The position numbers and the translations under genes were made by a program. The notes beneath the pieces were generated by a model that searched no databases, was not told the DNA's origin, and saw only the letters and a program-made list of their open reading frames with translations. A stretch of 48,648 nucleotides of DNA from Phocaeicola oris. Its GTDB lineage: Bacteria; Bacteroidota; Bacteroidia; Bacteroidales; Bacteroidaceae. The DNA is taken from NCBI RefSeq assembly GCF_021295095.1, contig NZ_JAJLQX010000023.1, positions 1 to 48,648 of the forward strand. The letters run 5' to 3'. This document shows positions 1 through 48,648 of this stretch, piece after piece (within the stretch, counting starts at the first letter, position 1; each line of letters opens with the position of its first letter).

Positions 1-90
1 CATACATATAGAACTGGCACTGGGTATGGAAGTCCATTTTAGATGCTCATTATGAGCATCTAAGGCTACATGTGAATTATTTTTCTTCAT
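1..90 (-). CDS. Start of an unidentified ORF, cut by the window edge
   Basis: An ATG at 90 opens a frame that stays open for all 30 codons to the window edge, beginning MKKNNSHVALDAHNEHLKWT. It lies 23 bp downstream of the double-HTH gene on the same strand, so the two are probably cotranscribed. In Bacteroidales, HTH proteins of that kind often sit beside a tyrosine recombinase, so an integrase N-terminus is a fair guess, but 30 residues do not show it. The segment at 39-63 also contains an inverted repeat, AGATGCTCAT/ATGAGCATCT, which falls inside the codons. Confidence 0.4.
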   Translation of the reverse strand, partial: MKKNNSHVALDAHNEHLKWTSIPSASSICM

Positions 91-113
91 TTTTTCATTA
101 TTTTATTTGCATA

Positions 114-671
114 TTAACTTAGGATGCTGTATAGTTTATCAATTTCTGATTTAGGTGCATACACATAATTGCCTATCTGGCGAGTAGGGATAGAGTACTT
201 GCGGATATGTGCCCACACCGTACTGTCATCTATATCGAATTTCTTGGAAATTTCTCCGATGGTATAGCAATGGTCGGGATTCATGTTATAGATTCCATCT
301 CCTAAATCAACTTTTGGCGGAGTGAAGTTTCTGGAAGAGAAAAGTGCAATACAAGTGGATTTACTGATTCTTGTCAATCTTTGTCCAACATTGATTGCAG
401 CAATACTGCCTTCACGAATAAGTCGATAGATGGTTCCTCTGCTGACATTGAACATGGCAACAGCTTCTGGGACTGTAATGTAATCACGTGCATCAGGTAC
501 ACTTTCCGCAATCTTCTGCAAACGTTCCTGTTCCGCTTTCTCGACTTTTCTCCGTTTGTAAGCAATGTTAGTGCATCGACGACTGCAATATCTTGATTCC
601 AAGGTCGCCGCCATAAATATCTTACCACAGATTTCACATTTACGCTTGATTTCAAATTTTGCCTTTGACAT
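114..671 (-). CDS. Zinc-finger-like, double helix-turn-helix DNA-binding protein
   Basis: This 185-residue protein has an N-terminal cysteine cluster (CEICGKIF at about 12-19, then YCSRRC at about 28-33) resembling a small zinc ribbon. Two excisionase-type helix-turn-helix segments follow: 'ITVPEAVAMFNVSRGTIYRLIREG' at about 65-88 and 'YTIGEISKKFDIDDSTVWAHIRKYSIP' at about 136-162. The architecture matches a Bacteroidales family commonly found beside integrases of mobile elements (from memory). It probably acts as a DNA-bending recombination factor or local regulator. The upstream region carries repeated TAAGTA motifs and a TAnnTTTG promoter. No integrase is visible apart from the cut ORF downstream. 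Confidence 0.7.
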   Translation of the reverse strand: MSKAKFEIKRKCEICGKIFMAATLESRYCSRRCTNIAYKRRKVEKAEQERLQKIAESVPDARDYITVPEAVAMFNVSRGTIYRLIREGSIAAINVGQRLTRISKSTCIALFSSRNFTPPKVDLGDGIYNMNPDHCYTIGEISKKFDIDDSTVWAHIRKYSIPTRQIGNYVYAPKSEIDKLYSILS

Positions 672-686
672 TTTCTTATCTCCTTT

Positions 687-805
687 TAAGTAATCATAAG
701 TACATTAAGTAACAATACATAACTATAAGTGAGGTGTTGTCGTCAATTAAGTACGTGTCGCAATTACGTTGCAAATATAAGCCAAAAATCGATAAGCAAT
801 AAGTA
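687..805. promoter_or_regulatory. Cluster of TAAGTA direct repeats upstream of the HTH gene
   Basis: The hexamer TAAGTA occurs at 687, 697, 706, 748 and 800, with TAAGTG at 726, all in the same orientation over 119 bp. The cluster surrounds the promoter of the minus-strand HTH gene (TATATTTG, 779 to 772). Spacing of the first three is 9-10 bp, close to one helical turn. It could be an operator set for the HTH protein itself; AT-rich chance is the alternative. Confidence 0.35.
772..779 (-). promoter_or_regulatory. Bacteroidetes -7 promoter element for the HTH gene
   Basis: Read on the minus strand the sequence is TATATTTG, a match to TAnnTTTG, with a TTG about 19 bp further upstream. The predicted transcript would start near 765, leaving a leader of roughly 95 nt before the ATG at 671. 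Confidence 0.5.
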
Positions 806-831
806 CGAAAACAAACATTAACAAAACGAAT

Positions 832-862
832 AAGGGGTGAAAATCAGCGATTTACACCCCTT
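832..862 (-). terminator. Hairpin terminator after dnaK
   Basis: AAGGGGTG (832-839) pairs with CACCCCTT (855-862), and an inner AAATC/GATTT stem extends it around an AGC loop. It lies 35 bp past the dnaK stop. T-rich tracts lie on both sides, so it may act in both directions. Confidence 0.65.
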
Positions 863-896
863 TTCTTATTAAATCTTATCAGATATTTATCCGTCC

Positions 897-2822
897 TTAT
901 TTCACTTCCTCAAAATCAGCATCTTGGATATTTTCACCATTAGTATTATTAGTTGAACCAGCCTGATTTGTATTAGTCTGTTGTTGACCGGCATCCTGCT
1001 GACCACTCTGTGCACTCTGAGGACCTGCCTGAGAATACATCTGAGCACTTGCAGCTTGCCATGCAGCATTCAATTCATTTATTGCAGTATCAATAGCGGC
1101 TAAATCTTGAGACTTGTGGGCATCTTTCAATTTCTGTAAAGCTGCTTCAATGGCCGGTTTTTTATCGACTGGAATCTTATCGCCAAGATCTTTCAATTGA
1201 TTTTCTGTTGTGAATATCATTGAATCTGCCTGATTCAGCTTATCAACTTTCTCACGCTCTTTCTTATCAGCATCTGCGTTAGCCTGAGCTTCTGCTTTCA
1301 TTCTCTCAATTTCATCCTTGCTCAAACCTGAAGACGCTTCGATACGAATAGCCTGTTCCTTACCTGTTGCTTTATCTTTAGCAGATACTTTCAAAATACC
1401 ATTTGCATCAATATCAAAGGTAACCTCAATCTGTGGAACACCACGACGAGCCGGAGCAATACCTGTTAAGTTAAACTGACCGATACTCTTATTCTGAGTT
1501 GCCATCGGACGCTCACCCTGCAATACATGAATAGTAACTTCTGTCTGATTATCTGTAGCTGTAGAGAAGACTTCACTCTTCTTACAAGGAATAGTTGTGT
1601 TGGCATCAATCAACTTGGTCATTACACCACCCATGGTTTCGATACCCATTGACAACGGAGTGACATCCAATAATACAACACCTTTAATCTCATCTGTCAG
1701 AACGGCACCTTGAATAGATGCGCCAACGGCAACAACCTCATCTGGATTAACCCCTTTTGAAGGAGCTTTTCCAAAGAAATCTTGAACCAATTGCTGAACA
1801 GCAGGTATACGGGATGAGCCACCTACAAGAATAACCTCATCAATATCACCAACAGACAAGTGGGCATCGGAAATAGCTTTCTTACATGGTTCAAGACAAG
1901 CCTGAATCAAATCGTGACACAAACTCTCGAACTTAGCACGAGTCAATGTCTTAACCAAGTGTTTGGGAGTTCCGTTAACCGGCATAATATATGGCAAATT
2001 TATCTCGGTAGATGTAGAAGAAGACAATTCTATCTTGGCTTTCTCTGCAGCTTCCTTTAAACGTTGCATTGCCATCGGATCGGTAGTCAAGTCAGCACCT
2101 TCGTCATTTCTGAACTCCTGAACCAGCCAATCGATAATCTTCTGATCGAAATCATCACCACCCAAGTGAGTATCACCGTTGGTAGAAAGAACTTCGAAAA
2201 CGCCACCGCCAAAATCAAGAATAGAAATATCGAAAGTACCGCCACCAAGGTCGAATACAGCAATCTTCATATCTTTATTCTTCTTGTCCAGACCATAAGC
2301 CAAAGCAGCAGCAGTAGGCTCGTTAACAATACGTTTAACATTCAAACCCGCAATCTGACCGGCTTCCTTTGTTGCCTGACGTTGCGAATCGGAGAAGTAT
2401 GCCGGTACAGTGATAACAGCATCTGTAACCTCTTGACCCAAATAATCCTCGGCAGTCTTCTTCATCTTCTGAAGAACCATGGCAGATATCTCCTGTGGAG
2501 TATAAAGACGTCCATCGATGTTTACTCGCGGCATACCGTTTTGATTCTCTACTTTATATGGAACACGTGCGATTTCCTTCTGAACCTGATCCCAATTTTC
2601 ACCCATAAAACGTTTAATTGAGAATACAGTTCTCTGAGGATTCGTGATTGCCTGACGCTTTGCAGGATCGCCTACCTTACGTTCGCCACCATCTACAAAC
2701 GCAACAATAGAAGGAGTTGTACGCTTTCCTTCACTATTGGCAATTACCGTAGGCTCATTACCTTCAAATACAGCTACACATGAGTTTGTAGTTCCTAAGT
2801 CAATTCCTATAATCTTTCCCAT
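897..2822 (-). CDS. dnaK: Molecular chaperone DnaK (Hsp70)
   Basis: This 641-residue protein is full length for bacterial DnaK. It holds and refolds unfolded proteins in the cytoplasm through an ATP cycle driven by DnaJ and GrpE. The N-terminal ATPase domain starts with the phosphate-binding segment [17 protein letters not shown] (from residue 5) and has the second motif [16 protein letters not shown] near 188. The linker [14 protein letters not shown] joins the substrate-binding domain, and the C-terminus is a Gln/Asn-rich tail ending DADFEEVK. No dnaJ or grpE lies next to it, so it is a stand-alone unit with a hairpin terminator behind it. A palindrome and a sigma-54-like element lie upstream. 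Confidence 0.98.
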
Positions 2823-2887
2823 AATCGTATATTTTTATTTAATTATCTAATTATTTATTTTATGCTCCAACGGCACGCCTGTAAAAG

Positions 2888-2948
2888 AACAAACGTTGTG
2901 CCACATTCCCCATTATGAGAAAAAAAACTCATTCTGACAGTTTGGCAG
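2888..2948 (-). promoter_or_regulatory. Candidate dnaK control region: palindrome plus sigma-54-like element
   Basis: On the minus strand CTGCCAAACTGTCAG (2948-2934) is an imperfect palindrome (CTGCCA/TGTCAG) about 112 bp before the dnaK ATG. About 30 bp downstream lies TGGCACAACGTTTGTT (2903-2888), which resembles the sigma-54 consensus TGGCAC-N5-TTGC(A/T) except that the -12 GC is GT. No good TAnnTTTG box is evident. The palindrome could bind a heat-shock regulator. Both assignments are inference. Confidence 0.35.
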
Positions 2949-3202
2949 GAATCATGTCGCAAAACAATGTATCAATAACAGCCCAACTAATCAATAGCCT
3001 GTCAAGCCATTACAAAAGAACGTTATAAGTAACAGAAGTCCTATCATAACATTAATCTTCGACGAACTCTTCTCCTTTCGACAAGCAGAAAGACAAGAAA
3101 GAGCAGACGATATTACATTCAACTTAGTTTGAGCAATACATAAAAAAATAAAAAACGGAAATTATATTTGTCATTTTTATTAACCATAAATTTTAATTTT
3201 CG

Positions 3203-3210
3203 TACATTTG
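3203..3210 (+). promoter_or_regulatory. Bacteroidetes -7 promoter element (TACATTTG)
   Basis: TACATTTG matches TAnnTTTG exactly and lies about 105 bp before the ATG of the DUF1893 gene, leaving a leader of about 100 nt. Confidence 0.55.
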
Positions 3211-3315
3211 CGAATAACTTAGTGCTTTATGAAACGTTTATTTATCTACTTCAATACCACCTGTTTATAATTATAACAATTAATGATGGCACTGAACAAC
3301 ATTAGTAATTAAGTT

Positions 3316-3741
3316 ATGAGACATGAAACGATTGAGGCATTACATCAGCATCACTGCTCATTGGTAGTGAATAGAGATGGGGAATTATACTTCTTTCATA
3401 AAAAAGGAGTGCGCGACTTAGAAGACTTACTTAATAACACTCCGCAATTATTAAACGGATCGGAGCTTGCGGATAAAGTGATAGGCAAGGCTGCTGCCGG
3501 AATGATTGTTGAAGGAAAGGTTAAGGAAGTATATGCCGACATACTTTCCCGAAAGGCTGTTCCTTTATTGGAGAAGGCAGATATACCTTATTCGTATGGG
3601 AAACTGGTCGACCGGATTATTATTCCGGAAGGTGATACCCGTTGCCCTTTGGAACAGATAGTAGGTAAAGCAGATACGGCTGAGGAAGTAGTCCGATTGC
3701 TTCGTAAACATTTTGCAGAAATGAATCAATTTAAACATTAA
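3316..3741 (+). CDS. DUF1893 family protein
   Basis: This 141-residue protein matches my memory of the DUF1893 family: an N-terminal 'SLVVNRDGELYFFHKKGVRDLEDLL' segment, the conserved 'ADKVIGKAAAGMIVEGKVKEVYADILSRKAVPLLEKADIPYSYG' core at about 53-95, and a C-terminal 'CPLEQIV' motif. The biochemical function of the family is not known to me. It ends 5 bp before the ECF transporter S-component gene, which indicates translational coupling in a two-gene operon. A link to uptake of a vitamin or metal is suggested only by that neighbour. Confidence 0.75.
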   Translation: MRHETIEALHQHHCSLVVNRDGELYFFHKKGVRDLEDLLNNTPQLLNGSELADKVIGKAAAGMIVEGKVKEVYADILSRKAVPLLEKADIPYSYGKLVDRIIIPEGDTRCPLEQIVGKADTAEEVVRLLRKHFAEMNQFKH

Positions 3742-3746
3742 CAAAT

Positions 3747-4259
3747 ATGACAACATCAACAGTAAATTTGTACACCCTGAATTATACAGAGTCAAAAACG
3801 TATGTATGGGCAGCCGCCTTTATTCTTGGCAACATCGCATTACCACAACTCTTTCACTTAATTCCACAAGGGGGAATGATTTTCCTGCCAATTTATTTCT
3901 TCACCCTCATCGGCGCATATAAATTTGGCTGGAAAGTGGGTTTATTAACAGCTGTTCTCTCACCGCTCATCAATTCTGCCCTTTTCGGAATGCCGGCTAC
4001 TGCCATGATTCCTGCTATTTTAATCAAATCGGTTGTTCTGGCTTTGATTGCTGGATTGGTAGCTCAACGTTTTCAGAAGGCTACATTGCCTTTACTTATC
4101 GCCGTTATATTGGGATATCAATTCGTTGGAGGCTTGGGCGAATGGGCTATCACCGGTAGCTTAGAGGCTGCTCTTCAAGACATCCGTCTCGGACTTCCGG
4201 GAATCCTGTTGCAAATATTCGGTTGTTACTTGCTGATTAATTATGTCATTCGCAAATGA
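3747..4259 (+). CDS. ECF-type transporter substrate-binding (S) component
   Basis: This 170-residue protein is almost wholly hydrophobic with five to six predicted membrane helices. The segment 'GGMIFLPIYFFTLIGAYKFGWKVGLLTAVLSPLINSALFGMPA' is typical of ECF transporter S components, which capture vitamins or related ligands and pair with the shared EcfT/EcfA module. No EcfA or EcfT genes are next to it, as expected for a group II system using a shared energizing module elsewhere. The substrate cannot be read from the sequence. The gene directly follows the DUF1893 gene. Confidence 0.7.
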   Translation: MTTSTVNLYTLNYTESKTYVWAAAFILGNIALPQLFHLIPQGGMIFLPIYFFTLIGAYKFGWKVGLLTAVLSPLINSALFGMPATAMIPAILIKSVVLALIAGLVAQRFQKATLPLLIAVILGYQFVGGLGEWAITGSLEAALQDIRLGLPGILLQIFGCYLLINYVIRK

Positions 4260-4301
4260 CAATTGAGAAGCACTATAAGGGAAAAAGATCAATCTTAAAT
4301 C

Positions 4302-4445
4302 TCATGCGTATGAATGATTAAACTCATACGCATGAACCGACAAACTCATGCGGATGACTTGAGCAACTCATACGCATGAACCGTTCAACTCATACGCATC
4401 ATTTAGACAGATTAAATAGATCGCTTAAGCAATTCAAACGTTTGA
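4302..4445. repeat. 22-bp-phased palindrome array A
   Basis: Five 12-bp cores start at 4302, 4324, 4346, 4368 and 4390, exactly 22 bp apart: TCATGCGTATGA, TCATACGCATGA, TCATGCGGATGA, TCATACGCATGA and TCATACGCATCA. The 10-bp linkers are ATGATTAAAC, ACCGACAAAC, CTTGAGCAAC and ACCGTTCAAC. A decayed slot at 4412 is followed by a related palindrome, TCAAACGTTTGA, at 4434, still in 22-bp phase. The array fills the gap between two convergent genes. Function unknown. Confidence 0.85.
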
Positions 4446-4496
4446 CCCTATCTATTCAAACATATTGATTTGAGTATTAAAGGTTACTGACGATAA

Positions 4497-4528
4497 AAAG
4501 CTGTAGGAGAGCTTCTCTTACAGCTTTT
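4497..4528. terminator. Bidirectional hairpin terminator
   Basis: AAAAGCTGTA (4497-4506) pairs with TACAGCTTTT (4519-4528), with further GGAGAG/CTTCTC pairing towards the loop. A-rich and T-rich flanks suit both directions. It overlaps the stop codon of the DUF488 gene and also serves the convergent ECF S-component operon. Confidence 0.7.
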
Positions 4529-4886
4529 ATTTATTCAGGATCCAATCTCGGAGAATAAGCGCATGATTACAAGTCTCACTCTTCGCGCCATATAATAAAG
4601 TCACATTACCCTGTTTCAAAAGTTGCCGGCAATGCGCAATAAATTGCAATGCATCCTGATTACCATCCAACTCAGCACGATATTTTTGAGCAAATTCCGC
4701 ATAGTTTTCCTCCTTATGCCCGAACCATTTACGAAGGCTTGTTGTTGGTGTCACTTCCTTACGCCATTCATCAATTAAAGCTTTCTCTTTCGAAATTCCT
4801 CGAGGCCAAAGACGGTCTATCAGAATTCTATATCCGTCGCTTGCGTCAGCAGAAAGATAGACTCTTTTTATTCTTAATTCTCCCAT
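4527..4886 (-). CDS. DUF488 family protein (YeaO-like)
   Basis: This 119-residue protein has the family signature: 'RIKRVYLSADASDGYRILIDRLWPRGISKEKA' at about 5-36, 'WRKEVTPTTSLRKWFGH' at about 41-57, and 'NVTLLYGAKSETCNHALILRDWI' at the end. DUF488 proteins are small and cytoplasmic, of uncertain function. The gene is monocistronic and convergent with the ECF S-component gene. Confidence 0.85.
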   Translation of the reverse strand: MGELRIKRVYLSADASDGYRILIDRLWPRGISKEKALIDEWRKEVTPTTSLRKWFGHKEENYAEFAQKYRAELDGNQDALQFIAHCRQLLKQGNVTLLYGAKSETCNHALILRDWILNK

Positions 4887-5060
4887 AGTATTCTAACACC
4901 TTATCATAATAAACTATCCATTCTAATTTCTTTTCTCACCCAATCAACGTAATTCGACGACTAAATTAATAAGAAATAAATAAAAAAGAGCGAACCTCTT
5001 AAAATTTAACCAAATATTCTTCTCGTGAAATGGCACCTACAAATAAAGCAAAATAAAAAT

Positions 5061-5100
5061 AGAATTGTTCTTGGCAGAGCATTCCACTAAGAACAATTCT
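5061..5100 (-). terminator. Terminator of SusCD pair 1
   Basis: A perfect 12-bp stem, AGAATTGTTCTT (5061-5072) with AAGAACAATTCT (5089-5100), has a 16-nt loop and is followed on the minus strand by ATTTTTATTTT. It lies about 50 bp past the susD stop. The rest of the 4887-5152 gap shows no gene. Confidence 0.8.
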
Positions 5101-5152
5101 AATATCACAATTTCAATTTTACATCCAAGCTGTTTTCTTTACTACTTCTTCC

Positions 5153-6685
5153 CTATTTCAGAATCCACATAACTCCCATATAATCATCAGAGCCATTATA
5201 TTGCTCTTTTATCGCCTTTGTCACATTTTCCATATTATAGTTCAGCTCATCTATGGGATACATCCATCTCAACGGCATTTTGTCGGAAGGAATATTTCGA
5301 TTCGATTGAGGATTTATAACAAATTCAGGCACTCCGGTTCGCCGATACTCATAAAAGCCATTATAAGGAGTCTGCAAGAAAGTCAACAAATACTTCTGCC
5401 ATATAATTTGTCGGATTTGGTCATCCAAATTATCGGCAAAAGAAACCTTTTCACCTTTCAGATATTCTGCAACATATTCTTTTGTCATTTTTCTGTTATG
5501 ATGATAAACTGCATCATCAGGCGTATTCTCGGAGACAAACTGCATGGACGAACGAATACCTTCTTCATAGTAATCTTTGGCACTCTTTGGAATAAAACCT
5601 CTTGCTGCCGCTTCCGCCAAGATATAATTCATCTCCTGATAACTCAAGAAGAAGACCGGTTCACCTTCCGGAATTTCCTTATAGCGATCGTTCAACGGCG
5701 ATACATTTCCTTTACTAACATATTTCAATATATCTGATTCAGGTAACATCGGGTCAACACCTCCATACGCATCCCATGACGATACATCAACCTTGTTCGC
5801 AATAGCATTAGGTGTCGGCTTAGCATAATAGAATAAACGATAATCACCTAACTCTTTTAGCTTATCTACGACAATACTTGTTACACGATCATAATTTGTA
5901 AAGCTGTTAATCTCTTTATAATACGGATATTTCTGACCGCTCTTATTCGAATATACAACTTGGAAGTTATCATCGATCGACTCAAATATCGGACGTTCAT
6001 TAATTATCGTATTAAAACGCTCTTTAACTTTCAAATCCAAATCGTCTGTTTTCCTATACAAATTAATCAATAATTTTAATTGTAATACATTGACAGCCTT
6101 ACGCCATTTACTAACATCACCATTATAAATATAATCGCCTGCGAATGTCACTCCTTGAGCAAATAATCTATCCGCCTCATCCAACTCATTTAGTAATCCG
6201 AGAAAAATATCTTTCTGAGTATCATATTTAGGGAAATAATTTCCTTCTTCCCCTTCGATAGCTTCACTATAAGGCATGTCTCCCACTTTTATCGTAAGAT
6301 TAAAGAAAACATACGCTCTGATAAAATGGGACAAAGCCGTATAAGAATTCTTCAATTGATCAGTAGTAGCCATATCTATCATCTTAACTGCATTCCTTAA
6401 ATTGGCTAAGGTGCTATAGCTCGGTCTGCTTAATAAATTGAATGCCTTATCTATATCTTGAGCTTCTGTCCATGAGATATATTTAGATAGCAAATCTTCA
6501 AAAATAAAGCCTTTACCATTCTCATTATCCGTAGTTACAAGCTCGTTTATCAATTTCGTCGCCAACATAGCAGAGGTAACCTCCGGTGTGGTATTAGGAT
6601 TTGTATTAACTTCCTCAAAATCGTCACACCCTATCAATAGGAAAGAGGAAAAACAAATCAGTAATAAACAATATATCTTTTTCAT
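5153..6685 (-). CDS. SusD-like_2 family nutrient-binding outer-membrane lipoprotein (pair 1)
   Basis: This 510-residue protein begins with a lipoprotein signal peptide ending at the lipobox LLIGC (Cys20), followed by 'FEEVNTNPNTTPEVTSAML', typical of the SusD-like_2 branch. A C-terminal 'RRTGVPEFVINPQSNRNIPSDKMPLRWMYPIDE' segment supports this. It caps the SusC channel at the cell surface and captures the ligand. It lies 13 bp after susC on the same strand and ends before a strong terminator. The ligand cannot be inferred. It resembles the pair 4 SusD in its C-terminal RRTG...LPLRWMYP pattern. Confidence 0.93.
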   Translation of the reverse strand: MKKIYCLLLICFSSFLLIGCDDFEEVNTNPNTTPEVTSAMLATKLINELVTTDNENGKGFIFEDLLSKYISWTEAQDIDKAFNLLSRPSYSTLANLRNAVKMIDMATTDQLKNSYTALSHFIRAYVFFNLTIKVGDMPYSEAIEGEEGNYFPKYDTQKDIFLGLLNELDEADRLFAQGVTFAGDYIYNGDVSKWRKAVNVLQLKLLINLYRKTDDLDLKVKERFNTIINERPIFESIDDNFQVVYSNKSGQKYPYYKEINSFTNYDRVTSIVVDKLKELGDYRLFYYAKPTPNAIANKVDVSSWDAYGGVDPMLPESDILKYVSKGNVSPLNDRYKEIPEGEPVFFLSYQEMNYILAEAAARGFIPKSAKDYYEEGIRSSMQFVSENTPDDAVYHHNRKMTKEYVAEYLKGEKVSFADNLDDQIRQIIWQKYLLTFLQTPYNGFYEYRRTGVPEFVINPQSNRNIPSDKMPLRWMYPIDELNYNMENVTKAIKEQYNGSDDYMGVMWILK

Positions 6686-6698
6686 GTGTCATATCATA

Positions 6699-9600
6699 TT
6701 AAAATTCAACCTTCAGATTAAGTCCTACATATCTTATTGATGGAGAAGACAAGTTTTCATCCTCTACCCCTTCAAAGCCATCAGGATCAGAGAACCTGAA
6801 CTCTTTCGTAAGCACAAACAAATTCTGCCCAATCAAACCGGCATAACAACTCGACATTCCTAATTTCTTCACTAACTTTGTCGGAATATTATAACCTATA
6901 GACATTTCTCGAAGTTTTAAGAATGTTTTATCTTGTACCAATTTATCCGGATTGTTTCTACTTCCTCTTATAAAATCTTCGTACGAGACAACCATATCAT
7001 TGGGCGCAAAAACACGTGTATCGGAAGTAATCCGACCATATTGGTCGTATTTCACATCTCCTGATACAACTTTTACGCCTTCTGCCACATAAGTCTTCTT
7101 TTTATTAACCACTTCGTCATAACGATATTGATTATCAGTATCCGGATGTGCTCCTGTCTCATACATATAAAATTCTGTATTAGCCCACGACTTTCCACCT
7201 ATACGCCCATCAAAATTAAGCGTCAAAGTGAAATCTTTATATTTAAAAATATTCGCAACTCCATATTCTATATCAGGATCCGTATAACCGACTAAAGAAT
7301 TGTATTGGCTTCTCAACATTAAACCGTTACTCCCGATAATATAATTACCCTTTGAATCTTTTTCATATCCTCTATAAGAATAATAATCCGTACGCTTACC
7401 TACTTTTGTCCATAAATCGTCAGCACTGTATTCCTCATCGATCTTCGCAAAATATTGTTTGCTGTTCGATACGTTTAACGAAACATTCCAACTAAAATTT
7501 TTCAGTTGTACTGCCAATGCGTCTATAGTAAACTCAATACCCCTCCTGACATATTCTTCTTTAATGTTCATCAATCGGGAATTAAAACCTGATGCCGACG
7601 ATATGGTTTGTCTTCTGGTATTATTATACGTAAGCTTGTTGAAATAGCTAATATCTAATCTTATCCTGTTATTCTTCAAGAAATGTATATTTGTACCTAT
7701 TTCCCATGTTCGATTCGTTATCGGCTTTACATTTCCTCGTAAAGTATTCGGATAAGTTGCCATATTCAACCCGTCCCAAACACTTTGCGTAATGGAGTAC
7801 GACTGATTCAAATCATATATATCCAAGTCTTTTTTAGAAACAGTCCAAGAACCTCTTATTTTCCAGAAAGGCATCCATTCGGGCATACGAACTATTTCTG
7901 ACCCGATGATGCTGACACCAACCGATGGATAAAAGTAAGATTTCTCATCCGGGGGCAATGTCGAAGACCAGTCGTTTCGTCCTGTAGCCTCCAAATAATA
8001 TGTATCTCTATAACCTAATGTTAAAGTACCAAATAAGCTGTTCACTTTCTTTTTCTTAGCTTCACTGGAAACTGTCGGACTTTCTACAGAAGCCGCAATA
8101 GAATAAAATCCGGGAACCAATAAACCGTTCTTAGTCGCTGCCGTCAAAGAGCTTGATTTAGTGTAATATATAGACCCTCCAACCAATCCATCTATACTGA
8201 AATCTTTTATTTTCTTATTATACATAAGAAATAAATCATAATTAAGCGTAAGAGCAGTTCCTTTTGACTCCTGATAATAGCCTAAAGCTCCGTCTCGCCA
8301 TCCTCCGCGATTTTTAGAGATTGTACCAACTGAAGCCCGTCTCTTAGTCTCGTTAGAATACGCGACTCCTCCCGCACGCAATTGTAATCTTAAGCCGGGA
8401 ATAATCTGATACTTAAATGACAAAGAGCCATTAACAGAGAAATTATTGATTGCCCTTATCTTCTCATGTGCCTCGAAATAAGGATTATCGTACCAATCTG
8501 TATAATGCCAATTCTGTTTTTCATTTGGAATAAGCCAATAATCCTTATAGTCTTTTAGTCGGTACTCCGGACCTGTCCAAATCAATATATTATACATATA
8601 TCCTGTTCCATAGCCATAACCGGCAGTATTAGGAGCAGACTCCTGCGTGTAATTAAGACTTCCTTCTATATTGGCTTTTTCTCCCAACTTTAATTCTCCT
8701 CCAATATTATACCAGAATTTATTTTTCTTTGTATTAGGATACTGGTTTTTATCATACAAATAGGATAAAGATGTCCGAATAGTTCCATTTTTCCCTGAAG
8801 TAGAAACGCTCACTGTTGTGTTGCTAATCATACTGAATTCAAGAAAATCTTTAAAATTATTCTTTCCCCGCGAAGTAAGTTCCATATCACGGTATTCTTT
8901 ATTAATAGGATCCCATTGCCTGTATATGCGTCCTATATCCAACTTATCACCCCAAACATAATCGATGTTATCGAATACGCCCCCTGATCCGGCACTGTAT
9001 GACGTTTGTACCTTAGGGATTTTAAGCTGTCCAGCATTAATCATGTTACTTGTATTTACCTCGATGGTAAAACCTTTATTTCCTCCTTTCTTTGTCGTAA
9101 TCATTATTGCCCCGTCACCACCACGCGATCCATAAAGAGCAGAAGCAGTAGCACCTTTTAATACCGTAATCTCTTCTATCACATCTTGGTTAAAATCGCT
9201 AAAGGCCTGATTAGTCGGAATACCATCGACGACGACAAGCGGATTTGCACCACGTAATCGGATAGTTGGCGCATTATTAAACTCCGAAGAGTTATAAATA
9301 CGCAAACCGGAAATACGTCCTGTTAAACTCGTTGCGATATTCGCGCCTTTTACCTTATCAAGATTCTCTCCTTTAAATTTCTGCGTGGAATATCCCAAAG
9401 CTTTCTCAGAACGAGAGATTCCCAATGCTGTTACAACCACTTCATCCAGTGCTTCCGTGTCATCATTAAGGATTACAGATATAAGCTCTCCCTCTTTTGC
9501 TTGCACTTCTTTCGTTACATACCCAATATACGAAATAACCAACGTAACTGTCGACTTCTTTATAGTAATAGAAAAGTCTCCATTCGTATCGGTTACCGTA

Positions 9601-9815
9601 CCATTCGTAGTACCTTTCTCTAAAACATTGGCACCGATTATAGGCTCACCCAACGCATCCTTCACTGTACCGGTTACGTATCTTTGTTGCTGAGGAATAT
9701 TAACCTCCGTCAACGGCAAAGAATTCAATGCATATAATGCTTGATTCTGCGGTAAACCACAAAAGAGCATTAATCCAATACATACTCTAAGTAAATTCTT
9801 TCTTCGATTTTTCAT
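6699..9815 (-). CDS. SusC/RagA TonB-dependent outer-membrane transporter (pair 1)
   Basis: This 1038-residue protein has a signal peptide, a CarboxypepD_reg-like domain at about 46-120 (VTGTVKDALGEPIIGANVLEKGTTNGTVTD), the TonB-box region 'EALDEVVVTALGISRSEKALGYSTQ', a plug with 'VDGIP' and 'EEITVLKGATASALYGSRGGDGAIMITTKKG', and a C-terminal beta-barrel ending in Phe. It forms a ligand-gated import channel driven by TonB/ExbBD. It lacks the N-terminal STN signalling domain seen in pair 4. Long stretches (for example VPGFYS..., GRNDWSSTLP and FWKIR.SWTV.KKDL) parallel the pair 4 SusC, so the two are probably paralogs. Confidence 0.95.
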   Translation of the reverse strand: MKNRRKNLLRVCIGLMLFCGLPQNQALYALNSLPLTEVNIPQQQRYVTGTVKDALGEPIIGANVLEKGTTNGTVTDTNGDFSITIKKSTVTLVISYIGYVTKEVQAKEGELISVILNDDTEALDEVVVTALGISRSEKALGYSTQKFKGENLDKVKGANIATSLTGRISGLRIYNSSEFNNAPTIRLRGANPLVVVDGIPTNQAFSDFNQDVIEEITVLKGATASALYGSRGGDGAIMITTKKGGNKGFTIEVNTSNMINAGQLKIPKVQTSYSAGSGGVFDNIDYVWGDKLDIGRIYRQWDPINKEYRDMELTSRGKNNFKDFLEFSMISNTTVSVSTSGKNGTIRTSLSYLYDKNQYPNTKKNKFWYNIGGELKLGEKANIEGSLNYTQESAPNTAGYGYGTGYMYNILIWTGPEYRLKDYKDYWLIPNEKQNWHYTDWYDNPYFEAHEKIRAINNFSVNGSLSFKYQIIPGLRLQLRAGGVAYSNETKRRASVGTISKNRGGWRDGALGYYQESKGTALTLNYDLFLMYNKKIKDFSIDGLVGGSIYYTKSSSLTAATKNGLLVPGFYSIAASVESPTVSSEAKKKKVNSLFGTLTLGYRDTYYLEATGRNDWSSTLPPDEKSYFYPSVGVSIIGSEIVRMPEWMPFWKIRGSWTVSKKDLDIYDLNQSYSITQSVWDGLNMATYPNTLRGNVKPITNRTWEIGTNIHFLKNNRIRLDISYFNKLTYNNTRRQTISSASGFNSRLMNIKEEYVRRGIEFTIDALAVQLKNFSWNVSLNVSNSKQYFAKIDEEYSADDLWTKVGKRTDYYSYRGYEKDSKGNYIIGSNGLMLRSQYNSLVGYTDPDIEYGVANIFKYKDFTLTLNFDGRIGGKSWANTEFYMYETGAHPDTDNQYRYDEVVNKKKTYVAEGVKVVSGDVKYDQYGRITSDTRVFAPNDMVVSYEDFIRGSRNNPDKLVQDKTFLKLREMSIGYNIPTKLVKKLGMSSCYAGLIGQNLFVLTKEFRFSDPDGFEGVEDENLSSPSIRYVGLNLKVEF

Positions 9816-10120
9816 TTCATTTAATTAGATTATTTGGGTTAATAATAAAGGGACGCTAAAATTAAAACGCAAGAACATGTCCCTCTTATGTTCAAAAACT
9901 CTCTTTGCTGCTATTATAATAACATCACTTGTTATACAGGGTTCATAGTTAAATCTAAATAGAATGCAAATATTAACAGATAAACATTATGTCGCTGCCA
10001 ACAAAATTAATATTTTCTCGCAAAAAGCATAACAATATCCAAAGAATTTTCTAAAATAACGTGAGTCCGACGAATTTAATCAGCATGCAACTACCGAGTT
10101 GTATGTAAGAAGATAAAAAG
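9816..10120. other. Intergenic region upstream of SusC pair 1
   Basis: AT-rich DNA without a convincing ORF. It contains a probable minus-strand promoter element, TAATTTTG (10009 to 10002), which gives pair 1 a leader of about 180 nt. Array B begins at its right edge. Confidence 0.5.
10002..10009 (-). promoter_or_regulatory. -7 promoter element for SusCD pair 1 (TAATTTTG)
   Basis: CAAAATTA on the plus strand reads TAATTTTG on the minus strand, an exact TAnnTTTG match. No clear -33 TTTG is at the ideal spacing, so confidence is moderate. Confidence 0.4.
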
Positions 10121-10172
10121 AGATATGTATGAGTCGGACAGTTTATACGTATCACTTTTTTGATACTTATTT
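10121..10172. repeat. 22-bp-phased palindrome array B (short)
   Basis: Cores at 10121 (AGATATGTATGA) and 10143 (TTATACGTATCA) are 22 bp apart, followed by a weaker one at 10161 (TGATACTTATTT) after 18 bp. This is the collapsed counterpart of array C: flanking sequence matches on both sides, but three whole units present in C are missing. Confidence 0.75.
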
Positions 10173-10506
10173 ATGTCACTTTAAATTCATTAAATACATA
10201 TTATTTATTTGTATTGGAAAGTGGAAATATCTTGTTAGAAAGAAAACGATTAAAAATACAAATTTCATAAGGTTAGTATATGTAAAAGGCAACAGACGTA
10301 AACGCTGCCACACAGAATAGAATCGAGAGGTTAGAGCTTTAAAAAACAGATACCTCGGAGAAGACTTAACTTTCCGACGACAAAGAAGAAATCTTTCAAA
10401 TATTATTACCGATATTACACCTGTTAGTCGTCTCAACGATGTAACGAAAAAGGAATATTTATTGCATATTTCTCACTTTTTTCATTGCAAATCAGAAAAA
10501 ATAGTT

Positions 10507-10514
10507 TAATTTTG
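10507..10514 (+). promoter_or_regulatory. -7 promoter element for SusCD pair 2 (TAATTTTG)
   Basis: TAATTTTG matches TAnnTTTG and is retained in the duplicate copy at 19932-19939. Transcription starting near 10520 gives a leader of about 280 nt before the susC ATG. Confidence 0.6.
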
Positions 10515-10563
10515 CAGCGACATAATATAAAAAATCTAAAAAGACAACACATTAAAATATAAT

Positions 10564-10795
10564 ATGGGAGATCCTTATAATGTTAAAATAAATGCTTTCG
10601 GTACATTTTATAACTTTTGTTTATGAAAATTCTAAGCCTTTGAGGAAACCATATAGCAAGTTGATTGAATTGGTAAAAGCCACAAAAAACATCATCGGAA
10701 AACCCGAAAAGGATTTGGCAAATAATGAAATTGAATTAGAAACAAAAAATGACCTATTAGTAAGTTTAAAAAAGAAAATTTTATTATATAATTAA
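10564..10795 (+). pseudogene. Leader ORF remnants related to the DUF6261-like gene
   Basis: A 20-codon ORF (10564-10626, MGDPYNVKINAFGTFYNFCL) overlaps a second frame (10592-10795) whose tail, 'IIGKPEKDLANNEIELETK', matches the C-terminus of the truncated DUF6261-like protein at 20566-20931. The middle of that gene is missing here. The segment is best read as a deleted copy of the same leader gene, left in the 5' leader of susC. Expression as a peptide is unproven. Confidence 0.45.
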
Positions 10796-10801
10796 AGAAC
10801 A

Positions 10802-13800
10802 ATGAATATGAAAAAAACGCGTAAACGTAATCATTTTGGAAGTGGATTCTTAGCTATTTTATTTTTATTTATATCCACTTCCCTCTTTGCTCAGAACAGT
10901 ACCGTAAAAGGAACTGTCACAGACTCTAAAAACGAACCACTTATCGGAGTTACCGTTTTAATACAAGGTAGTACGAACGGAACAGTAACCGATATTGATG
11001 GAAATTACACCCTTGCCAATGTTCCCTCGGACGCGACTATTGAAATCAGTTATGTGGGAATGAAATCTCAAACAATACCTGTAAATGGTCAAAAAACCAT
11101 TAACGTGATATTAAAAGATGATGCCGAAATGTTGGACGAAGTGGTGGTTGTAGGTTATTCTACTCTTAATCGATCACAAATGACTACCTCTGTATCCAAA
11201 CTTGATACAAAAGTATTAGAAAGTGCATCCCGTTCCAATGCGGCAACCGCTTTACAGGGAACAATACCCGGATTGAAAGTTACCCAAACAACGGGTCAGC
11301 CGGGCAGTACGCCGCGGCTGCAACTTCGTGGTGGTACAAGTTGGGATGGAGCCGGATCCCCTCTTATTCTTATTGATGGCGTTCCGGGATCATTCTATGC
11401 GCTCAACTCGGACGATATCGAATCATGGAAGTTTTGAAAGATGCTGCATCAACTGCAATCTATGGAGCTCGTGCAGCTAACGGAGTAGTAATTATTACGA
11501 CTAAAAAAGGTAAAGTAGGACATTCAAACATCAATTTCAAAGCAAAATATACGACTAATAAACGCAAAAAAGATCCTATGCAATATTTAGGCGCTGCCGA
11601 TTATGTGAAATTTAATCGTATGGGTGTTGCCAACTCCCAAATGGTAGAAGACAACCCAAATTCATGGTTAGCTTTCCTCAATGGAGTGAATGCTGCCGCT
11701 ACCGGTAACAACCCGTTGAATTCTATTTACACAACTATGTTCTTAACTAAAGAGAACGAATATTTACTAAAACATGAAGGATGGCAAACCATTAAAGATC
11801 CGGTTACAGGAAAAGACCTTATTTTCCAAGAAAACGATATGACAAATCTGTTCTATCAATCAAGCCATACACAAGACTACACGCTATCCTTTGATGGTGG
11901 GAACGACAAAGGTACTTATTATTTAAGTTTGGGATACATGGATGATAAAGGATTAGTATATGGTTCAGGATTTAAACGTGTTTCCGGAACAATGAACGCA
12001 TCATACAGAATAACAGACGCTTTTAAAGTTTCTTCCAATATTATCTATGCTCATTCAAAACAAAGTGTACCATTCGATAATATTTACAATTTATTCCAAC
12101 GGTCTGCAGGTATGGCTCCAACATCTCGTATCTACATCAATAACCCCGACGGATCATTATCAGACGAATTACACCCGGGTACCTATTTAGGTTTCGGTAA
12201 TCCATTATATTATCGGGATAAATTTCCCGCAAGCAATTTGGAACAGCGATTAACAGCCTCTGTTCAATTCGATTATACTTTCCTCAAAGATTTTAAACTC
12301 TCTCTAAGAGGTAGCCATTTCACTATAAATAATTCAAATGAATCTTTTAATAAAGCATATCTAAGCTCGGGAAAACTGAATACAAGCAGAAAAGCAAGCG
12401 CACAGCATAAGCGTTTGATGAGAAACCAGATAACTGCGCTTTTAAACTATCAAAAGCAAATTGACAAACATAATGTCAGCGCATTATTAGGAGCTGAGTA
12501 TTTTAAAGAACAAAACTTCAATATGAAAGCGAGTACGCGATACTCTCCTACCGACTTAATTCATACAATGAATGTAGGCTCTGAAGCAGAAGGTATTCCT
12601 TATTCTTATCATACGCAATACGCCATAGCTTCTCTGTTTGGTCAAGCTAACTATGATTATGATATGAAATACTTAGTAGGACTAACTTTCCGTTACGATG
12701 GAACTTCCCGCTTAGCAAACAAGAAATTTGGATTCTTCCCCGGTGTATCTTTCGGATGGAATGTTCATAACGAAAATTTCTTCAAAACATCCAAAGTCAG
12801 CCATGTTATAAGTAAATTAAAACCAAGAATCAGCTATGGTGTTAATGGTAACATTGAAGTATTAAGCAACTTTGGTGTATATGGTCTCTACAAAACATCT
12901 GCCATTTATGATTCACAAACAGGTTATCTAAATACTAATTTACCAACCATGGATTTAAGATGGGAACGTTCCACAACACTAAACTTTGGTTTGGACTTAG
13001 GATTATTCAATAACAGAGTAAACCTTATGGCAGACTACTACATTCGTGATGTAAAAGATAAATTATCGGGACTTACTCTTCCTCTATGGACAGGATTTTC
13101 TTCTATTCAGACCAATAACGGAACGTTACAAAACCGAGGTTTAGAAATAGAACTAAATGCCGACATCATCGATACAAAAGATTTCAAATGGAATTTAGGT
13201 ACTACATTCTTTAGAGTTAGAAACTATGCTAAGTCGCTTCCGAAAAATGGCATAGACAAGAATCGTCAGGGAGGTACGGAAATTTATGATCCAAAAAGTG
13301 GAAAAACAATATACGTTGGAGGATTACAAGAAGGCGAACGCGTAGGTAATGATCTCATTACTGCTTATGTATCCGATGGAGTATACAAGACTCAAGCAGA
13401 AATTGACGCAGATGCTAACAGAGTAGTCGAATTTGCCTACAACAAGAATAAAAGATTCTTAGGAGATACTCGTTGGAAAGACATCAATGGCGATAACGTT
13501 ATTGATTACAGAGACCGTGTTGTCATTGGAAGAACAACCCCCAGCTTTTCAGGAGGTATTATGTCAAGTTTATCGTACAAAAATTTTGATTTGTTCATAA
13601 AAGGAGATTATGCTATCGGACATTATATCATCAATGGTCGCCGTGTGAAAGGAATCGCTCAAACTCAAGGAAATCAAAACGGTCCTCTTGAAATCAGAGA
13701 TTCTTGGACTAAAGAAAATCCGAATTCCGATATTCCTCGTTTTGATTTAGTAGATCGCCAAAAGAATCACTTAGCTGCCGGATGGGATCAAGGAGATGTT

Positions 13801-14049
13801 ACAAACGGAAGTTCTCGCTATATTGAAAAAGGAAATTATTTCGCTTTACGAGAAATTACACTAAGCTACAATTTAAATGGTAAACAATTATTCAACAATC
13901 ACGTTAAAAATATACGCTTATATTTTACAGCAGCTAACTTAGCTTATTTTACCAAATATACCGGAGCTCTTCCTGAAGCAGGTGGTAACGATACAGGAAG
14001 TTATCCTTTACCTACTTCTTATACAATGGGATTAAATATTACTTTTTAA
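10802..14049 (+). pseudogene. SusC/RagA TonB-dependent transporter (pair 2), frameshifted
   Basis: Two overlapping frames together make one SusC of about 1080 residues. The first (10802-11437) has a signal peptide, CarboxypepD_reg domain and TonB box (MLDEVVVVGYSTLNR) and runs to DDIES, then WKF-stop. The second (from 11425) resumes with MEVLKDAASTAIYGARAANGVVIITTKKG, the usual continuation of the plug, and runs to the barrel end TMGLNITF. One base is missing after 11424 (GAA TC-ATG). As sequenced no full-length receptor can be made unless the ribosome slips. The N-terminal ~115 residues are nearly identical to SusC pair 3, while the remainder differs. The second ORF alone would lack a signal peptide. 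Confidence 0.88.
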
Positions 14050-14070
14050 ACAAATAAAAGAATAAGAAAT

Positions 14071-15585
14071 ATGAAAAAATATATTCTAACAATAGTTTCG
14101 CTTGTCCTACTTTTAAGTGCCTGCGATTTTTCAGACATAAATCCGGAAAGTGATCTTACTTACAATGGATTTTGGGATACGGAAGAGGCTGCGAGAGCGG
14201 CACACATTGGTATATATGCCAAATATAGAACTTATGCCAGAACATTTTGGTCGATGGGAGAAGTCAGATCGGATATTTGGGGTGGATTAACAACAGAAAC
14301 TCCTAATGACATAGAATTGATCAACAATGATATTTCAAAAACAAAAGTTTATTTCAATAACTGGGGCAATCTCTACGGATTATTGCACAATGTAAATGAT
14401 TTCATTACAAATGCTTCTAAAATAACATTCAAAAATGAAAATGAAAAAAATCATTTACTTGCGCAAATATATGGAATACGCGCCCACATTTATTATACCA
14501 TGCTCAGAGCTTGGGGAGACGTACCTATTACCACCGAGCCATTAATTGATACGAATGTGGAAAAACTAAAGAAGCCACGTTCACCTAAAGCTGAAGTAAT
14601 GCAACAAGTTAAAGCCGATATAGCAAAATCATTAGAGTTGTTCGGCGAAGATAACTCTTTATGGCTTAATAAAAACATTTACTGGTCAAAAGCCGCGACT
14701 CTCGCTCTAAAAGGAGATGTATATCTTTGGTCAGGGAAAGTACTTGGAGGCGGACAAGCTGATTTTCAAGAAGCAAAAAACGCATTACAGAGCATAAGTG
14801 GTTTTGAATTGGTAGACTATGAAAATCTATGGGGCGAAAAAAATGAAAATAACAAAGAATTTATTTTTGCTTTTGACTATCAACAAGATCAAGCCGGAAA
14901 TTTTTACAGTATGTTTACCGGACGTATTGTAGACTTTAACGGATTATTTGATGAAAACGGAATATCAGCCAAAGACAAATCTTTGTTAGGAGATGGTTCT
15001 TCTGTTATAACCGGTGGCGCAAGTCGTTTTGGGCCAACTGACAAAATATTATCCTTACTGGACGATAAAAATGATAACCGAAAAAATACTTTTATTCGAT
15101 TATATAATGATAACAAAGGGCATACTCCTTTCACTCCCGAAGACCCTTCATACAGAACATCTGTTTTAAATAAATTCTTAGGAACTATTTATGACGATGG
15201 ACAACGTAAAGACTTTAATAATATACCTTTATATCGCTACGCAGATGTTCTTTTAATGTTAGCTGAGGCAAAAAACAATTTAAATGAAGACCCAAGCGCA
15301 GAAATTAATGCCGTTAGAGAAAGAGCATACGGTGATAATTTCGTTCAATATAAATTCACCAAAGGGTCGCAAGCAGATAATCAAAAAGCTATACTCGATG
15401 AGAGATTAAAAGAATTTGTAGGGGAAGGAAAACGCTGGTGGGATTTAGTACGTGCAGGTGACGGCATTGTATTCAAAGAAGTAACTTCCCTAAAAGAGAG
15501 TGAAGCTTATAAAATATATTATTCTATATCGGAAGGTATGATTGCAAACGACAGTGAATTAACACAAACTGAAGGTTACAATTAA
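14071..15585 (+). CDS. SusD/RagB family lipoprotein (pair 2)
   Basis: This 504-residue protein has a lipoprotein signal (LLLSAC, Cys18) and the classical RagB/SusD start 'DINPESDLTYNGFWDTEEAARAAHIGIYAKYR'. Near the C-terminus it has 'IPLYRYADVLLMLAEAKNNLNEDPSAEINAVRERAYG' and 'DERLKEFVGEGKRWWDLVR', both typical. It belongs to a different SusD branch from the other three in this window. It lies 21 bp after the frameshifted susC and 258 bp before nanM, with a terminator between. If the susC break is real, its partner channel is missing. Confidence 0.94.
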   Translation: MKKYILTIVSLVLLLSACDFSDINPESDLTYNGFWDTEEAARAAHIGIYAKYRTYARTFWSMGEVRSDIWGGLTTETPNDIELINNDISKTKVYFNNWGNLYGLLHNVNDFITNASKITFKNENEKNHLLAQIYGIRAHIYYTMLRAWGDVPITTEPLIDTNVEKLKKPRSPKAEVMQQVKADIAKSLELFGEDNSLWLNKNIYWSKAATLALKGDVYLWSGKVLGGGQADFQEAKNALQSISGFELVDYENLWGEKNENNKEFIFAFDYQQDQAGNFYSMFTGRIVDFNGLFDENGISAKDKSLLGDGSSVITGGASRFGPTDKILSLLDDKNDNRKNTFIRLYNDNKGHTPFTPEDPSYRTSVLNKFLGTIYDDGQRKDFNNIPLYRYADVLLMLAEAKNNLNEDPSAEINAVRERAYGDNFVQYKFTKGSQADNQKAILDERLKEFVGEGKRWWDLVRAGDGIVFKEVTSLKESEAYKIYYSISEGMIANDSELTQTEGYN

Positions 15586-15606
15586 ATTTTCTTACATTCT
15601 CTTTTT

Positions 15607-15650
15607 AATCCTAAAAGAAGAGGAGAACTGCCTCCTCTCTTTTAGGATTT
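15607..15650 (+). terminator. Terminator after SusD pair 2
   Basis: AATCCTAAAAGA..AGAGGAG pairs with CTCCTCT..CTTTTAGGATT around a short loop, with T-rich flanks. It separates the susCD transcript from the nan genes. Confidence 0.7.
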
Positions 15651-15842
15651 ATCCATAAAAAGGAATGTCACGTCTCTTTATACAAAAAATCCCCATCTCT
15701 TTTATTTAGGAATCGGTTATTTAAAACAGGTAGAATCACATCAATTAATTCTGTAATTCTATAATGATTAAAAAAAATAGCGTTAATTTTATTATTATAT
15801 GTTGTCTGTACTAATTTAATTTTTGCGCAAATAAAAAATAGA

Positions 15843-17033
15843 ATGAAAAGAACTATTATAATAAAAACTTTATGGGCTCTATTATTTATCTTGAGCTTTC
15901 AATCTTGTAATAAAACAATCTATAAAGAGATGAAAATAATACATACCAAATTACCAACAACCGGACTAACCGGAAATTTAGCTAAAGGCGTATCAGCAAG
16001 CTATGCCGCGCTATTAAACGGAAATCTTATTGTGGCGGGAGGAGCAAACTTTCCCGATAAATTAGGATTTGAAGGAGGGAAAAAGGCTTTCTATGATGAA
16101 ATATTAATTTTCGACCAAGAAGCAAAAGAATGGAAAATTATAGGAAAACTGCCTCAAGCAAGTGCTTATGGAGTATCAGTCCCCCTTTCATCGGAAGCCG
16201 CCTTATGGATTGGAGGGAACACACCTTCCGAGTCTCTATCGGAAGTCTATAAAGTTTCGTTAATCGAAAATAAAACAATAAAATTAGATTCTTTCCCTCA
16301 ATTGCCTGCAACAATGGATAATTTTGCCGGATGTTCTATAAACAACAAAGTTTTTGTCGCAGGAGCGAAAGCAAATGGAGAAGAAGGTAACTTTTTCTAT
16401 GCAACAGACACCCAAAAAGATTCTACATGGACGCGTCTTCCCGATTATCCGGGAATTCCACGTACTCAACCCGTCATGACCGCTTTGAAAATAGAAGGAA
16501 GAGAATACATTTATCTGTTAGGTGGTTTTTTCGGTGGGAATGACATGCTTAAGCCCCAAATGGCAACAGAAGTTATCCGTTATTCGGTGGCAGATAATGA
16601 ATGGGAAAAAGTAGCCGAACAAACAGACCCGGAAACAAAAGAACTATTTTCATTGGGAGGAGCAACGGCTATGCCTGTTGATAACCGCTATATCTTATAT
16701 ATCGGAGGGGTAAACCATCATGTTTTTTTGGATGCAATTACATCGCAATATGATATTGTCAACGATTCTACAACTACGGAAGAACAGAAAAAAGAATTAA
16801 ACCATAACTTCTCTAAGAATTACATGACACAGCCCATCGAATATTATAAATTTAATTCAGAATATAGGGCTTTCGACACTCAAACAAATACGTGGCTGAC
16901 AATTGACAACGTTTCAAACGGAGCACGTGCCGGAGCAACACTCGTATTTGAAGGAAAAACATTCTTCGCCATACAAGGGGAATTAAAACCCGGCGTACGC
17001 TCTTCGGAAACATGGAAAGGAGAAATAGAATAA
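15843..17033 (+). CDS. nanM: N-acetylneuraminate epimerase-like lipoprotein (cyclically permuted mutarotase)
   Basis: This 396-residue protein has a lipobox at LSFQSC (Cys22) and kelch-type blades such as 'NGNLIVAGGANFP' and 'GREYIYLLGGFFGG'. The order of blades is permuted relative to E. coli NanM: the 'AYGVS.P' segment comes early and 'GELKPGVRSSE' (NanM: EAKPGLR) comes last. The family converts alpha- to beta-N-acetylneuraminate so it can be used quickly. It is the first gene of a tight nanM-nanT-nanA set (21- and 22-bp gaps). A TA-N3-TTTG-like promoter lies near 15817-15825. As a lipoprotein it probably acts in the periplasm. Confidence 0.85.
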   Translation: MKRTIIIKTLWALLFILSFQSCNKTIYKEMKIIHTKLPTTGLTGNLAKGVSASYAALLNGNLIVAGGANFPDKLGFEGGKKAFYDEILIFDQEAKEWKIIGKLPQASAYGVSVPLSSEAALWIGGNTPSESLSEVYKVSLIENKTIKLDSFPQLPATMDNFAGCSINNKVFVAGAKANGEEGNFFYATDTQKDSTWTRLPDYPGIPRTQPVMTALKIEGREYIYLLGGFFGGNDMLKPQMATEVIRYSVADNEWEKVAEQTDPETKELFSLGGATAMPVDNRYILYIGGVNHHVFLDAITSQYDIVNDSTTTEEQKKELNHNFSKNYMTQPIEYYKFNSEYRAFDTQTNTWLTIDNVSNGARAGATLVFEGKTFFAIQGELKPGVRSSETWKGEIE

Positions 17034-17054
17034 ATACGATAATCATCATAGAAA

Positions 17055-18305
17055 ATGAAAAACAGTAAATATTATCCTTGGATTTTAGTCGCCTTATTGT
17101 GGGTAGTAGCCCTGTTGAACTATCTCGATCGCCAAATGCTTTCAACCATGCAAGTATCCATGCAAATGGATATTGTGGAATTATCAAAGGCGGAGAATTT
17201 CGGAAGAATCATGGGCGTATTTTTATTAATCTACGGATTAATGAGCCCTATTGCAGGCACATTAGCCGATAGAGTGAATCGGAAATGGCTTATTGTAGGA
17301 AGTTTGTTTGTGTGGTCTGCCGTAACCTACGGAATGGGATACGCCCAAACATTTAATCAAGTATATTGGTTACGTGCGTTAATGGGCGTAAGCGAGGCCT
17401 TGTATCTGCCTACCGGCTTGGCAATGATTGCCGATTTCCACACCTCCAAAACACGTTCATTAGCCATCGGCATTCACATGTCGGGGCTATACACCGGACA
17501 AGCTTTAGGCGGCTTTGGAGCAACCATTGCCGCAAATTATACGTGGCATACAGTATTTCATTCTTTTGGAATAATAGGAATTGTATATTCCATCATTCTT
17601 ATTTTCCTCCTACACGATAAAGAAGGTCATGCCGGAACAAGGGCTGCCTCGCTGCAACCACAAACTGCTAAAAAAGAACCTTTTTGGCGTTCTTTTGGTG
17701 TAATTTTTACAACGCTCTCTTTTTGGATTATGCTAATCTATTTCATGGCTCCCAGCTTTCCGGGGTGGGCAACCAAAAATTGGCTACCGACTCTATTCTC
17801 CGAAAACTTAGGCATAGCTATGGCTAAATCCGGCCCGATGGCAACCATATCTATCGCCATTGCTTCATTTATCGGTATACTGATTGGAGGTCCTCTTTCC
17901 GATCGTTGGGTACAAAAAAATATAAGAGGAAGAATGTACACAAGCGCAATCGGATTAGGCTTAACTATTCCTGCGCTCTTTCTGATGGGAGTTGGACATT
18001 CTTCCGTCGGATTAATTTCAGCAGCAGCCTTATTTGGTATCGGATATGGTATGTTCGACACAAATAATATGCCTATATTGTGTCAAATTATTCCTCAAAA
18101 ATATCGTGCCTCTGCCTATGGCATCATGAATATGGCAGGCGTTTTTGCCGGCTACGCGGTAACCCGAATCTTGGGCAGCTCTACGGATGCCGGTAATTTA
18201 GGATCAGACTTTAGCAAATTGGCAATCATTGTTTCGGTGGCACTCATCGTGATGCTTATTTTCTTGAAGCCTCAAAAAGAATTGACTTATACGGAAGAAA
18301 AATAA
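17055..18305 (+). CDS. nanT: MFS transporter, probable sialic acid permease
   Basis: This 416-residue protein has about 12 predicted membrane helices and the major facilitator motif 'GTLADRVNRKWLIVGSLFVWS' after helix 2, with 'GGPLSDRWVQKNIRGRMYT' at the equivalent mid-point loop. It would carry substrate across the inner membrane. The nanT assignment rests on its position between nanM-like and nanA-like genes; by sequence alone it could carry another organic anion or sugar acid. Confidence 0.78.
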   Translation: MKNSKYYPWILVALLWVVALLNYLDRQMLSTMQVSMQMDIVELSKAENFGRIMGVFLLIYGLMSPIAGTLADRVNRKWLIVGSLFVWSAVTYGMGYAQTFNQVYWLRALMGVSEALYLPTGLAMIADFHTSKTRSLAIGIHMSGLYTGQALGGFGATIAANYTWHTVFHSFGIIGIVYSIILIFLLHDKEGHAGTRAASLQPQTAKKEPFWRSFGVIFTTLSFWIMLIYFMAPSFPGWATKNWLPTLFSENLGIAMAKSGPMATISIAIASFIGILIGGPLSDRWVQKNIRGRMYTSAIGLGLTIPALFLMGVGHSSVGLISAAALFGIGYGMFDTNNMPILCQIIPQKYRASAYGIMNMAGVFAGYAVTRILGSSTDAGNLGSDFSKLAIIVSVALIVMLIFLKPQKELTYTEEK

Positions 18306-18327
18306 CTATCATTAAAAAATTATCAAT

Positions 18328-19251
18328 ATGAATTTCGAAAAAATAAAAGGACTTTTAGTTGCTCCATTTACACCTTTCAATGAAAAAGGAGAAGTGAATT
18401 ACGAGCCCATTGCGGCGTATGCCGATATGTTGCATAAAAACGGGTTGATTGGCGTTTTCATCAACGGATCATCGGGCGAAGGATATATGCTCACCGTAGA
18501 AGAAAGAATGAAACTTGCCGAAGAATGGAAAAGAGTAGCTCCTAAAGACTTTAAAATCATTGTTCACGTAGGAGCAACTTGCGTCAAAGACAGTTATCGT
18601 TTGGCACAACACGCACAAGAGATTGGTGCCTTTGGAATCGGCACAATGGCTTCTCCTTTTCCCAAGGCCGGACGTGTGGAAGAATTGGTGAAATATTGCG
18701 AAGAAATTGCGTGCGGAGCTCCCAATTTGCCCTTCTACTTCTATCATATACCCGCTCTAAACGGTGTTTTCTTACCAATGCTTCCCTTCTTACAGGCAGC
18801 TGAAGACCGTATTCCCAACTTGGCCGGAATTAAATATACTTTTGAAAGTCTTTATGAGTACAACCTATGCATGCTTTACAAAAATGGCAAGTTCGATATG
18901 TTACACGGACAAGATGAAACCATTTTATCCGGCTTGGTAATGGGTGGTGCCCAAGGTGGAATTAGCGGAACCGGAAATTACATCGGAAACGTTTTAGTGG
19001 GTGTAATCAACGAATATAACAACGGGAACATTGAAAAAGCACGCGAATTACAAAATTACGCGCAAGAAGTAATCAATATAATTGCCAAATTCAGAGGAAA
19101 CATTGTTTGTGGTAAACGCATCATGAAACTAATAGGATTGGATTTAGGCATCAATCGCACCCCGTTCCAAAACATGACAGATGCCGAAGAAGCAATTGTG
19201 CGAAAAGAATTGGAAGCAATTCATTTTTTCGACAAATGCAATAAACAATAA
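18328..19251 (+). CDS. nanA: N-acetylneuraminate lyase (DHDPS/NAL superfamily)
   Basis: This 307-residue TIM-barrel protein has the pyruvate-binding 'NGSSGEGY' motif at 46-53, the active-site tyrosine in FYFYH (Tyr139) and the Schiff-base lysine in 'LAGIKYT' (Lys169). The 'SSGEGY' form (rather than TTGE) fits N-acetylneuraminate lyase better than dihydrodipicolinate synthase. It splits sialic acid into N-acetylmannosamine and pyruvate in the cytoplasm. It is the last gene of the nan set and is followed by a strong terminator. The next pathway enzymes (NanE or a kinase) are not in the window. Confidence 0.85.
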   Translation: MNFEKIKGLLVAPFTPFNEKGEVNYEPIAAYADMLHKNGLIGVFINGSSGEGYMLTVEERMKLAEEWKRVAPKDFKIIVHVGATCVKDSYRLAQHAQEIGAFGIGTMASPFPKAGRVEELVKYCEEIACGAPNLPFYFYHIPALNGVFLPMLPFLQAAEDRIPNLAGIKYTFESLYEYNLCMLYKNGKFDMLHGQDETILSGLVMGGAQGGISGTGNYIGNVLVGVINEYNNGNIEKARELQNYAQEVINIIAKFRGNIVCGKRIMKLIGLDLGINRTPFQNMTDAEEAIVRKELEAIHFFDKCNKQ

Positions 19252-19281
19252 GAACCATTCTATTTTATATCTTCTCTCTAA

Positions 19282-19323
19282 GCCTTTGCCAAAGTCAAAA
19301 AAAAATTTGGCAAAGGCTTTTTC
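19282..19323 (+). terminator. Terminator after nanA
   Basis: A perfect 12-bp stem, GCCTTTGCCAAA (19282-19293) with TTTGGCAAAGGC (19306-19317), is followed by TTTTTC. Intrinsic terminator of the nan operon. Confidence 0.9.
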
Positions 19324-19479
19324 ATCCTACAAACTCATCCTTTTTCTCTCCTAATATATATCGTTCATTGCCATCATCAAAACTTCGCTAACATTATTCA
19401 TTACCAATGGATTTATATCATTGCTCTTTTTTAACTAACCATATACAGCCATTACTCCGATATGTGAGAACGTAAAAAG

Positions 19480-19597
19480 AGATACGTATGAGTCTGACGA
19501 TTCATCCGCATGAATTGCTCAAGTCATCCGTATGAGTTTGTCGATTCATCCGTATGAGTCGGACAGTTTATGCGTATCACTTTTCTGATACGTATTT
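19480..19597. repeat. 22-bp-phased palindrome array C
   Basis: Cores start at 19480, 19502, 19524, 19546 and 19568, each exactly 22 bp apart (AGATACGTATGA, TCATCCGCATGA, TCATCCGTATGA, TCATCCGTATGA, TTATGCGTATCA), then one at 19586 after 18 bp (TGATACGTATTT). Linkers such as ATTGCTCAAG and GTTTGTCGAT are near reverse complements of the array A linkers CTTGAGCAAC and ACCGACAAAC, so this array lies in the opposite orientation. Confidence 0.85.
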
Positions 19598-19960
19598 ATG
19601 TCATTTTAAATTCATTAAATACATATTATTTATTTGTATTGGAAAGTGGAAATATCTTGTTAGAAAGAAAACGATTAAAAATACAAATTTCATAAGGTTA
19701 GTATATGTAAAAGGCAACAGACGTAAACGCTGCCACACAGAATAGAATCGAGAGGTTAGAGCTTTAAAAAACAGATACCTCGGAGATGACTTAACTTTTC
19801 GACGACAAAGAAGAAATCTTTCAAATATTATTACCAACATTACACCTGTTAGTTGGCTCTACAATGTAACGAAAAAGGAATATTTATTGCATATTTCTCA
19901 CTTTTTTCATTGCAAATCAGAAAAAATAGTTTAATTTTGCATTAGTATAATATAAAAAAT
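19546..19960 (+). repeat. Duplicated upstream region, copy 2 (partner near 10121-10535)
   Basis: This is the second copy of the region in front of SusC pair 2, with only scattered substitutions, and ends just past the shared promoter TAATTTTG (19932-19939). It is non-coding by my reading. Homology continues, in degraded form, into the leader. Confidence 0.8.
19932..19939 (+). promoter_or_regulatory. -7 promoter element for SusCD pair 3 (TAATTTTG)
   Basis: An exact TAnnTTTG match, conserved in position with 10507-10514. The transcript would have a leader of about 1 kb holding a repeat and a small gene before susC, unless other promoters exist nearer. Confidence 0.55.
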
Positions 19961-20297
19961 CTGAAAAAACAATACATTAACATGTAACATGAAAGATTTA
20001 CAATGTTAAAATAAATGCTTTCTGTACATTTTATAACTTTTGTTTATGAAGAATTATAAGCCTTAGAGGAAGTCATACAGCAAGTTAGTTGAATTGCTAA
20101 AAGCCACAAAAAAACACCATCGGAAAATCCGAAAAGGAGAAATATTGCTCAATCTAAAAGGCAGTAAATAGAAAGGCTGTTTTCATGTTCCTCACGGCAT
20201 GGATCAAGTTTGGGAAAACGTTGAAAAAAAGCGAATAAATCTGTATAAGCCAAAAGAAAAGGCTACAGAAGCAATAAATCATGTCAAGATGTCAGTT

Positions 20298-20540
20298 TGA
20301 GCGATCGGGATGTGAAAAAAAATATTTTTATAACATCACAAAGCCTTGGGATGAGATAATAGAACAGAATAAAACATCTCAAGGGATTGGGAAGAGATAA
20401 TAAATAGTTTTTTGTCCTCCCAAGGGATTGGGACAAGAAAAAAAGAAACAAAATGTCAGCCCAAGGAATTGGGAAAGGATAATAACTAAAAATCCAACGT
20501 CCGGAGGACTTAGGATAGCCGAGATTGAATGAATTATATA
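20298..20540 (+). repeat. Degenerate 41-bp tandem repeat, six units
   Basis: The anchor TTGGGA (or TCGGGA, TTAGGA) recurs at 20305, 20346, 20387, 20428, 20469 and 20510, exactly 41 bp apart each time. The better conserved part of a unit is CAAGGGATTGGGA followed by AGATAATA; the rest varies. Since 41 is not a multiple of 3, it is not a coding repeat. It lies between a decayed leader-gene fragment and the DUF6261-like ORF. Function unknown. Confidence 0.8.
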
Positions 20541-20565
20541 TTTTTTATTTATAAAACAAATCAAT

Positions 20566-20931
20566 ATGAATAAACTTATCATTGCATTTACCCAACTGAT
20601 AGTGAAAGTATTGGGTAATTTGGCCTTTCGAACAATTGCCATTTCCAAGAAAATTGGAAACGAAGAAGTCGCCACCAATGTATTACTGAAAAAAGTAGAA
20701 GAGGTTTATGCTCTATACGATAAACTTATTCTTAAACCTATTTATAGCGGACAAGGAAAAATTGTTGTCGAAAAAGACCTTGAACGCGACACATCCTACA
20801 ACGGATTGCGCAGAGTCATACAAGGATTGGCTCGTTTTAACAGTGAAAAGGGAAACGCCGCTAAAAACACCATCGGGAAACCCGAAAAGGATTTGACAAA
20901 TGATGAAATTGAATTAGAAACAAAAAAATAA
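20566..20931 (+). CDS. Truncated DUF6261-like protein
   Basis: This 121-residue ORF starts MNKLIIAFTQLIVKVLG and has 'EEVYALYDKLILKPIYSG' and 'ERDTSYNGLRRVIQGLARF', which resemble the N-terminal half of DUF6261 proteins (about 240 residues, common in Bacteroidales; from memory). The C-terminal 'NTIGKPEKDLTNDEIELETKK' matches the leader remnants before SusC pair 2, and a decayed copy of the same stretch lies near 20100. It is therefore probably a truncated or rearranged gene. It sits 48 bp before susC in the same direction. Function unknown. Confidence 0.45.
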   Translation: MNKLIIAFTQLIVKVLGNLAFRTIAISKKIGNEEVATNVLLKKVEEVYALYDKLILKPIYSGQGKIVVEKDLERDTSYNGLRRVIQGLARFNSEKGNAAKNTIGKPEKDLTNDEIELETKK

Positions 20932-20979
20932 CCTATTGGCAAATTTAGAAAAGAATATCTATTTTAAAATTAATGAATC

Positions 20980-23900
20980 ATGAATATGAAAAAAACGCGT
21001 AAACGTAATCCTTTTGGAAGTGGATTATTAGCTATTTTATTTTTATTTATATCTACTTCCCTCTTTGCTCAGAACAGTACCGTAAAAGGGACTGTCACGG
21101 ACTCTAAAAACGAACCGCTTATCGGAGTTTCCGTTTTAGTACAAGGCAGTACAAACGGAACCATAACCGATGTTAATGGAAATTACATTCTTAACAATGT
21201 TCCTTCGAACGCGACTATTGAAATTAGTTATGTGGGAATGAAATCTCAAACAATACCTGTAAACGGTCAGGAAACCATTAATGTGGTATTAAAAGATGAT
21301 ACCGAATTGTTGGACGAAGTAGTAGTTACAGCATTAGGTATCAAACGTGCCGAAAAGAGTTTGTCATACGCGACACAGAAAATTTCGGGCGACGACCTAC
21401 AAACCGTTCCTTCCTCAAACGTTTTAAGCAACCTTGCAGGAAAAACGGCCGGAATGATGGTTTCTAACTCCGGTGCCGGCGTAGGTAGTTCCGTAAAGGT
21501 TGTATTGCGTGGTAACCGCTCAATTTACGGAAACAATCAACCATTATATGTTGTAGATGGAACACCTATCAATAGCAAATCGTTTACCAATGGAGCAAAC
21601 GCTGATGCCGGATACGGTGGAAATATTGACGCAGGAGACGGTATGGCCGGCATCAATCCGGATGATATTGAAAGCATCAACGTGTTGAAAGGCGCGTCTG
21701 CTTCCGCATTGTACGGTTCTCAAGCAGCCAATGGTGTTATCATGATCACCACGAAAAGAGGAATAGAAGGCAAAACTTCGCTCAGTTTCAATTCGTCATT
21801 CCAAGCCGACATTCCCTATATTACATATAAGTTCCAAGACGCATACGAAATGGGAAGTAACGGAACATCGCAACAATCCAATATGCAATGGGGAGCTAAA
21901 AATGCCGGAAAGGATTTGAGTAACTCCTTTATCAACGACTTCTTCAACACCGGAAATCTTTGGGTGAACTCATTCTCCATTAGTGGTGGAAATAAACTCG
22001 TTCAAAACTACTTCTCGTATCAAAACAGTAACGGAAAAGGCATTATGCCCAACAACAAATTCAACAAACACAATGTGGCATTGCGCACAACGACCTCGTT
22101 GTTCGATAATTTTTTGGAAATTGACGGAAGTGTGTCTTTAATGAAACAAGACATTGATCACGCTCCATCAGCGCCAAGCCGTTACTTTAACCCCATCGTG
22201 GGATTATATCTTTTCCCTGAAGGAACAACCGAATTCAACAAATACAAAAACGAATTCGAAGTGTTCGCTCCCGAAAAGAATATTATGAAACAAAACTGGA
22301 AGCACGAAGAAGACATCAATAAAAACCCTTATTGGTTACTGAACAGAGCCAGCTACGACTTCCATGCTAATAAAGTAATTACCAAAGCAAATATAAAATT
22401 CAACTTCACAGATTACTTAAACTTACAATTAAGAGGTAGTTACGACTATACCAAAATGAATTCCGAACGTAAAGTTAATTGGGGTGTTTCGGTTATCTCA
22501 GGAGACAGAGGCGGACGTTACGAAGTCTACAATGATGTTGCAAAAGAAGCATACGCAGACGCTTTGTTAAACTTCAACAAAACATTTGGCCATGTGAACA
22601 TATTGGCAACAGCAGGAACTTCTATTTTCGACTACAAAATCGACAAATTGGGCAATCGCGTATCTCTTCGCATCCCAAATTTCTTTAATTTAAACAATTA
22701 CCAAGGACGCCCAATACTTAAACAGGATATAGAGCACCGTCAATTGCGCTCTATCTTCGGTACAGCTTCATTGGGATGGCGCGACATGTTATACTTAGAT
22801 GTTACCGCTCGTAACGATTGGGCTTCCACCCTTCCTTCAGGCAACAGAAGTTATTTCTATCCATCGATAGGTACTTCTTTTATCTTCACAGAGTTGATAA
22901 ATCAACAAAACAGCCGTCCTTCTTGGTTGACATTTGGAAAAATCAGAGCATCTTGGACACAAGTAGGTAATGATATGCCGTGGGGTAAAACCATTGTATA
23001 CGATACATTAAATGATTCAGGCGATATTGAAAAGAATACGACTGCTCCTTTCACCGACTTGAAACCGGAAAAATCTTCTGCTTTTGAAGTGGGTTTAAAC
23101 GTTCGATTCCTAAACAACCGAATCGGATTAGATATAGCTTACTACAATACCAAAACCAAAAACCAATACTTCTTGGTTGACGCTCCTTCGGGAACCGGAT
23201 ATTCTAAATACTTCATCAATGCCGGAGAAATCGGGAACAAAGGTTTTGAAGCTACATTGGATGTGACACCTGTTCAAACAAAAGATTTTAATTGGACTTC
23301 TGCATTGAACTTCACTACCAACCAAAACAAAGTTCTTTCTTTACCGGAACAATATAAAGAAACCGGATTGAAACTAACCTCCGGCGGATTTACTTATCTG
23401 TTGAGAGAAGGTGACAAATGGGGTGAAATGTATATGAAACAATCAAAACGCGACGACCAAGGACGTATCATCGTCAAGGAGCAAGATGGTAAACAACAAC
23501 TTCAAGAAGCTAATGAAGAATCTCATATCGGTAATGTAATGCCCGACTTCATGTTAGGATGGACTAATCAATTGAACTACAAAAATGTTTGGTTGAGTTT
23601 CCAAATTGATGGTCGTTTTGGTGGTAAAGTAATCTCTTCCACTCAAGCATTCCTTAACAAATATGGAAGAAGCCAAGAATCAGCCGATGCCCGCCTTGCC
23701 GGTGGCATAAAAACTTCCGCGGTTACTCCCGATGGAAAACCATACGATAAACCCATCGACGCTCAAACATGGTACACTTCAAAAGAAGGAGAATTGGCTA
23801 TGTATAAAGCAACAAACGTTCGTTTACGCGAAATATCGTTGGGCTATAGCTTCCCCAAAAAAATGTTGGATAAAATAAAATATATCACCGGAGCTCGCAT

Positions 23901-24057
23901 ATCTTTGGTAGGTCGCAATCTATTCTATATCTATCGAGACGCGCCATTCGATCCTGAAATGGTATTATCAACAACAACAAACAGTACGTCAAACGTAGAT
24001 AACTTCAGTATTCCAATGTCTCGAACAATTGGTTTCAACTTAAATATTAATTTCTAA
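20980..24057 (+). CDS. SusC/RagA TonB-dependent outer-membrane transporter (pair 3)
   Basis: This 1025-residue protein has a signal peptide (FLFISTSLFAQ), a CarboxypepD_reg domain (VKGTVTDSKNEPLIGVSVLVQGSTNGTITD), the TonB-box segment 'LLDEVVVTALGIKRAEKSLSYATQ', the plug motifs 'PLYVVDGTPI' and 'IESINVLKGASASALYGSQAANGVIMITTKRG', and a barrel ending NLNINF. It is intact. Its first ~115 residues are almost the same as those of the frameshifted pair 2 SusC, after which the two diverge. Next to nan genes, it may be the NanO-like sialic acid importer, as in Tannerella and Bacteroides nan loci; that is inference from context. Confidence 0.94.
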   Translation: MNMKKTRKRNPFGSGLLAILFLFISTSLFAQNSTVKGTVTDSKNEPLIGVSVLVQGSTNGTITDVNGNYILNNVPSNATIEISYVGMKSQTIPVNGQETINVVLKDDTELLDEVVVTALGIKRAEKSLSYATQKISGDDLQTVPSSNVLSNLAGKTAGMMVSNSGAGVGSSVKVVLRGNRSIYGNNQPLYVVDGTPINSKSFTNGANADAGYGGNIDAGDGMAGINPDDIESINVLKGASASALYGSQAANGVIMITTKRGIEGKTSLSFNSSFQADIPYITYKFQDAYEMGSNGTSQQSNMQWGAKNAGKDLSNSFINDFFNTGNLWVNSFSISGGNKLVQNYFSYQNSNGKGIMPNNKFNKHNVALRTTTSLFDNFLEIDGSVSLMKQDIDHAPSAPSRYFNPIVGLYLFPEGTTEFNKYKNEFEVFAPEKNIMKQNWKHEEDINKNPYWLLNRASYDFHANKVITKANIKFNFTDYLNLQLRGSYDYTKMNSERKVNWGVSVISGDRGGRYEVYNDVAKEAYADALLNFNKTFGHVNILATAGTSIFDYKIDKLGNRVSLRIPNFFNLNNYQGRPILKQDIEHRQLRSIFGTASLGWRDMLYLDVTARNDWASTLPSGNRSYFYPSIGTSFIFTELINQQNSRPSWLTFGKIRASWTQVGNDMPWGKTIVYDTLNDSGDIEKNTTAPFTDLKPEKSSAFEVGLNVRFLNNRIGLDIAYYNTKTKNQYFLVDAPSGTGYSKYFINAGEIGNKGFEATLDVTPVQTKDFNWTSALNFTTNQNKVLSLPEQYKETGLKLTSGGFTYLLREGDKWGEMYMKQSKRDDQGRIIVKEQDGKQQLQEANEESHIGNVMPDFMLGWTNQLNYKNVWLSFQIDGRFGGKVISSTQAFLNKYGRSQESADARLAGGIKTSAVTPDGKPYDKPIDAQTWYTSKEGELAMYKATNVRLREISLGYSFPKKMLDKIKYITGARISLVGRNLFYIYRDAPFDPEMVLSTTTNSTSNVDNFSIPMSRTIGFNLNINF

Positions 24058-24069
24058 ACAAATCGCAAT

Positions 24070-25701
24070 ATGAAAAGAATAAAATACATATCGTATGCAT
24101 TCATCAGCACATTACTACTTTCATTCATGAGTTGTAATTTAGATAAGTTTGATGAATATAACACCGATCCGTATTCCGTAACACCAGAACACCAAAAGGG
24201 GGATTGGTTATATTTGGGCGGATACATCACTCAAATGGAAAAATCTATCTACAGTAATGCCAACAATTGGGATTGGGACTTCCAAATTGCACAAAACTTG
24301 GGAGCGGATATCTTTTCCGGCTATATGGCACCTCCTACTCCGTTTAACAACGATAAGAACAATGCCAACTACAACCTGATGGGAGGTTGGAACCTGTGGA
24401 CATTCAAGATGTGTAATGAACGCGTAATGGCTCCTTGGCTTGAACTTAAAAAGCTAACAAAGGATGTAAATGAATTCCCTGAAATTTACGCAGTAGCCAA
24501 CATCTTAAAAGTTACCGCAATGATGAGAAGTACCGATACGTATGGCCCGATTCCTTATTCAAAATTTGGAGAAGGAGGCGTTTCATCTGCTTACGATTCT
24601 CAAGAACAAGTTTACATGCAGTTCTTTAAAGAACTTGACGAAGCGCAAGAAACTTTACATACATTTTTGGAAAGCGACAGAAAAGATGTAAAAGCTATTC
24701 AATTATACGATATCGTTTATCGCAGTGACTATGAGAAATGGATGCGTTATGCCAACTCACTTCGTTTACGATTAGCTGTCCGCATTTCAAAAGTAAAACC
24801 GGACATGGCCAAAATAGAAGCTGAAAAAGCAGTAAATGATTCTTTTGGGGTAATCGAAAGCAACAAGGATAACTTTGTTGTTTCAACTGAGACAATGAAG
24901 AATCCATTAAATATTTTAGCTTATGCTTACAACGATATTCGTATGAGTGCCGACATGGAGTCTATTTTGAAAGGATTAAAAGACCCCCGTATGGAAGTAT
25001 TTTTCGCTCCGGCTACTGACAAAGATCCCAATATCAACAAAAAATACATCGGAATCCGCCAAGGAATCAATGTTATTGACAAAGGCATCAGAGAAGGATA
25101 TTCCAACTTAGGAGAAGCTTGGAAAATGGGTAATGAATTTAAGAATGACATCTGTTTATTAAATGCCGCGGAAGTCGCATTCTTACGTGCAGAAGGAGCT
25201 TTAAGAGGTTGGAACATGAAAGGAAATGAAAAAGACTTCTATGAAACAGGCGTCAGACATTCATTTGACTATTGGAAAGTAGGCGCACCGGATACTTATC
25301 TGCAAGGCACAACCAAGCCTTTAGCTTATAGCGATCCAAAAGCACCTGAATACGATGCCGCTCCGGCTTCTACGGTTACGGTGAAGTGGGATGCATCTCT
25401 TTCGAAAGAAAATAAATTGGAAAAAATCATCACTCAGAAATGGATTGCAATGTTCCCCGACGGACAAGAAGCATGGTCTGAATTCCGTCGTACGGGGTAT
25501 CCGAAACAATTCCCCATGGTGATCAATAACAGTGCCGGAAAAATTGATTCACAAATCAAAATCCGCCGCTTGCCATTCTCGCAAGATGAATATCGCGATA
25601 ATAAAGCAGAAGTAAAAAAGGCCGTCAGTTTACTAAATGGGCCGGATGAAGGAGGCACCCAACTTTGGTGGGATACCAACGCAGGAAAATCAAACTTCTA
25701 A
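24070..25701 (+). CDS. SusD/RagB-type nutrient-binding outer-membrane lipoprotein (pair 3)
   Basis: This 543-residue protein has a lipobox at LSFMSC (Cys22) followed by 'LDKFDEYNTDPYSVTPEHQKGD', typical of the branch of SusD-like lipoproteins with early NTDP motifs. Other supporting segments are 'MMRSTDTYGPIPYS' and 'QKWIAMFPDGQEAWSEFRRTGYPK'. It begins 13 bp after SusC pair 3, so they form one unit. It would be the surface ligand-binding cap and a possible NanU equivalent, by context only. No clear terminator follows; the 25702-25947 gap shows no gene. Confidence 0.93.
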   Translation: MKRIKYISYAFISTLLLSFMSCNLDKFDEYNTDPYSVTPEHQKGDWLYLGGYITQMEKSIYSNANNWDWDFQIAQNLGADIFSGYMAPPTPFNNDKNNANYNLMGGWNLWTFKMCNERVMAPWLELKKLTKDVNEFPEIYAVANILKVTAMMRSTDTYGPIPYSKFGEGGVSSAYDSQEQVYMQFFKELDEAQETLHTFLESDRKDVKAIQLYDIVYRSDYEKWMRYANSLRLRLAVRISKVKPDMAKIEAEKAVNDSFGVIESNKDNFVVSTETMKNPLNILAYAYNDIRMSADMESILKGLKDPRMEVFFAPATDKDPNINKKYIGIRQGINVIDKGIREGYSNLGEAWKMGNEFKNDICLLNAAEVAFLRAEGALRGWNMKGNEKDFYETGVRHSFDYWKVGAPDTYLQGTTKPLAYSDPKAPEYDAAPASTVTVKWDASLSKENKLEKIITQKWIAMFPDGQEAWSEFRRTGYPKQFPMVINNSAGKIDSQIKIRRLPFSQDEYRDNKAEVKKAVSLLNGPDEGGTQLWWDTNAGKSNF

Positions 25702-25947
25702 AAAGAGAATTAACAAACCGCGCATCAGGCGAATAGGATGGGCCGGCCGACCGTTGGTATTACAATATAAAGAACGGAAGGCATCAATCAAAACTCTACC
25801 AGAATAAGGAAGCTGTTTTGAGGTTTGTTTTAACATAAAATTCTGCCAGTTTTATACTCTTTACAGTATAAGAATTGTAGAAACATGCAAACAATTTAGA
25901 TGATAATTACTTGTAAAAAAATAGAATAAATTGTTTTTAAGAGACGA

Positions 25948-25989
25948 CTAAAAAGGCTGACACTTCTTACGAGGTATCAGTCTTTTTAG
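25948..25989. terminator. Hairpin between SusD pair 3 and the RteC-like gene
   Basis: CTAAAAAGGCTGACA (25948-25962) pairs with TATCAGTCTTTTTAG (25975-25989) apart from minor bulges, giving T-runs in both directions. It abuts the stop of the RteC-like ORF and can serve both convergent transcripts. Confidence 0.65.
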
Positions 25990-26250
25990 TTACCTTTGTC
26001 TTTGATACAAAACTTCAATAACATGAGCAAAAGTACACATTTCGAAGGACAGTAATAAAACGTTGTAGCAGTTCTTGATTTCCACGACGAAGATTTCGGA
26101 AAAGGCATCAGCCAGTTCCTCCACACCAATTTCTCCGTTGTTGATACAGTCGCAGGTGTCAAGGGCATAGAGTAGTTCCACTAAGTCGGTCACTTTGCCC
26201 AACTTTCCCTTTATGGGAGTAAGCCTGTAATACTTAGATTGTTTATTCAT
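25990..26250 (-). CDS. Small protein similar to the C-terminal part of RteC, probably a fragment
   Basis: This 86-residue ORF has 'KVTDLVELLYALDTCDCINNGEIGVEELADAFSEIFVVEIKNCYNV', which resembles the C-terminal segment of RteC-type regulators of Bacteroides conjugative transposons (LVELIYAL...NNG...EIA..F...F...). The sequence after CYNV loses the expected conserved tail, so it may be frameshifted or truncated. It lies just downstream of the broken gene at 26263-26654 on the same strand. RteC-like proteins regulate excision, but this one looks like a relic. Confidence 0.45.
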   Translation of the reverse strand: MNKQSKYYRLTPIKGKLGKVTDLVELLYALDTCDCINNGEIGVEELADAFSEIFVVEIKNCYNVLLLSFEMCTFAHVIEVLYQRQR

Positions 26251-26262
26251 AACTGTGTAATT

Positions 26263-26654
26263 TTAATGAGTGAAACATTCTTTTCTTTTATCCCCCTCCC
26301 GCCGCTTTCGGGGGGCGGGAGGAGCGTTTTTATCCTGTCTTGCCATGCCCACGAGGCGCACTTCTACTTCGCCAGTAGATTTGTTGACATTGGTTTTCAG
26401 TGTTCCGACTGAGAACTGGAATTTTTTATCGCCGCTTCCTTCACCGGTGAAGAGGAACTTCTGGGTGACTCCCGCCCCATGTTCCCGGGCAGAGGATTCT
26501 CGGGATAAGGGTCACCCTCCGACATCACTCCCCAACGCTCCAGCTCTATGTCTATCATGTCGCGGATGGTGTCGATCAGCTCTATGCGCTCTTCCGCATA
26601 CTGCATGTTGCGTCGTTGCCGCTCGGTGGTTTTCTTGTTGTCCTGCTGTTTCAT
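26263..26654 (-). pseudogene. Frameshifted small mobile-element-type gene
   Basis: The first frame from 26654 reads MKQQDNKKTTERQRRNMQYA and continues to LPGNMGRES before turning into a low-complexity, serine-rich tail. The next frame then reads sensibly, 'TQKFLFTGEGSGDKKFQF' and on to 'NKSTGEVEVRLVGMARQDK', and ends at 26263. Restoring one T in GAGTCACC (plus-strand about 26465-26471) would join them as GREFTQKFLF. The rebuilt protein is about 130 residues. I do not recognise its function with certainty; such proteins are familiar from Bacteroides conjugative elements. A promoter element precedes it at 26731-26738. Confidence 0.6.
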
Positions 26655-26730
26655 ACGTTTATAATTTGAACTGTCGCCGGATTATTCCAATCTGTCTGAC
26701 AATGTTTCATACTTGTTGCTTGTCACATTG

Positions 26731-26738
26731 CAAAATTA
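26731..26738 (-). promoter_or_regulatory. -7 promoter element for the frameshifted gene (TAATTTTG)
   Basis: CAAAATTA on the plus strand reads TAATTTTG on the minus strand, about 75 bp before the ATG at 26654. Confidence 0.5.
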
Positions 26739-27047
26739 AGGGTGAAGGGAGCGAACAGACCTTGCAAATCCTGCCAAAATTCTTGCACCATCGGACTTTT
26801 TATGCTTGTAACACTCTGTTTACAAACGATTTTCACTGAAATATTCACAAAATATTAACAACTGGCGAATCTTGAGGAAAAAAGAGGTCACAGGGTGTTC
26901 GCTCATAAGATTCTGACCACACGCAATACAACTTTGAAAAGCAGGAACAGGTTTTTCGCTACCTATTCTGTCTGAAGCAATCCCTGTTTCGATATTGATT
27001 TTAGTCAATTTCTTTCCTTTTTTGATTGTGTTTTCAGAATTAAATCG
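26739..27047. other. Gap upstream of the first AAA_14 ATPase
   Basis: About 310 bp with no convincing gene. Minus-strand and plus-strand ORFs that cross it lack family features and run over the ATPase promoter. It is the boundary between the broken mobile-element genes and the ATPase pair. Confidence 0.45.
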
Positions 27048-27055
27048 TATCTTTG
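27048..27055 (+). promoter_or_regulatory. -7 promoter element for ATPase 1 (TATCTTTG)
   Basis: An exact TAnnTTTG box with a TTTG about 24 bp upstream (27021-27024). It places transcription near 27062, which decides the start of the ATPase at the ATG 27094 rather than the longer frame from 26995. With neighbouring bases it also reads GTATCTTTGC, the GTAnnTTTGC core known for CTnDOT-type attachment sites. Confidence 0.6.
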
Positions 27056-27093
27056 CACACAAATCATTTCTAAACGGCAATCATAATATACAG

Positions 27094-28446
27094 ATGACTT
27101 ATTTCAAAAGACATATAGACGACAAATTGCTCGAGTGGAAAAACGAAGCTCGACGCAAGCCATTGCTGATACGGGGTGCTCGTCAGGTGGGCAAGTCCAC
27201 TGCCGTAAGAGAACTCGGAAAGCAATTCCGCTACTTTGTGGAGGTGAACCTTGAAAAGCAACCCGACCTGCGGCAGCTGTTCACAGAGAACATCAACGTG
27301 AAGAGTACGTGCGAGAAACTCAGCGGTACGCTTGCCATACCCATCATACCGGGCGAGACGCTCCTCTTCATCGACGAAATTCAGGTAAGCAAGGAGGCTG
27401 TCATGGCGCTGCGCTACTTCAAGGAGGACTATCCCGAATTACACGTCATTGCCGCAGGCTCGCTGCTGGAGTTTGCCTTGGAAGAACTGCCGTCGTTTGG
27501 TGTGGGAAGGATACGTTCGCTGTATATGTACCCGTTCTCGTTCGACGAATTTCTCATGGCTCAGGGGCTCGGACTCACCGTTGATTTCAAACGGAAGGCA
27601 ACGGCCGATGCTCCTCTTACGGAATCGGCACACAAAGCCTTGATAGAACAGCTGCGCTCGTTCTATCTTGTAGGTGGAATGCCGGCAGCCGTGACGGAAT
27701 GGGTGGAAACACATAGTTATATAGAGGTGTCGCATATCCACAATGAAATTATCGACACATACAGCGACGACTTTTCCAAGTACAAGAAACGGTTTTCACC
27801 TGTTCTCCTCAGGCAGGTGCTACGTTCGACGGCATTGCAGGCAGGAAAGAAATTCGTTTATGCCACAGCCGCACGCGACACGAAATCCACACTGGTGAAG
27901 GAAGCCCTGCACCTGCTCACGCTTGCCGGGCTTGTAACCCCCGTGAAGCATACGGACGCACATGGCATCCCACTCGGAGCAGAGGAAAATGAAAGTTACG
28001 TGAAATATCTTTTCTTTGACTTGGGTGTCATGCAGACCATGCTCAATATTCCTGCGGGAGACATTCTCATGGCAACCGAGGTGGATTTTGTGAACAAGGG
28101 AGGTGCGTCCGAGATGTTTGCCGGATTGGAGATGATGAAATACGGCGACTGCTTTATGAAACCCGACCTGCATTACTGGCAGAATCATGTCAGGAACAGT
28201 CAGGCGGAAGTGGATTACCTCAAAGTAAGCAACGGCAAGATACTTCCCATAGAGGTTAAAGCCAGCACGCAAGGGAGCATGCAGAGCCTTTGGATTTTCA
28301 TGCGTGAATGCAAGCTCTTCGATGGTATCCGCACATCACTTGAGAATTTCGGTCATCTTTCTTACTATGACAAGCAGGATGACAATGCCGAACGACACGT
28401 AAATATCGTACCATTGTATGCCTTGAGCAACTTATTTCGTCCATAA
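27094..28446 (+). CDS. AAA_14/DUF4143 ATP-binding protein, copy 1
   Basis: This 450-residue protein (from the ATG after the promoter) has a Walker A motif RGARQVGKST at about 27-36, Walker B 'ETLLFIDEIQ' near 93, and 'AAGSLLEFALEE' sensor-like segment, together the AAA_14 domain. The C-terminal DUF4143 domain contains 'QAEVDYLKVSNGKILPIEVKAS', a PD-(D/E)XK-like nuclease-fold motif. The family is widespread in Bacteroidetes and archaea with no settled function; roles in defence or toxin-like behaviour have been proposed. Base composition by eye is more GC-rich than the flanking susCD genes, suggesting transfer. A related copy follows directly. Confidence 0.85.
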   Translation: MTYFKRHIDDKLLEWKNEARRKPLLIRGARQVGKSTAVRELGKQFRYFVEVNLEKQPDLRQLFTENINVKSTCEKLSGTLAIPIIPGETLLFIDEIQVSKEAVMALRYFKEDYPELHVIAAGSLLEFALEELPSFGVGRIRSLYMYPFSFDEFLMAQGLGLTVDFKRKATADAPLTESAHKALIEQLRSFYLVGGMPAAVTEWVETHSYIEVSHIHNEIIDTYSDDFSKYKKRFSPVLLRQVLRSTALQAGKKFVYATAARDTKSTLVKEALHLLTLAGLVTPVKHTDAHGIPLGAEENESYVKYLFFDLGVMQTMLNIPAGDILMATEVDFVNKGGASEMFAGLEMMKYGDCFMKPDLHYWQNHVRNSQAEVDYLKVSNGKILPIEVKASTQGSMQSLWIFMRECKLFDGIRTSLENFGHLSYYDKQDDNAERHVNIVPLYALSNLFRP

Positions 28447-28525
28447 AAGTGTAGTAATTTGCCAAAAGTTCGTCAATAAAAATGTGGCAATTTCTTTGAA
28501 GTTCGGCAAGAAAAGTGTATTTTTG
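28445..28525 (+). repeat. Three 33-bp repeats overlapping the promoter of ATPase 2
   Basis: AAAAGTGT-like motifs recur at 28445, 28478 and 28511, exactly 33 bp apart, with AATTTG/AATTTC and AAGTTCG(T/G)C shared between units. The first begins in the stop codon of ATPase 1 and the last contains the -7 box TATTTTTG (28518-28525), with a TTTG at 28495-28498 (19-bp spacer). On the minus strand the same DNA encodes an 11-residue repeat (KYTFLAELQRN, CHIFIDELLAN, YYTFMDE). Confidence 0.7.
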
Positions 28526-28578
28526 CAAAAGAATTAGCGGTGCTCACTTGCGACATCTTTACATTTATTATAAATGTC

Positions 28579-29898
28579 ATGTCTATGGAACGAGAGATAT
28601 TGAAAGAACTCATTGCGTGGAAGTCCAGACCCGACCGCAAGCCCCTGATACTCCTTGGGGCAAGACAGGTGGGAAAGACGCACATACTGAAAGAATTCGG
28701 ACGAAGCCATTATAAATATCTGGCTTACGTGAACTGCGACAACAACGAAATGGTTGCCGACCTATTCACGTCCGACTACAATATGGAGCGCATCCTGCTC
28801 TCCATCGGTGCGCTGACCAACGTACCCATTGAGCCCGGCAATACGCTGATAGTGCTTGACGAGATTCAGGAACTGCACAGAGGTCTGGCCTCTCTGAAAT
28901 ACTTTTGTGAGGACGCACGCGAATACCACGTGGCTGTGGCAGGCTCGTTGCTCGGCATTGCACTGCATCAAGGAGAGTCATACCCAGTGGGAAAGGTAAA
29001 CACGATGCACATGCACCCGATGAACTTTGAGGAGTTTGTGCTTGCCAAAGGAAAAAGGCAACTGCTCAATGTCTTGCGGACGTGCGACTGGACGGTGATG
29101 CAGGGACTCAGAAGCCAGTACATACAGCTGCTGAGAGAATACTATTTCGTAGGAGGAATGCCCGAAGCCGTGCAGCGATATATCGACACGAACGATGCCG
29201 TAAAGGTAAGGGAGGTGCAGCACGAGATACTGCTTGCCTACGACAAGGACGTGTCGAAGCACGCCCCCACTTCCGAGGCCATCCGTATAAGTCAGGTGTG
29301 GCACTCCATTCCCTCACAACTTGCCAAGGAGAACAGGAAGTTTATCTACGGCGTTGTGCGCAAGGGCGCACGAGCCAAGGATTTTGAGATTGCCATCCAA
29401 TGGCTTATCGACGCAGGGCTGGTTTACAAGATTCCACGTGTTACCACCCCGTCCATGCCTCTGTCAGTCTATGAGGATTTTGCGGCATTCAAGCTCTACA
29501 TGCTCGACTGCGGATTGCTCGGGGCAATGAGCAATACCCCGGCCGCCCTGCTGCTGATGCCCAACAACATGAAAGAGAGCAAGGGTGCGTTTACCGAGAG
29601 TTTCGTTTGCAGCCAAATGCAATTCCTGCAAGATGCCACCATAGGCTATTACAGCAAGGAGAACAGCAAGCAGGAAATAGATTTTCTACTCCAGCAGGAT
29701 ATTAACATCCTTCCCATTGAGGTGAAGGCAGAGGAAAACCTACGAGCGAAATCTATGCAGACTTTTCTTTCGGAACACGCCGGACTACATGGACTTCGTT
29801 TTTCCATGACAGACTATCGGGAACAGGAACACATCACCAACATTCCCCTGTATGCCACCTTGTCGTATCTCAGGGCATCAGCCACGAATGACAAATGA
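28579..29898 (+). CDS. AAA_14/DUF4143 ATP-binding protein, copy 2
   Basis: This 439-residue protein (ATG 28579, chosen because the promoter ends at 28525) has Walker A LGARQVGKTH near 26-35, Walker B 'NTLIVLDEIQ', 'AVAGSLLGIALHQ', and a C-terminal DUF4143 part with 'KQEIDFLLQQDINILPIEVKAE', again a PD-(D/E)XK-like motif. It is a diverged homolog of copy 1, not a recent duplicate. It has its own promoter, so the pair may be expressed separately. Like copy 1, its composition looks foreign to the neighbourhood. An alternative ATG lies two codons downstream. Confidence 0.85.
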   Translation: MSMEREILKELIAWKSRPDRKPLILLGARQVGKTHILKEFGRSHYKYLAYVNCDNNEMVADLFTSDYNMERILLSIGALTNVPIEPGNTLIVLDEIQELHRGLASLKYFCEDAREYHVAVAGSLLGIALHQGESYPVGKVNTMHMHPMNFEEFVLAKGKRQLLNVLRTCDWTVMQGLRSQYIQLLREYYFVGGMPEAVQRYIDTNDAVKVREVQHEILLAYDKDVSKHAPTSEAIRISQVWHSIPSQLAKENRKFIYGVVRKGARAKDFEIAIQWLIDAGLVYKIPRVTTPSMPLSVYEDFAAFKLYMLDCGLLGAMSNTPAALLLMPNNMKESKGAFTESFVCSQMQFLQDATIGYYSKENSKQEIDFLLQQDINILPIEVKAEENLRAKSMQTFLSEHAGLHGLRFSMTDYREQEHITNIPLYATLSYLRASATNDK

Positions 29899-30013
29899 AA
29901 CACTTTTCTTTATGAACAACCCTAAATCATCACCTATATGCAACTTCATAAAAACAGCCACAATGCCACTTTACAGTCTCACTACAAGTCTATCAGAAAC
30001 TATGGGGAAAAAT

Positions 30014-30046
30014 ATCCCGAAGTCCGATTTTACTGGGCTTCGGGAT
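30014..30046 (-). terminator. Terminator of SusCD pair 4
   Basis: ATCCCGAAG (30014-30022) pairs with CTTCGGGAT (30038-30046). Reading on the minus strand, ATTTTT follows. It lies 60 bp past the susD stop. Confidence 0.75.
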
Positions 30047-30105
30047 GGAAAATTATGCTATCGGAAGTTTTACCAGACAGCAATAATCCTATTACTTTAT
30101 CATGA

Positions 30106-31641
30106 TCATTTCAATAACCACATTACACCATTTGGAGTATCTTCTCCCCCATATTGATTTTGAATAGCCGACTGAATATTATCCTTATTTTGAGAATATT
30201 CATCTTCCGGATACATCCATCTTAACGGAAGTTGGGTAGTTACCTCATTCATATTCGTTTCCGGATTAATAGGAAGTTTCGGGTATCCGGTACGTCTATA
30301 ATCGAAGTAAGCATTATAACGAAGTTGAATATATGAGCCTATCAATTTCTGAATCATGATTTGTTCAAGTCCTTTAGTAGCATCAAACGCGGCAGGACCT
30401 GATAAATATTCATTAATATAACTATCATCAATAACCACTCCATGCCTATAGTCTTCAGGGGTATTATCAGCCGTAAACATCATAGCCGCTTTGACTCCAT
30501 TCTCATAATGTTCTTTAGCTGTTAAAGGAGTCTTCCATCCTCTCAACGCAGCCTCAGCTAAGATAAATTGCAACTCCGAATACGCGACAAATTTAATGGG
30601 TTCTCCTTGTGCATAACGGAAATAGCGTTTGTTAATTGACGAGTGTAACCCTCCGGTATATTCTTGTTGAATATTTCCGAAAGTCATGGTACAATCTACC
30701 CCACTATAAGCATCGTAGCTGTTTTCTGCCGCAGTTAAAGCTGTTGCTGGTTCACAGTAATAAAATATTCTACGATCATTCAATTCCTTCATCATATTGA
30801 TAAAGAACGAAGTCATGACAGGATACGACCAGTAATTCTGATTAAGATAATAGAAAGGATACCATTGAGCCGATTTTGATGAGCTATATGTTCTCATGAA
30901 GCTATCAGCTTCACTCGTCATCAAAGTTTTGTTTGCAAACTCCTCAAACATAGATTGGACATTAATATCCCCTACTTTTTCTTTCTTGCTCACCATATTA
31001 AGCACTCGAAGTGTAAAGGTATTAACCATTTTTTGCCACTTCATCGGATCGCCACTATATATTGGGTCGCCACTAAAAGTAGAAGCCTTACCAAACAGCT
31101 CTGAAGCATTCCTTAACTTTTTCAATACGGTATTGAAAACTTCTTCTTGAGTGTCATATTTTGGAGACAATATACCTTCGTCCTCTCCTTGAAGAGCTTC
31201 ACTACATGGAATATCTCCAACTTCCATGGTTAAGCCATAGAATATATACGCTTGCATAAAATCGTTCAATGCAGTGTATGCGTTCTTTACTCCTTCGGAT
31301 ATGGACTCATCTTCATTAGCTAATTTGACCATTTTCTTCATACTAATCAAATATGAATAATAGCTATAAGGCATAAAGCTCATGTAATAACTATCCAAAC
31401 GCTCAAATTTGTTATACATATACCATTCCATGTGTTCCGTCATCATAGTAGTCTTTACTATATATTCATCACCAAAAAGCCATTTGCTGCTTTCACTTTT
31501 TGTAATAGCAAGAATAGCATCGGTGGCTAAGAACGCAGGAGTAACCGTTGATGGAGCATCCGGATTAGTATTGATATCATCCATGTTTCCGCAAGAAACA
31601 AAGGTTAATATTACAAGCAATGATAATATTATTCTTTTCAT
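30106..31641 (-). CDS. SusD-like_2 family nutrient-binding outer-membrane lipoprotein (pair 4)
   Basis: This 511-residue protein has a lipobox TFVSC (Cys17) then 'NMDDINTNPDAPSTVTPAFLATDAI', the start of the SusD-like_2 branch. The C-terminal 'YFDYRRTGYPKLPINPETNMNEVTTQLPLRWMYPEDE' matches pair 1. It is the surface-binding partner of the STN-SusC 12 bp upstream. Ligand unknown. Start chosen for the signal peptide. Confidence 0.93.
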   Translation of the reverse strand: MKRIILSLLVILTFVSCGNMDDINTNPDAPSTVTPAFLATDAILAITKSESSKWLFGDEYIVKTTMMTEHMEWYMYNKFERLDSYYMSFMPYSYYSYLISMKKMVKLANEDESISEGVKNAYTALNDFMQAYIFYGLTMEVGDIPCSEALQGEDEGILSPKYDTQEEVFNTVLKKLRNASELFGKASTFSGDPIYSGDPMKWQKMVNTFTLRVLNMVSKKEKVGDINVQSMFEEFANKTLMTSEADSFMRTYSSSKSAQWYPFYYLNQNYWSYPVMTSFFINMMKELNDRRIFYYCEPATALTAAENSYDAYSGVDCTMTFGNIQQEYTGGLHSSINKRYFRYAQGEPIKFVAYSELQFILAEAALRGWKTPLTAKEHYENGVKAAMMFTADNTPEDYRHGVVIDDSYINEYLSGPAAFDATKGLEQIMIQKLIGSYIQLRYNAYFDYRRTGYPKLPINPETNMNEVTTQLPLRWMYPEDEYSQNKDNIQSAIQNQYGGEDTPNGVMWLLK

Positions 31642-31653
31642 ATATTTCCCTCC

Positions 31654-34600
31654 TTAAAACGATAAATTAATATTAAAACCAATATTCCGTGGAGTTGGTG
31701 AGTTTAAGTTTTCTTTACCACGATCAGGATCAGAATATTTAAAAGCTTTAGTCCACATCAATAGATTCTGGGCAACAACTCCTACCTTTAAACTCTTTAT
31801 ATGTAATTTATTTATTAAGCTGGTTGGAACATTGTAATTAAAGGCAACTTCACGTAATTTGATAAATGAAGCATCCAATATATTTTGCTTAGCGTTATGA
31901 TCCCATGAGTTTTCATTATAAATTGTAATATAGTTCTGATATGATACAGGAACATCATTGGCGGCAAATACTCTATCATCACTAATGACATTTCCATAAG
32001 GATCATAAGTAGCAGAACCACTTGCAACTTTAACGCCCGGTCCAACATAATTTTGCAACCCGTTAACAACTTCATCGTAACGCCACTTATTATCACTCTT
32101 AGGATGTGTGCCGGAGTTCCACATTGATTGTTCAGTCCAAGAGAACATCTTGCCTCCTAAACGTCCATCAATAGAAATATCTAAAGAGAAATCCTTATAA
32201 GTGAAAGTATTGCTGAATCCTATAATCAAATCGGGATCGCTATTGCCATCAATGGTATAGAACTTGTTTTTAACAGGTAAACCTGCTTGATGAATAATAT
32301 TACCGCTACTATCTCTTGCCCAATCTATAATAAAATATTGGTCTGTTCGCTTACCGACACTGATTCTTGGGTCTTGAGAACTATATACAGGATCCATTTT
32401 GGCATAATACCAATGATAGAATGATAAGTTAATTATTGAGTTCCAAGAAAAATTCTTATTTACAATAGGTTTTCCTGTAATGGTAAATTCCATTCCTTTC
32501 TGACGAAGTTCTTCTCCTGTATTTGTAATAACTTTGCTGAAACCGGAAGTAGAAGATATAGGCGCATTAATCAACCTGTCCGATCGTAAACGTGTGAAAT
32601 ATGTATAGTCAAATCCCAACCTGTTACCAAAGAATCTTAAGTTCGTACCTATTTCGATAGAGGTTTCTTTTTCGGGTTTACAATTAGGATCTCGCATGCT
32701 GCTTGGATAATTCGCACTTGAAAGTCCATTCCATACATCAGTACTCACATTATAAATTTGATTAATATCGTATACATTCAAATCTTTCTTCGCGACAGTC
32801 CAAGATGCTCTGATTTTCCAGAAGTCTAAAACATCAGATATCGGGTTATAGAAAGAAGTCGGCACTACACTTAATGAAACAGAAGGATAGAAATAAGATC
32901 TTGAATTAGAAGGAAGAGTTGAAGACCAGTCATTACGTCCGGTAAAATCGAAATAGATACCTTCTTTCCAAGCTAAACTTAATTTTCCATAAACACTATA
33001 CAGTGCTTTTTCCTTCACTGTCTTGCTAACACTCGGACGTTCTATGGAAGATTGCAAAGAATAAAAGCCGGGAACAGACAAACCTCCTCGTGTAGCGCCA
33101 TACATTGTTTTGTCCCTATACCAATAAGTAGAGCCACCCACTAAAGCGTCTAAGGCAAAATTGTTAAAGTTATATTTACCGGAAAGAATAAGGTCGTTGT
33201 TAAAACTCTCGCCTGTATAGCTTCCGTATGAATACCATCCGCGACGTTCTCCACTGTCACCTATGGATTTACGCTGTTCTTCACTATCATTATAGTTATC
33301 ATAACCGGAACGTAACATTAACTTCAGTTCTTTTGTAAAGTCATAAGTCACGGTTCCACTACCTGAGAATAAATTTTTATCATACTCATCTATACGTTCA
33401 TGAACAAGGTAGTATGGGTTATCATACCAAGCAGAATACATCCAATTTTGCTTTTGGTCTTTAACAGCCCAATAGTTACGATAATCACGTATATCGTATT
33501 CAGTTCCTGTCCAAATCAACATATTGTAAAAGATATTTCCATTACCATAGTTTACCTTTGGCATATTGGGTGCTTTCTCTTTTTTATATGATAAGTTGGC
33601 ATCAATGGTTAATTTATTAAATTTGATATTACCTGATCCGTTTACAATATATTTGTTAAGAGAAGTATTAGGATATTGTCCATCATAATGTACTTGTGTT
33701 GCGCTAACACGGAAGCCTCCGTTTTTACTGGCCTGAGCAACACTTACGTTCGTATTTGTAACCAAAGTAGAACGGATGAAATTTTTTATATTATTTTTTC
33801 CTCTTGATAATAACGGATAGCTTGTCACTGTCATTGTTTCCGGATTATATTGTTCTACTTCATGACCATCCATATAATCACCCCATACAAATCCACTGCC
33901 GTACTCCAGTTTTCCATAATTTCCTGCGCTATAACTATGTTGAGTTTTCGGCATCCTCAAATATCCTGCGCTGAACATGGTATTATTCGACACGTTAACA
34001 GTAAGAGTACCTTCCTTATCTGCTTTCTTAGTAGTTATCATTATTGCGCCGGCTCTTCCTCGCTCTCCATAAAGAGCAGAAGCGGTAGCGCCTTTCAGTA
34101 CATCAATGCTTTCAATATCTTCCGCGCTAAAGTCATTAATGCTGACATTACCGTAAGCGACACCATCAACAACAAGTAAAGGACTTTCACCACGTAACTC
34201 CAGTGTAGGTTTTTCCGCTATTTCCGAACTATTGAAAATAGTAAGACCGGAAATCTTTCCTGTTAAACTTGTAGATACATCTACACCTTTTACAGATTGA
34301 AGTTGGTCACCACCTATTTTCTGAACGGAATATCCCAAAGACTTTTCTTCTCGTCTTAAACCTAAAGCGGTAACAACAACTTCGTTAAGTACTTTAGTAT
34401 CTTCTTTTAACGTGATATCAAGAACTCTTTTGTTAGCGACTTTCAATTCGATGGAAGAATATCCAATATACGAAACAACAAGAGTAGCATTATTCCCTAC
34501 ATTCAACGCATAATTTCCATCCATATCAGTAATGGTTCCATTGGTCGTTCCCTTTTCCAGCACATTGGCACCGATAATGGGCTCCCCTTTGGAATCGACT

Positions 34601-35022
34601 ACTTTTCCTGTAACACGATTACCTTGCTGTTGAGGTTGTTGACTTTTACTATTATCAACTTTAGAAAGGATAATATTTACTCCTTCAATGGAAAAAATAA
34701 TGCCGGTTTGGTTGAATATCTCATTCAAAACATCTTCTACAGATTTATTTTTTGCATTAATAGAGACTCTTTGCTTGAGATTCACATTTAAGTTTGAAAT
34801 GAATAGATAGTCCGTTTGGTTTTCTATTTCATTCAACACTTTTTCCAATTGCACGTTCTTCAAGTCCAAACTGACATGTTTATCTTGAGAATGAACATTA
34901 CCGGCATAAGACAAAAAGACAATGCAGAATAAAAAGAAAGTCGTTAGCTTCATGATTCTTAATAATTGTTTTTCTCCTTGATTTTTAATCGCAAAAAAAC
35001 AAGACAATAAAATTGTTTTCAT
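31654..35022 (-). CDS. SusC-type TonB-dependent transducer with STN domain (pair 4)
   Basis: This 1122-residue protein has a long N-terminus with a hydrophobic signal at about 24-45, a secretin/TonB short N-terminal (STN) domain at about 48-121 (VSLDLKNVQLEKVLNEIENQ), a CarboxypepD_reg domain at about 137-215, TonB box 'VLNEVVVTALGLRREEKSLGYSVQ', plug and barrel ending NINLSF. The STN domain lets a TonB receptor contact the FecR anti-sigma factor when ligand binds. The upstream fecR and sigma genes complete the circuit. A shorter start at residue 24 is possible, but long N-termini are usual in this family. Confidence 0.95.
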   Translation of the reverse strand: MKTILLSCFFAIKNQGEKQLLRIMKLTTFFLFCIVFLSYAGNVHSQDKHVSLDLKNVQLEKVLNEIENQTDYLFISNLNVNLKQRVSINAKNKSVEDVLNEIFNQTGIIFSIEGVNIILSKVDNSKSQQPQQQGNRVTGKVVDSKGEPIIGANVLEKGTTNGTITDMDGNYALNVGNNATLVVSYIGYSSIELKVANKRVLDITLKEDTKVLNEVVVTALGLRREEKSLGYSVQKIGGDQLQSVKGVDVSTSLTGKISGLTIFNSSEIAEKPTLELRGESPLLVVDGVAYGNVSINDFSAEDIESIDVLKGATASALYGERGRAGAIMITTKKADKEGTLTVNVSNNTMFSAGYLRMPKTQHSYSAGNYGKLEYGSGFVWGDYMDGHEVEQYNPETMTVTSYPLLSRGKNNIKNFIRSTLVTNTNVSVAQASKNGGFRVSATQVHYDGQYPNTSLNKYIVNGSGNIKFNKLTIDANLSYKKEKAPNMPKVNYGNGNIFYNMLIWTGTEYDIRDYRNYWAVKDQKQNWMYSAWYDNPYYLVHERIDEYDKNLFSGSGTVTYDFTKELKLMLRSGYDNYNDSEEQRKSIGDSGERRGWYSYGSYTGESFNNDLILSGKYNFNNFALDALVGGSTYWYRDKTMYGATRGGLSVPGFYSLQSSIERPSVSKTVKEKALYSVYGKLSLAWKEGIYFDFTGRNDWSSTLPSNSRSYFYPSVSLSVVPTSFYNPISDVLDFWKIRASWTVAKKDLNVYDINQIYNVSTDVWNGLSSANYPSSMRDPNCKPEKETSIEIGTNLRFFGNRLGFDYTYFTRLRSDRLINAPISSTSGFSKVITNTGEELRQKGMEFTITGKPIVNKNFSWNSIINLSFYHWYYAKMDPVYSSQDPRISVGKRTDQYFIIDWARDSSGNIIHQAGLPVKNKFYTIDGNSDPDLIIGFSNTFTYKDFSLDISIDGRLGGKMFSWTEQSMWNSGTHPKSDNKWRYDEVVNGLQNYVGPGVKVASGSATYDPYGNVISDDRVFAANDVPVSYQNYITIYNENSWDHNAKQNILDASFIKLREVAFNYNVPTSLINKLHIKSLKVGVVAQNLLMWTKAFKYSDPDRGKENLNSPTPRNIGFNINLSF

Positions 35023-35144
35023 ATCTTTATTTACTCTTATTTTAAAGTTAATAAATGTATTTGGGAATCGGTCATAACAGTAATATTGGCCAATTCTTTT
35101 TAGGTTTTTAAAAGGTTACTTCATAGGCTGATAAATTTAAGAGG

Positions 35145-36089
35145 TTAGTCAATATATATGTTAGTCTCATTCTCAATTTTATAGATAAAAGGATAATCTT
35201 TTTGTAAAACATGAAGTGCATGTTCAATGCCATCGGAAATTCTGAATTTACCTTTATAACTTGATTCTTTCACTTTGTTATTATTGATTACGATATGCTT
35301 ATCATAGTATTTCTCAAAAAGTTTCATGACATGCTCAAAAGAAATATTATTAATATATATAATGCCGTTTTTCCATTGAACACTGTTTTTGTCAGCCTCA
35401 TTTAAAAGATATAGTTTGCCTTTATCGTATAATGCTGTCTGATTAGGTTGCAGTATCATAAATTCAGCTTTGTTCGCAACCCTTACCTTACCTTCATATA
35501 ATATTGTTTTAAAAACATCAGACGAGGTATAAGCCTCCACATTGAATTTCGTTCCTAACGCTTCAATGTCATACTTTTTGGTTTGCACAATAAAAGTCTT
35601 TTTCGCGTCTTTAGCAACTTCAAAATATGCTTCTCCATCAAGTTCTACAATCCTCTTTTTGCCGGTGAAAGACTGCGGATACTTAAAAACAGAGTTTGCG
35701 TTTAACCAAACTTTCGTTCCATCAGATAATATTATTTTAGTGGAATAGTTACCTGCCGGAACTTCAATTGTCTGGTTGATCTTTCCCATTTCTGCCTTTT
35801 GTTTATCATTGTATAGGTGGAAACCTAACAACATTACCAATACAGTAGCAGCTACGGACATGGCATATCTTATCCACATTGAGACAAAGACTTTTGAAGT
35901 CGTTTTTTCATCATCAACCTCTTTCTTTTCTTCATTCATCAAGGAAACGGCATCAAAACGAGCTCGTTCTTTTATAAATTCCTTTTTATTGTTCTCGTCT
36001 TTTTCCAACCATTCGTGAATCAACAGCTTTTCTTCATTCGTAGTTTGATTCATAAAATAACGAAACAATATATCATAAATTATTTCCAT
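35145..36089 (-). CDS. FecR-family anti-sigma factor
   Basis: This 314-residue protein has a cytoplasmic N-terminal part (MEIIYDILFRYFMNQTTNEE, the anti-sigma region), a single membrane helix at about 73-93 (WIRYAMSVAATVLVMLLGFH), a periplasmic FecR domain (VPAGNYSTKIILSDGTKVWLNANSVF..YPQSF) and a C-terminal DUF4974-like segment. It would hold the ECF sigma factor at the membrane until the STN domain of the pair 4 SusC signals. It lies 74 bp after the sigma gene and 122 bp before susC. Confidence 0.94.
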   Translation of the reverse strand: MEIIYDILFRYFMNQTTNEEKLLIHEWLEKDENNKKEFIKERARFDAVSLMNEEKKEVDDEKTTSKVFVSMWIRYAMSVAATVLVMLLGFHLYNDKQKAEMGKINQTIEVPAGNYSTKIILSDGTKVWLNANSVFKYPQSFTGKKRIVELDGEAYFEVAKDAKKTFIVQTKKYDIEALGTKFNVEAYTSSDVFKTILYEGKVRVANKAEFMILQPNQTALYDKGKLYLLNEADKNSVQWKNGIIYINNISFEHVMKLFEKYYDKHIVINNNKVKESSYKGKFRISDGIEHALHVLQKDYPFIYKIENETNIYID

Positions 36090-36163
36090 TGATTTTCAAT
36101 CTTTATTAAGAAAGCAAATGAAAGGAAAGAAATCCAAAAAGAAGAACCCTTCATTAACTTTGT

Positions 36164-36721
36164 TTAACTAATCAATAAAAGAATGAGAGGCATATAGTCT
36201 TTAAGCCTGAGACGGAGGAATTGCTCAGCTTTATGAATATGATAATCTATATTTTGAAGAGAAACATGATACTGCTCAGCTATTTCTTTTCTTGATTTGA
36301 GCTCTATTCTGTATAAATAAAATATGTGACGAGTTCTTGGAGGTAAATCTTCTAACGACTTATTCACAATATCCATTATTTCTGCGGTAAAAACCCTTTC
36401 ATATTCCACATCCTCCAATGTTCTTAAGCGTATAGAAATCTCCCAATCATCCATCTGATTGATTTCTTTTAAATCAGAAGTCAATTTTAAACGCTTAAGG
36501 TAATTGATACATCCATTTTTGACAGATTTCAAAATATAATTAAGAGTTTCAATACTCGAATAATTTAGTTTGTCTCTGTGTTCCCAAGAATAAAGTAAGG
36601 TATCATGAACAATATCCTCAGCCACAGCATTGTCTTTAACAAAAAAGAAAGCGTAATTTAAAAATCGGGAATGGTATTTCCGATAGAATAACTCGAATGT
36701 ATTTGCTTTTTCTTCTTGCAT
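36164..36721 (-). CDS. RNA polymerase ECF-type sigma factor
   Basis: The protein is 185 residues from the ATG at 36721 (MQEEKANTFELFYRKYHSRF). It has region 2 ('FFFVKDNAVAEDIVHDTLLYSWEHRDKL') and region 4 ('LEDLPPRTRHIFYLYRIELKSRKEIAEQYHVSLQNIDYHIHKAEQFLR'), as in the Bacteroidetes RNA polymerase sigma-70 ECF family. A longer frame begins at 36832, but the promoter TAATTTTG (36777 to 36770) lies inside that extension, so the shorter start is preferred. It should direct transcription of the susCD pair downstream under control of FecR. Confidence 0.93.
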   Translation of the reverse strand: MQEEKANTFELFYRKYHSRFLNYAFFFVKDNAVAEDIVHDTLLYSWEHRDKLNYSSIETLNYILKSVKNGCINYLKRLKLTSDLKEINQMDDWEISIRLRTLEDVEYERVFTAEIMDIVNKSLEDLPPRTRHIFYLYRIELKSRKEIAEQYHVSLQNIDYHIHKAEQFLRLRLKDYMPLILLLIS

Positions 36722-36769
36722 AACTTGATTATTGGCAATAGGCGCATCATAAATTAAGGATATCTTTTG

Positions 36770-36777
36770 CAAAATTA
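36770..36777 (-). promoter_or_regulatory. -7 promoter element for the ECF sigma gene (TAATTTTG)
   Basis: CAAAATTA on the plus strand gives TAATTTTG on the minus strand; a start near 36763 leaves a leader of about 40 nt before the ATG at 36721. Confidence 0.55.
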
Positions 36778-36892
36778 GACTTTCTATTGGAAGAATGGTT
36801 ACGTTCATATTAAATTTTCCAACTATACTCATAGTTCATCATTTAAGGTAACTTAAAAGCATAGATAAAGACATGCAGAAGAACACACCAAG

Positions 36893-36992
36893 TGATACGG
36901 ATGAACGCTTAAAATGATACGGACGAACCGACAAACTCATCCGCATGAATCAAGCAACTCATCCGTATCATTTTGCCAACTCATACGTATGA
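36893..36992. repeat. 22-bp-phased palindrome array D
   Basis: Cores start at 36893, 36915, 36937, 36959 and 36981, each 22 bp apart: TGATACGGATGA, TGATACGGACGA, TCATCCGCATGA, TCATCCGTATCA, TCATACGTATGA. The first is the exact reverse complement of the fourth. Linkers include ACCGACAAAC, identical to one in arrays A and E. The array lies upstream of the sigma factor gene, beyond its promoter. Confidence 0.85.
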
Positions 36993-37458
36993 GTTGAATG
37001 AATTATCAAATGACTATTGCAATTTATATTTATGGCCAATTATTAAGGAGCAGAAAGAGATTCGTATTGGCGGGCATTACCGCTCTACACGTTACACACA
37101 CTGCTTCTATCAGATAGTACTATCCATAACTATTCATCTGAAGATGATTGATATTTATTTTTCAATCCGCCGAATGCTCTTTAAATATTAAGTTCCAAAT
37201 CAGATTATTTTAAGATAAAATGATATTTCGTATATTTGGCTCGCTTAAAAAACTTCTCACAAAAGCGTTTATACGCGTTATCATGTCATTCATAACACCA
37301 ATTATACATAGAACATTTTTCAGGAATACAAATAAAATTAGGATCATTTTCTATCGGAACAAGTTTATGTGTCTCTCCATCAACCACAAACTCTACAGAT
37401 TTAGGATATCTCATGGCCAACCATTTTAGACATATTATCCGGCAATAGTAAAATAAAA
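36993..37458. other. AT-rich gap with no recognised gene
   Basis: About 470 bp between array D and the tRNA-Pro terminator. Short ORFs of 60-70 codons exist, but none shows a family motif or a convincing start. I see no promoter or repeat beyond the array. Confidence 0.5.
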
Positions 37459-37490
37459 AAGTGACAAGCGAAAGATTTCATTTGTCACTT
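37459..37490 (-). terminator. Terminator of tRNA-Pro
   Basis: AAGTGACAA (37459-37467) pairs with TTGTCACTT (37482-37490); on the minus strand the stem is followed by TTTTTATTTT, 5 bp past the tRNA 3' end. Confidence 0.8.
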
Positions 37491-37494
37491 TGTG

Positions 37495-37567
37495 TCGGAA
37501 TGAGGCGACTCGAACGCCCGACCCCTACGTCCCGAACGTAGTGCGCTACCAACTGCGCTACATTCCG
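37495..37567 (-). tRNA. tRNA-Pro (anticodon CGG)
   Basis: The 73-nt cloverleaf is complete: acceptor CGGAATG/CATTCCG, D-arm GCGC/GCGC, anticodon stem CTACG/CGTAG with loop TTCGGGA (anticodon CGG, followed by G37 as usual for proline), 5-nt variable loop, T-arm GGGCG-TTCGAGT-CGCCT and discriminator A. CCA is not encoded. Confidence 0.95.
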
Positions 37568-37571
37568 AAAC

Positions 37572-37685
37572 TAAAACGCGGATGCAAAGGTAATCCATTT
37601 TTTTGAAGAAGAAAAGATTTATGAGTTTTTTTTCAAATTAATTGTTGGAATTGAAAAAAGTTTCTATCTTTGCATCCGCGTTTTA
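37572..37685. promoter_or_regulatory. Divergent tRNA promoters forming an 18-bp inverted repeat
   Basis: CTTTGCATCCGCGTTTTA (37668-37685) is perfectly inverted at 37572-37589. Each copy includes the end of a -7 box: TATCTTTG (37665-37672) for tRNA-Phe and TACCTTTG on the minus strand (37592 to 37585) for tRNA-Pro. The downstream TTTGCAnCCGCG segment is probably a shared tRNA leader/initiation sequence. Confidence 0.7.
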
Positions 37686-37698
37686 CAAGAAATGCCAT

Positions 37699-37771
37699 GG
37701 TGCCTTAGCTCAGGTGGTAGAGCAATGGACTGAAAATCCATGTGTCCCCGGTTCAACTCCTGGAGGCACCA
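37699..37771 (+). tRNA. tRNA-Phe (anticodon GAA)
   Basis: The 73-nt cloverleaf has acceptor GGTGCCT/AGGCACC, anticodon stem ATGGA/TCCAT with loop CTGAAAA (GAA), T-loop GTTCAACTC region and discriminator A. CCA is not encoded. A strong terminator follows within 12 bp. Confidence 0.96.
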
Positions 37772-37782
37772 CAAAAGATAAA

Positions 37783-37816
37783 AAACAGGCGGATGAAAGT
37801 CCGCCTGTTTTTTATC
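37783..37816 (+). terminator. Terminator of tRNA-Phe
   Basis: AAACAGGCGGA (37783-37793) pairs with TCCGCCTGTTT (37800-37810) around TGAAAG, followed by TTTAT. Confidence 0.92.
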
Positions 37817-37985
37817 CCTATACTTGAGATACATACAAAATATCTTTAAATGATATTAGTTTATTGTGGGAATAATATTCCAAAGAGAAATAAAAGTATT
37901 CCCTTTCGGAACAGCCATACCGTTTAAAACTATTATAACAATTGCTATATTTCTAAAATAACTTGTTGAATAATTCTAAACCTTT

Positions 37986-37993
37986 TAACTTTG
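37986..37993 (+). promoter_or_regulatory. -7 promoter element for cysK (TAACTTTG)
   Basis: An exact TAnnTTTG box with a TTG about 17 bp upstream (37966-37968), 34 bp before the cysK ATG. Confidence 0.6.
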
Positions 37994-38027
37994 TAACAGA
38001 AATTTAAAGGTAATAATAGTATAGATT

Positions 38028-38963
38028 ATGGCAAGGATTTATCACAATCTGACAGATTTAGTTGGACACACTCCATTGGTAGAACTCTCCAACATTGAGA
38101 AAGAGTTAAACCTTAAAGCAAAAGTGATAGTTAAAGTTGAATCTTTTAATCCGGGAGGCAGTGTTAAAGACCGCATTGCATTAGCAATGATTAACGACGC
38201 AGAAGAAAAAGGTCTGTTAAAACCGGGAGCCACTATCATAGAACCTACCAGCGGAAATACCGGTATAGGACTCGCATGGGTTGCATCAGTAAAAGGTTAC
38301 AAACTCATTCTCACCATGCCGGAAACCATGAGTATAGAACGTCAGAATTTATTGAAAGCTCTTGGAGCAACATTAATCCTTACTCCCGGAAGCGAAGGAA
38401 TGAAAGGTGCTATCCGTAAAGCAAACGAACTGAAAGAGGAAACTCCGGGAGCCTTTATCCCACAACAGTTCGAGAATCCGGCCAATCCTGCGGCTCATCT
38501 CAAAACGACAGCTGAAGAAATCTGGCAAGATACCGACGGAAAAATTGATTACTTTGTCGCGGGAGTAGGAACAGGCGGAACACTAAGTGGTACTGCCGAA
38601 GGATTAAAAAAGCATAATCCGAAAATTAAAGCCTTTGCTGTAGAACCGGACGGTTCGCCGGTCTTATCAGGTGGTCAGGCTGGACCGCACAAAATTCAAG
38701 GTATCGGAGCCGGTTTTGTCCCTAAAAACTTTCATTCGGATGTAGTTGATCAAATAGTCAAAGTAAAAGATGATGATGCCATCCGCACATCTCGTATGCT
38801 TGCTCAGAAAGAAGGTTTATTGGTTGGTATATCTTCGGGCGCCGCTGCTTTTGCTGCCATTGAATTAGCCAAGAAAACGGAGAACGAAGGAAAGACAATC
38901 ATTGCTCTACTTCCTGATACAGGTGAACGCTATTTGTCGACAGTTCTCTATGCTTTCGAATAA
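38028..38963 (+). CDS. cysK: Cysteine synthase A (O-acetylserine sulfhydrylase)
   Basis: This 311-residue PLP enzyme makes cysteine from O-acetylserine and sulfide in the cytoplasm. The PLP lysine is in NPGGSVKDR (Lys47), the substrate loop is TSGNTG at 74-79, and the phosphate-binding loop '[10 protein letters not shown]' lies near 178. The C-terminal '[15 protein letters not shown]' and '[11 protein letters not shown]' are typical of CysK rather than CysM or cystathionine beta-synthase. It is monocistronic with its own promoter and terminator. A methionine-pathway sulfhydrylase lies 660 bp downstream, so two sulfide-fixing enzymes sit close together. Confidence 0.97.
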
Positions 38964-39000
38964 TATCCTTTATAATAAAGGCATAACATAAGAAACAAAA

Positions 39001-39039
39001 AAACAACCTTTACCGTTATAGCAACGACAAAGGTTGTTT
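39001..39039. terminator. Terminator between cysK and the thioesterase gene
   Basis: AAACAACCTTT (39001-39011) pairs with AAAGGTTGTTT (39029-39039), with A/T-rich flanks on both sides. It can serve both convergent genes. Confidence 0.8.
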
Positions 39040-39066
39040 TCGTTTTGATACCTTTTTATAATTAGA

Positions 39067-39519
39067 TTACTCCAAACCCTTTTCAAGTTCCTCTAAAGTA
39101 CGGCCTTCATATTTGCAAATAGCTTCTTTATTCTCATCGGGAATAGGAACCGGACGTAATTTCTTTACATCATAAGCAACCATCACCGAACGAGATTCGC
39201 AACGCACCTCATTGGTATCTTCATTGATAGCACGCTGAAGAAGGGTAAAACTTTTATGTCCCAAATGAACACAAGCAGTTTCTATGACAATTCTATCAGA
39301 GAAAAACATTGGTTTAAAAAAATTAGCATTGATATTCGCGACAACAATTGCCATCTTCTTCCAGTCGGCATGTCCCAATACATCGCTGATATAAGTAGTC
39401 TTGGCTAAATCATATAAAGAGAAGTAAACAGAATTATTTACATGTCCAAACTGATCGACATCGCTAAAACGCAACTGCACAGGCATGGTATGCCTGAATC
39501 TTATCTCTCCCATTTTCAT
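39067..39519 (-). CDS. Acyl-CoA thioesterase of the 4-hydroxybenzoyl-CoA/YbgC hotdog family
   Basis: This 150-residue protein has the hotdog-fold motif 'VQLRFSDVDQFGHVNNSVYFSLYDLAKTTYI' at about 14-44, with the catalytic Asp in D-Q-F-G-H-V-N-N. The remainder ('VVANINANFFKPMFFSDRIVIET' and 'ESRSVMVAYD') fits the family. It hydrolyses an acyl-CoA or similar thioester; the acyl group is not evident. An alternative start two codons in (MGEIRF) is possible. It is divergent from the metY gene, with promoters back to back. Confidence 0.9.
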   Translation of the reverse strand: MKMGEIRFRHTMPVQLRFSDVDQFGHVNNSVYFSLYDLAKTTYISDVLGHADWKKMAIVVANINANFFKPMFFSDRIVIETACVHLGHKSFTLLQRAINEDTNEVRCESRSVMVAYDVKKLRPVPIPDENKEAICKYEGRTLEELEKGLE

Positions 39520-39530
39520 TTAATTTATTG

Positions 39531-39588
39531 CAAAAATAAATAGATTTCCGCAGATGAAGAACAAAATAAAAGATTATTATTAATTTTG
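39531..39588. promoter_or_regulatory. Back-to-back promoters of the thioesterase and metY genes
   Basis: CAAAAATA (39531-39538) reads TATTTTTG on the minus strand for the thioesterase, 12 bp from its ATG. TAATTTTG (39581-39588) serves metY, 34 bp before its ATG. Both match TAnnTTTG. Confidence 0.6.
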
Positions 39589-39621
39589 TAGCGTATAACA
39601 TTAGATTATTAAACTCACATT

Positions 39622-40908
39622 ATGACAAAGATATTTAAACCCGCTACCATCTGCGTGCAAGGCGGGTGGAAACCCCAAAAAGGTGAACCTCGCGTTCTTC
39701 CTATTTATCAAAGTACGACATTCAAATACGATAATAGTGAGCAAATGGCTCGATTGTTCGACTTGAAAGATGAGGGATATTTCTATTCCCGTCTACAAAA
39801 TCCGACAAACGATTGTGTCGCTTCTAAGATTGCACAATTGGAAGGCGGTGTTGGAGCAATTCTCACTTCTTCCGGACAAGCTGCCAATTTCTATGCTATC
39901 TTCAATATTTGTGAAGCAGGTGATCACATTGTATGTTCTTCAACTATATACGGCGGTACATTCAATTTATTTGGCGTCACCATAAAAAAATTAGGTATTG
40001 ATTGTACATTCATTGATGCCGACGCTCCCGAGGAAGAGATAGATAAAGCCTTTAAACCAAATACAAAAGCAATGTTCGGTGAGACTTTGGCCAATCCAAG
40101 TATGGATGTGCTGGATATAGAGAAGTTCGCGAAGATTGCGCATAAACATGGAGTCCCTCTGATTGTTGACAATACATTCGCGACTCCTATCAACTGTCGT
40201 CCATTCGATTGGGGGGCTGATATAGTAACACACTCAACAACCAAATATATGGAAGGACATGCCTCAACTGTTGGGGGAGCAGTGGTTGACAGCGGAAATT
40301 TTGATTGGGACGCACACGCTGACAAATTCCCTGGACTTACCCTGCCAGACCCTTCATATCACGGACTGGCATATACAAAAGCTTTCGGGAAGAATGCATA
40401 CATCACCAAAATGACAGCCCAGTTGATGCGTGACCTCGGGTCTATTCAATCCCCTCAAAACGCATTCTATCTGAACTTGGGACTGGAAACACTCCATCTC
40501 CGTATGTTACGCCATTGTGAGAATGCACAAAAAGTAGCAGAATGGTTGGAAACAAACCCAATGGTTAAATGGGTTCACTATCCGGGACTGAAAAGTGACA
40601 AGTACTATAAGTTAGCACAGAAATACATGCCTCATGGAACCTGTGGAGTGATAGCTTTCGGCATTAAAGGAAGCCGCGAAGATGCTATTAAGTTTATGGA
40701 CGCGTTAAAGATGATCTGTATCGTTACTCATGTAGCCGATGCCAGAACATGTGTACTCCATCCGGCAAGTCATACCCATCGCCAATTAAGCGATGAACAG
40801 TTGTTGGAGGCTGGTGTAGCACCCGATTTGATTCGTTTGTCTGTTGGTATTGAAGACGCGGAAGACATCATCAACGACTTAGATCAGGCAATGAAGAAGG
40901 TGAAATAA
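39622..40908 (+). CDS. metY: O-acetylhomoserine aminocarboxypropyltransferase (sulfhydrylase)
   Basis: This 428-residue PLP enzyme makes homocysteine directly from O-acetylhomoserine and sulfide. Motifs include 'PIYQSTTFKYD' at 28-37, 'YFYSRLQNPTNDCVASKIAQLEGG', 'VDNTFATPINCRPFDWGADIVTHSTTKYMEGH' with the PLP lysine Lys208, and 'RLSVGIEDAEDIINDLDQAM' at the end. The length and the Cys/Met-metabolism PLP signature support MetY rather than MetB or MetC. The M48 protease gene follows 29 bp later, so they may be cotranscribed. Confidence 0.95.
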   Translation: MTKIFKPATICVQGGWKPQKGEPRVLPIYQSTTFKYDNSEQMARLFDLKDEGYFYSRLQNPTNDCVASKIAQLEGGVGAILTSSGQAANFYAIFNICEAGDHIVCSSTIYGGTFNLFGVTIKKLGIDCTFIDADAPEEEIDKAFKPNTKAMFGETLANPSMDVLDIEKFAKIAHKHGVPLIVDNTFATPINCRPFDWGADIVTHSTTKYMEGHASTVGGAVVDSGNFDWDAHADKFPGLTLPDPSYHGLAYTKAFGKNAYITKMTAQLMRDLGSIQSPQNAFYLNLGLETLHLRMLRHCENAQKVAEWLETNPMVKWVHYPGLKSDKYYKLAQKYMPHGTCGVIAFGIKGSREDAIKFMDALKMICIVTHVADARTCVLHPASHTHRQLSDEQLLEAGVAPDLIRLSVGIEDAEDIINDLDQAMKKVK

Positions 40909-40937
40909 ACAATATTCAAAATCAAAGGGTATCGGCT

Positions 40938-41846
40938 ATGAAAAAGATTTTAGGATTATGTATGCTTACCGCGCTTCTTTACGGATGTAGCAGTGTGCCT
41001 ATTACAGGCAGAAAGCGATTAATGTTAGTTTCTAATTCTGAAGTACTGTCATCATCACTGACTGAGTATTCAAATTATATGAAAACTGCTAAGGTTTCGA
41101 CAAACACTGCCGGAAAAGCAATGGTTACACGGGTAGGGAAGAGAATTGCAACGGCAACAGAGCAGTATCTGAGAAATAACGGGATGTCAAAAGAAATTAA
41201 AGATTTCGCTTGGGAATTCAATTTGGTCAACAGTTCTGAAGTAAACGCATTCTGTATGCCGGGAGGTAAGATTGTAGTATACGAAGGTTTGCTCCCTTTG
41301 GTTAGTAATGATGATGATTTAGCCGTTGTATTAGGACATGAGGTTGCCCATGCCGTTGCAAAACATAGTAATGAGCGAATGAGTCAACAAATCGCCGCAG
41401 AATATGGCGCTACCATCTTAGACGCGACATTAAGCAATTCTTCTGCAATTGTCCAAGGATTGGGCAGTATGGTTTATGGATTAGGTGCACAGTATGGTGT
41501 GATGCTGCCATTTTCACGCAAACATGAGTCGGAAGCCGACTATATGGGACTCATCCTGATGACGATGGCGGGATACAATCCAAACAATGCCGTCACATTC
41601 TGGGAGAAAATGTCAGCTAATGGAAAAGGGAATGCGCCACAGTTCTTGAGTACCCACCCAAGCGATGCCTCTCGTATAAAATCTATTCAGAAACATCTCC
41701 CTGAAATGAGCAAATATCGCCCGACAGGAGCCGGTTGGAAAGTCTCAACAACTAAAGATACTACAACTAAAAAGACTACCCAATCAACCAAGTCAATAAA
41801 CGTAAATTCCATCAAAACTACAACTACTCCAAAAAGAAATAACTAA
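40938..41846 (+). CDS. M48 family zinc metalloprotease, lipoprotein
   Basis: This 302-residue protein has a lipobox LLYGC (Cys17), then 'VPITGRKRLMLVS', a conserved start of periplasmic/outer-membrane M48 (LoiP/YcaL-like) proteases. The zinc site is VLGHEVAHAVAKH (His134, Glu135, His138) with third ligand Glu197 in HESEADYMG. A C-terminal Thr/Lys-rich tail (about 265-302) is low complexity. It probably degrades misassembled envelope proteins. The DUF4252 gene starts 3 bp after its stop, indicating coupling. Confidence 0.94.
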   Translation: MKKILGLCMLTALLYGCSSVPITGRKRLMLVSNSEVLSSSLTEYSNYMKTAKVSTNTAGKAMVTRVGKRIATATEQYLRNNGMSKEIKDFAWEFNLVNSSEVNAFCMPGGKIVVYEGLLPLVSNDDDLAVVLGHEVAHAVAKHSNERMSQQIAAEYGATILDATLSNSSAIVQGLGSMVYGLGAQYGVMLPFSRKHESEADYMGLILMTMAGYNPNNAVTFWEKMSANGKGNAPQFLSTHPSDASRIKSIQKHLPEMSKYRPTGAGWKVSTTKDTTTKKTTQSTKSINVNSIKTTTTPKRNN

Positions 41847-41849
41847 GAA

Positions 41850-42320
41850 ATGAAAGAACTTCTCCTCTCTCTGCTCTTTACATTGGCTGTGCAATGCTGC
41901 TCCGCTCAAAGTATTGACACTCTTTTTGATGAGTTCAAAGACGCGGAAGGCGCTCAATATGTAGAGATGCCTGCTTATGTTATTGCATTAGGAAAAGCTG
42001 TAGCCGGTCAGCAGAGTCAAGACATCAACGGTATTAAAATGATGGATGGGTTAAAGGCCATGCGACTCATTTCATTCCGTGACTGCCCTACTTCTGTAAG
42101 GAACCTGTTCGCACAACGTTCTAAAAACGTTTCCGGCTTTTCTGAGCTGAGCAGCATTAACAGAGACAGTACACAAACCCGTATACTTGGAAAAGGTGAG
42201 GGGGAAAACTTCAGCGATGTGGCTATCATTGTCACCGGAGACAAAGATACCAACCTTATTCACATGACAGGAAAGTTCTCTAAAGAAGAGCTGAACAAAA
42301 GTCTGGATATGAACAAATAA
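41850..42320 (+). CDS. DUF4252 domain-containing secreted protein
   Basis: This 156-residue protein has a signal peptide ending near CCSAQ-S, then 'IDTLFDEFKDAEGAQYVEMPAYVIALGKAV', which fits DUF4252 proteins of Bacteroidetes. No enzyme motif is visible. The start overlaps the end of the M48 gene by context (3-bp gap), so the two are translated together. Function unknown; possibly an envelope partner of the protease. Confidence 0.78.
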   Translation: MKELLLSLLFTLAVQCCSAQSIDTLFDEFKDAEGAQYVEMPAYVIALGKAVAGQQSQDINGIKMMDGLKAMRLISFRDCPTSVRNLFAQRSKNVSGFSELSSINRDSTQTRILGKGEGENFSDVAIIVTGDKDTNLIHMTGKFSKEELNKSLDMNK

Positions 42321-42369
42321 TTTTAACTGTTACTTACTTCTCCATGCCAATCATCGGCATAGCCTGATT

Positions 42370-43035
42370 TTATCTCCTTCGTATTTCAATAGAAAAATCA
42401 TGCGGCGCGGTAACTGCTCCATTGCTCTCTATCGCATAAATACGGAATTGAGCCATGCCATCACGCAATCGTTTATCCGCACGAATAGTCATCGTATAAC
42501 GAATTTGATTTCCTTGTGGCATATAAGAAATCGGACGTGACGGAGAAAACTTCAAATGCTTATTCTTATTTAATTCTTTGATCACCGGAACAATATTATA
42601 TGATGGAGAATTCCCTACGTTCACAATATCAAAAACTATCTTTGCCGACTCTCCTGCCTCAATAGCCTGATTACGACTGTCATCTATGAACCGGATATTA
42701 CGAATCTCTAAATTCGATTCATTATTCACATAGCCATTCTCATCAGAATAAATATCATCATAGCCCTGTTCTGTTTTCTCCTGATAATCCCCTTCATTTT
42801 GCTTATCCTTTGGAGGAGTAGACACCGCATTCCCAATGGCAGCGCCTGCCACCGTACCAATTAACGAACCAAACTGCGACCCGCGCCAACCGTCGGCATT
42901 ATCTCCTATGATAGAGCCCAATACTCCGCCAATAGACGCACCGGCAGAAACCGCGGCGGGACTACCTGTCATTGTTCCATAGCATGATGACATCAATACT
43001 GCCAAAACAAAGAAAGACAACACACCTTTTTTCAT
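42370..43035 (-). CDS. Glycine-zipper lipoprotein
   Basis: This 221-residue protein has a lipobox VLMSSC (Cys18) and a glycine-zipper segment, 'AGASIGGVLGSIIGDNADGWRGSQFGSLIGTVAGAAIGNAVS', at about 31-72, which can insert into membranes or oligomerise. The C-terminal half (about 110-221) looks like an immunoglobulin-like beta domain (NIRFIDDSRNQAIEAGESAKIVFDIVNVGNSPSYNIVPVI). It may act in the outer membrane. Convergent with the DUF4252 gene. Promoter TACCTTTG lies 30 bp upstream. Confidence 0.8.
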   Translation of the reverse strand: MKKGVLSFFVLAVLMSSCYGTMTGSPAAVSAGASIGGVLGSIIGDNADGWRGSQFGSLIGTVAGAAIGNAVSTPPKDKQNEGDYQEKTEQGYDDIYSDENGYVNNESNLEIRNIRFIDDSRNQAIEAGESAKIVFDIVNVGNSPSYNIVPVIKELNKNKHLKFSPSRPISYMPQGNQIRYTMTIRADKRLRDGMAQFRIYAIESNGAVTAPHDFSIEIRRR

Positions 43036-43064
43036 ACTGCTTCTGTTTTATTCATTGCCAACAA

Positions 43065-43072
43065 CAAAGGTA
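43065..43072 (-). promoter_or_regulatory. -7 promoter element for the glycine-zipper gene (TACCTTTG)
   Basis: CAAAGGTA on the plus strand reads TACCTTTG on the minus strand, an exact TAnnTTTG match, 30 bp from the ATG. Confidence 0.6.
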
Positions 43073-43214
43073 CATGTTTCTATGTTAGTTTAACATTTTA
43101 TTTGGTTAAATATTAATATAAGAGGAAATAATTACCGCAAATAGACAAATAATAAAGGTGAGTTTAATGAAGCATCAGTATCTCTCAACTTAACGATTTG
43201 ATCAAAACATTTTA

Positions 43215-43336
43215 TCATAAAAGAGACTTTAGAAAGTCATACGTATAAACTGAGAAAGTCATCCGCATGAACCAACAAACTCATCCGCATGAACCGACAA
43301 ACTCATCCGCGTCACTTTTCACACTCATACGTATCA
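43215..43336. repeat. 22-bp-phased palindrome array E
   Basis: Cores start at 43237, 43259, 43281, 43303 and 43325, each 22 bp apart: TCATACGTATAA, TCATCCGCATGA, TCATCCGCATGA, TCATCCGCGTCA, TCATACGTATCA. A half-core, TCATAAAAGAGA, lies one more step upstream at 43215. Linkers are ACTGAGAAAG, ACCAACAAAC, ACCGACAAAC and CTTTTCACAC. The array sits between two divergent genes; the remainder of the 43036-43504 gap shows only their promoters. Confidence 0.85.
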
Positions 43337-43504
43337 AAACAATAGCGGTTGTTATTGCTTCCCAAAACATCGTGTATCCATCCGCAAAGAGGCAGCGATA
43401 TACAGCTCGTATTATTTAAATTAGCCGAACGCACGTTATATTACAAAAAAATAACTTTTTCTATCTATCAGATTTTGTACCTTTACCACCACATTTAAAA
43501 AAAC

Positions 43505-45307
43505 ATGATTTTAGAAGATAAATATAAAGAACGTATTCAAGTTGCCGAGACACATCTTAACAAGATAAAAAAACAAATTCTGCAAGTCAGTACACTACGA
43601 GTGTTCCTTTTTATCGCAGGTGTAATCGGGCTTATCGCGTTCCATAACAAAGGAGCGGCTATCATTGGCCTGACTATTGCCTTTACTTTCCTTCCGTTTC
43701 TTATCCTTGTAAAATATCATACGTGGCTGTTCAAACAAAAAGAATGGGACGAGATGCTCATTAAGATTAACAGAGATGAGGTGGCTGTACTGAACAATGA
43801 TTATTCACCTTTTGATGAGGGAACTGAGTTTATTGACCCTGCTAACCGATACTCTTTTGATTTAGATGTCTTCGGACCTCATTCACTCTTCCAACTAATG
43901 AACCGCACTTGCACTTCATTCGGCAAACAAATATTAGGAAATTGGTTAAGTAATCATTCCGAGCATAAAGAAGAAATTGAAAGCCGTCAGAAAGCTGTAA
44001 AGGAATTGGCCGACCTACATGAATTCAGAGAGACATTCCGCGTTACCGGACTTTTAAACCATGGAAATAGTCAAGACAAAGAAGAACTTAGTAACTGGGC
44101 ACAATCAAGACCTCACTTTTCAACCCAAATCTGGGTGAAGCCAATACTCTTTCTCATACCTATTATAAATATGGGACTGTTTCTATTAGGGATACTAAAC
44201 ATATTACCTTTCTCTTGGTTCGGACTCTGCTTCTGCCTATTCTTCATCGCGGGAGCCGGACTCACTAAAATAGTCAACAAGATACAATCGGTCAGTGACA
44301 AGAGACTAAAGATTCTATCAATTTACGCAAAGCTGATTCAACTTATTGATAAGCAGGAATTAAGTTCTCCCCTGCTCGTCCAACTAAAATCTGAATTTAT
44401 AACCGATAAAGGAAAAGATGCCATTGACGCGCTGAAACAATTGGAAAAGACAATGGATCGGTTGGATATGCGAAATAACATGTTCCTTTTTATTTTTTTA
44501 GAAGGACTGCTTTTCTGGCAACTTCGCCAAGTGGTACAGATTGAAGCATGGCAACAACAATACGGCAAGTATCTTATGTGCTGGCTGAATGCTTTGGGCA
44601 ACTTCGACGCGCTGTGTTCGTTAGGCAACTTCGCGTACATTCATCCTGATTATGTTTATCCGACGATTACAGACAAACCTTTTATCTTTGAAGCGAAAGA
44701 ATTAGGTCACCCTTTAATGAAACGAAAGACATGCGTTACAAACGATTCGGATATTCCTTCACGTCCTTTCTTTATTATTATTACCGGAGCGAACATGGCA
44801 GGAAAAAGTACATATCTTCGTACAATCGGAATAAATTATGTGTTAGCTTGCGTCGGAGCTCCCGTTTACGCCAATAGTCTGACTATCTATCCCGCAAAGC
44901 TAATAACCAGTCTGCGTACTACCGACTCATTAGATAAACACGAATCCTATTTCTTCGCGGAGTTAAAACGATTGAAAGAAATTATCGACCGGCTCAATCG
45001 CGGAGAGATTCTCTTTATCATTCTTGATGAAATATTAAAGGGAACGAATTCGCTGGATAAACAGAAAGGTTCCTTTGCGCTTATTCAACAGTTCATGAAC
45101 TTGAATGCCAACGGGATCATCGCAACCCACGACCTGTTATTAGGCGAACTGATAAAATCGTTTCCCGAAACTATTCGGAACTACTGCTTCGAAGCAGACA
45201 TTACAAATAATGAGCTTACCTTTTCTTATCAGTTACGCACGGGAATAGCGCAGAACATGAATGCCTGCTTTTTAATGAAGAAAATGGGCATCAAAATGAA
45301 GGATTAA
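43505..45307 (+). CDS. Membrane-anchored MutS-like ATPase
   Basis: This 600-residue protein has the MutS family ATPase (domain V) at its C-terminus: Walker A GANMAGKST at 428-436, a segment 'TTDSLDKHESYFFAELKRLKEII', Walker B 'ILFIILDEILKGTNS' and 'IIATHDLLL'. It lacks the mismatch-recognition domain and instead has two predicted hydrophobic segments at about 30-72 and two at about 212-255, with the clamp/lever-like helical region interrupted by them. Such membrane MutS-family proteins occur in Bacteroidetes; their function is unknown to me. A weak promoter TACCTTTA lies at 43478-43485. Confidence 0.85.
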   Translation: MILEDKYKERIQVAETHLNKIKKQILQVSTLRVFLFIAGVIGLIAFHNKGAAIIGLTIAFTFLPFLILVKYHTWLFKQKEWDEMLIKINRDEVAVLNNDYSPFDEGTEFIDPANRYSFDLDVFGPHSLFQLMNRTCTSFGKQILGNWLSNHSEHKEEIESRQKAVKELADLHEFRETFRVTGLLNHGNSQDKEELSNWAQSRPHFSTQIWVKPILFLIPIINMGLFLLGILNILPFSWFGLCFCLFFIAGAGLTKIVNKIQSVSDKRLKILSIYAKLIQLIDKQELSSPLLVQLKSEFITDKGKDAIDALKQLEKTMDRLDMRNNMFLFIFLEGLLFWQLRQVVQIEAWQQQYGKYLMCWLNALGNFDALCSLGNFAYIHPDYVYPTITDKPFIFEAKELGHPLMKRKTCVTNDSDIPSRPFFIIITGANMAGKSTYLRTIGINYVLACVGAPVYANSLTIYPAKLITSLRTTDSLDKHESYFFAELKRLKEIIDRLNRGEILFIILDEILKGTNSLDKQKGSFALIQQFMNLNANGIIATHDLLLGELIKSFPETIRNYCFEADITNNELTFSYQLRTGIAQNMNACFLMKKMGIKMKD

Positions 45308-45319
45308 CTATTTTTTATC

Positions 45320-45327
45320 TATCTTTG
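45320..45327 (+). promoter_or_regulatory. -7 promoter element for the alkaline phosphatase gene (TATCTTTG)
   Basis: An exact TAnnTTTG box between the MutS-like gene and the phosphatase. It overlaps the longer possible TTG start at 45325, so the ATG at 45358 is chosen. Confidence 0.65.
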
Positions 45328-45357
45328 CTAACGTATAATCTCAAATATATTACATCA

Positions 45358-46764
45358 ATGAAAAAACTATCATTACTATTCACGCTGTTTTTATTTTCTT
45401 TTGTTTATTTACAAGCTCAAGAGGCAAAGTATGTATTTTATTTCATCGGTGATGGAATGGGTGTAAATCAGGTTCTTGGAACCGAGTATTATCAGAAAGC
45501 CGCTACAGGAGAGTTGGGTATTACTCCTCTGTGTTTTGCTTCTTTCCCATACGCCACTACCGCCTCAACGTATTCTACAAGTAGTGACGTAACCGATTCT
45601 GCTGCTTCAGGCACCGCGTTGGCAACCGGAAATAAAACGTCGAACGGTACACTTGGTTTGTTAAAAGACCATGAGACAAAAGTTAACAGTATCGCTCTTT
45701 GGGCAAAAAACAGTGGCAAGCGTGTAGGTATCAGTACGTCTGTCAGCATCGACCATGCTACTCCCGGAGCATTTTACGCGCATGTTCCTAATCGTGGACA
45801 ATATTATAAGATAGGTACTCAATTAGCTGAATCCGGTTTCGAATTTTTCGGAGGATCCGGTTTTATACAGCCAACAAATAAAGACAACGCGTCTGACCCT
45901 AATGTATTCGATCTCTGTTCAAAAAACGGTTATACCGTGGCTCGCGGGTATAAAGATTATCGCAAAAAAGCAAAGAAAGCCGATAAGATGATTCTCCTTC
46001 AAAAAGAAGACAAAACGACATCAAACCTTCCATACGCTATCGACCGTGAGAAAGATGACCTCACCTTGACAGACATCACTCGCGCCGGAATTAACTTCCT
46101 AATGAAAGAGCCGGATAAAGGTTTCTTCTTTATGGTTGAAGGAGGACAAATTGATTGGGCATGCCATAGTAATGACCCGGGGGCTTGGGTTAATGAGGTT
46201 ATTGATATGGATGACGCGGTTAAAGTTGCTTACGAATTCTATCAACAGCATCCGGATGAAACATTAATTGTTATTACCGCAGACCATGAAACGGGTGGTT
46301 TAGTTCTTACTCGTGGTGGTTATGAATTAAATATTGGCGCTTTAAAATACCAGAAGTGCAGTGAAAACAAATTCACTGAGATATTAAGCCTGCTCCGGAA
46401 GAAATATAATAATAATATTCCTTGGGAAGTTATTAAATCTGCTATCACTTCCAACTGGGGATTTTATGAAGGATTGAAATTAACTGACGCTCAAGACAAA
46501 CTAATTCAAGATGTATATAATAAAACATTGAAGGGGCAAACTCCTGACATGGTTAAGAGTGAGTATAAAAACGATGAACCAATGTCCGGCGTCCTGAAAG
46601 ATATTATGAATCAGATTGCAATGGTTAGTTGGGCTACCGGTGATCATTCTGCCGGATATGTTCCGGTTTATGCTATTGGCGCGGGAGCGGAAAAGTTTGC
46701 CGCCCGTACCGACAACGCTCAAATTCCTGTTAAGATTGCAGAAGCCGGCGGTTATCAGCATTAA
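45358..46764 (+). CDS. Alkaline phosphatase
   Basis: This 468-residue protein has a signal peptide (LFTLFLFSFVYLQAQ), the metal-binding 'FYFIGDGMGVNQ', the nucleophile region 'DVTDSAASGTALATGNKTSNG' with the phosphorylated serine, 'FFFMVEGGQIDWACHSND' and the metal ligands 'ITADHETGGL', all of the alkaline phosphatase superfamily. It acts in the periplasm or at the surface, releasing phosphate from phosphomonoesters. The ATG at 45358 gives a proper signal peptide and follows the promoter at 45320-45327. A strong terminator follows. Confidence 0.95.
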   Translation: MKKLSLLFTLFLFSFVYLQAQEAKYVFYFIGDGMGVNQVLGTEYYQKAATGELGITPLCFASFPYATTASTYSTSSDVTDSAASGTALATGNKTSNGTLGLLKDHETKVNSIALWAKNSGKRVGISTSVSIDHATPGAFYAHVPNRGQYYKIGTQLAESGFEFFGGSGFIQPTNKDNASDPNVFDLCSKNGYTVARGYKDYRKKAKKADKMILLQKEDKTTSNLPYAIDREKDDLTLTDITRAGINFLMKEPDKGFFFMVEGGQIDWACHSNDPGAWVNEVIDMDDAVKVAYEFYQQHPDETLIVITADHETGGLVLTRGGYELNIGALKYQKCSENKFTEILSLLRKKYNNNIPWEVIKSAITSNWGFYEGLKLTDAQDKLIQDVYNKTLKGQTPDMVKSEYKNDEPMSGVLKDIMNQIAMVSWATGDHSAGYVPVYAIGAGAEKFAARTDNAQIPVKIAEAGGYQH

Positions 46765-46778
46765 TCTGAAAATATAAA

Positions 46779-46812
46779 GAAAAAGGCGGAGTATAAATAT
46801 TCCGCCTTTTTC
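46779..46812 (+). terminator. Terminator after alkaline phosphatase
   Basis: GAAAAAGGCGGA (46779-46790) pairs perfectly with TCCGCCTTTTTC (46801-46812) around a 10-nt loop. It could also stop the convergent phosphotyrosine phosphatase transcript. Confidence 0.9.
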
Positions 46813-46860
46813 TATTTCCACGCTCTTGATGAGCCACAGCTTCTCTGAATAACTTTTTTC

Positions 46861-47373
46861 CTATTGGCATTGTCTAAGCTCTTCTTTGCACTTCTCTAAA
46901 AGACCGGCACAACTGTCTTCCAGCAAATCCAACACCAATTCAAATCCCTCCGCTCCCTCGTAATATGGATCGGGAACACGATGATACTCCTTAAAGTTCA
47001 AAAGGTATTCTGTCATGTAATGAATCTTATCCAACTCTTCTTTATTCCGAGCCTTATCAGCTATTGCCTCATAATTATCTTCATCCATGACGATAATATA
47101 ATCGAACGCGGCAAAATCGTATGTAGTAAACTGACGACAGTGATGATTGAAACTATATCCCCGACGTTCGCCATGAGCACGCATACGGCTATCCGGCAAT
47201 TGACCGACATGCCAACGTCCTATACCGGCCGAGTCGATATAAAAATGATTCCCCAAACGAGCCTTATTAACTAAAGTCTTCATTATTCCCTCAGCAGCCG
47301 GAGAACGACATATATTACCCAAGCAAATAAACAATATTGCCAATCGTTTTATTTCTTTTTTTGTCCCATTCAT
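46861..47373 (-). CDS. Low-molecular-weight protein tyrosine phosphatase
   Basis: This 170-residue protein (ATG 47373) has the phosphatase P-loop 'ICLGNICRSPAAEGIMK' with C17-X5-R23, and the general-acid loop 'VPDPYYEGAEGFELVLDLLEDSC' near the C-terminus. It removes phosphate from tyrosine on proteins, commonly those controlling polysaccharide export. The longer frame (from 47391) is rejected because the promoter TACCTTTG ends at 47379, only 6 bp before this ATG, which implies a nearly leaderless transcript. It also sits 23 bp after the HhH gene on the same strand. Confidence 0.93.
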   Translation of the reverse strand: MNGTKKEIKRLAILFICLGNICRSPAAEGIMKTLVNKARLGNHFYIDSAGIGRWHVGQLPDSRMRAHGERRGYSFNHHCRQFTTYDFAAFDYIIVMDEDNYEAIADKARNKEELDKIHYMTEYLLNFKEYHRVPDPYYEGAEGFELVLDLLEDSCAGLLEKCKEELRQCQ

Positions 47374-47378
47374 GACTG

Positions 47379-47386
47379 CAAAGGTA
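47379..47386 (-). promoter_or_regulatory. -7 promoter element for the tyrosine phosphatase gene (TACCTTTG)
   Basis: CAAAGGTA on the plus strand gives TACCTTTG on the minus strand. Its last base is 5 bp from the ATG, so the transcript would begin at or within a few bases of the start codon. Confidence 0.5.
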
Positions 47387-47395
47387 TACAATTCT

Positions 47396-48385
47396 TTAAA
47401 ATTCCAAATAAGGAGCTAATCTTTTCAAATCATCTTCGGTAAACTCCTCGTAAAGCGATAACTCTTGCAAATTATGTATTGAACCACGTTTCTTCCGATG
47501 TTCTATAATGACCTTTGCCTTATAAAAATTCATATAAGGATGAAGTCTCAATCGATCTAAACCTGCCTTATTTACATTTATCTTTTGAATATTCGTATTC
47601 TCCACCTTAAACCAATGAAGCATTTCGGGAGTAACATATTCCACTTCTTTCAATTGATTCACATGACAGAATCCTCCCAACCGGTTGCGGTAATTAACGA
47701 TAAGAGCCGCAATACCACTCCCTATTCCCGGGACTTTCTTTAAAGTGGCGGTATCCGATAAATTCAAATCGACAATGGTTCCTTCCGAGAATTTCGAAGG
47801 AAAAGACTTTGTTTTCAAGAAAGGTTCTTCGGAACATGCTTTCGAAGACCGCGATGAATACAACGCAGTATCAAGCGGAACATGCTGCCACTCCTTTTGA
47901 TTCCTCATATTAAGATTCCCATTCCGATTGTTAATCAATATATAAGGCTCCATTTCAGAAAACATTTCATCGGTCAATCCATATATTTTTGCCACATCTC
48001 CGGGCATCTTGAAGCGTCCTCCTGCCCTTCTATACTTCAATAAATTACGAATCACCCTTTGGGGAACCCCCATACCCAGAAGTCCGGCCGAATCAATCGT
48101 ATTCGGATCAAAAGCTTTTAAATGAAGATTCACTCGTTTATCTCCATTATCCGAACGGACATGTTTCATCGCTCTTCCTGCGCTATCGGAATAAGCTAAA
48201 AAGTTTATTGAATCTGTTGCTGATAATACATTTTCAGAAGGCCTGAGTCCCAGATAAGGACATGCCAAATAAAGAGTAAACGTAACAATAATAAGCGTTA
48301 TTAAAACCATCACCGCTCTTCGTTCCGCTTTAGAATAGTAAAAGAAGTCTTTCCACATGCCTTTAATCTTAATGATTAACTTCAC
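47396..48385 (-). CDS. Helix-hairpin-helix (ComEA-like) membrane-anchored protein
   Basis: This 329-residue protein has an N-terminal membrane segment at about 24-47 (VMVLITLIIVTFTLYLACPYLG) and three helix-hairpin-helix units: 'GLLGMGVPQRVIRNLLKYRRAGGRF' near 100-125, 'LKKVPGIGSGIAALIVNYRNRLGGF' near 213-237, and 'LRLHPYMNFYKAKVIIEHRKKRGSI' near 276-300. HhH units bind DNA backbone without sequence specificity, so a role in DNA uptake or binding near the membrane is likely. The 'NLNMRNQKEWQH' linker between repeats is variable. Ends 23 bp before the tyrosine phosphatase. Confidence 0.87.
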   Translation of the reverse strand: MKLIIKIKGMWKDFFYYSKAERRAVMVLITLIIVTFTLYLACPYLGLRPSENVLSATDSINFLAYSDSAGRAMKHVRSDNGDKRVNLHLKAFDPNTIDSAGLLGMGVPQRVIRNLLKYRRAGGRFKMPGDVAKIYGLTDEMFSEMEPYILINNRNGNLNMRNQKEWQHVPLDTALYSSRSSKACSEEPFLKTKSFPSKFSEGTIVDLNLSDTATLKKVPGIGSGIAALIVNYRNRLGGFCHVNQLKEVEYVTPEMLHWFKVENTNIQKINVNKAGLDRLRLHPYMNFYKAKVIIEHRKKRGSIHNLQELSLYEEFTEDDLKRLAPYLEF

Positions 48386-48495
48386 GAAGTTAAGGAATAA
48401 CAGCTATATATCAAAATATAATATAATGTGTGTTCGACATAAAAACCCAAAAAGAGGATGTACGTTCCATCAGAATTAGCAAGGATATAAAAAAC

Positions 48496-48527
48496 GGGGG
48501 CTGAGCGCATCCCTGTGCCCAGCCCCC
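48496..48527 (-). terminator. Terminator of the gene at the right edge
   Basis: GGGGGCTG (48496-48503) pairs with CAGCCCCC (48520-48527); on the minus strand GTTTTTTATA follows. A smaller hairpin, ATGCAGT/ACTGCAT (48556-48578), lies between it and the stop codon. Confidence 0.85.
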
Positions 48528-48577
48528 TAACTTTAGAGATTATAAAGAATCTATTATGCAGTTTGTTTCGGACTGCA

Positions 48578-48648
48578 TTATTCTTTTAATGGATAGTCCG
48601 TCTGGTCGCCCTTGGGTGCAGAAGGTTTCTTGGCGTTCACCGTCTTTC
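48578..48648 (-). CDS. C-terminal end of an unidentified protein
   Basis: The frame reads KTVNAKKPSAPKGDQTDYPL, then KE and a TAA stop at 48580-48578. The Pro/Lys-rich, hydrophilic tail looks like a real C-terminus and is followed by a strong terminator. Too short to identify. Confidence 0.6.
   Translation of the reverse strand, partial: KTVNAKKPSAPKGDQTDYPLKE

Follow-up and report, generated by a model that had tools for sequence, protein, structure and literature searches.

Among known elements, the arrays analysed here most closely resemble BrickBuilt, a Porphyromonas gingivalis MITE that carries a minisatellite. It is described as an intergenic MITE made of a leader, a tail and, between the two, a tandem repeat whose unit spans about two helical turns, and as a multi-copy element of limited host range (PMC4596501); the arrays and their family, as shown below, resemble it in each of these respects. 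MITEs also derive from IS982-type elements. MITECca01 of Cardinium comes from the IS982-family element ISCca4 and, like the MITEs here, is IS982-derived and mostly intergenic (PMC9769881). Elements of the IS982 family have 5'-AC ends, and target duplications of 7 bp for IS1187 and 8 bp for IS195 are given (PMC7335449). IS195 is the former ISPg3 (PMC5771137) and was placed in the IS982 family (PMC7335449); the paper on the MITEs of P. gingivalis assigned ISPg3 to IS5 (PMC4596501).

In the 48,648-nt stretch of DNA analysed here (the window), 12-bp palindromic cores recur in arrays with a period of 22 bp. We propose, with a probability of about 0.72, that these arrays are internal blocks of short non-coding MITEs derived from an IS982 element, and that their cores are kept as putative sites for a dimeric protein.

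We searched the window for the core TCATNCGNATGA with at most one mismatch. There were 19 matches, compared with 2.4 expected, and none of 100 shuffles reached 19. When pairs of cores (at least 9/10 of the core) lying 13 to 60 bp apart were counted, 10 pairs were found at 22 bp, 8 at 44 bp and none at any other distance, whereas 20 local shuffles of the window gave no pair at 22 bp. A strict 22-bp phase had been claimed in a sequence-only reading of this DNA, and these counts confirm it. That reading had listed five sites; those at 4302, 19480, 36893 and 43237 do carry arrays, whereas the one at 10121 consists of two decayed units (Table 1). Its claim that the phase persists through decayed units was correct for the palindrome at 4434, which is in phase, but TCATAAAAGAGA at 43215 is more likely the conserved beginning of the putative element tail (the reverse complement of CTCTTTATGA) than a decayed unit.

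Table 1. Arrays and associated features in the window
Feature	Positions	Strand	Description
Array 1	4302..4445	-	four cores perfect and another at 9/10; unit at 4412 lost; TCAAACGTTTGA, a related palindrome, at 4434
Terminal-repeat-like ACGTGAGTCCGACGAATTT	10059..10077	+	some 60 bp to the left of array 2
Array 2	10121..10154	+	two decayed units, 7/10 and 8/10
Segment starting inside array 2	10127..10713	+	93% identical (589 aligned bases) to 19552-20138
Array 3	19480..19579	+	five units: three perfect between two 8/10 ends, AGATACGTATGA and TTATGCGTATCA
Array 4	36871..36992	-	five units and a decayed unit at 36871; end GTGATACGGATGA
Putative tail of the MITE of array 5	43153..43236	-	CTCTTTTATGA and decayed terminal repeat ATGCTTCATTAAACTCACCTTTA; read by eye
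Array 5	43237..43336	-	five units, scores 9, 10, 10, 8, 9
Leader of the MITE holding array 5	43338..43434	-	homologous to the right end of an IS982-family element

The strand of arrays 1 and 4 was set by spacer polarity, GTTG being read on the minus strand. No leader or tail was detected when both were sought at array 1. To the left of array 2, CGTGAGTTCGACGAATTC corresponds with 2 mismatches to positions 10060-10077, and a weak profile match was obtained at 10061-10079 (E 0.023) in one of four rounds; the right flank of array 2 matches that of array 3 at the identity given in Table 1. The five units of array 4 that begin at 36893 scored 9, 8, 10, 9 and 10. Array 5 keeps its leader and probably both MITE ends. 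Its leader was recovered with an E-value of 8.6e-12 by a leave-one-out profile and of 8.1e-12 by a profile whose recruitment excluded both the window and the IS, and the value of 2.4e-17 was given by a profile that contained this same leader. The end of its putative tail agreed with the tail terminal repeat at 15/23 positions, and neither a tail-profile hit nor a target duplication was found for the region 43153..43236.

The five window sites make up only a minor share of the family. In the genome assembly (2.98 Mb, 50 contigs), 162 exact core pairs separated by a 10-bp spacer were counted, and the reversed control had none; allowing spacers of 6-14 bp still gave 162 pairs. In a sample of stretches that were partly picked for holding arrays, and that covered contigs C11 and C22 almost whole, we identified 67 array chains, including weak ones and at least one that is likely false (L097:18933, within an ORF). 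Merging the chains of one element left 65 arrays; model R1 was built from the 54 chains with three good units. Contigs C11 and C22 (about 551 kb) carried 24 and 14 arrays that had a gene class or overlapped an ORF, and extrapolation from these two contigs suggests a genome total of about 200 arrays, weak ones included.

The family is mostly intergenic, as had been claimed: 55 of the 65 arrays lay between genes, 6 overlapped an ORF of at least 90 aa, and 4 lay at stretch ends outside the classes. The count per intergenic class, which the sequence-only reading had proposed, gave 16 arrays in convergent gaps (10.7 expected by length), 9 in divergent gaps (17.0) and 30 in tandem gaps (27.2; chi-square p 0.036). 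Such mild avoidance of divergent gaps, where promoters lie, is more in keeping with the landing of mobile elements than with operators. Those flanking genes of the window arrays that were scanned (DUF488, SusC/D-type, DHDPS, sigma-70-type and MutS-like) are unrelated, which upholds the view that no single regulon is involved. The SusC/D-type genes, like the homologous arrays described below, indicate Bacteroidota.

Comparison of the flanks of the arrays revealed a common leader, which begins ACGTGAGTTCGACGAATTC, and a common tail. The terminal repeat of the MITE is ACGTGAGTTCGA, and about 95 bp are homologous to the right end of an IS982-family IS from the same genome. With small changes, the terminal repeat recurs at both ends of this IS; ACGTGAGTTCGAYGAATT is present there and at the left end of the young MITEs, and ACGTGAATTCGATGAA is present at the other MITE end. 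Several copies of both IS ends were located at the ends of contigs, as expected if the IS copies broke the assembly; no full-length copy of the parent IS was found in the genome assembly. A transposase fragment beside the left end of the IS matched the NCBIfam IS982 model at 7.8e-7, a partial match below the family cut-off, and an intact relative in the same genome matched it at 3e-65; a second fragment (L103) had no NCBIfam match. By blastn, the leader of one copy shared 76% identity with the right end of the IS across 84 bp, and that of another copy 90% across 40 bp. Used alone, the 100-bp leader of a young copy recovered the IS right end in seven copies located at contig ends (E 7.1e-6). 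Since the first leader profile included the window leader, and its seeds came from a model that also included IS copies, it was rebuilt without both; the result held with weaker E-values, and the profile recruited without the IS and the window found the seven IS right ends at 2.2e-15 over about 95 bp. One of the 19 seed leaders (L085) was not recovered once it was left out of the profile.

A leader, a tail or both were recognised in 24 of the 67 chains (9 with both, 6 with the leader only and 9 with the tail only), and the search found neither in the other 43. The arrays had been taken for a stand-alone element; this has to be revised, because at least one third of them form the inner part of IS982-derived MITEs. 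Five young copies are 382, 404, 425, 426 and 448 bp long. These lengths correspond to 2, 3, 4 (425/426 bp) and 5 TCAC units, so that the copies differ by steps of 22 bp, plus or minus one base. They start with AC and end with GT, apart from one that ends with AT. Target duplications of 7 bp flank these five youngest copies; three of the duplications are perfect and two contain one mismatch. Among 12 further copies, a 6-bp duplication with one mismatch was found in 3 and none in 9. By their ends and duplications, the young copies clearly look as if they moved as IS982-type elements. In line with the young copies carrying no transposase gene, the ORF list of L104, the copy inspected, has no ORF of at least 60 aa that overlaps positions 2084-2508. 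At one locus the front part of the IS is fused to the interior of a MITE. An autonomous transposon with the AAAGTGAT half-unit at its ends was also considered and rejected: among the 100 places listed out of 135, facing pairs lay 40-128 bp apart, none of them at IS length.

The youngest MITEs carry another kind of array, TCAC-N4-GTGA, whose period is 22 bp, as in TCAT-N4-ATGA. In the window, 40 genome stretches and five additional MITE loci, we counted 4-N4-4 palindromes with the same arms 13-40 bp apart, and 114 of 124 pairs were at exactly 22 bp (79 with TCAT arms, 31 with TCAC and 4 with three other arms). Two array kinds thus share one 22-bp period, and therefore the geometry is more constant than the sequence. 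In units beside a perfect core the palindrome is strongly conserved, most weakly at positions 2 and 11 (C/G exchange). The spacer consensus is GTTGATCGAT, in which GTT alone is well conserved; spacers of 10 bp with a common GTTG..C pattern, rather than unique spacers of repeat length, exclude a CRISPR array. The ends of the arrays are often unlike the inner units; one end then reads AAAGTGATNCGNATGA and the opposite end TCATNCGNATCACTTT. The unit bears a weak likeness to the terminal repeat of the IS (p 0.012-0.014); this was the best of four repeats tried, and we set it aside as support.

We then turned to other genomes. That the arrays would be conserved in relatives proved partly wrong within the genus: the exact core pair was found in none of 59 relatives (35 of them congeners), and a sequence profile with stricter filters, which can lose weak matches, gave matches in 2 of 60 other congeners. 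The same profile matched 5 other genomes in a sample of 395 genomes from the phylum. The family is rare outside this genome. Several of the profile-matched genomes share the 12+10 grammar, with some spacers such as gttgagtaac. A scan of named genomes gave at least 46 matching stretches; among those listed, 44 came from records with Bacteroidota titles (16 of them from RGIG7311), one from Nocardia and one from Spirochaetia. In 14 other genomes picked for having a pair, all listed spacers were 10 bp, though 6-14 bp were allowed.

Arrays were examined further in two Bacteroidaceae genomes, RGIG7311 and RGIG4240. All 17 complete arrays examined there have four units between TTA and TAA; they come from 18 loci, all found through the exact pair, with L061 excluded because the locus edge cuts its array. 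An exact-pair search of 60 relatives of RGIG7311 found RGIG4240 and one other only. The two genomes share two orthologous loci. One is identical over all 78 bases, with surroundings at 92%; at the other, the cores agree at 47/48 positions and the spacers at 22/30, with surroundings at 78% over 1579 bp (Fisher p 0.0016 for cores versus spacers in this one informative pair). No IS982-type ends were recognised at these informative arrays. The difference in this one pair points to selection on the cores, whose simplest role would be that of protein-binding sites. This single pair, from two other species, makes a binding protein, as the sequence-only reading had envisaged, plausible, since its cores were conserved more strongly than both spacers and flanks.

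These data suggest the following mechanism. An IS982 transposase would move the MITEs in trans, slippage or unequal exchange would alter the number of units, and the arrays without recognisable ends would be relics. The transposase and unit-number steps are proposed because ends, duplications and length steps were seen. With less certainty, the cores would outlast leader, tail and spacer, each 12-bp TCAY-N4-RTGA being a putative site for a dimeric protein; this binding step is put forward because of constraint alone. A period of 22 bp, about two helical turns, would set the putative sites on one face of the DNA, and the candidate binder may be the transposase, a chromosomal protein of the host or a regulator. 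We also entertain, tentatively and with more doubt than confidence, a broader version in which TCAY-N4-RTGA at 22 bp is a phylum-wide code, borne by unrelated short elements, independent of its carrier and read by a conserved array-binding protein of Bacteroidota, which the MITEs exploit or spread. Several results weigh against the main explanation: end decay has to be assumed for the 43 chains that have neither leader nor tail, most of the further copies (9/12) have no target duplication and the other three have imperfect ones of 6 bp, the parent IS has no full-length copy in the assembly and L103 no NCBIfam match, the seed leader L085 was lost in the leave-one-out test, core constraint comes from one informative orthologous pair in other genomes where no IS982-type ends were recognised, the likeness of unit and terminal repeat is weak, and the family is rare elsewhere.

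The alternatives differ from this explanation chiefly on function and overlap with it on the carrier. The arrays could be free-standing grids of dimer sites for a nucleoid or regulatory protein, maintained by the cell, with the MITE as one carrier or a latecomer. Such grids would fit the conservation of cores over spacers and flanks at the one orthologous site in two species, the TTA...TAA borders of four-unit arrays in 17 of the 17 complete arrays examined, the recurrence of the 12+10 geometry in other Bacteroidota and the many chains without MITE ends. We nevertheless consider them unlikely, because the young copies clearly look moved as IS982-type elements and because nearly all congeners searched are without arrays, an ill fit to an essential chromosome function. 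It is likewise improbable that the arrays are a neutral minisatellite, the period and core of which would be the chance content of master copies that underwent slippage and recent spread, with no binding function. Spacer identity of 0.64 within arrays versus 0.59 between arrays would fit a few such masters, unit number changes in whole steps, and the mild depletion of divergent gaps fits harmless landing sites. However, one MITE family carries two array sequences of equal period, cores and spacers are conserved unequally in the orthologous pair, and the information is uneven along the 22-bp unit.

An element acting at the RNA level, with tandem hairpins or a bidirectional terminator formed from the AAAGTGAT...ATCACTTT ends, could be suspected from the outer ends of the arrays, which are inverted and in many cases followed by T runs, and from the somewhat enriched convergent sites (16 versus 10.7 expected). 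But complementarity was depleted, both at the two variable core positions (10 of 136 units versus 40.8 in shuffles) and between neighbouring units (9 of 71 versus 24.1), with founder effects possible, and the end units of 15 elements showed no covariation (4/15 and 3/15 versus 6.0 and 5.1). Rfam at gathering scores gave two tRNAs in the window and nothing else. On the tests of variable positions and end units we rejected RNA structure, and we regard any RNA-level element as very unlikely. REP/BIME elements consist, as here, of many intergenic palindromic units in mosaic arrays, and their unit and geometry differ from those described here. High copy number, palindromic units, a mostly intergenic location and mosaic structure would agree with repeats of that kind moved by a RAYT-type (Y1) transposase. 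The visible ends are of IS982 type, however, and Y1_Tnp (PF01797) had no match in this genome, whereas 5 of 14 control genomes were positive; the reading fails on this search, and we assign it next to no probability.

If the cores are bound, one MITE family would have sown perhaps two hundred phased platforms between the genes of one species, and the chromosome would be rewired or packaged in a manner not shared by most of the relatives searched. The arrays also offer a test object, with a fixed geometry, two core sequences of the same period and natural copies that differ in unit number.

The sequence-only reading knew of no described element of this form. This holds for the unit itself: a 22-bp TCAT-N4-ATGA unit was not named in the literature on repeats and IS982, judged by titles and abstract openings, and the 7 papers that contain one of four core 12-mers do not, by their titles, deal with bacterial repeats. 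It does not hold for the architecture, because minisatellite-bearing MITEs are known in BrickBuilt (PMC4596501). The arrays are not members of that family. The BrickBuilt repeat is 23 nt (AGAYCATARTATCCTCTCRTRTG) and unrelated in sequence to the 22-bp units here, and its terminal repeats, GAGACC..., are given as IS5-like, whereas the ends here are ACGTGAG and of IS982 type; BrickBuilt has 19 copies in one strain (PMC4596501), and there are more here, with 162 exact core pairs. MITECca01 still has its intact parent IS; it is about 240 bp long, and the word "tandem" is absent from the text of the paper (PMC9769881). In P. gingivalis, the "236 and 700-type" MITEs (cf. MITE239/MITE700) seemingly acquired no mini- or microsatellites, unlike the MITEs here (PMC4596501). 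The ends, on the other hand, are close to those of P. gingivalis elements: MITE239 begins ACGTGAGTTCGA, identical at 12/12 bases to the terminal repeat found here, and ISPg3 begins ACGTCAGTTCGA, identical at 11/12 (PMC4596501). The arrays connect the IS982 family with minisatellite MITEs such as those of P. gingivalis.

Array 2 and array 3, two of the window's intergenic arrays of TCAT-N-CG-N-ATGA cores, have right flanks that are 93% identical over 589 aligned bases, and SusC/D-type genes lie near these segments. The boundary of homology falls within the array, as though arrays had acted as exchange points. These segments and the other located features are listed in the table.

Coordinates of the similar flanks, other window features and IS982-family pieces
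Sequence	Positions	Strand	Feature
Window	10127-10713		right flank, array 2
Window	19552-20138		right flank, array 3
Window	20330-20480		several CCCAAGGGATTGGGA-like motif copies, 5' of a short ORF as well as a SusC-type gene
Window	28436-28519		33-bp tandem repeat, 2.5 copies, overlapping an ORF end
Window	43505-45307		MutS-like gene (MutS_V, MutS_III), neighbour of array 5
L102	1150-1880	-	hybrid of IS982-family element and MITE
L103	2707-3741		IS982-type left end and fragment

In the L102 hybrid, the front part of the IS982-family element is joined to the interior of a MITE (one of the short non-coding elements that hold arrays) with TCAC units, and each end bears a terminal repeat. The L103 fragment is overlapped by another transposase gene (DUF4372 and DDE_Tnp_1) on the opposite strand.

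In other genomes, the array core was present at a Nocardia locus (L033) and a Spirochaetia locus (L058) with mixed steps of 22, 23 and 24 bp, and these two loci are probably unrelated. At loci of RGIG7311, another Bacteroidaceae genome, including L035, L039 and L045, the arrays are flanked by inverted GGTGAATTA/TAATTCACC-like motifs and also by AAGCACT/AGTGCTT inverted motifs, which are perhaps the ends of a different carrier element. At four loci of the congener G029 (L144, L178, L182 and L188), a lone TCATGCGGATGA-like core adjoins a hairpin of the CTACCCATAG...CTATGGGTAG type followed by T runs; these repeats are a terminator-like family, kin to the arrays.
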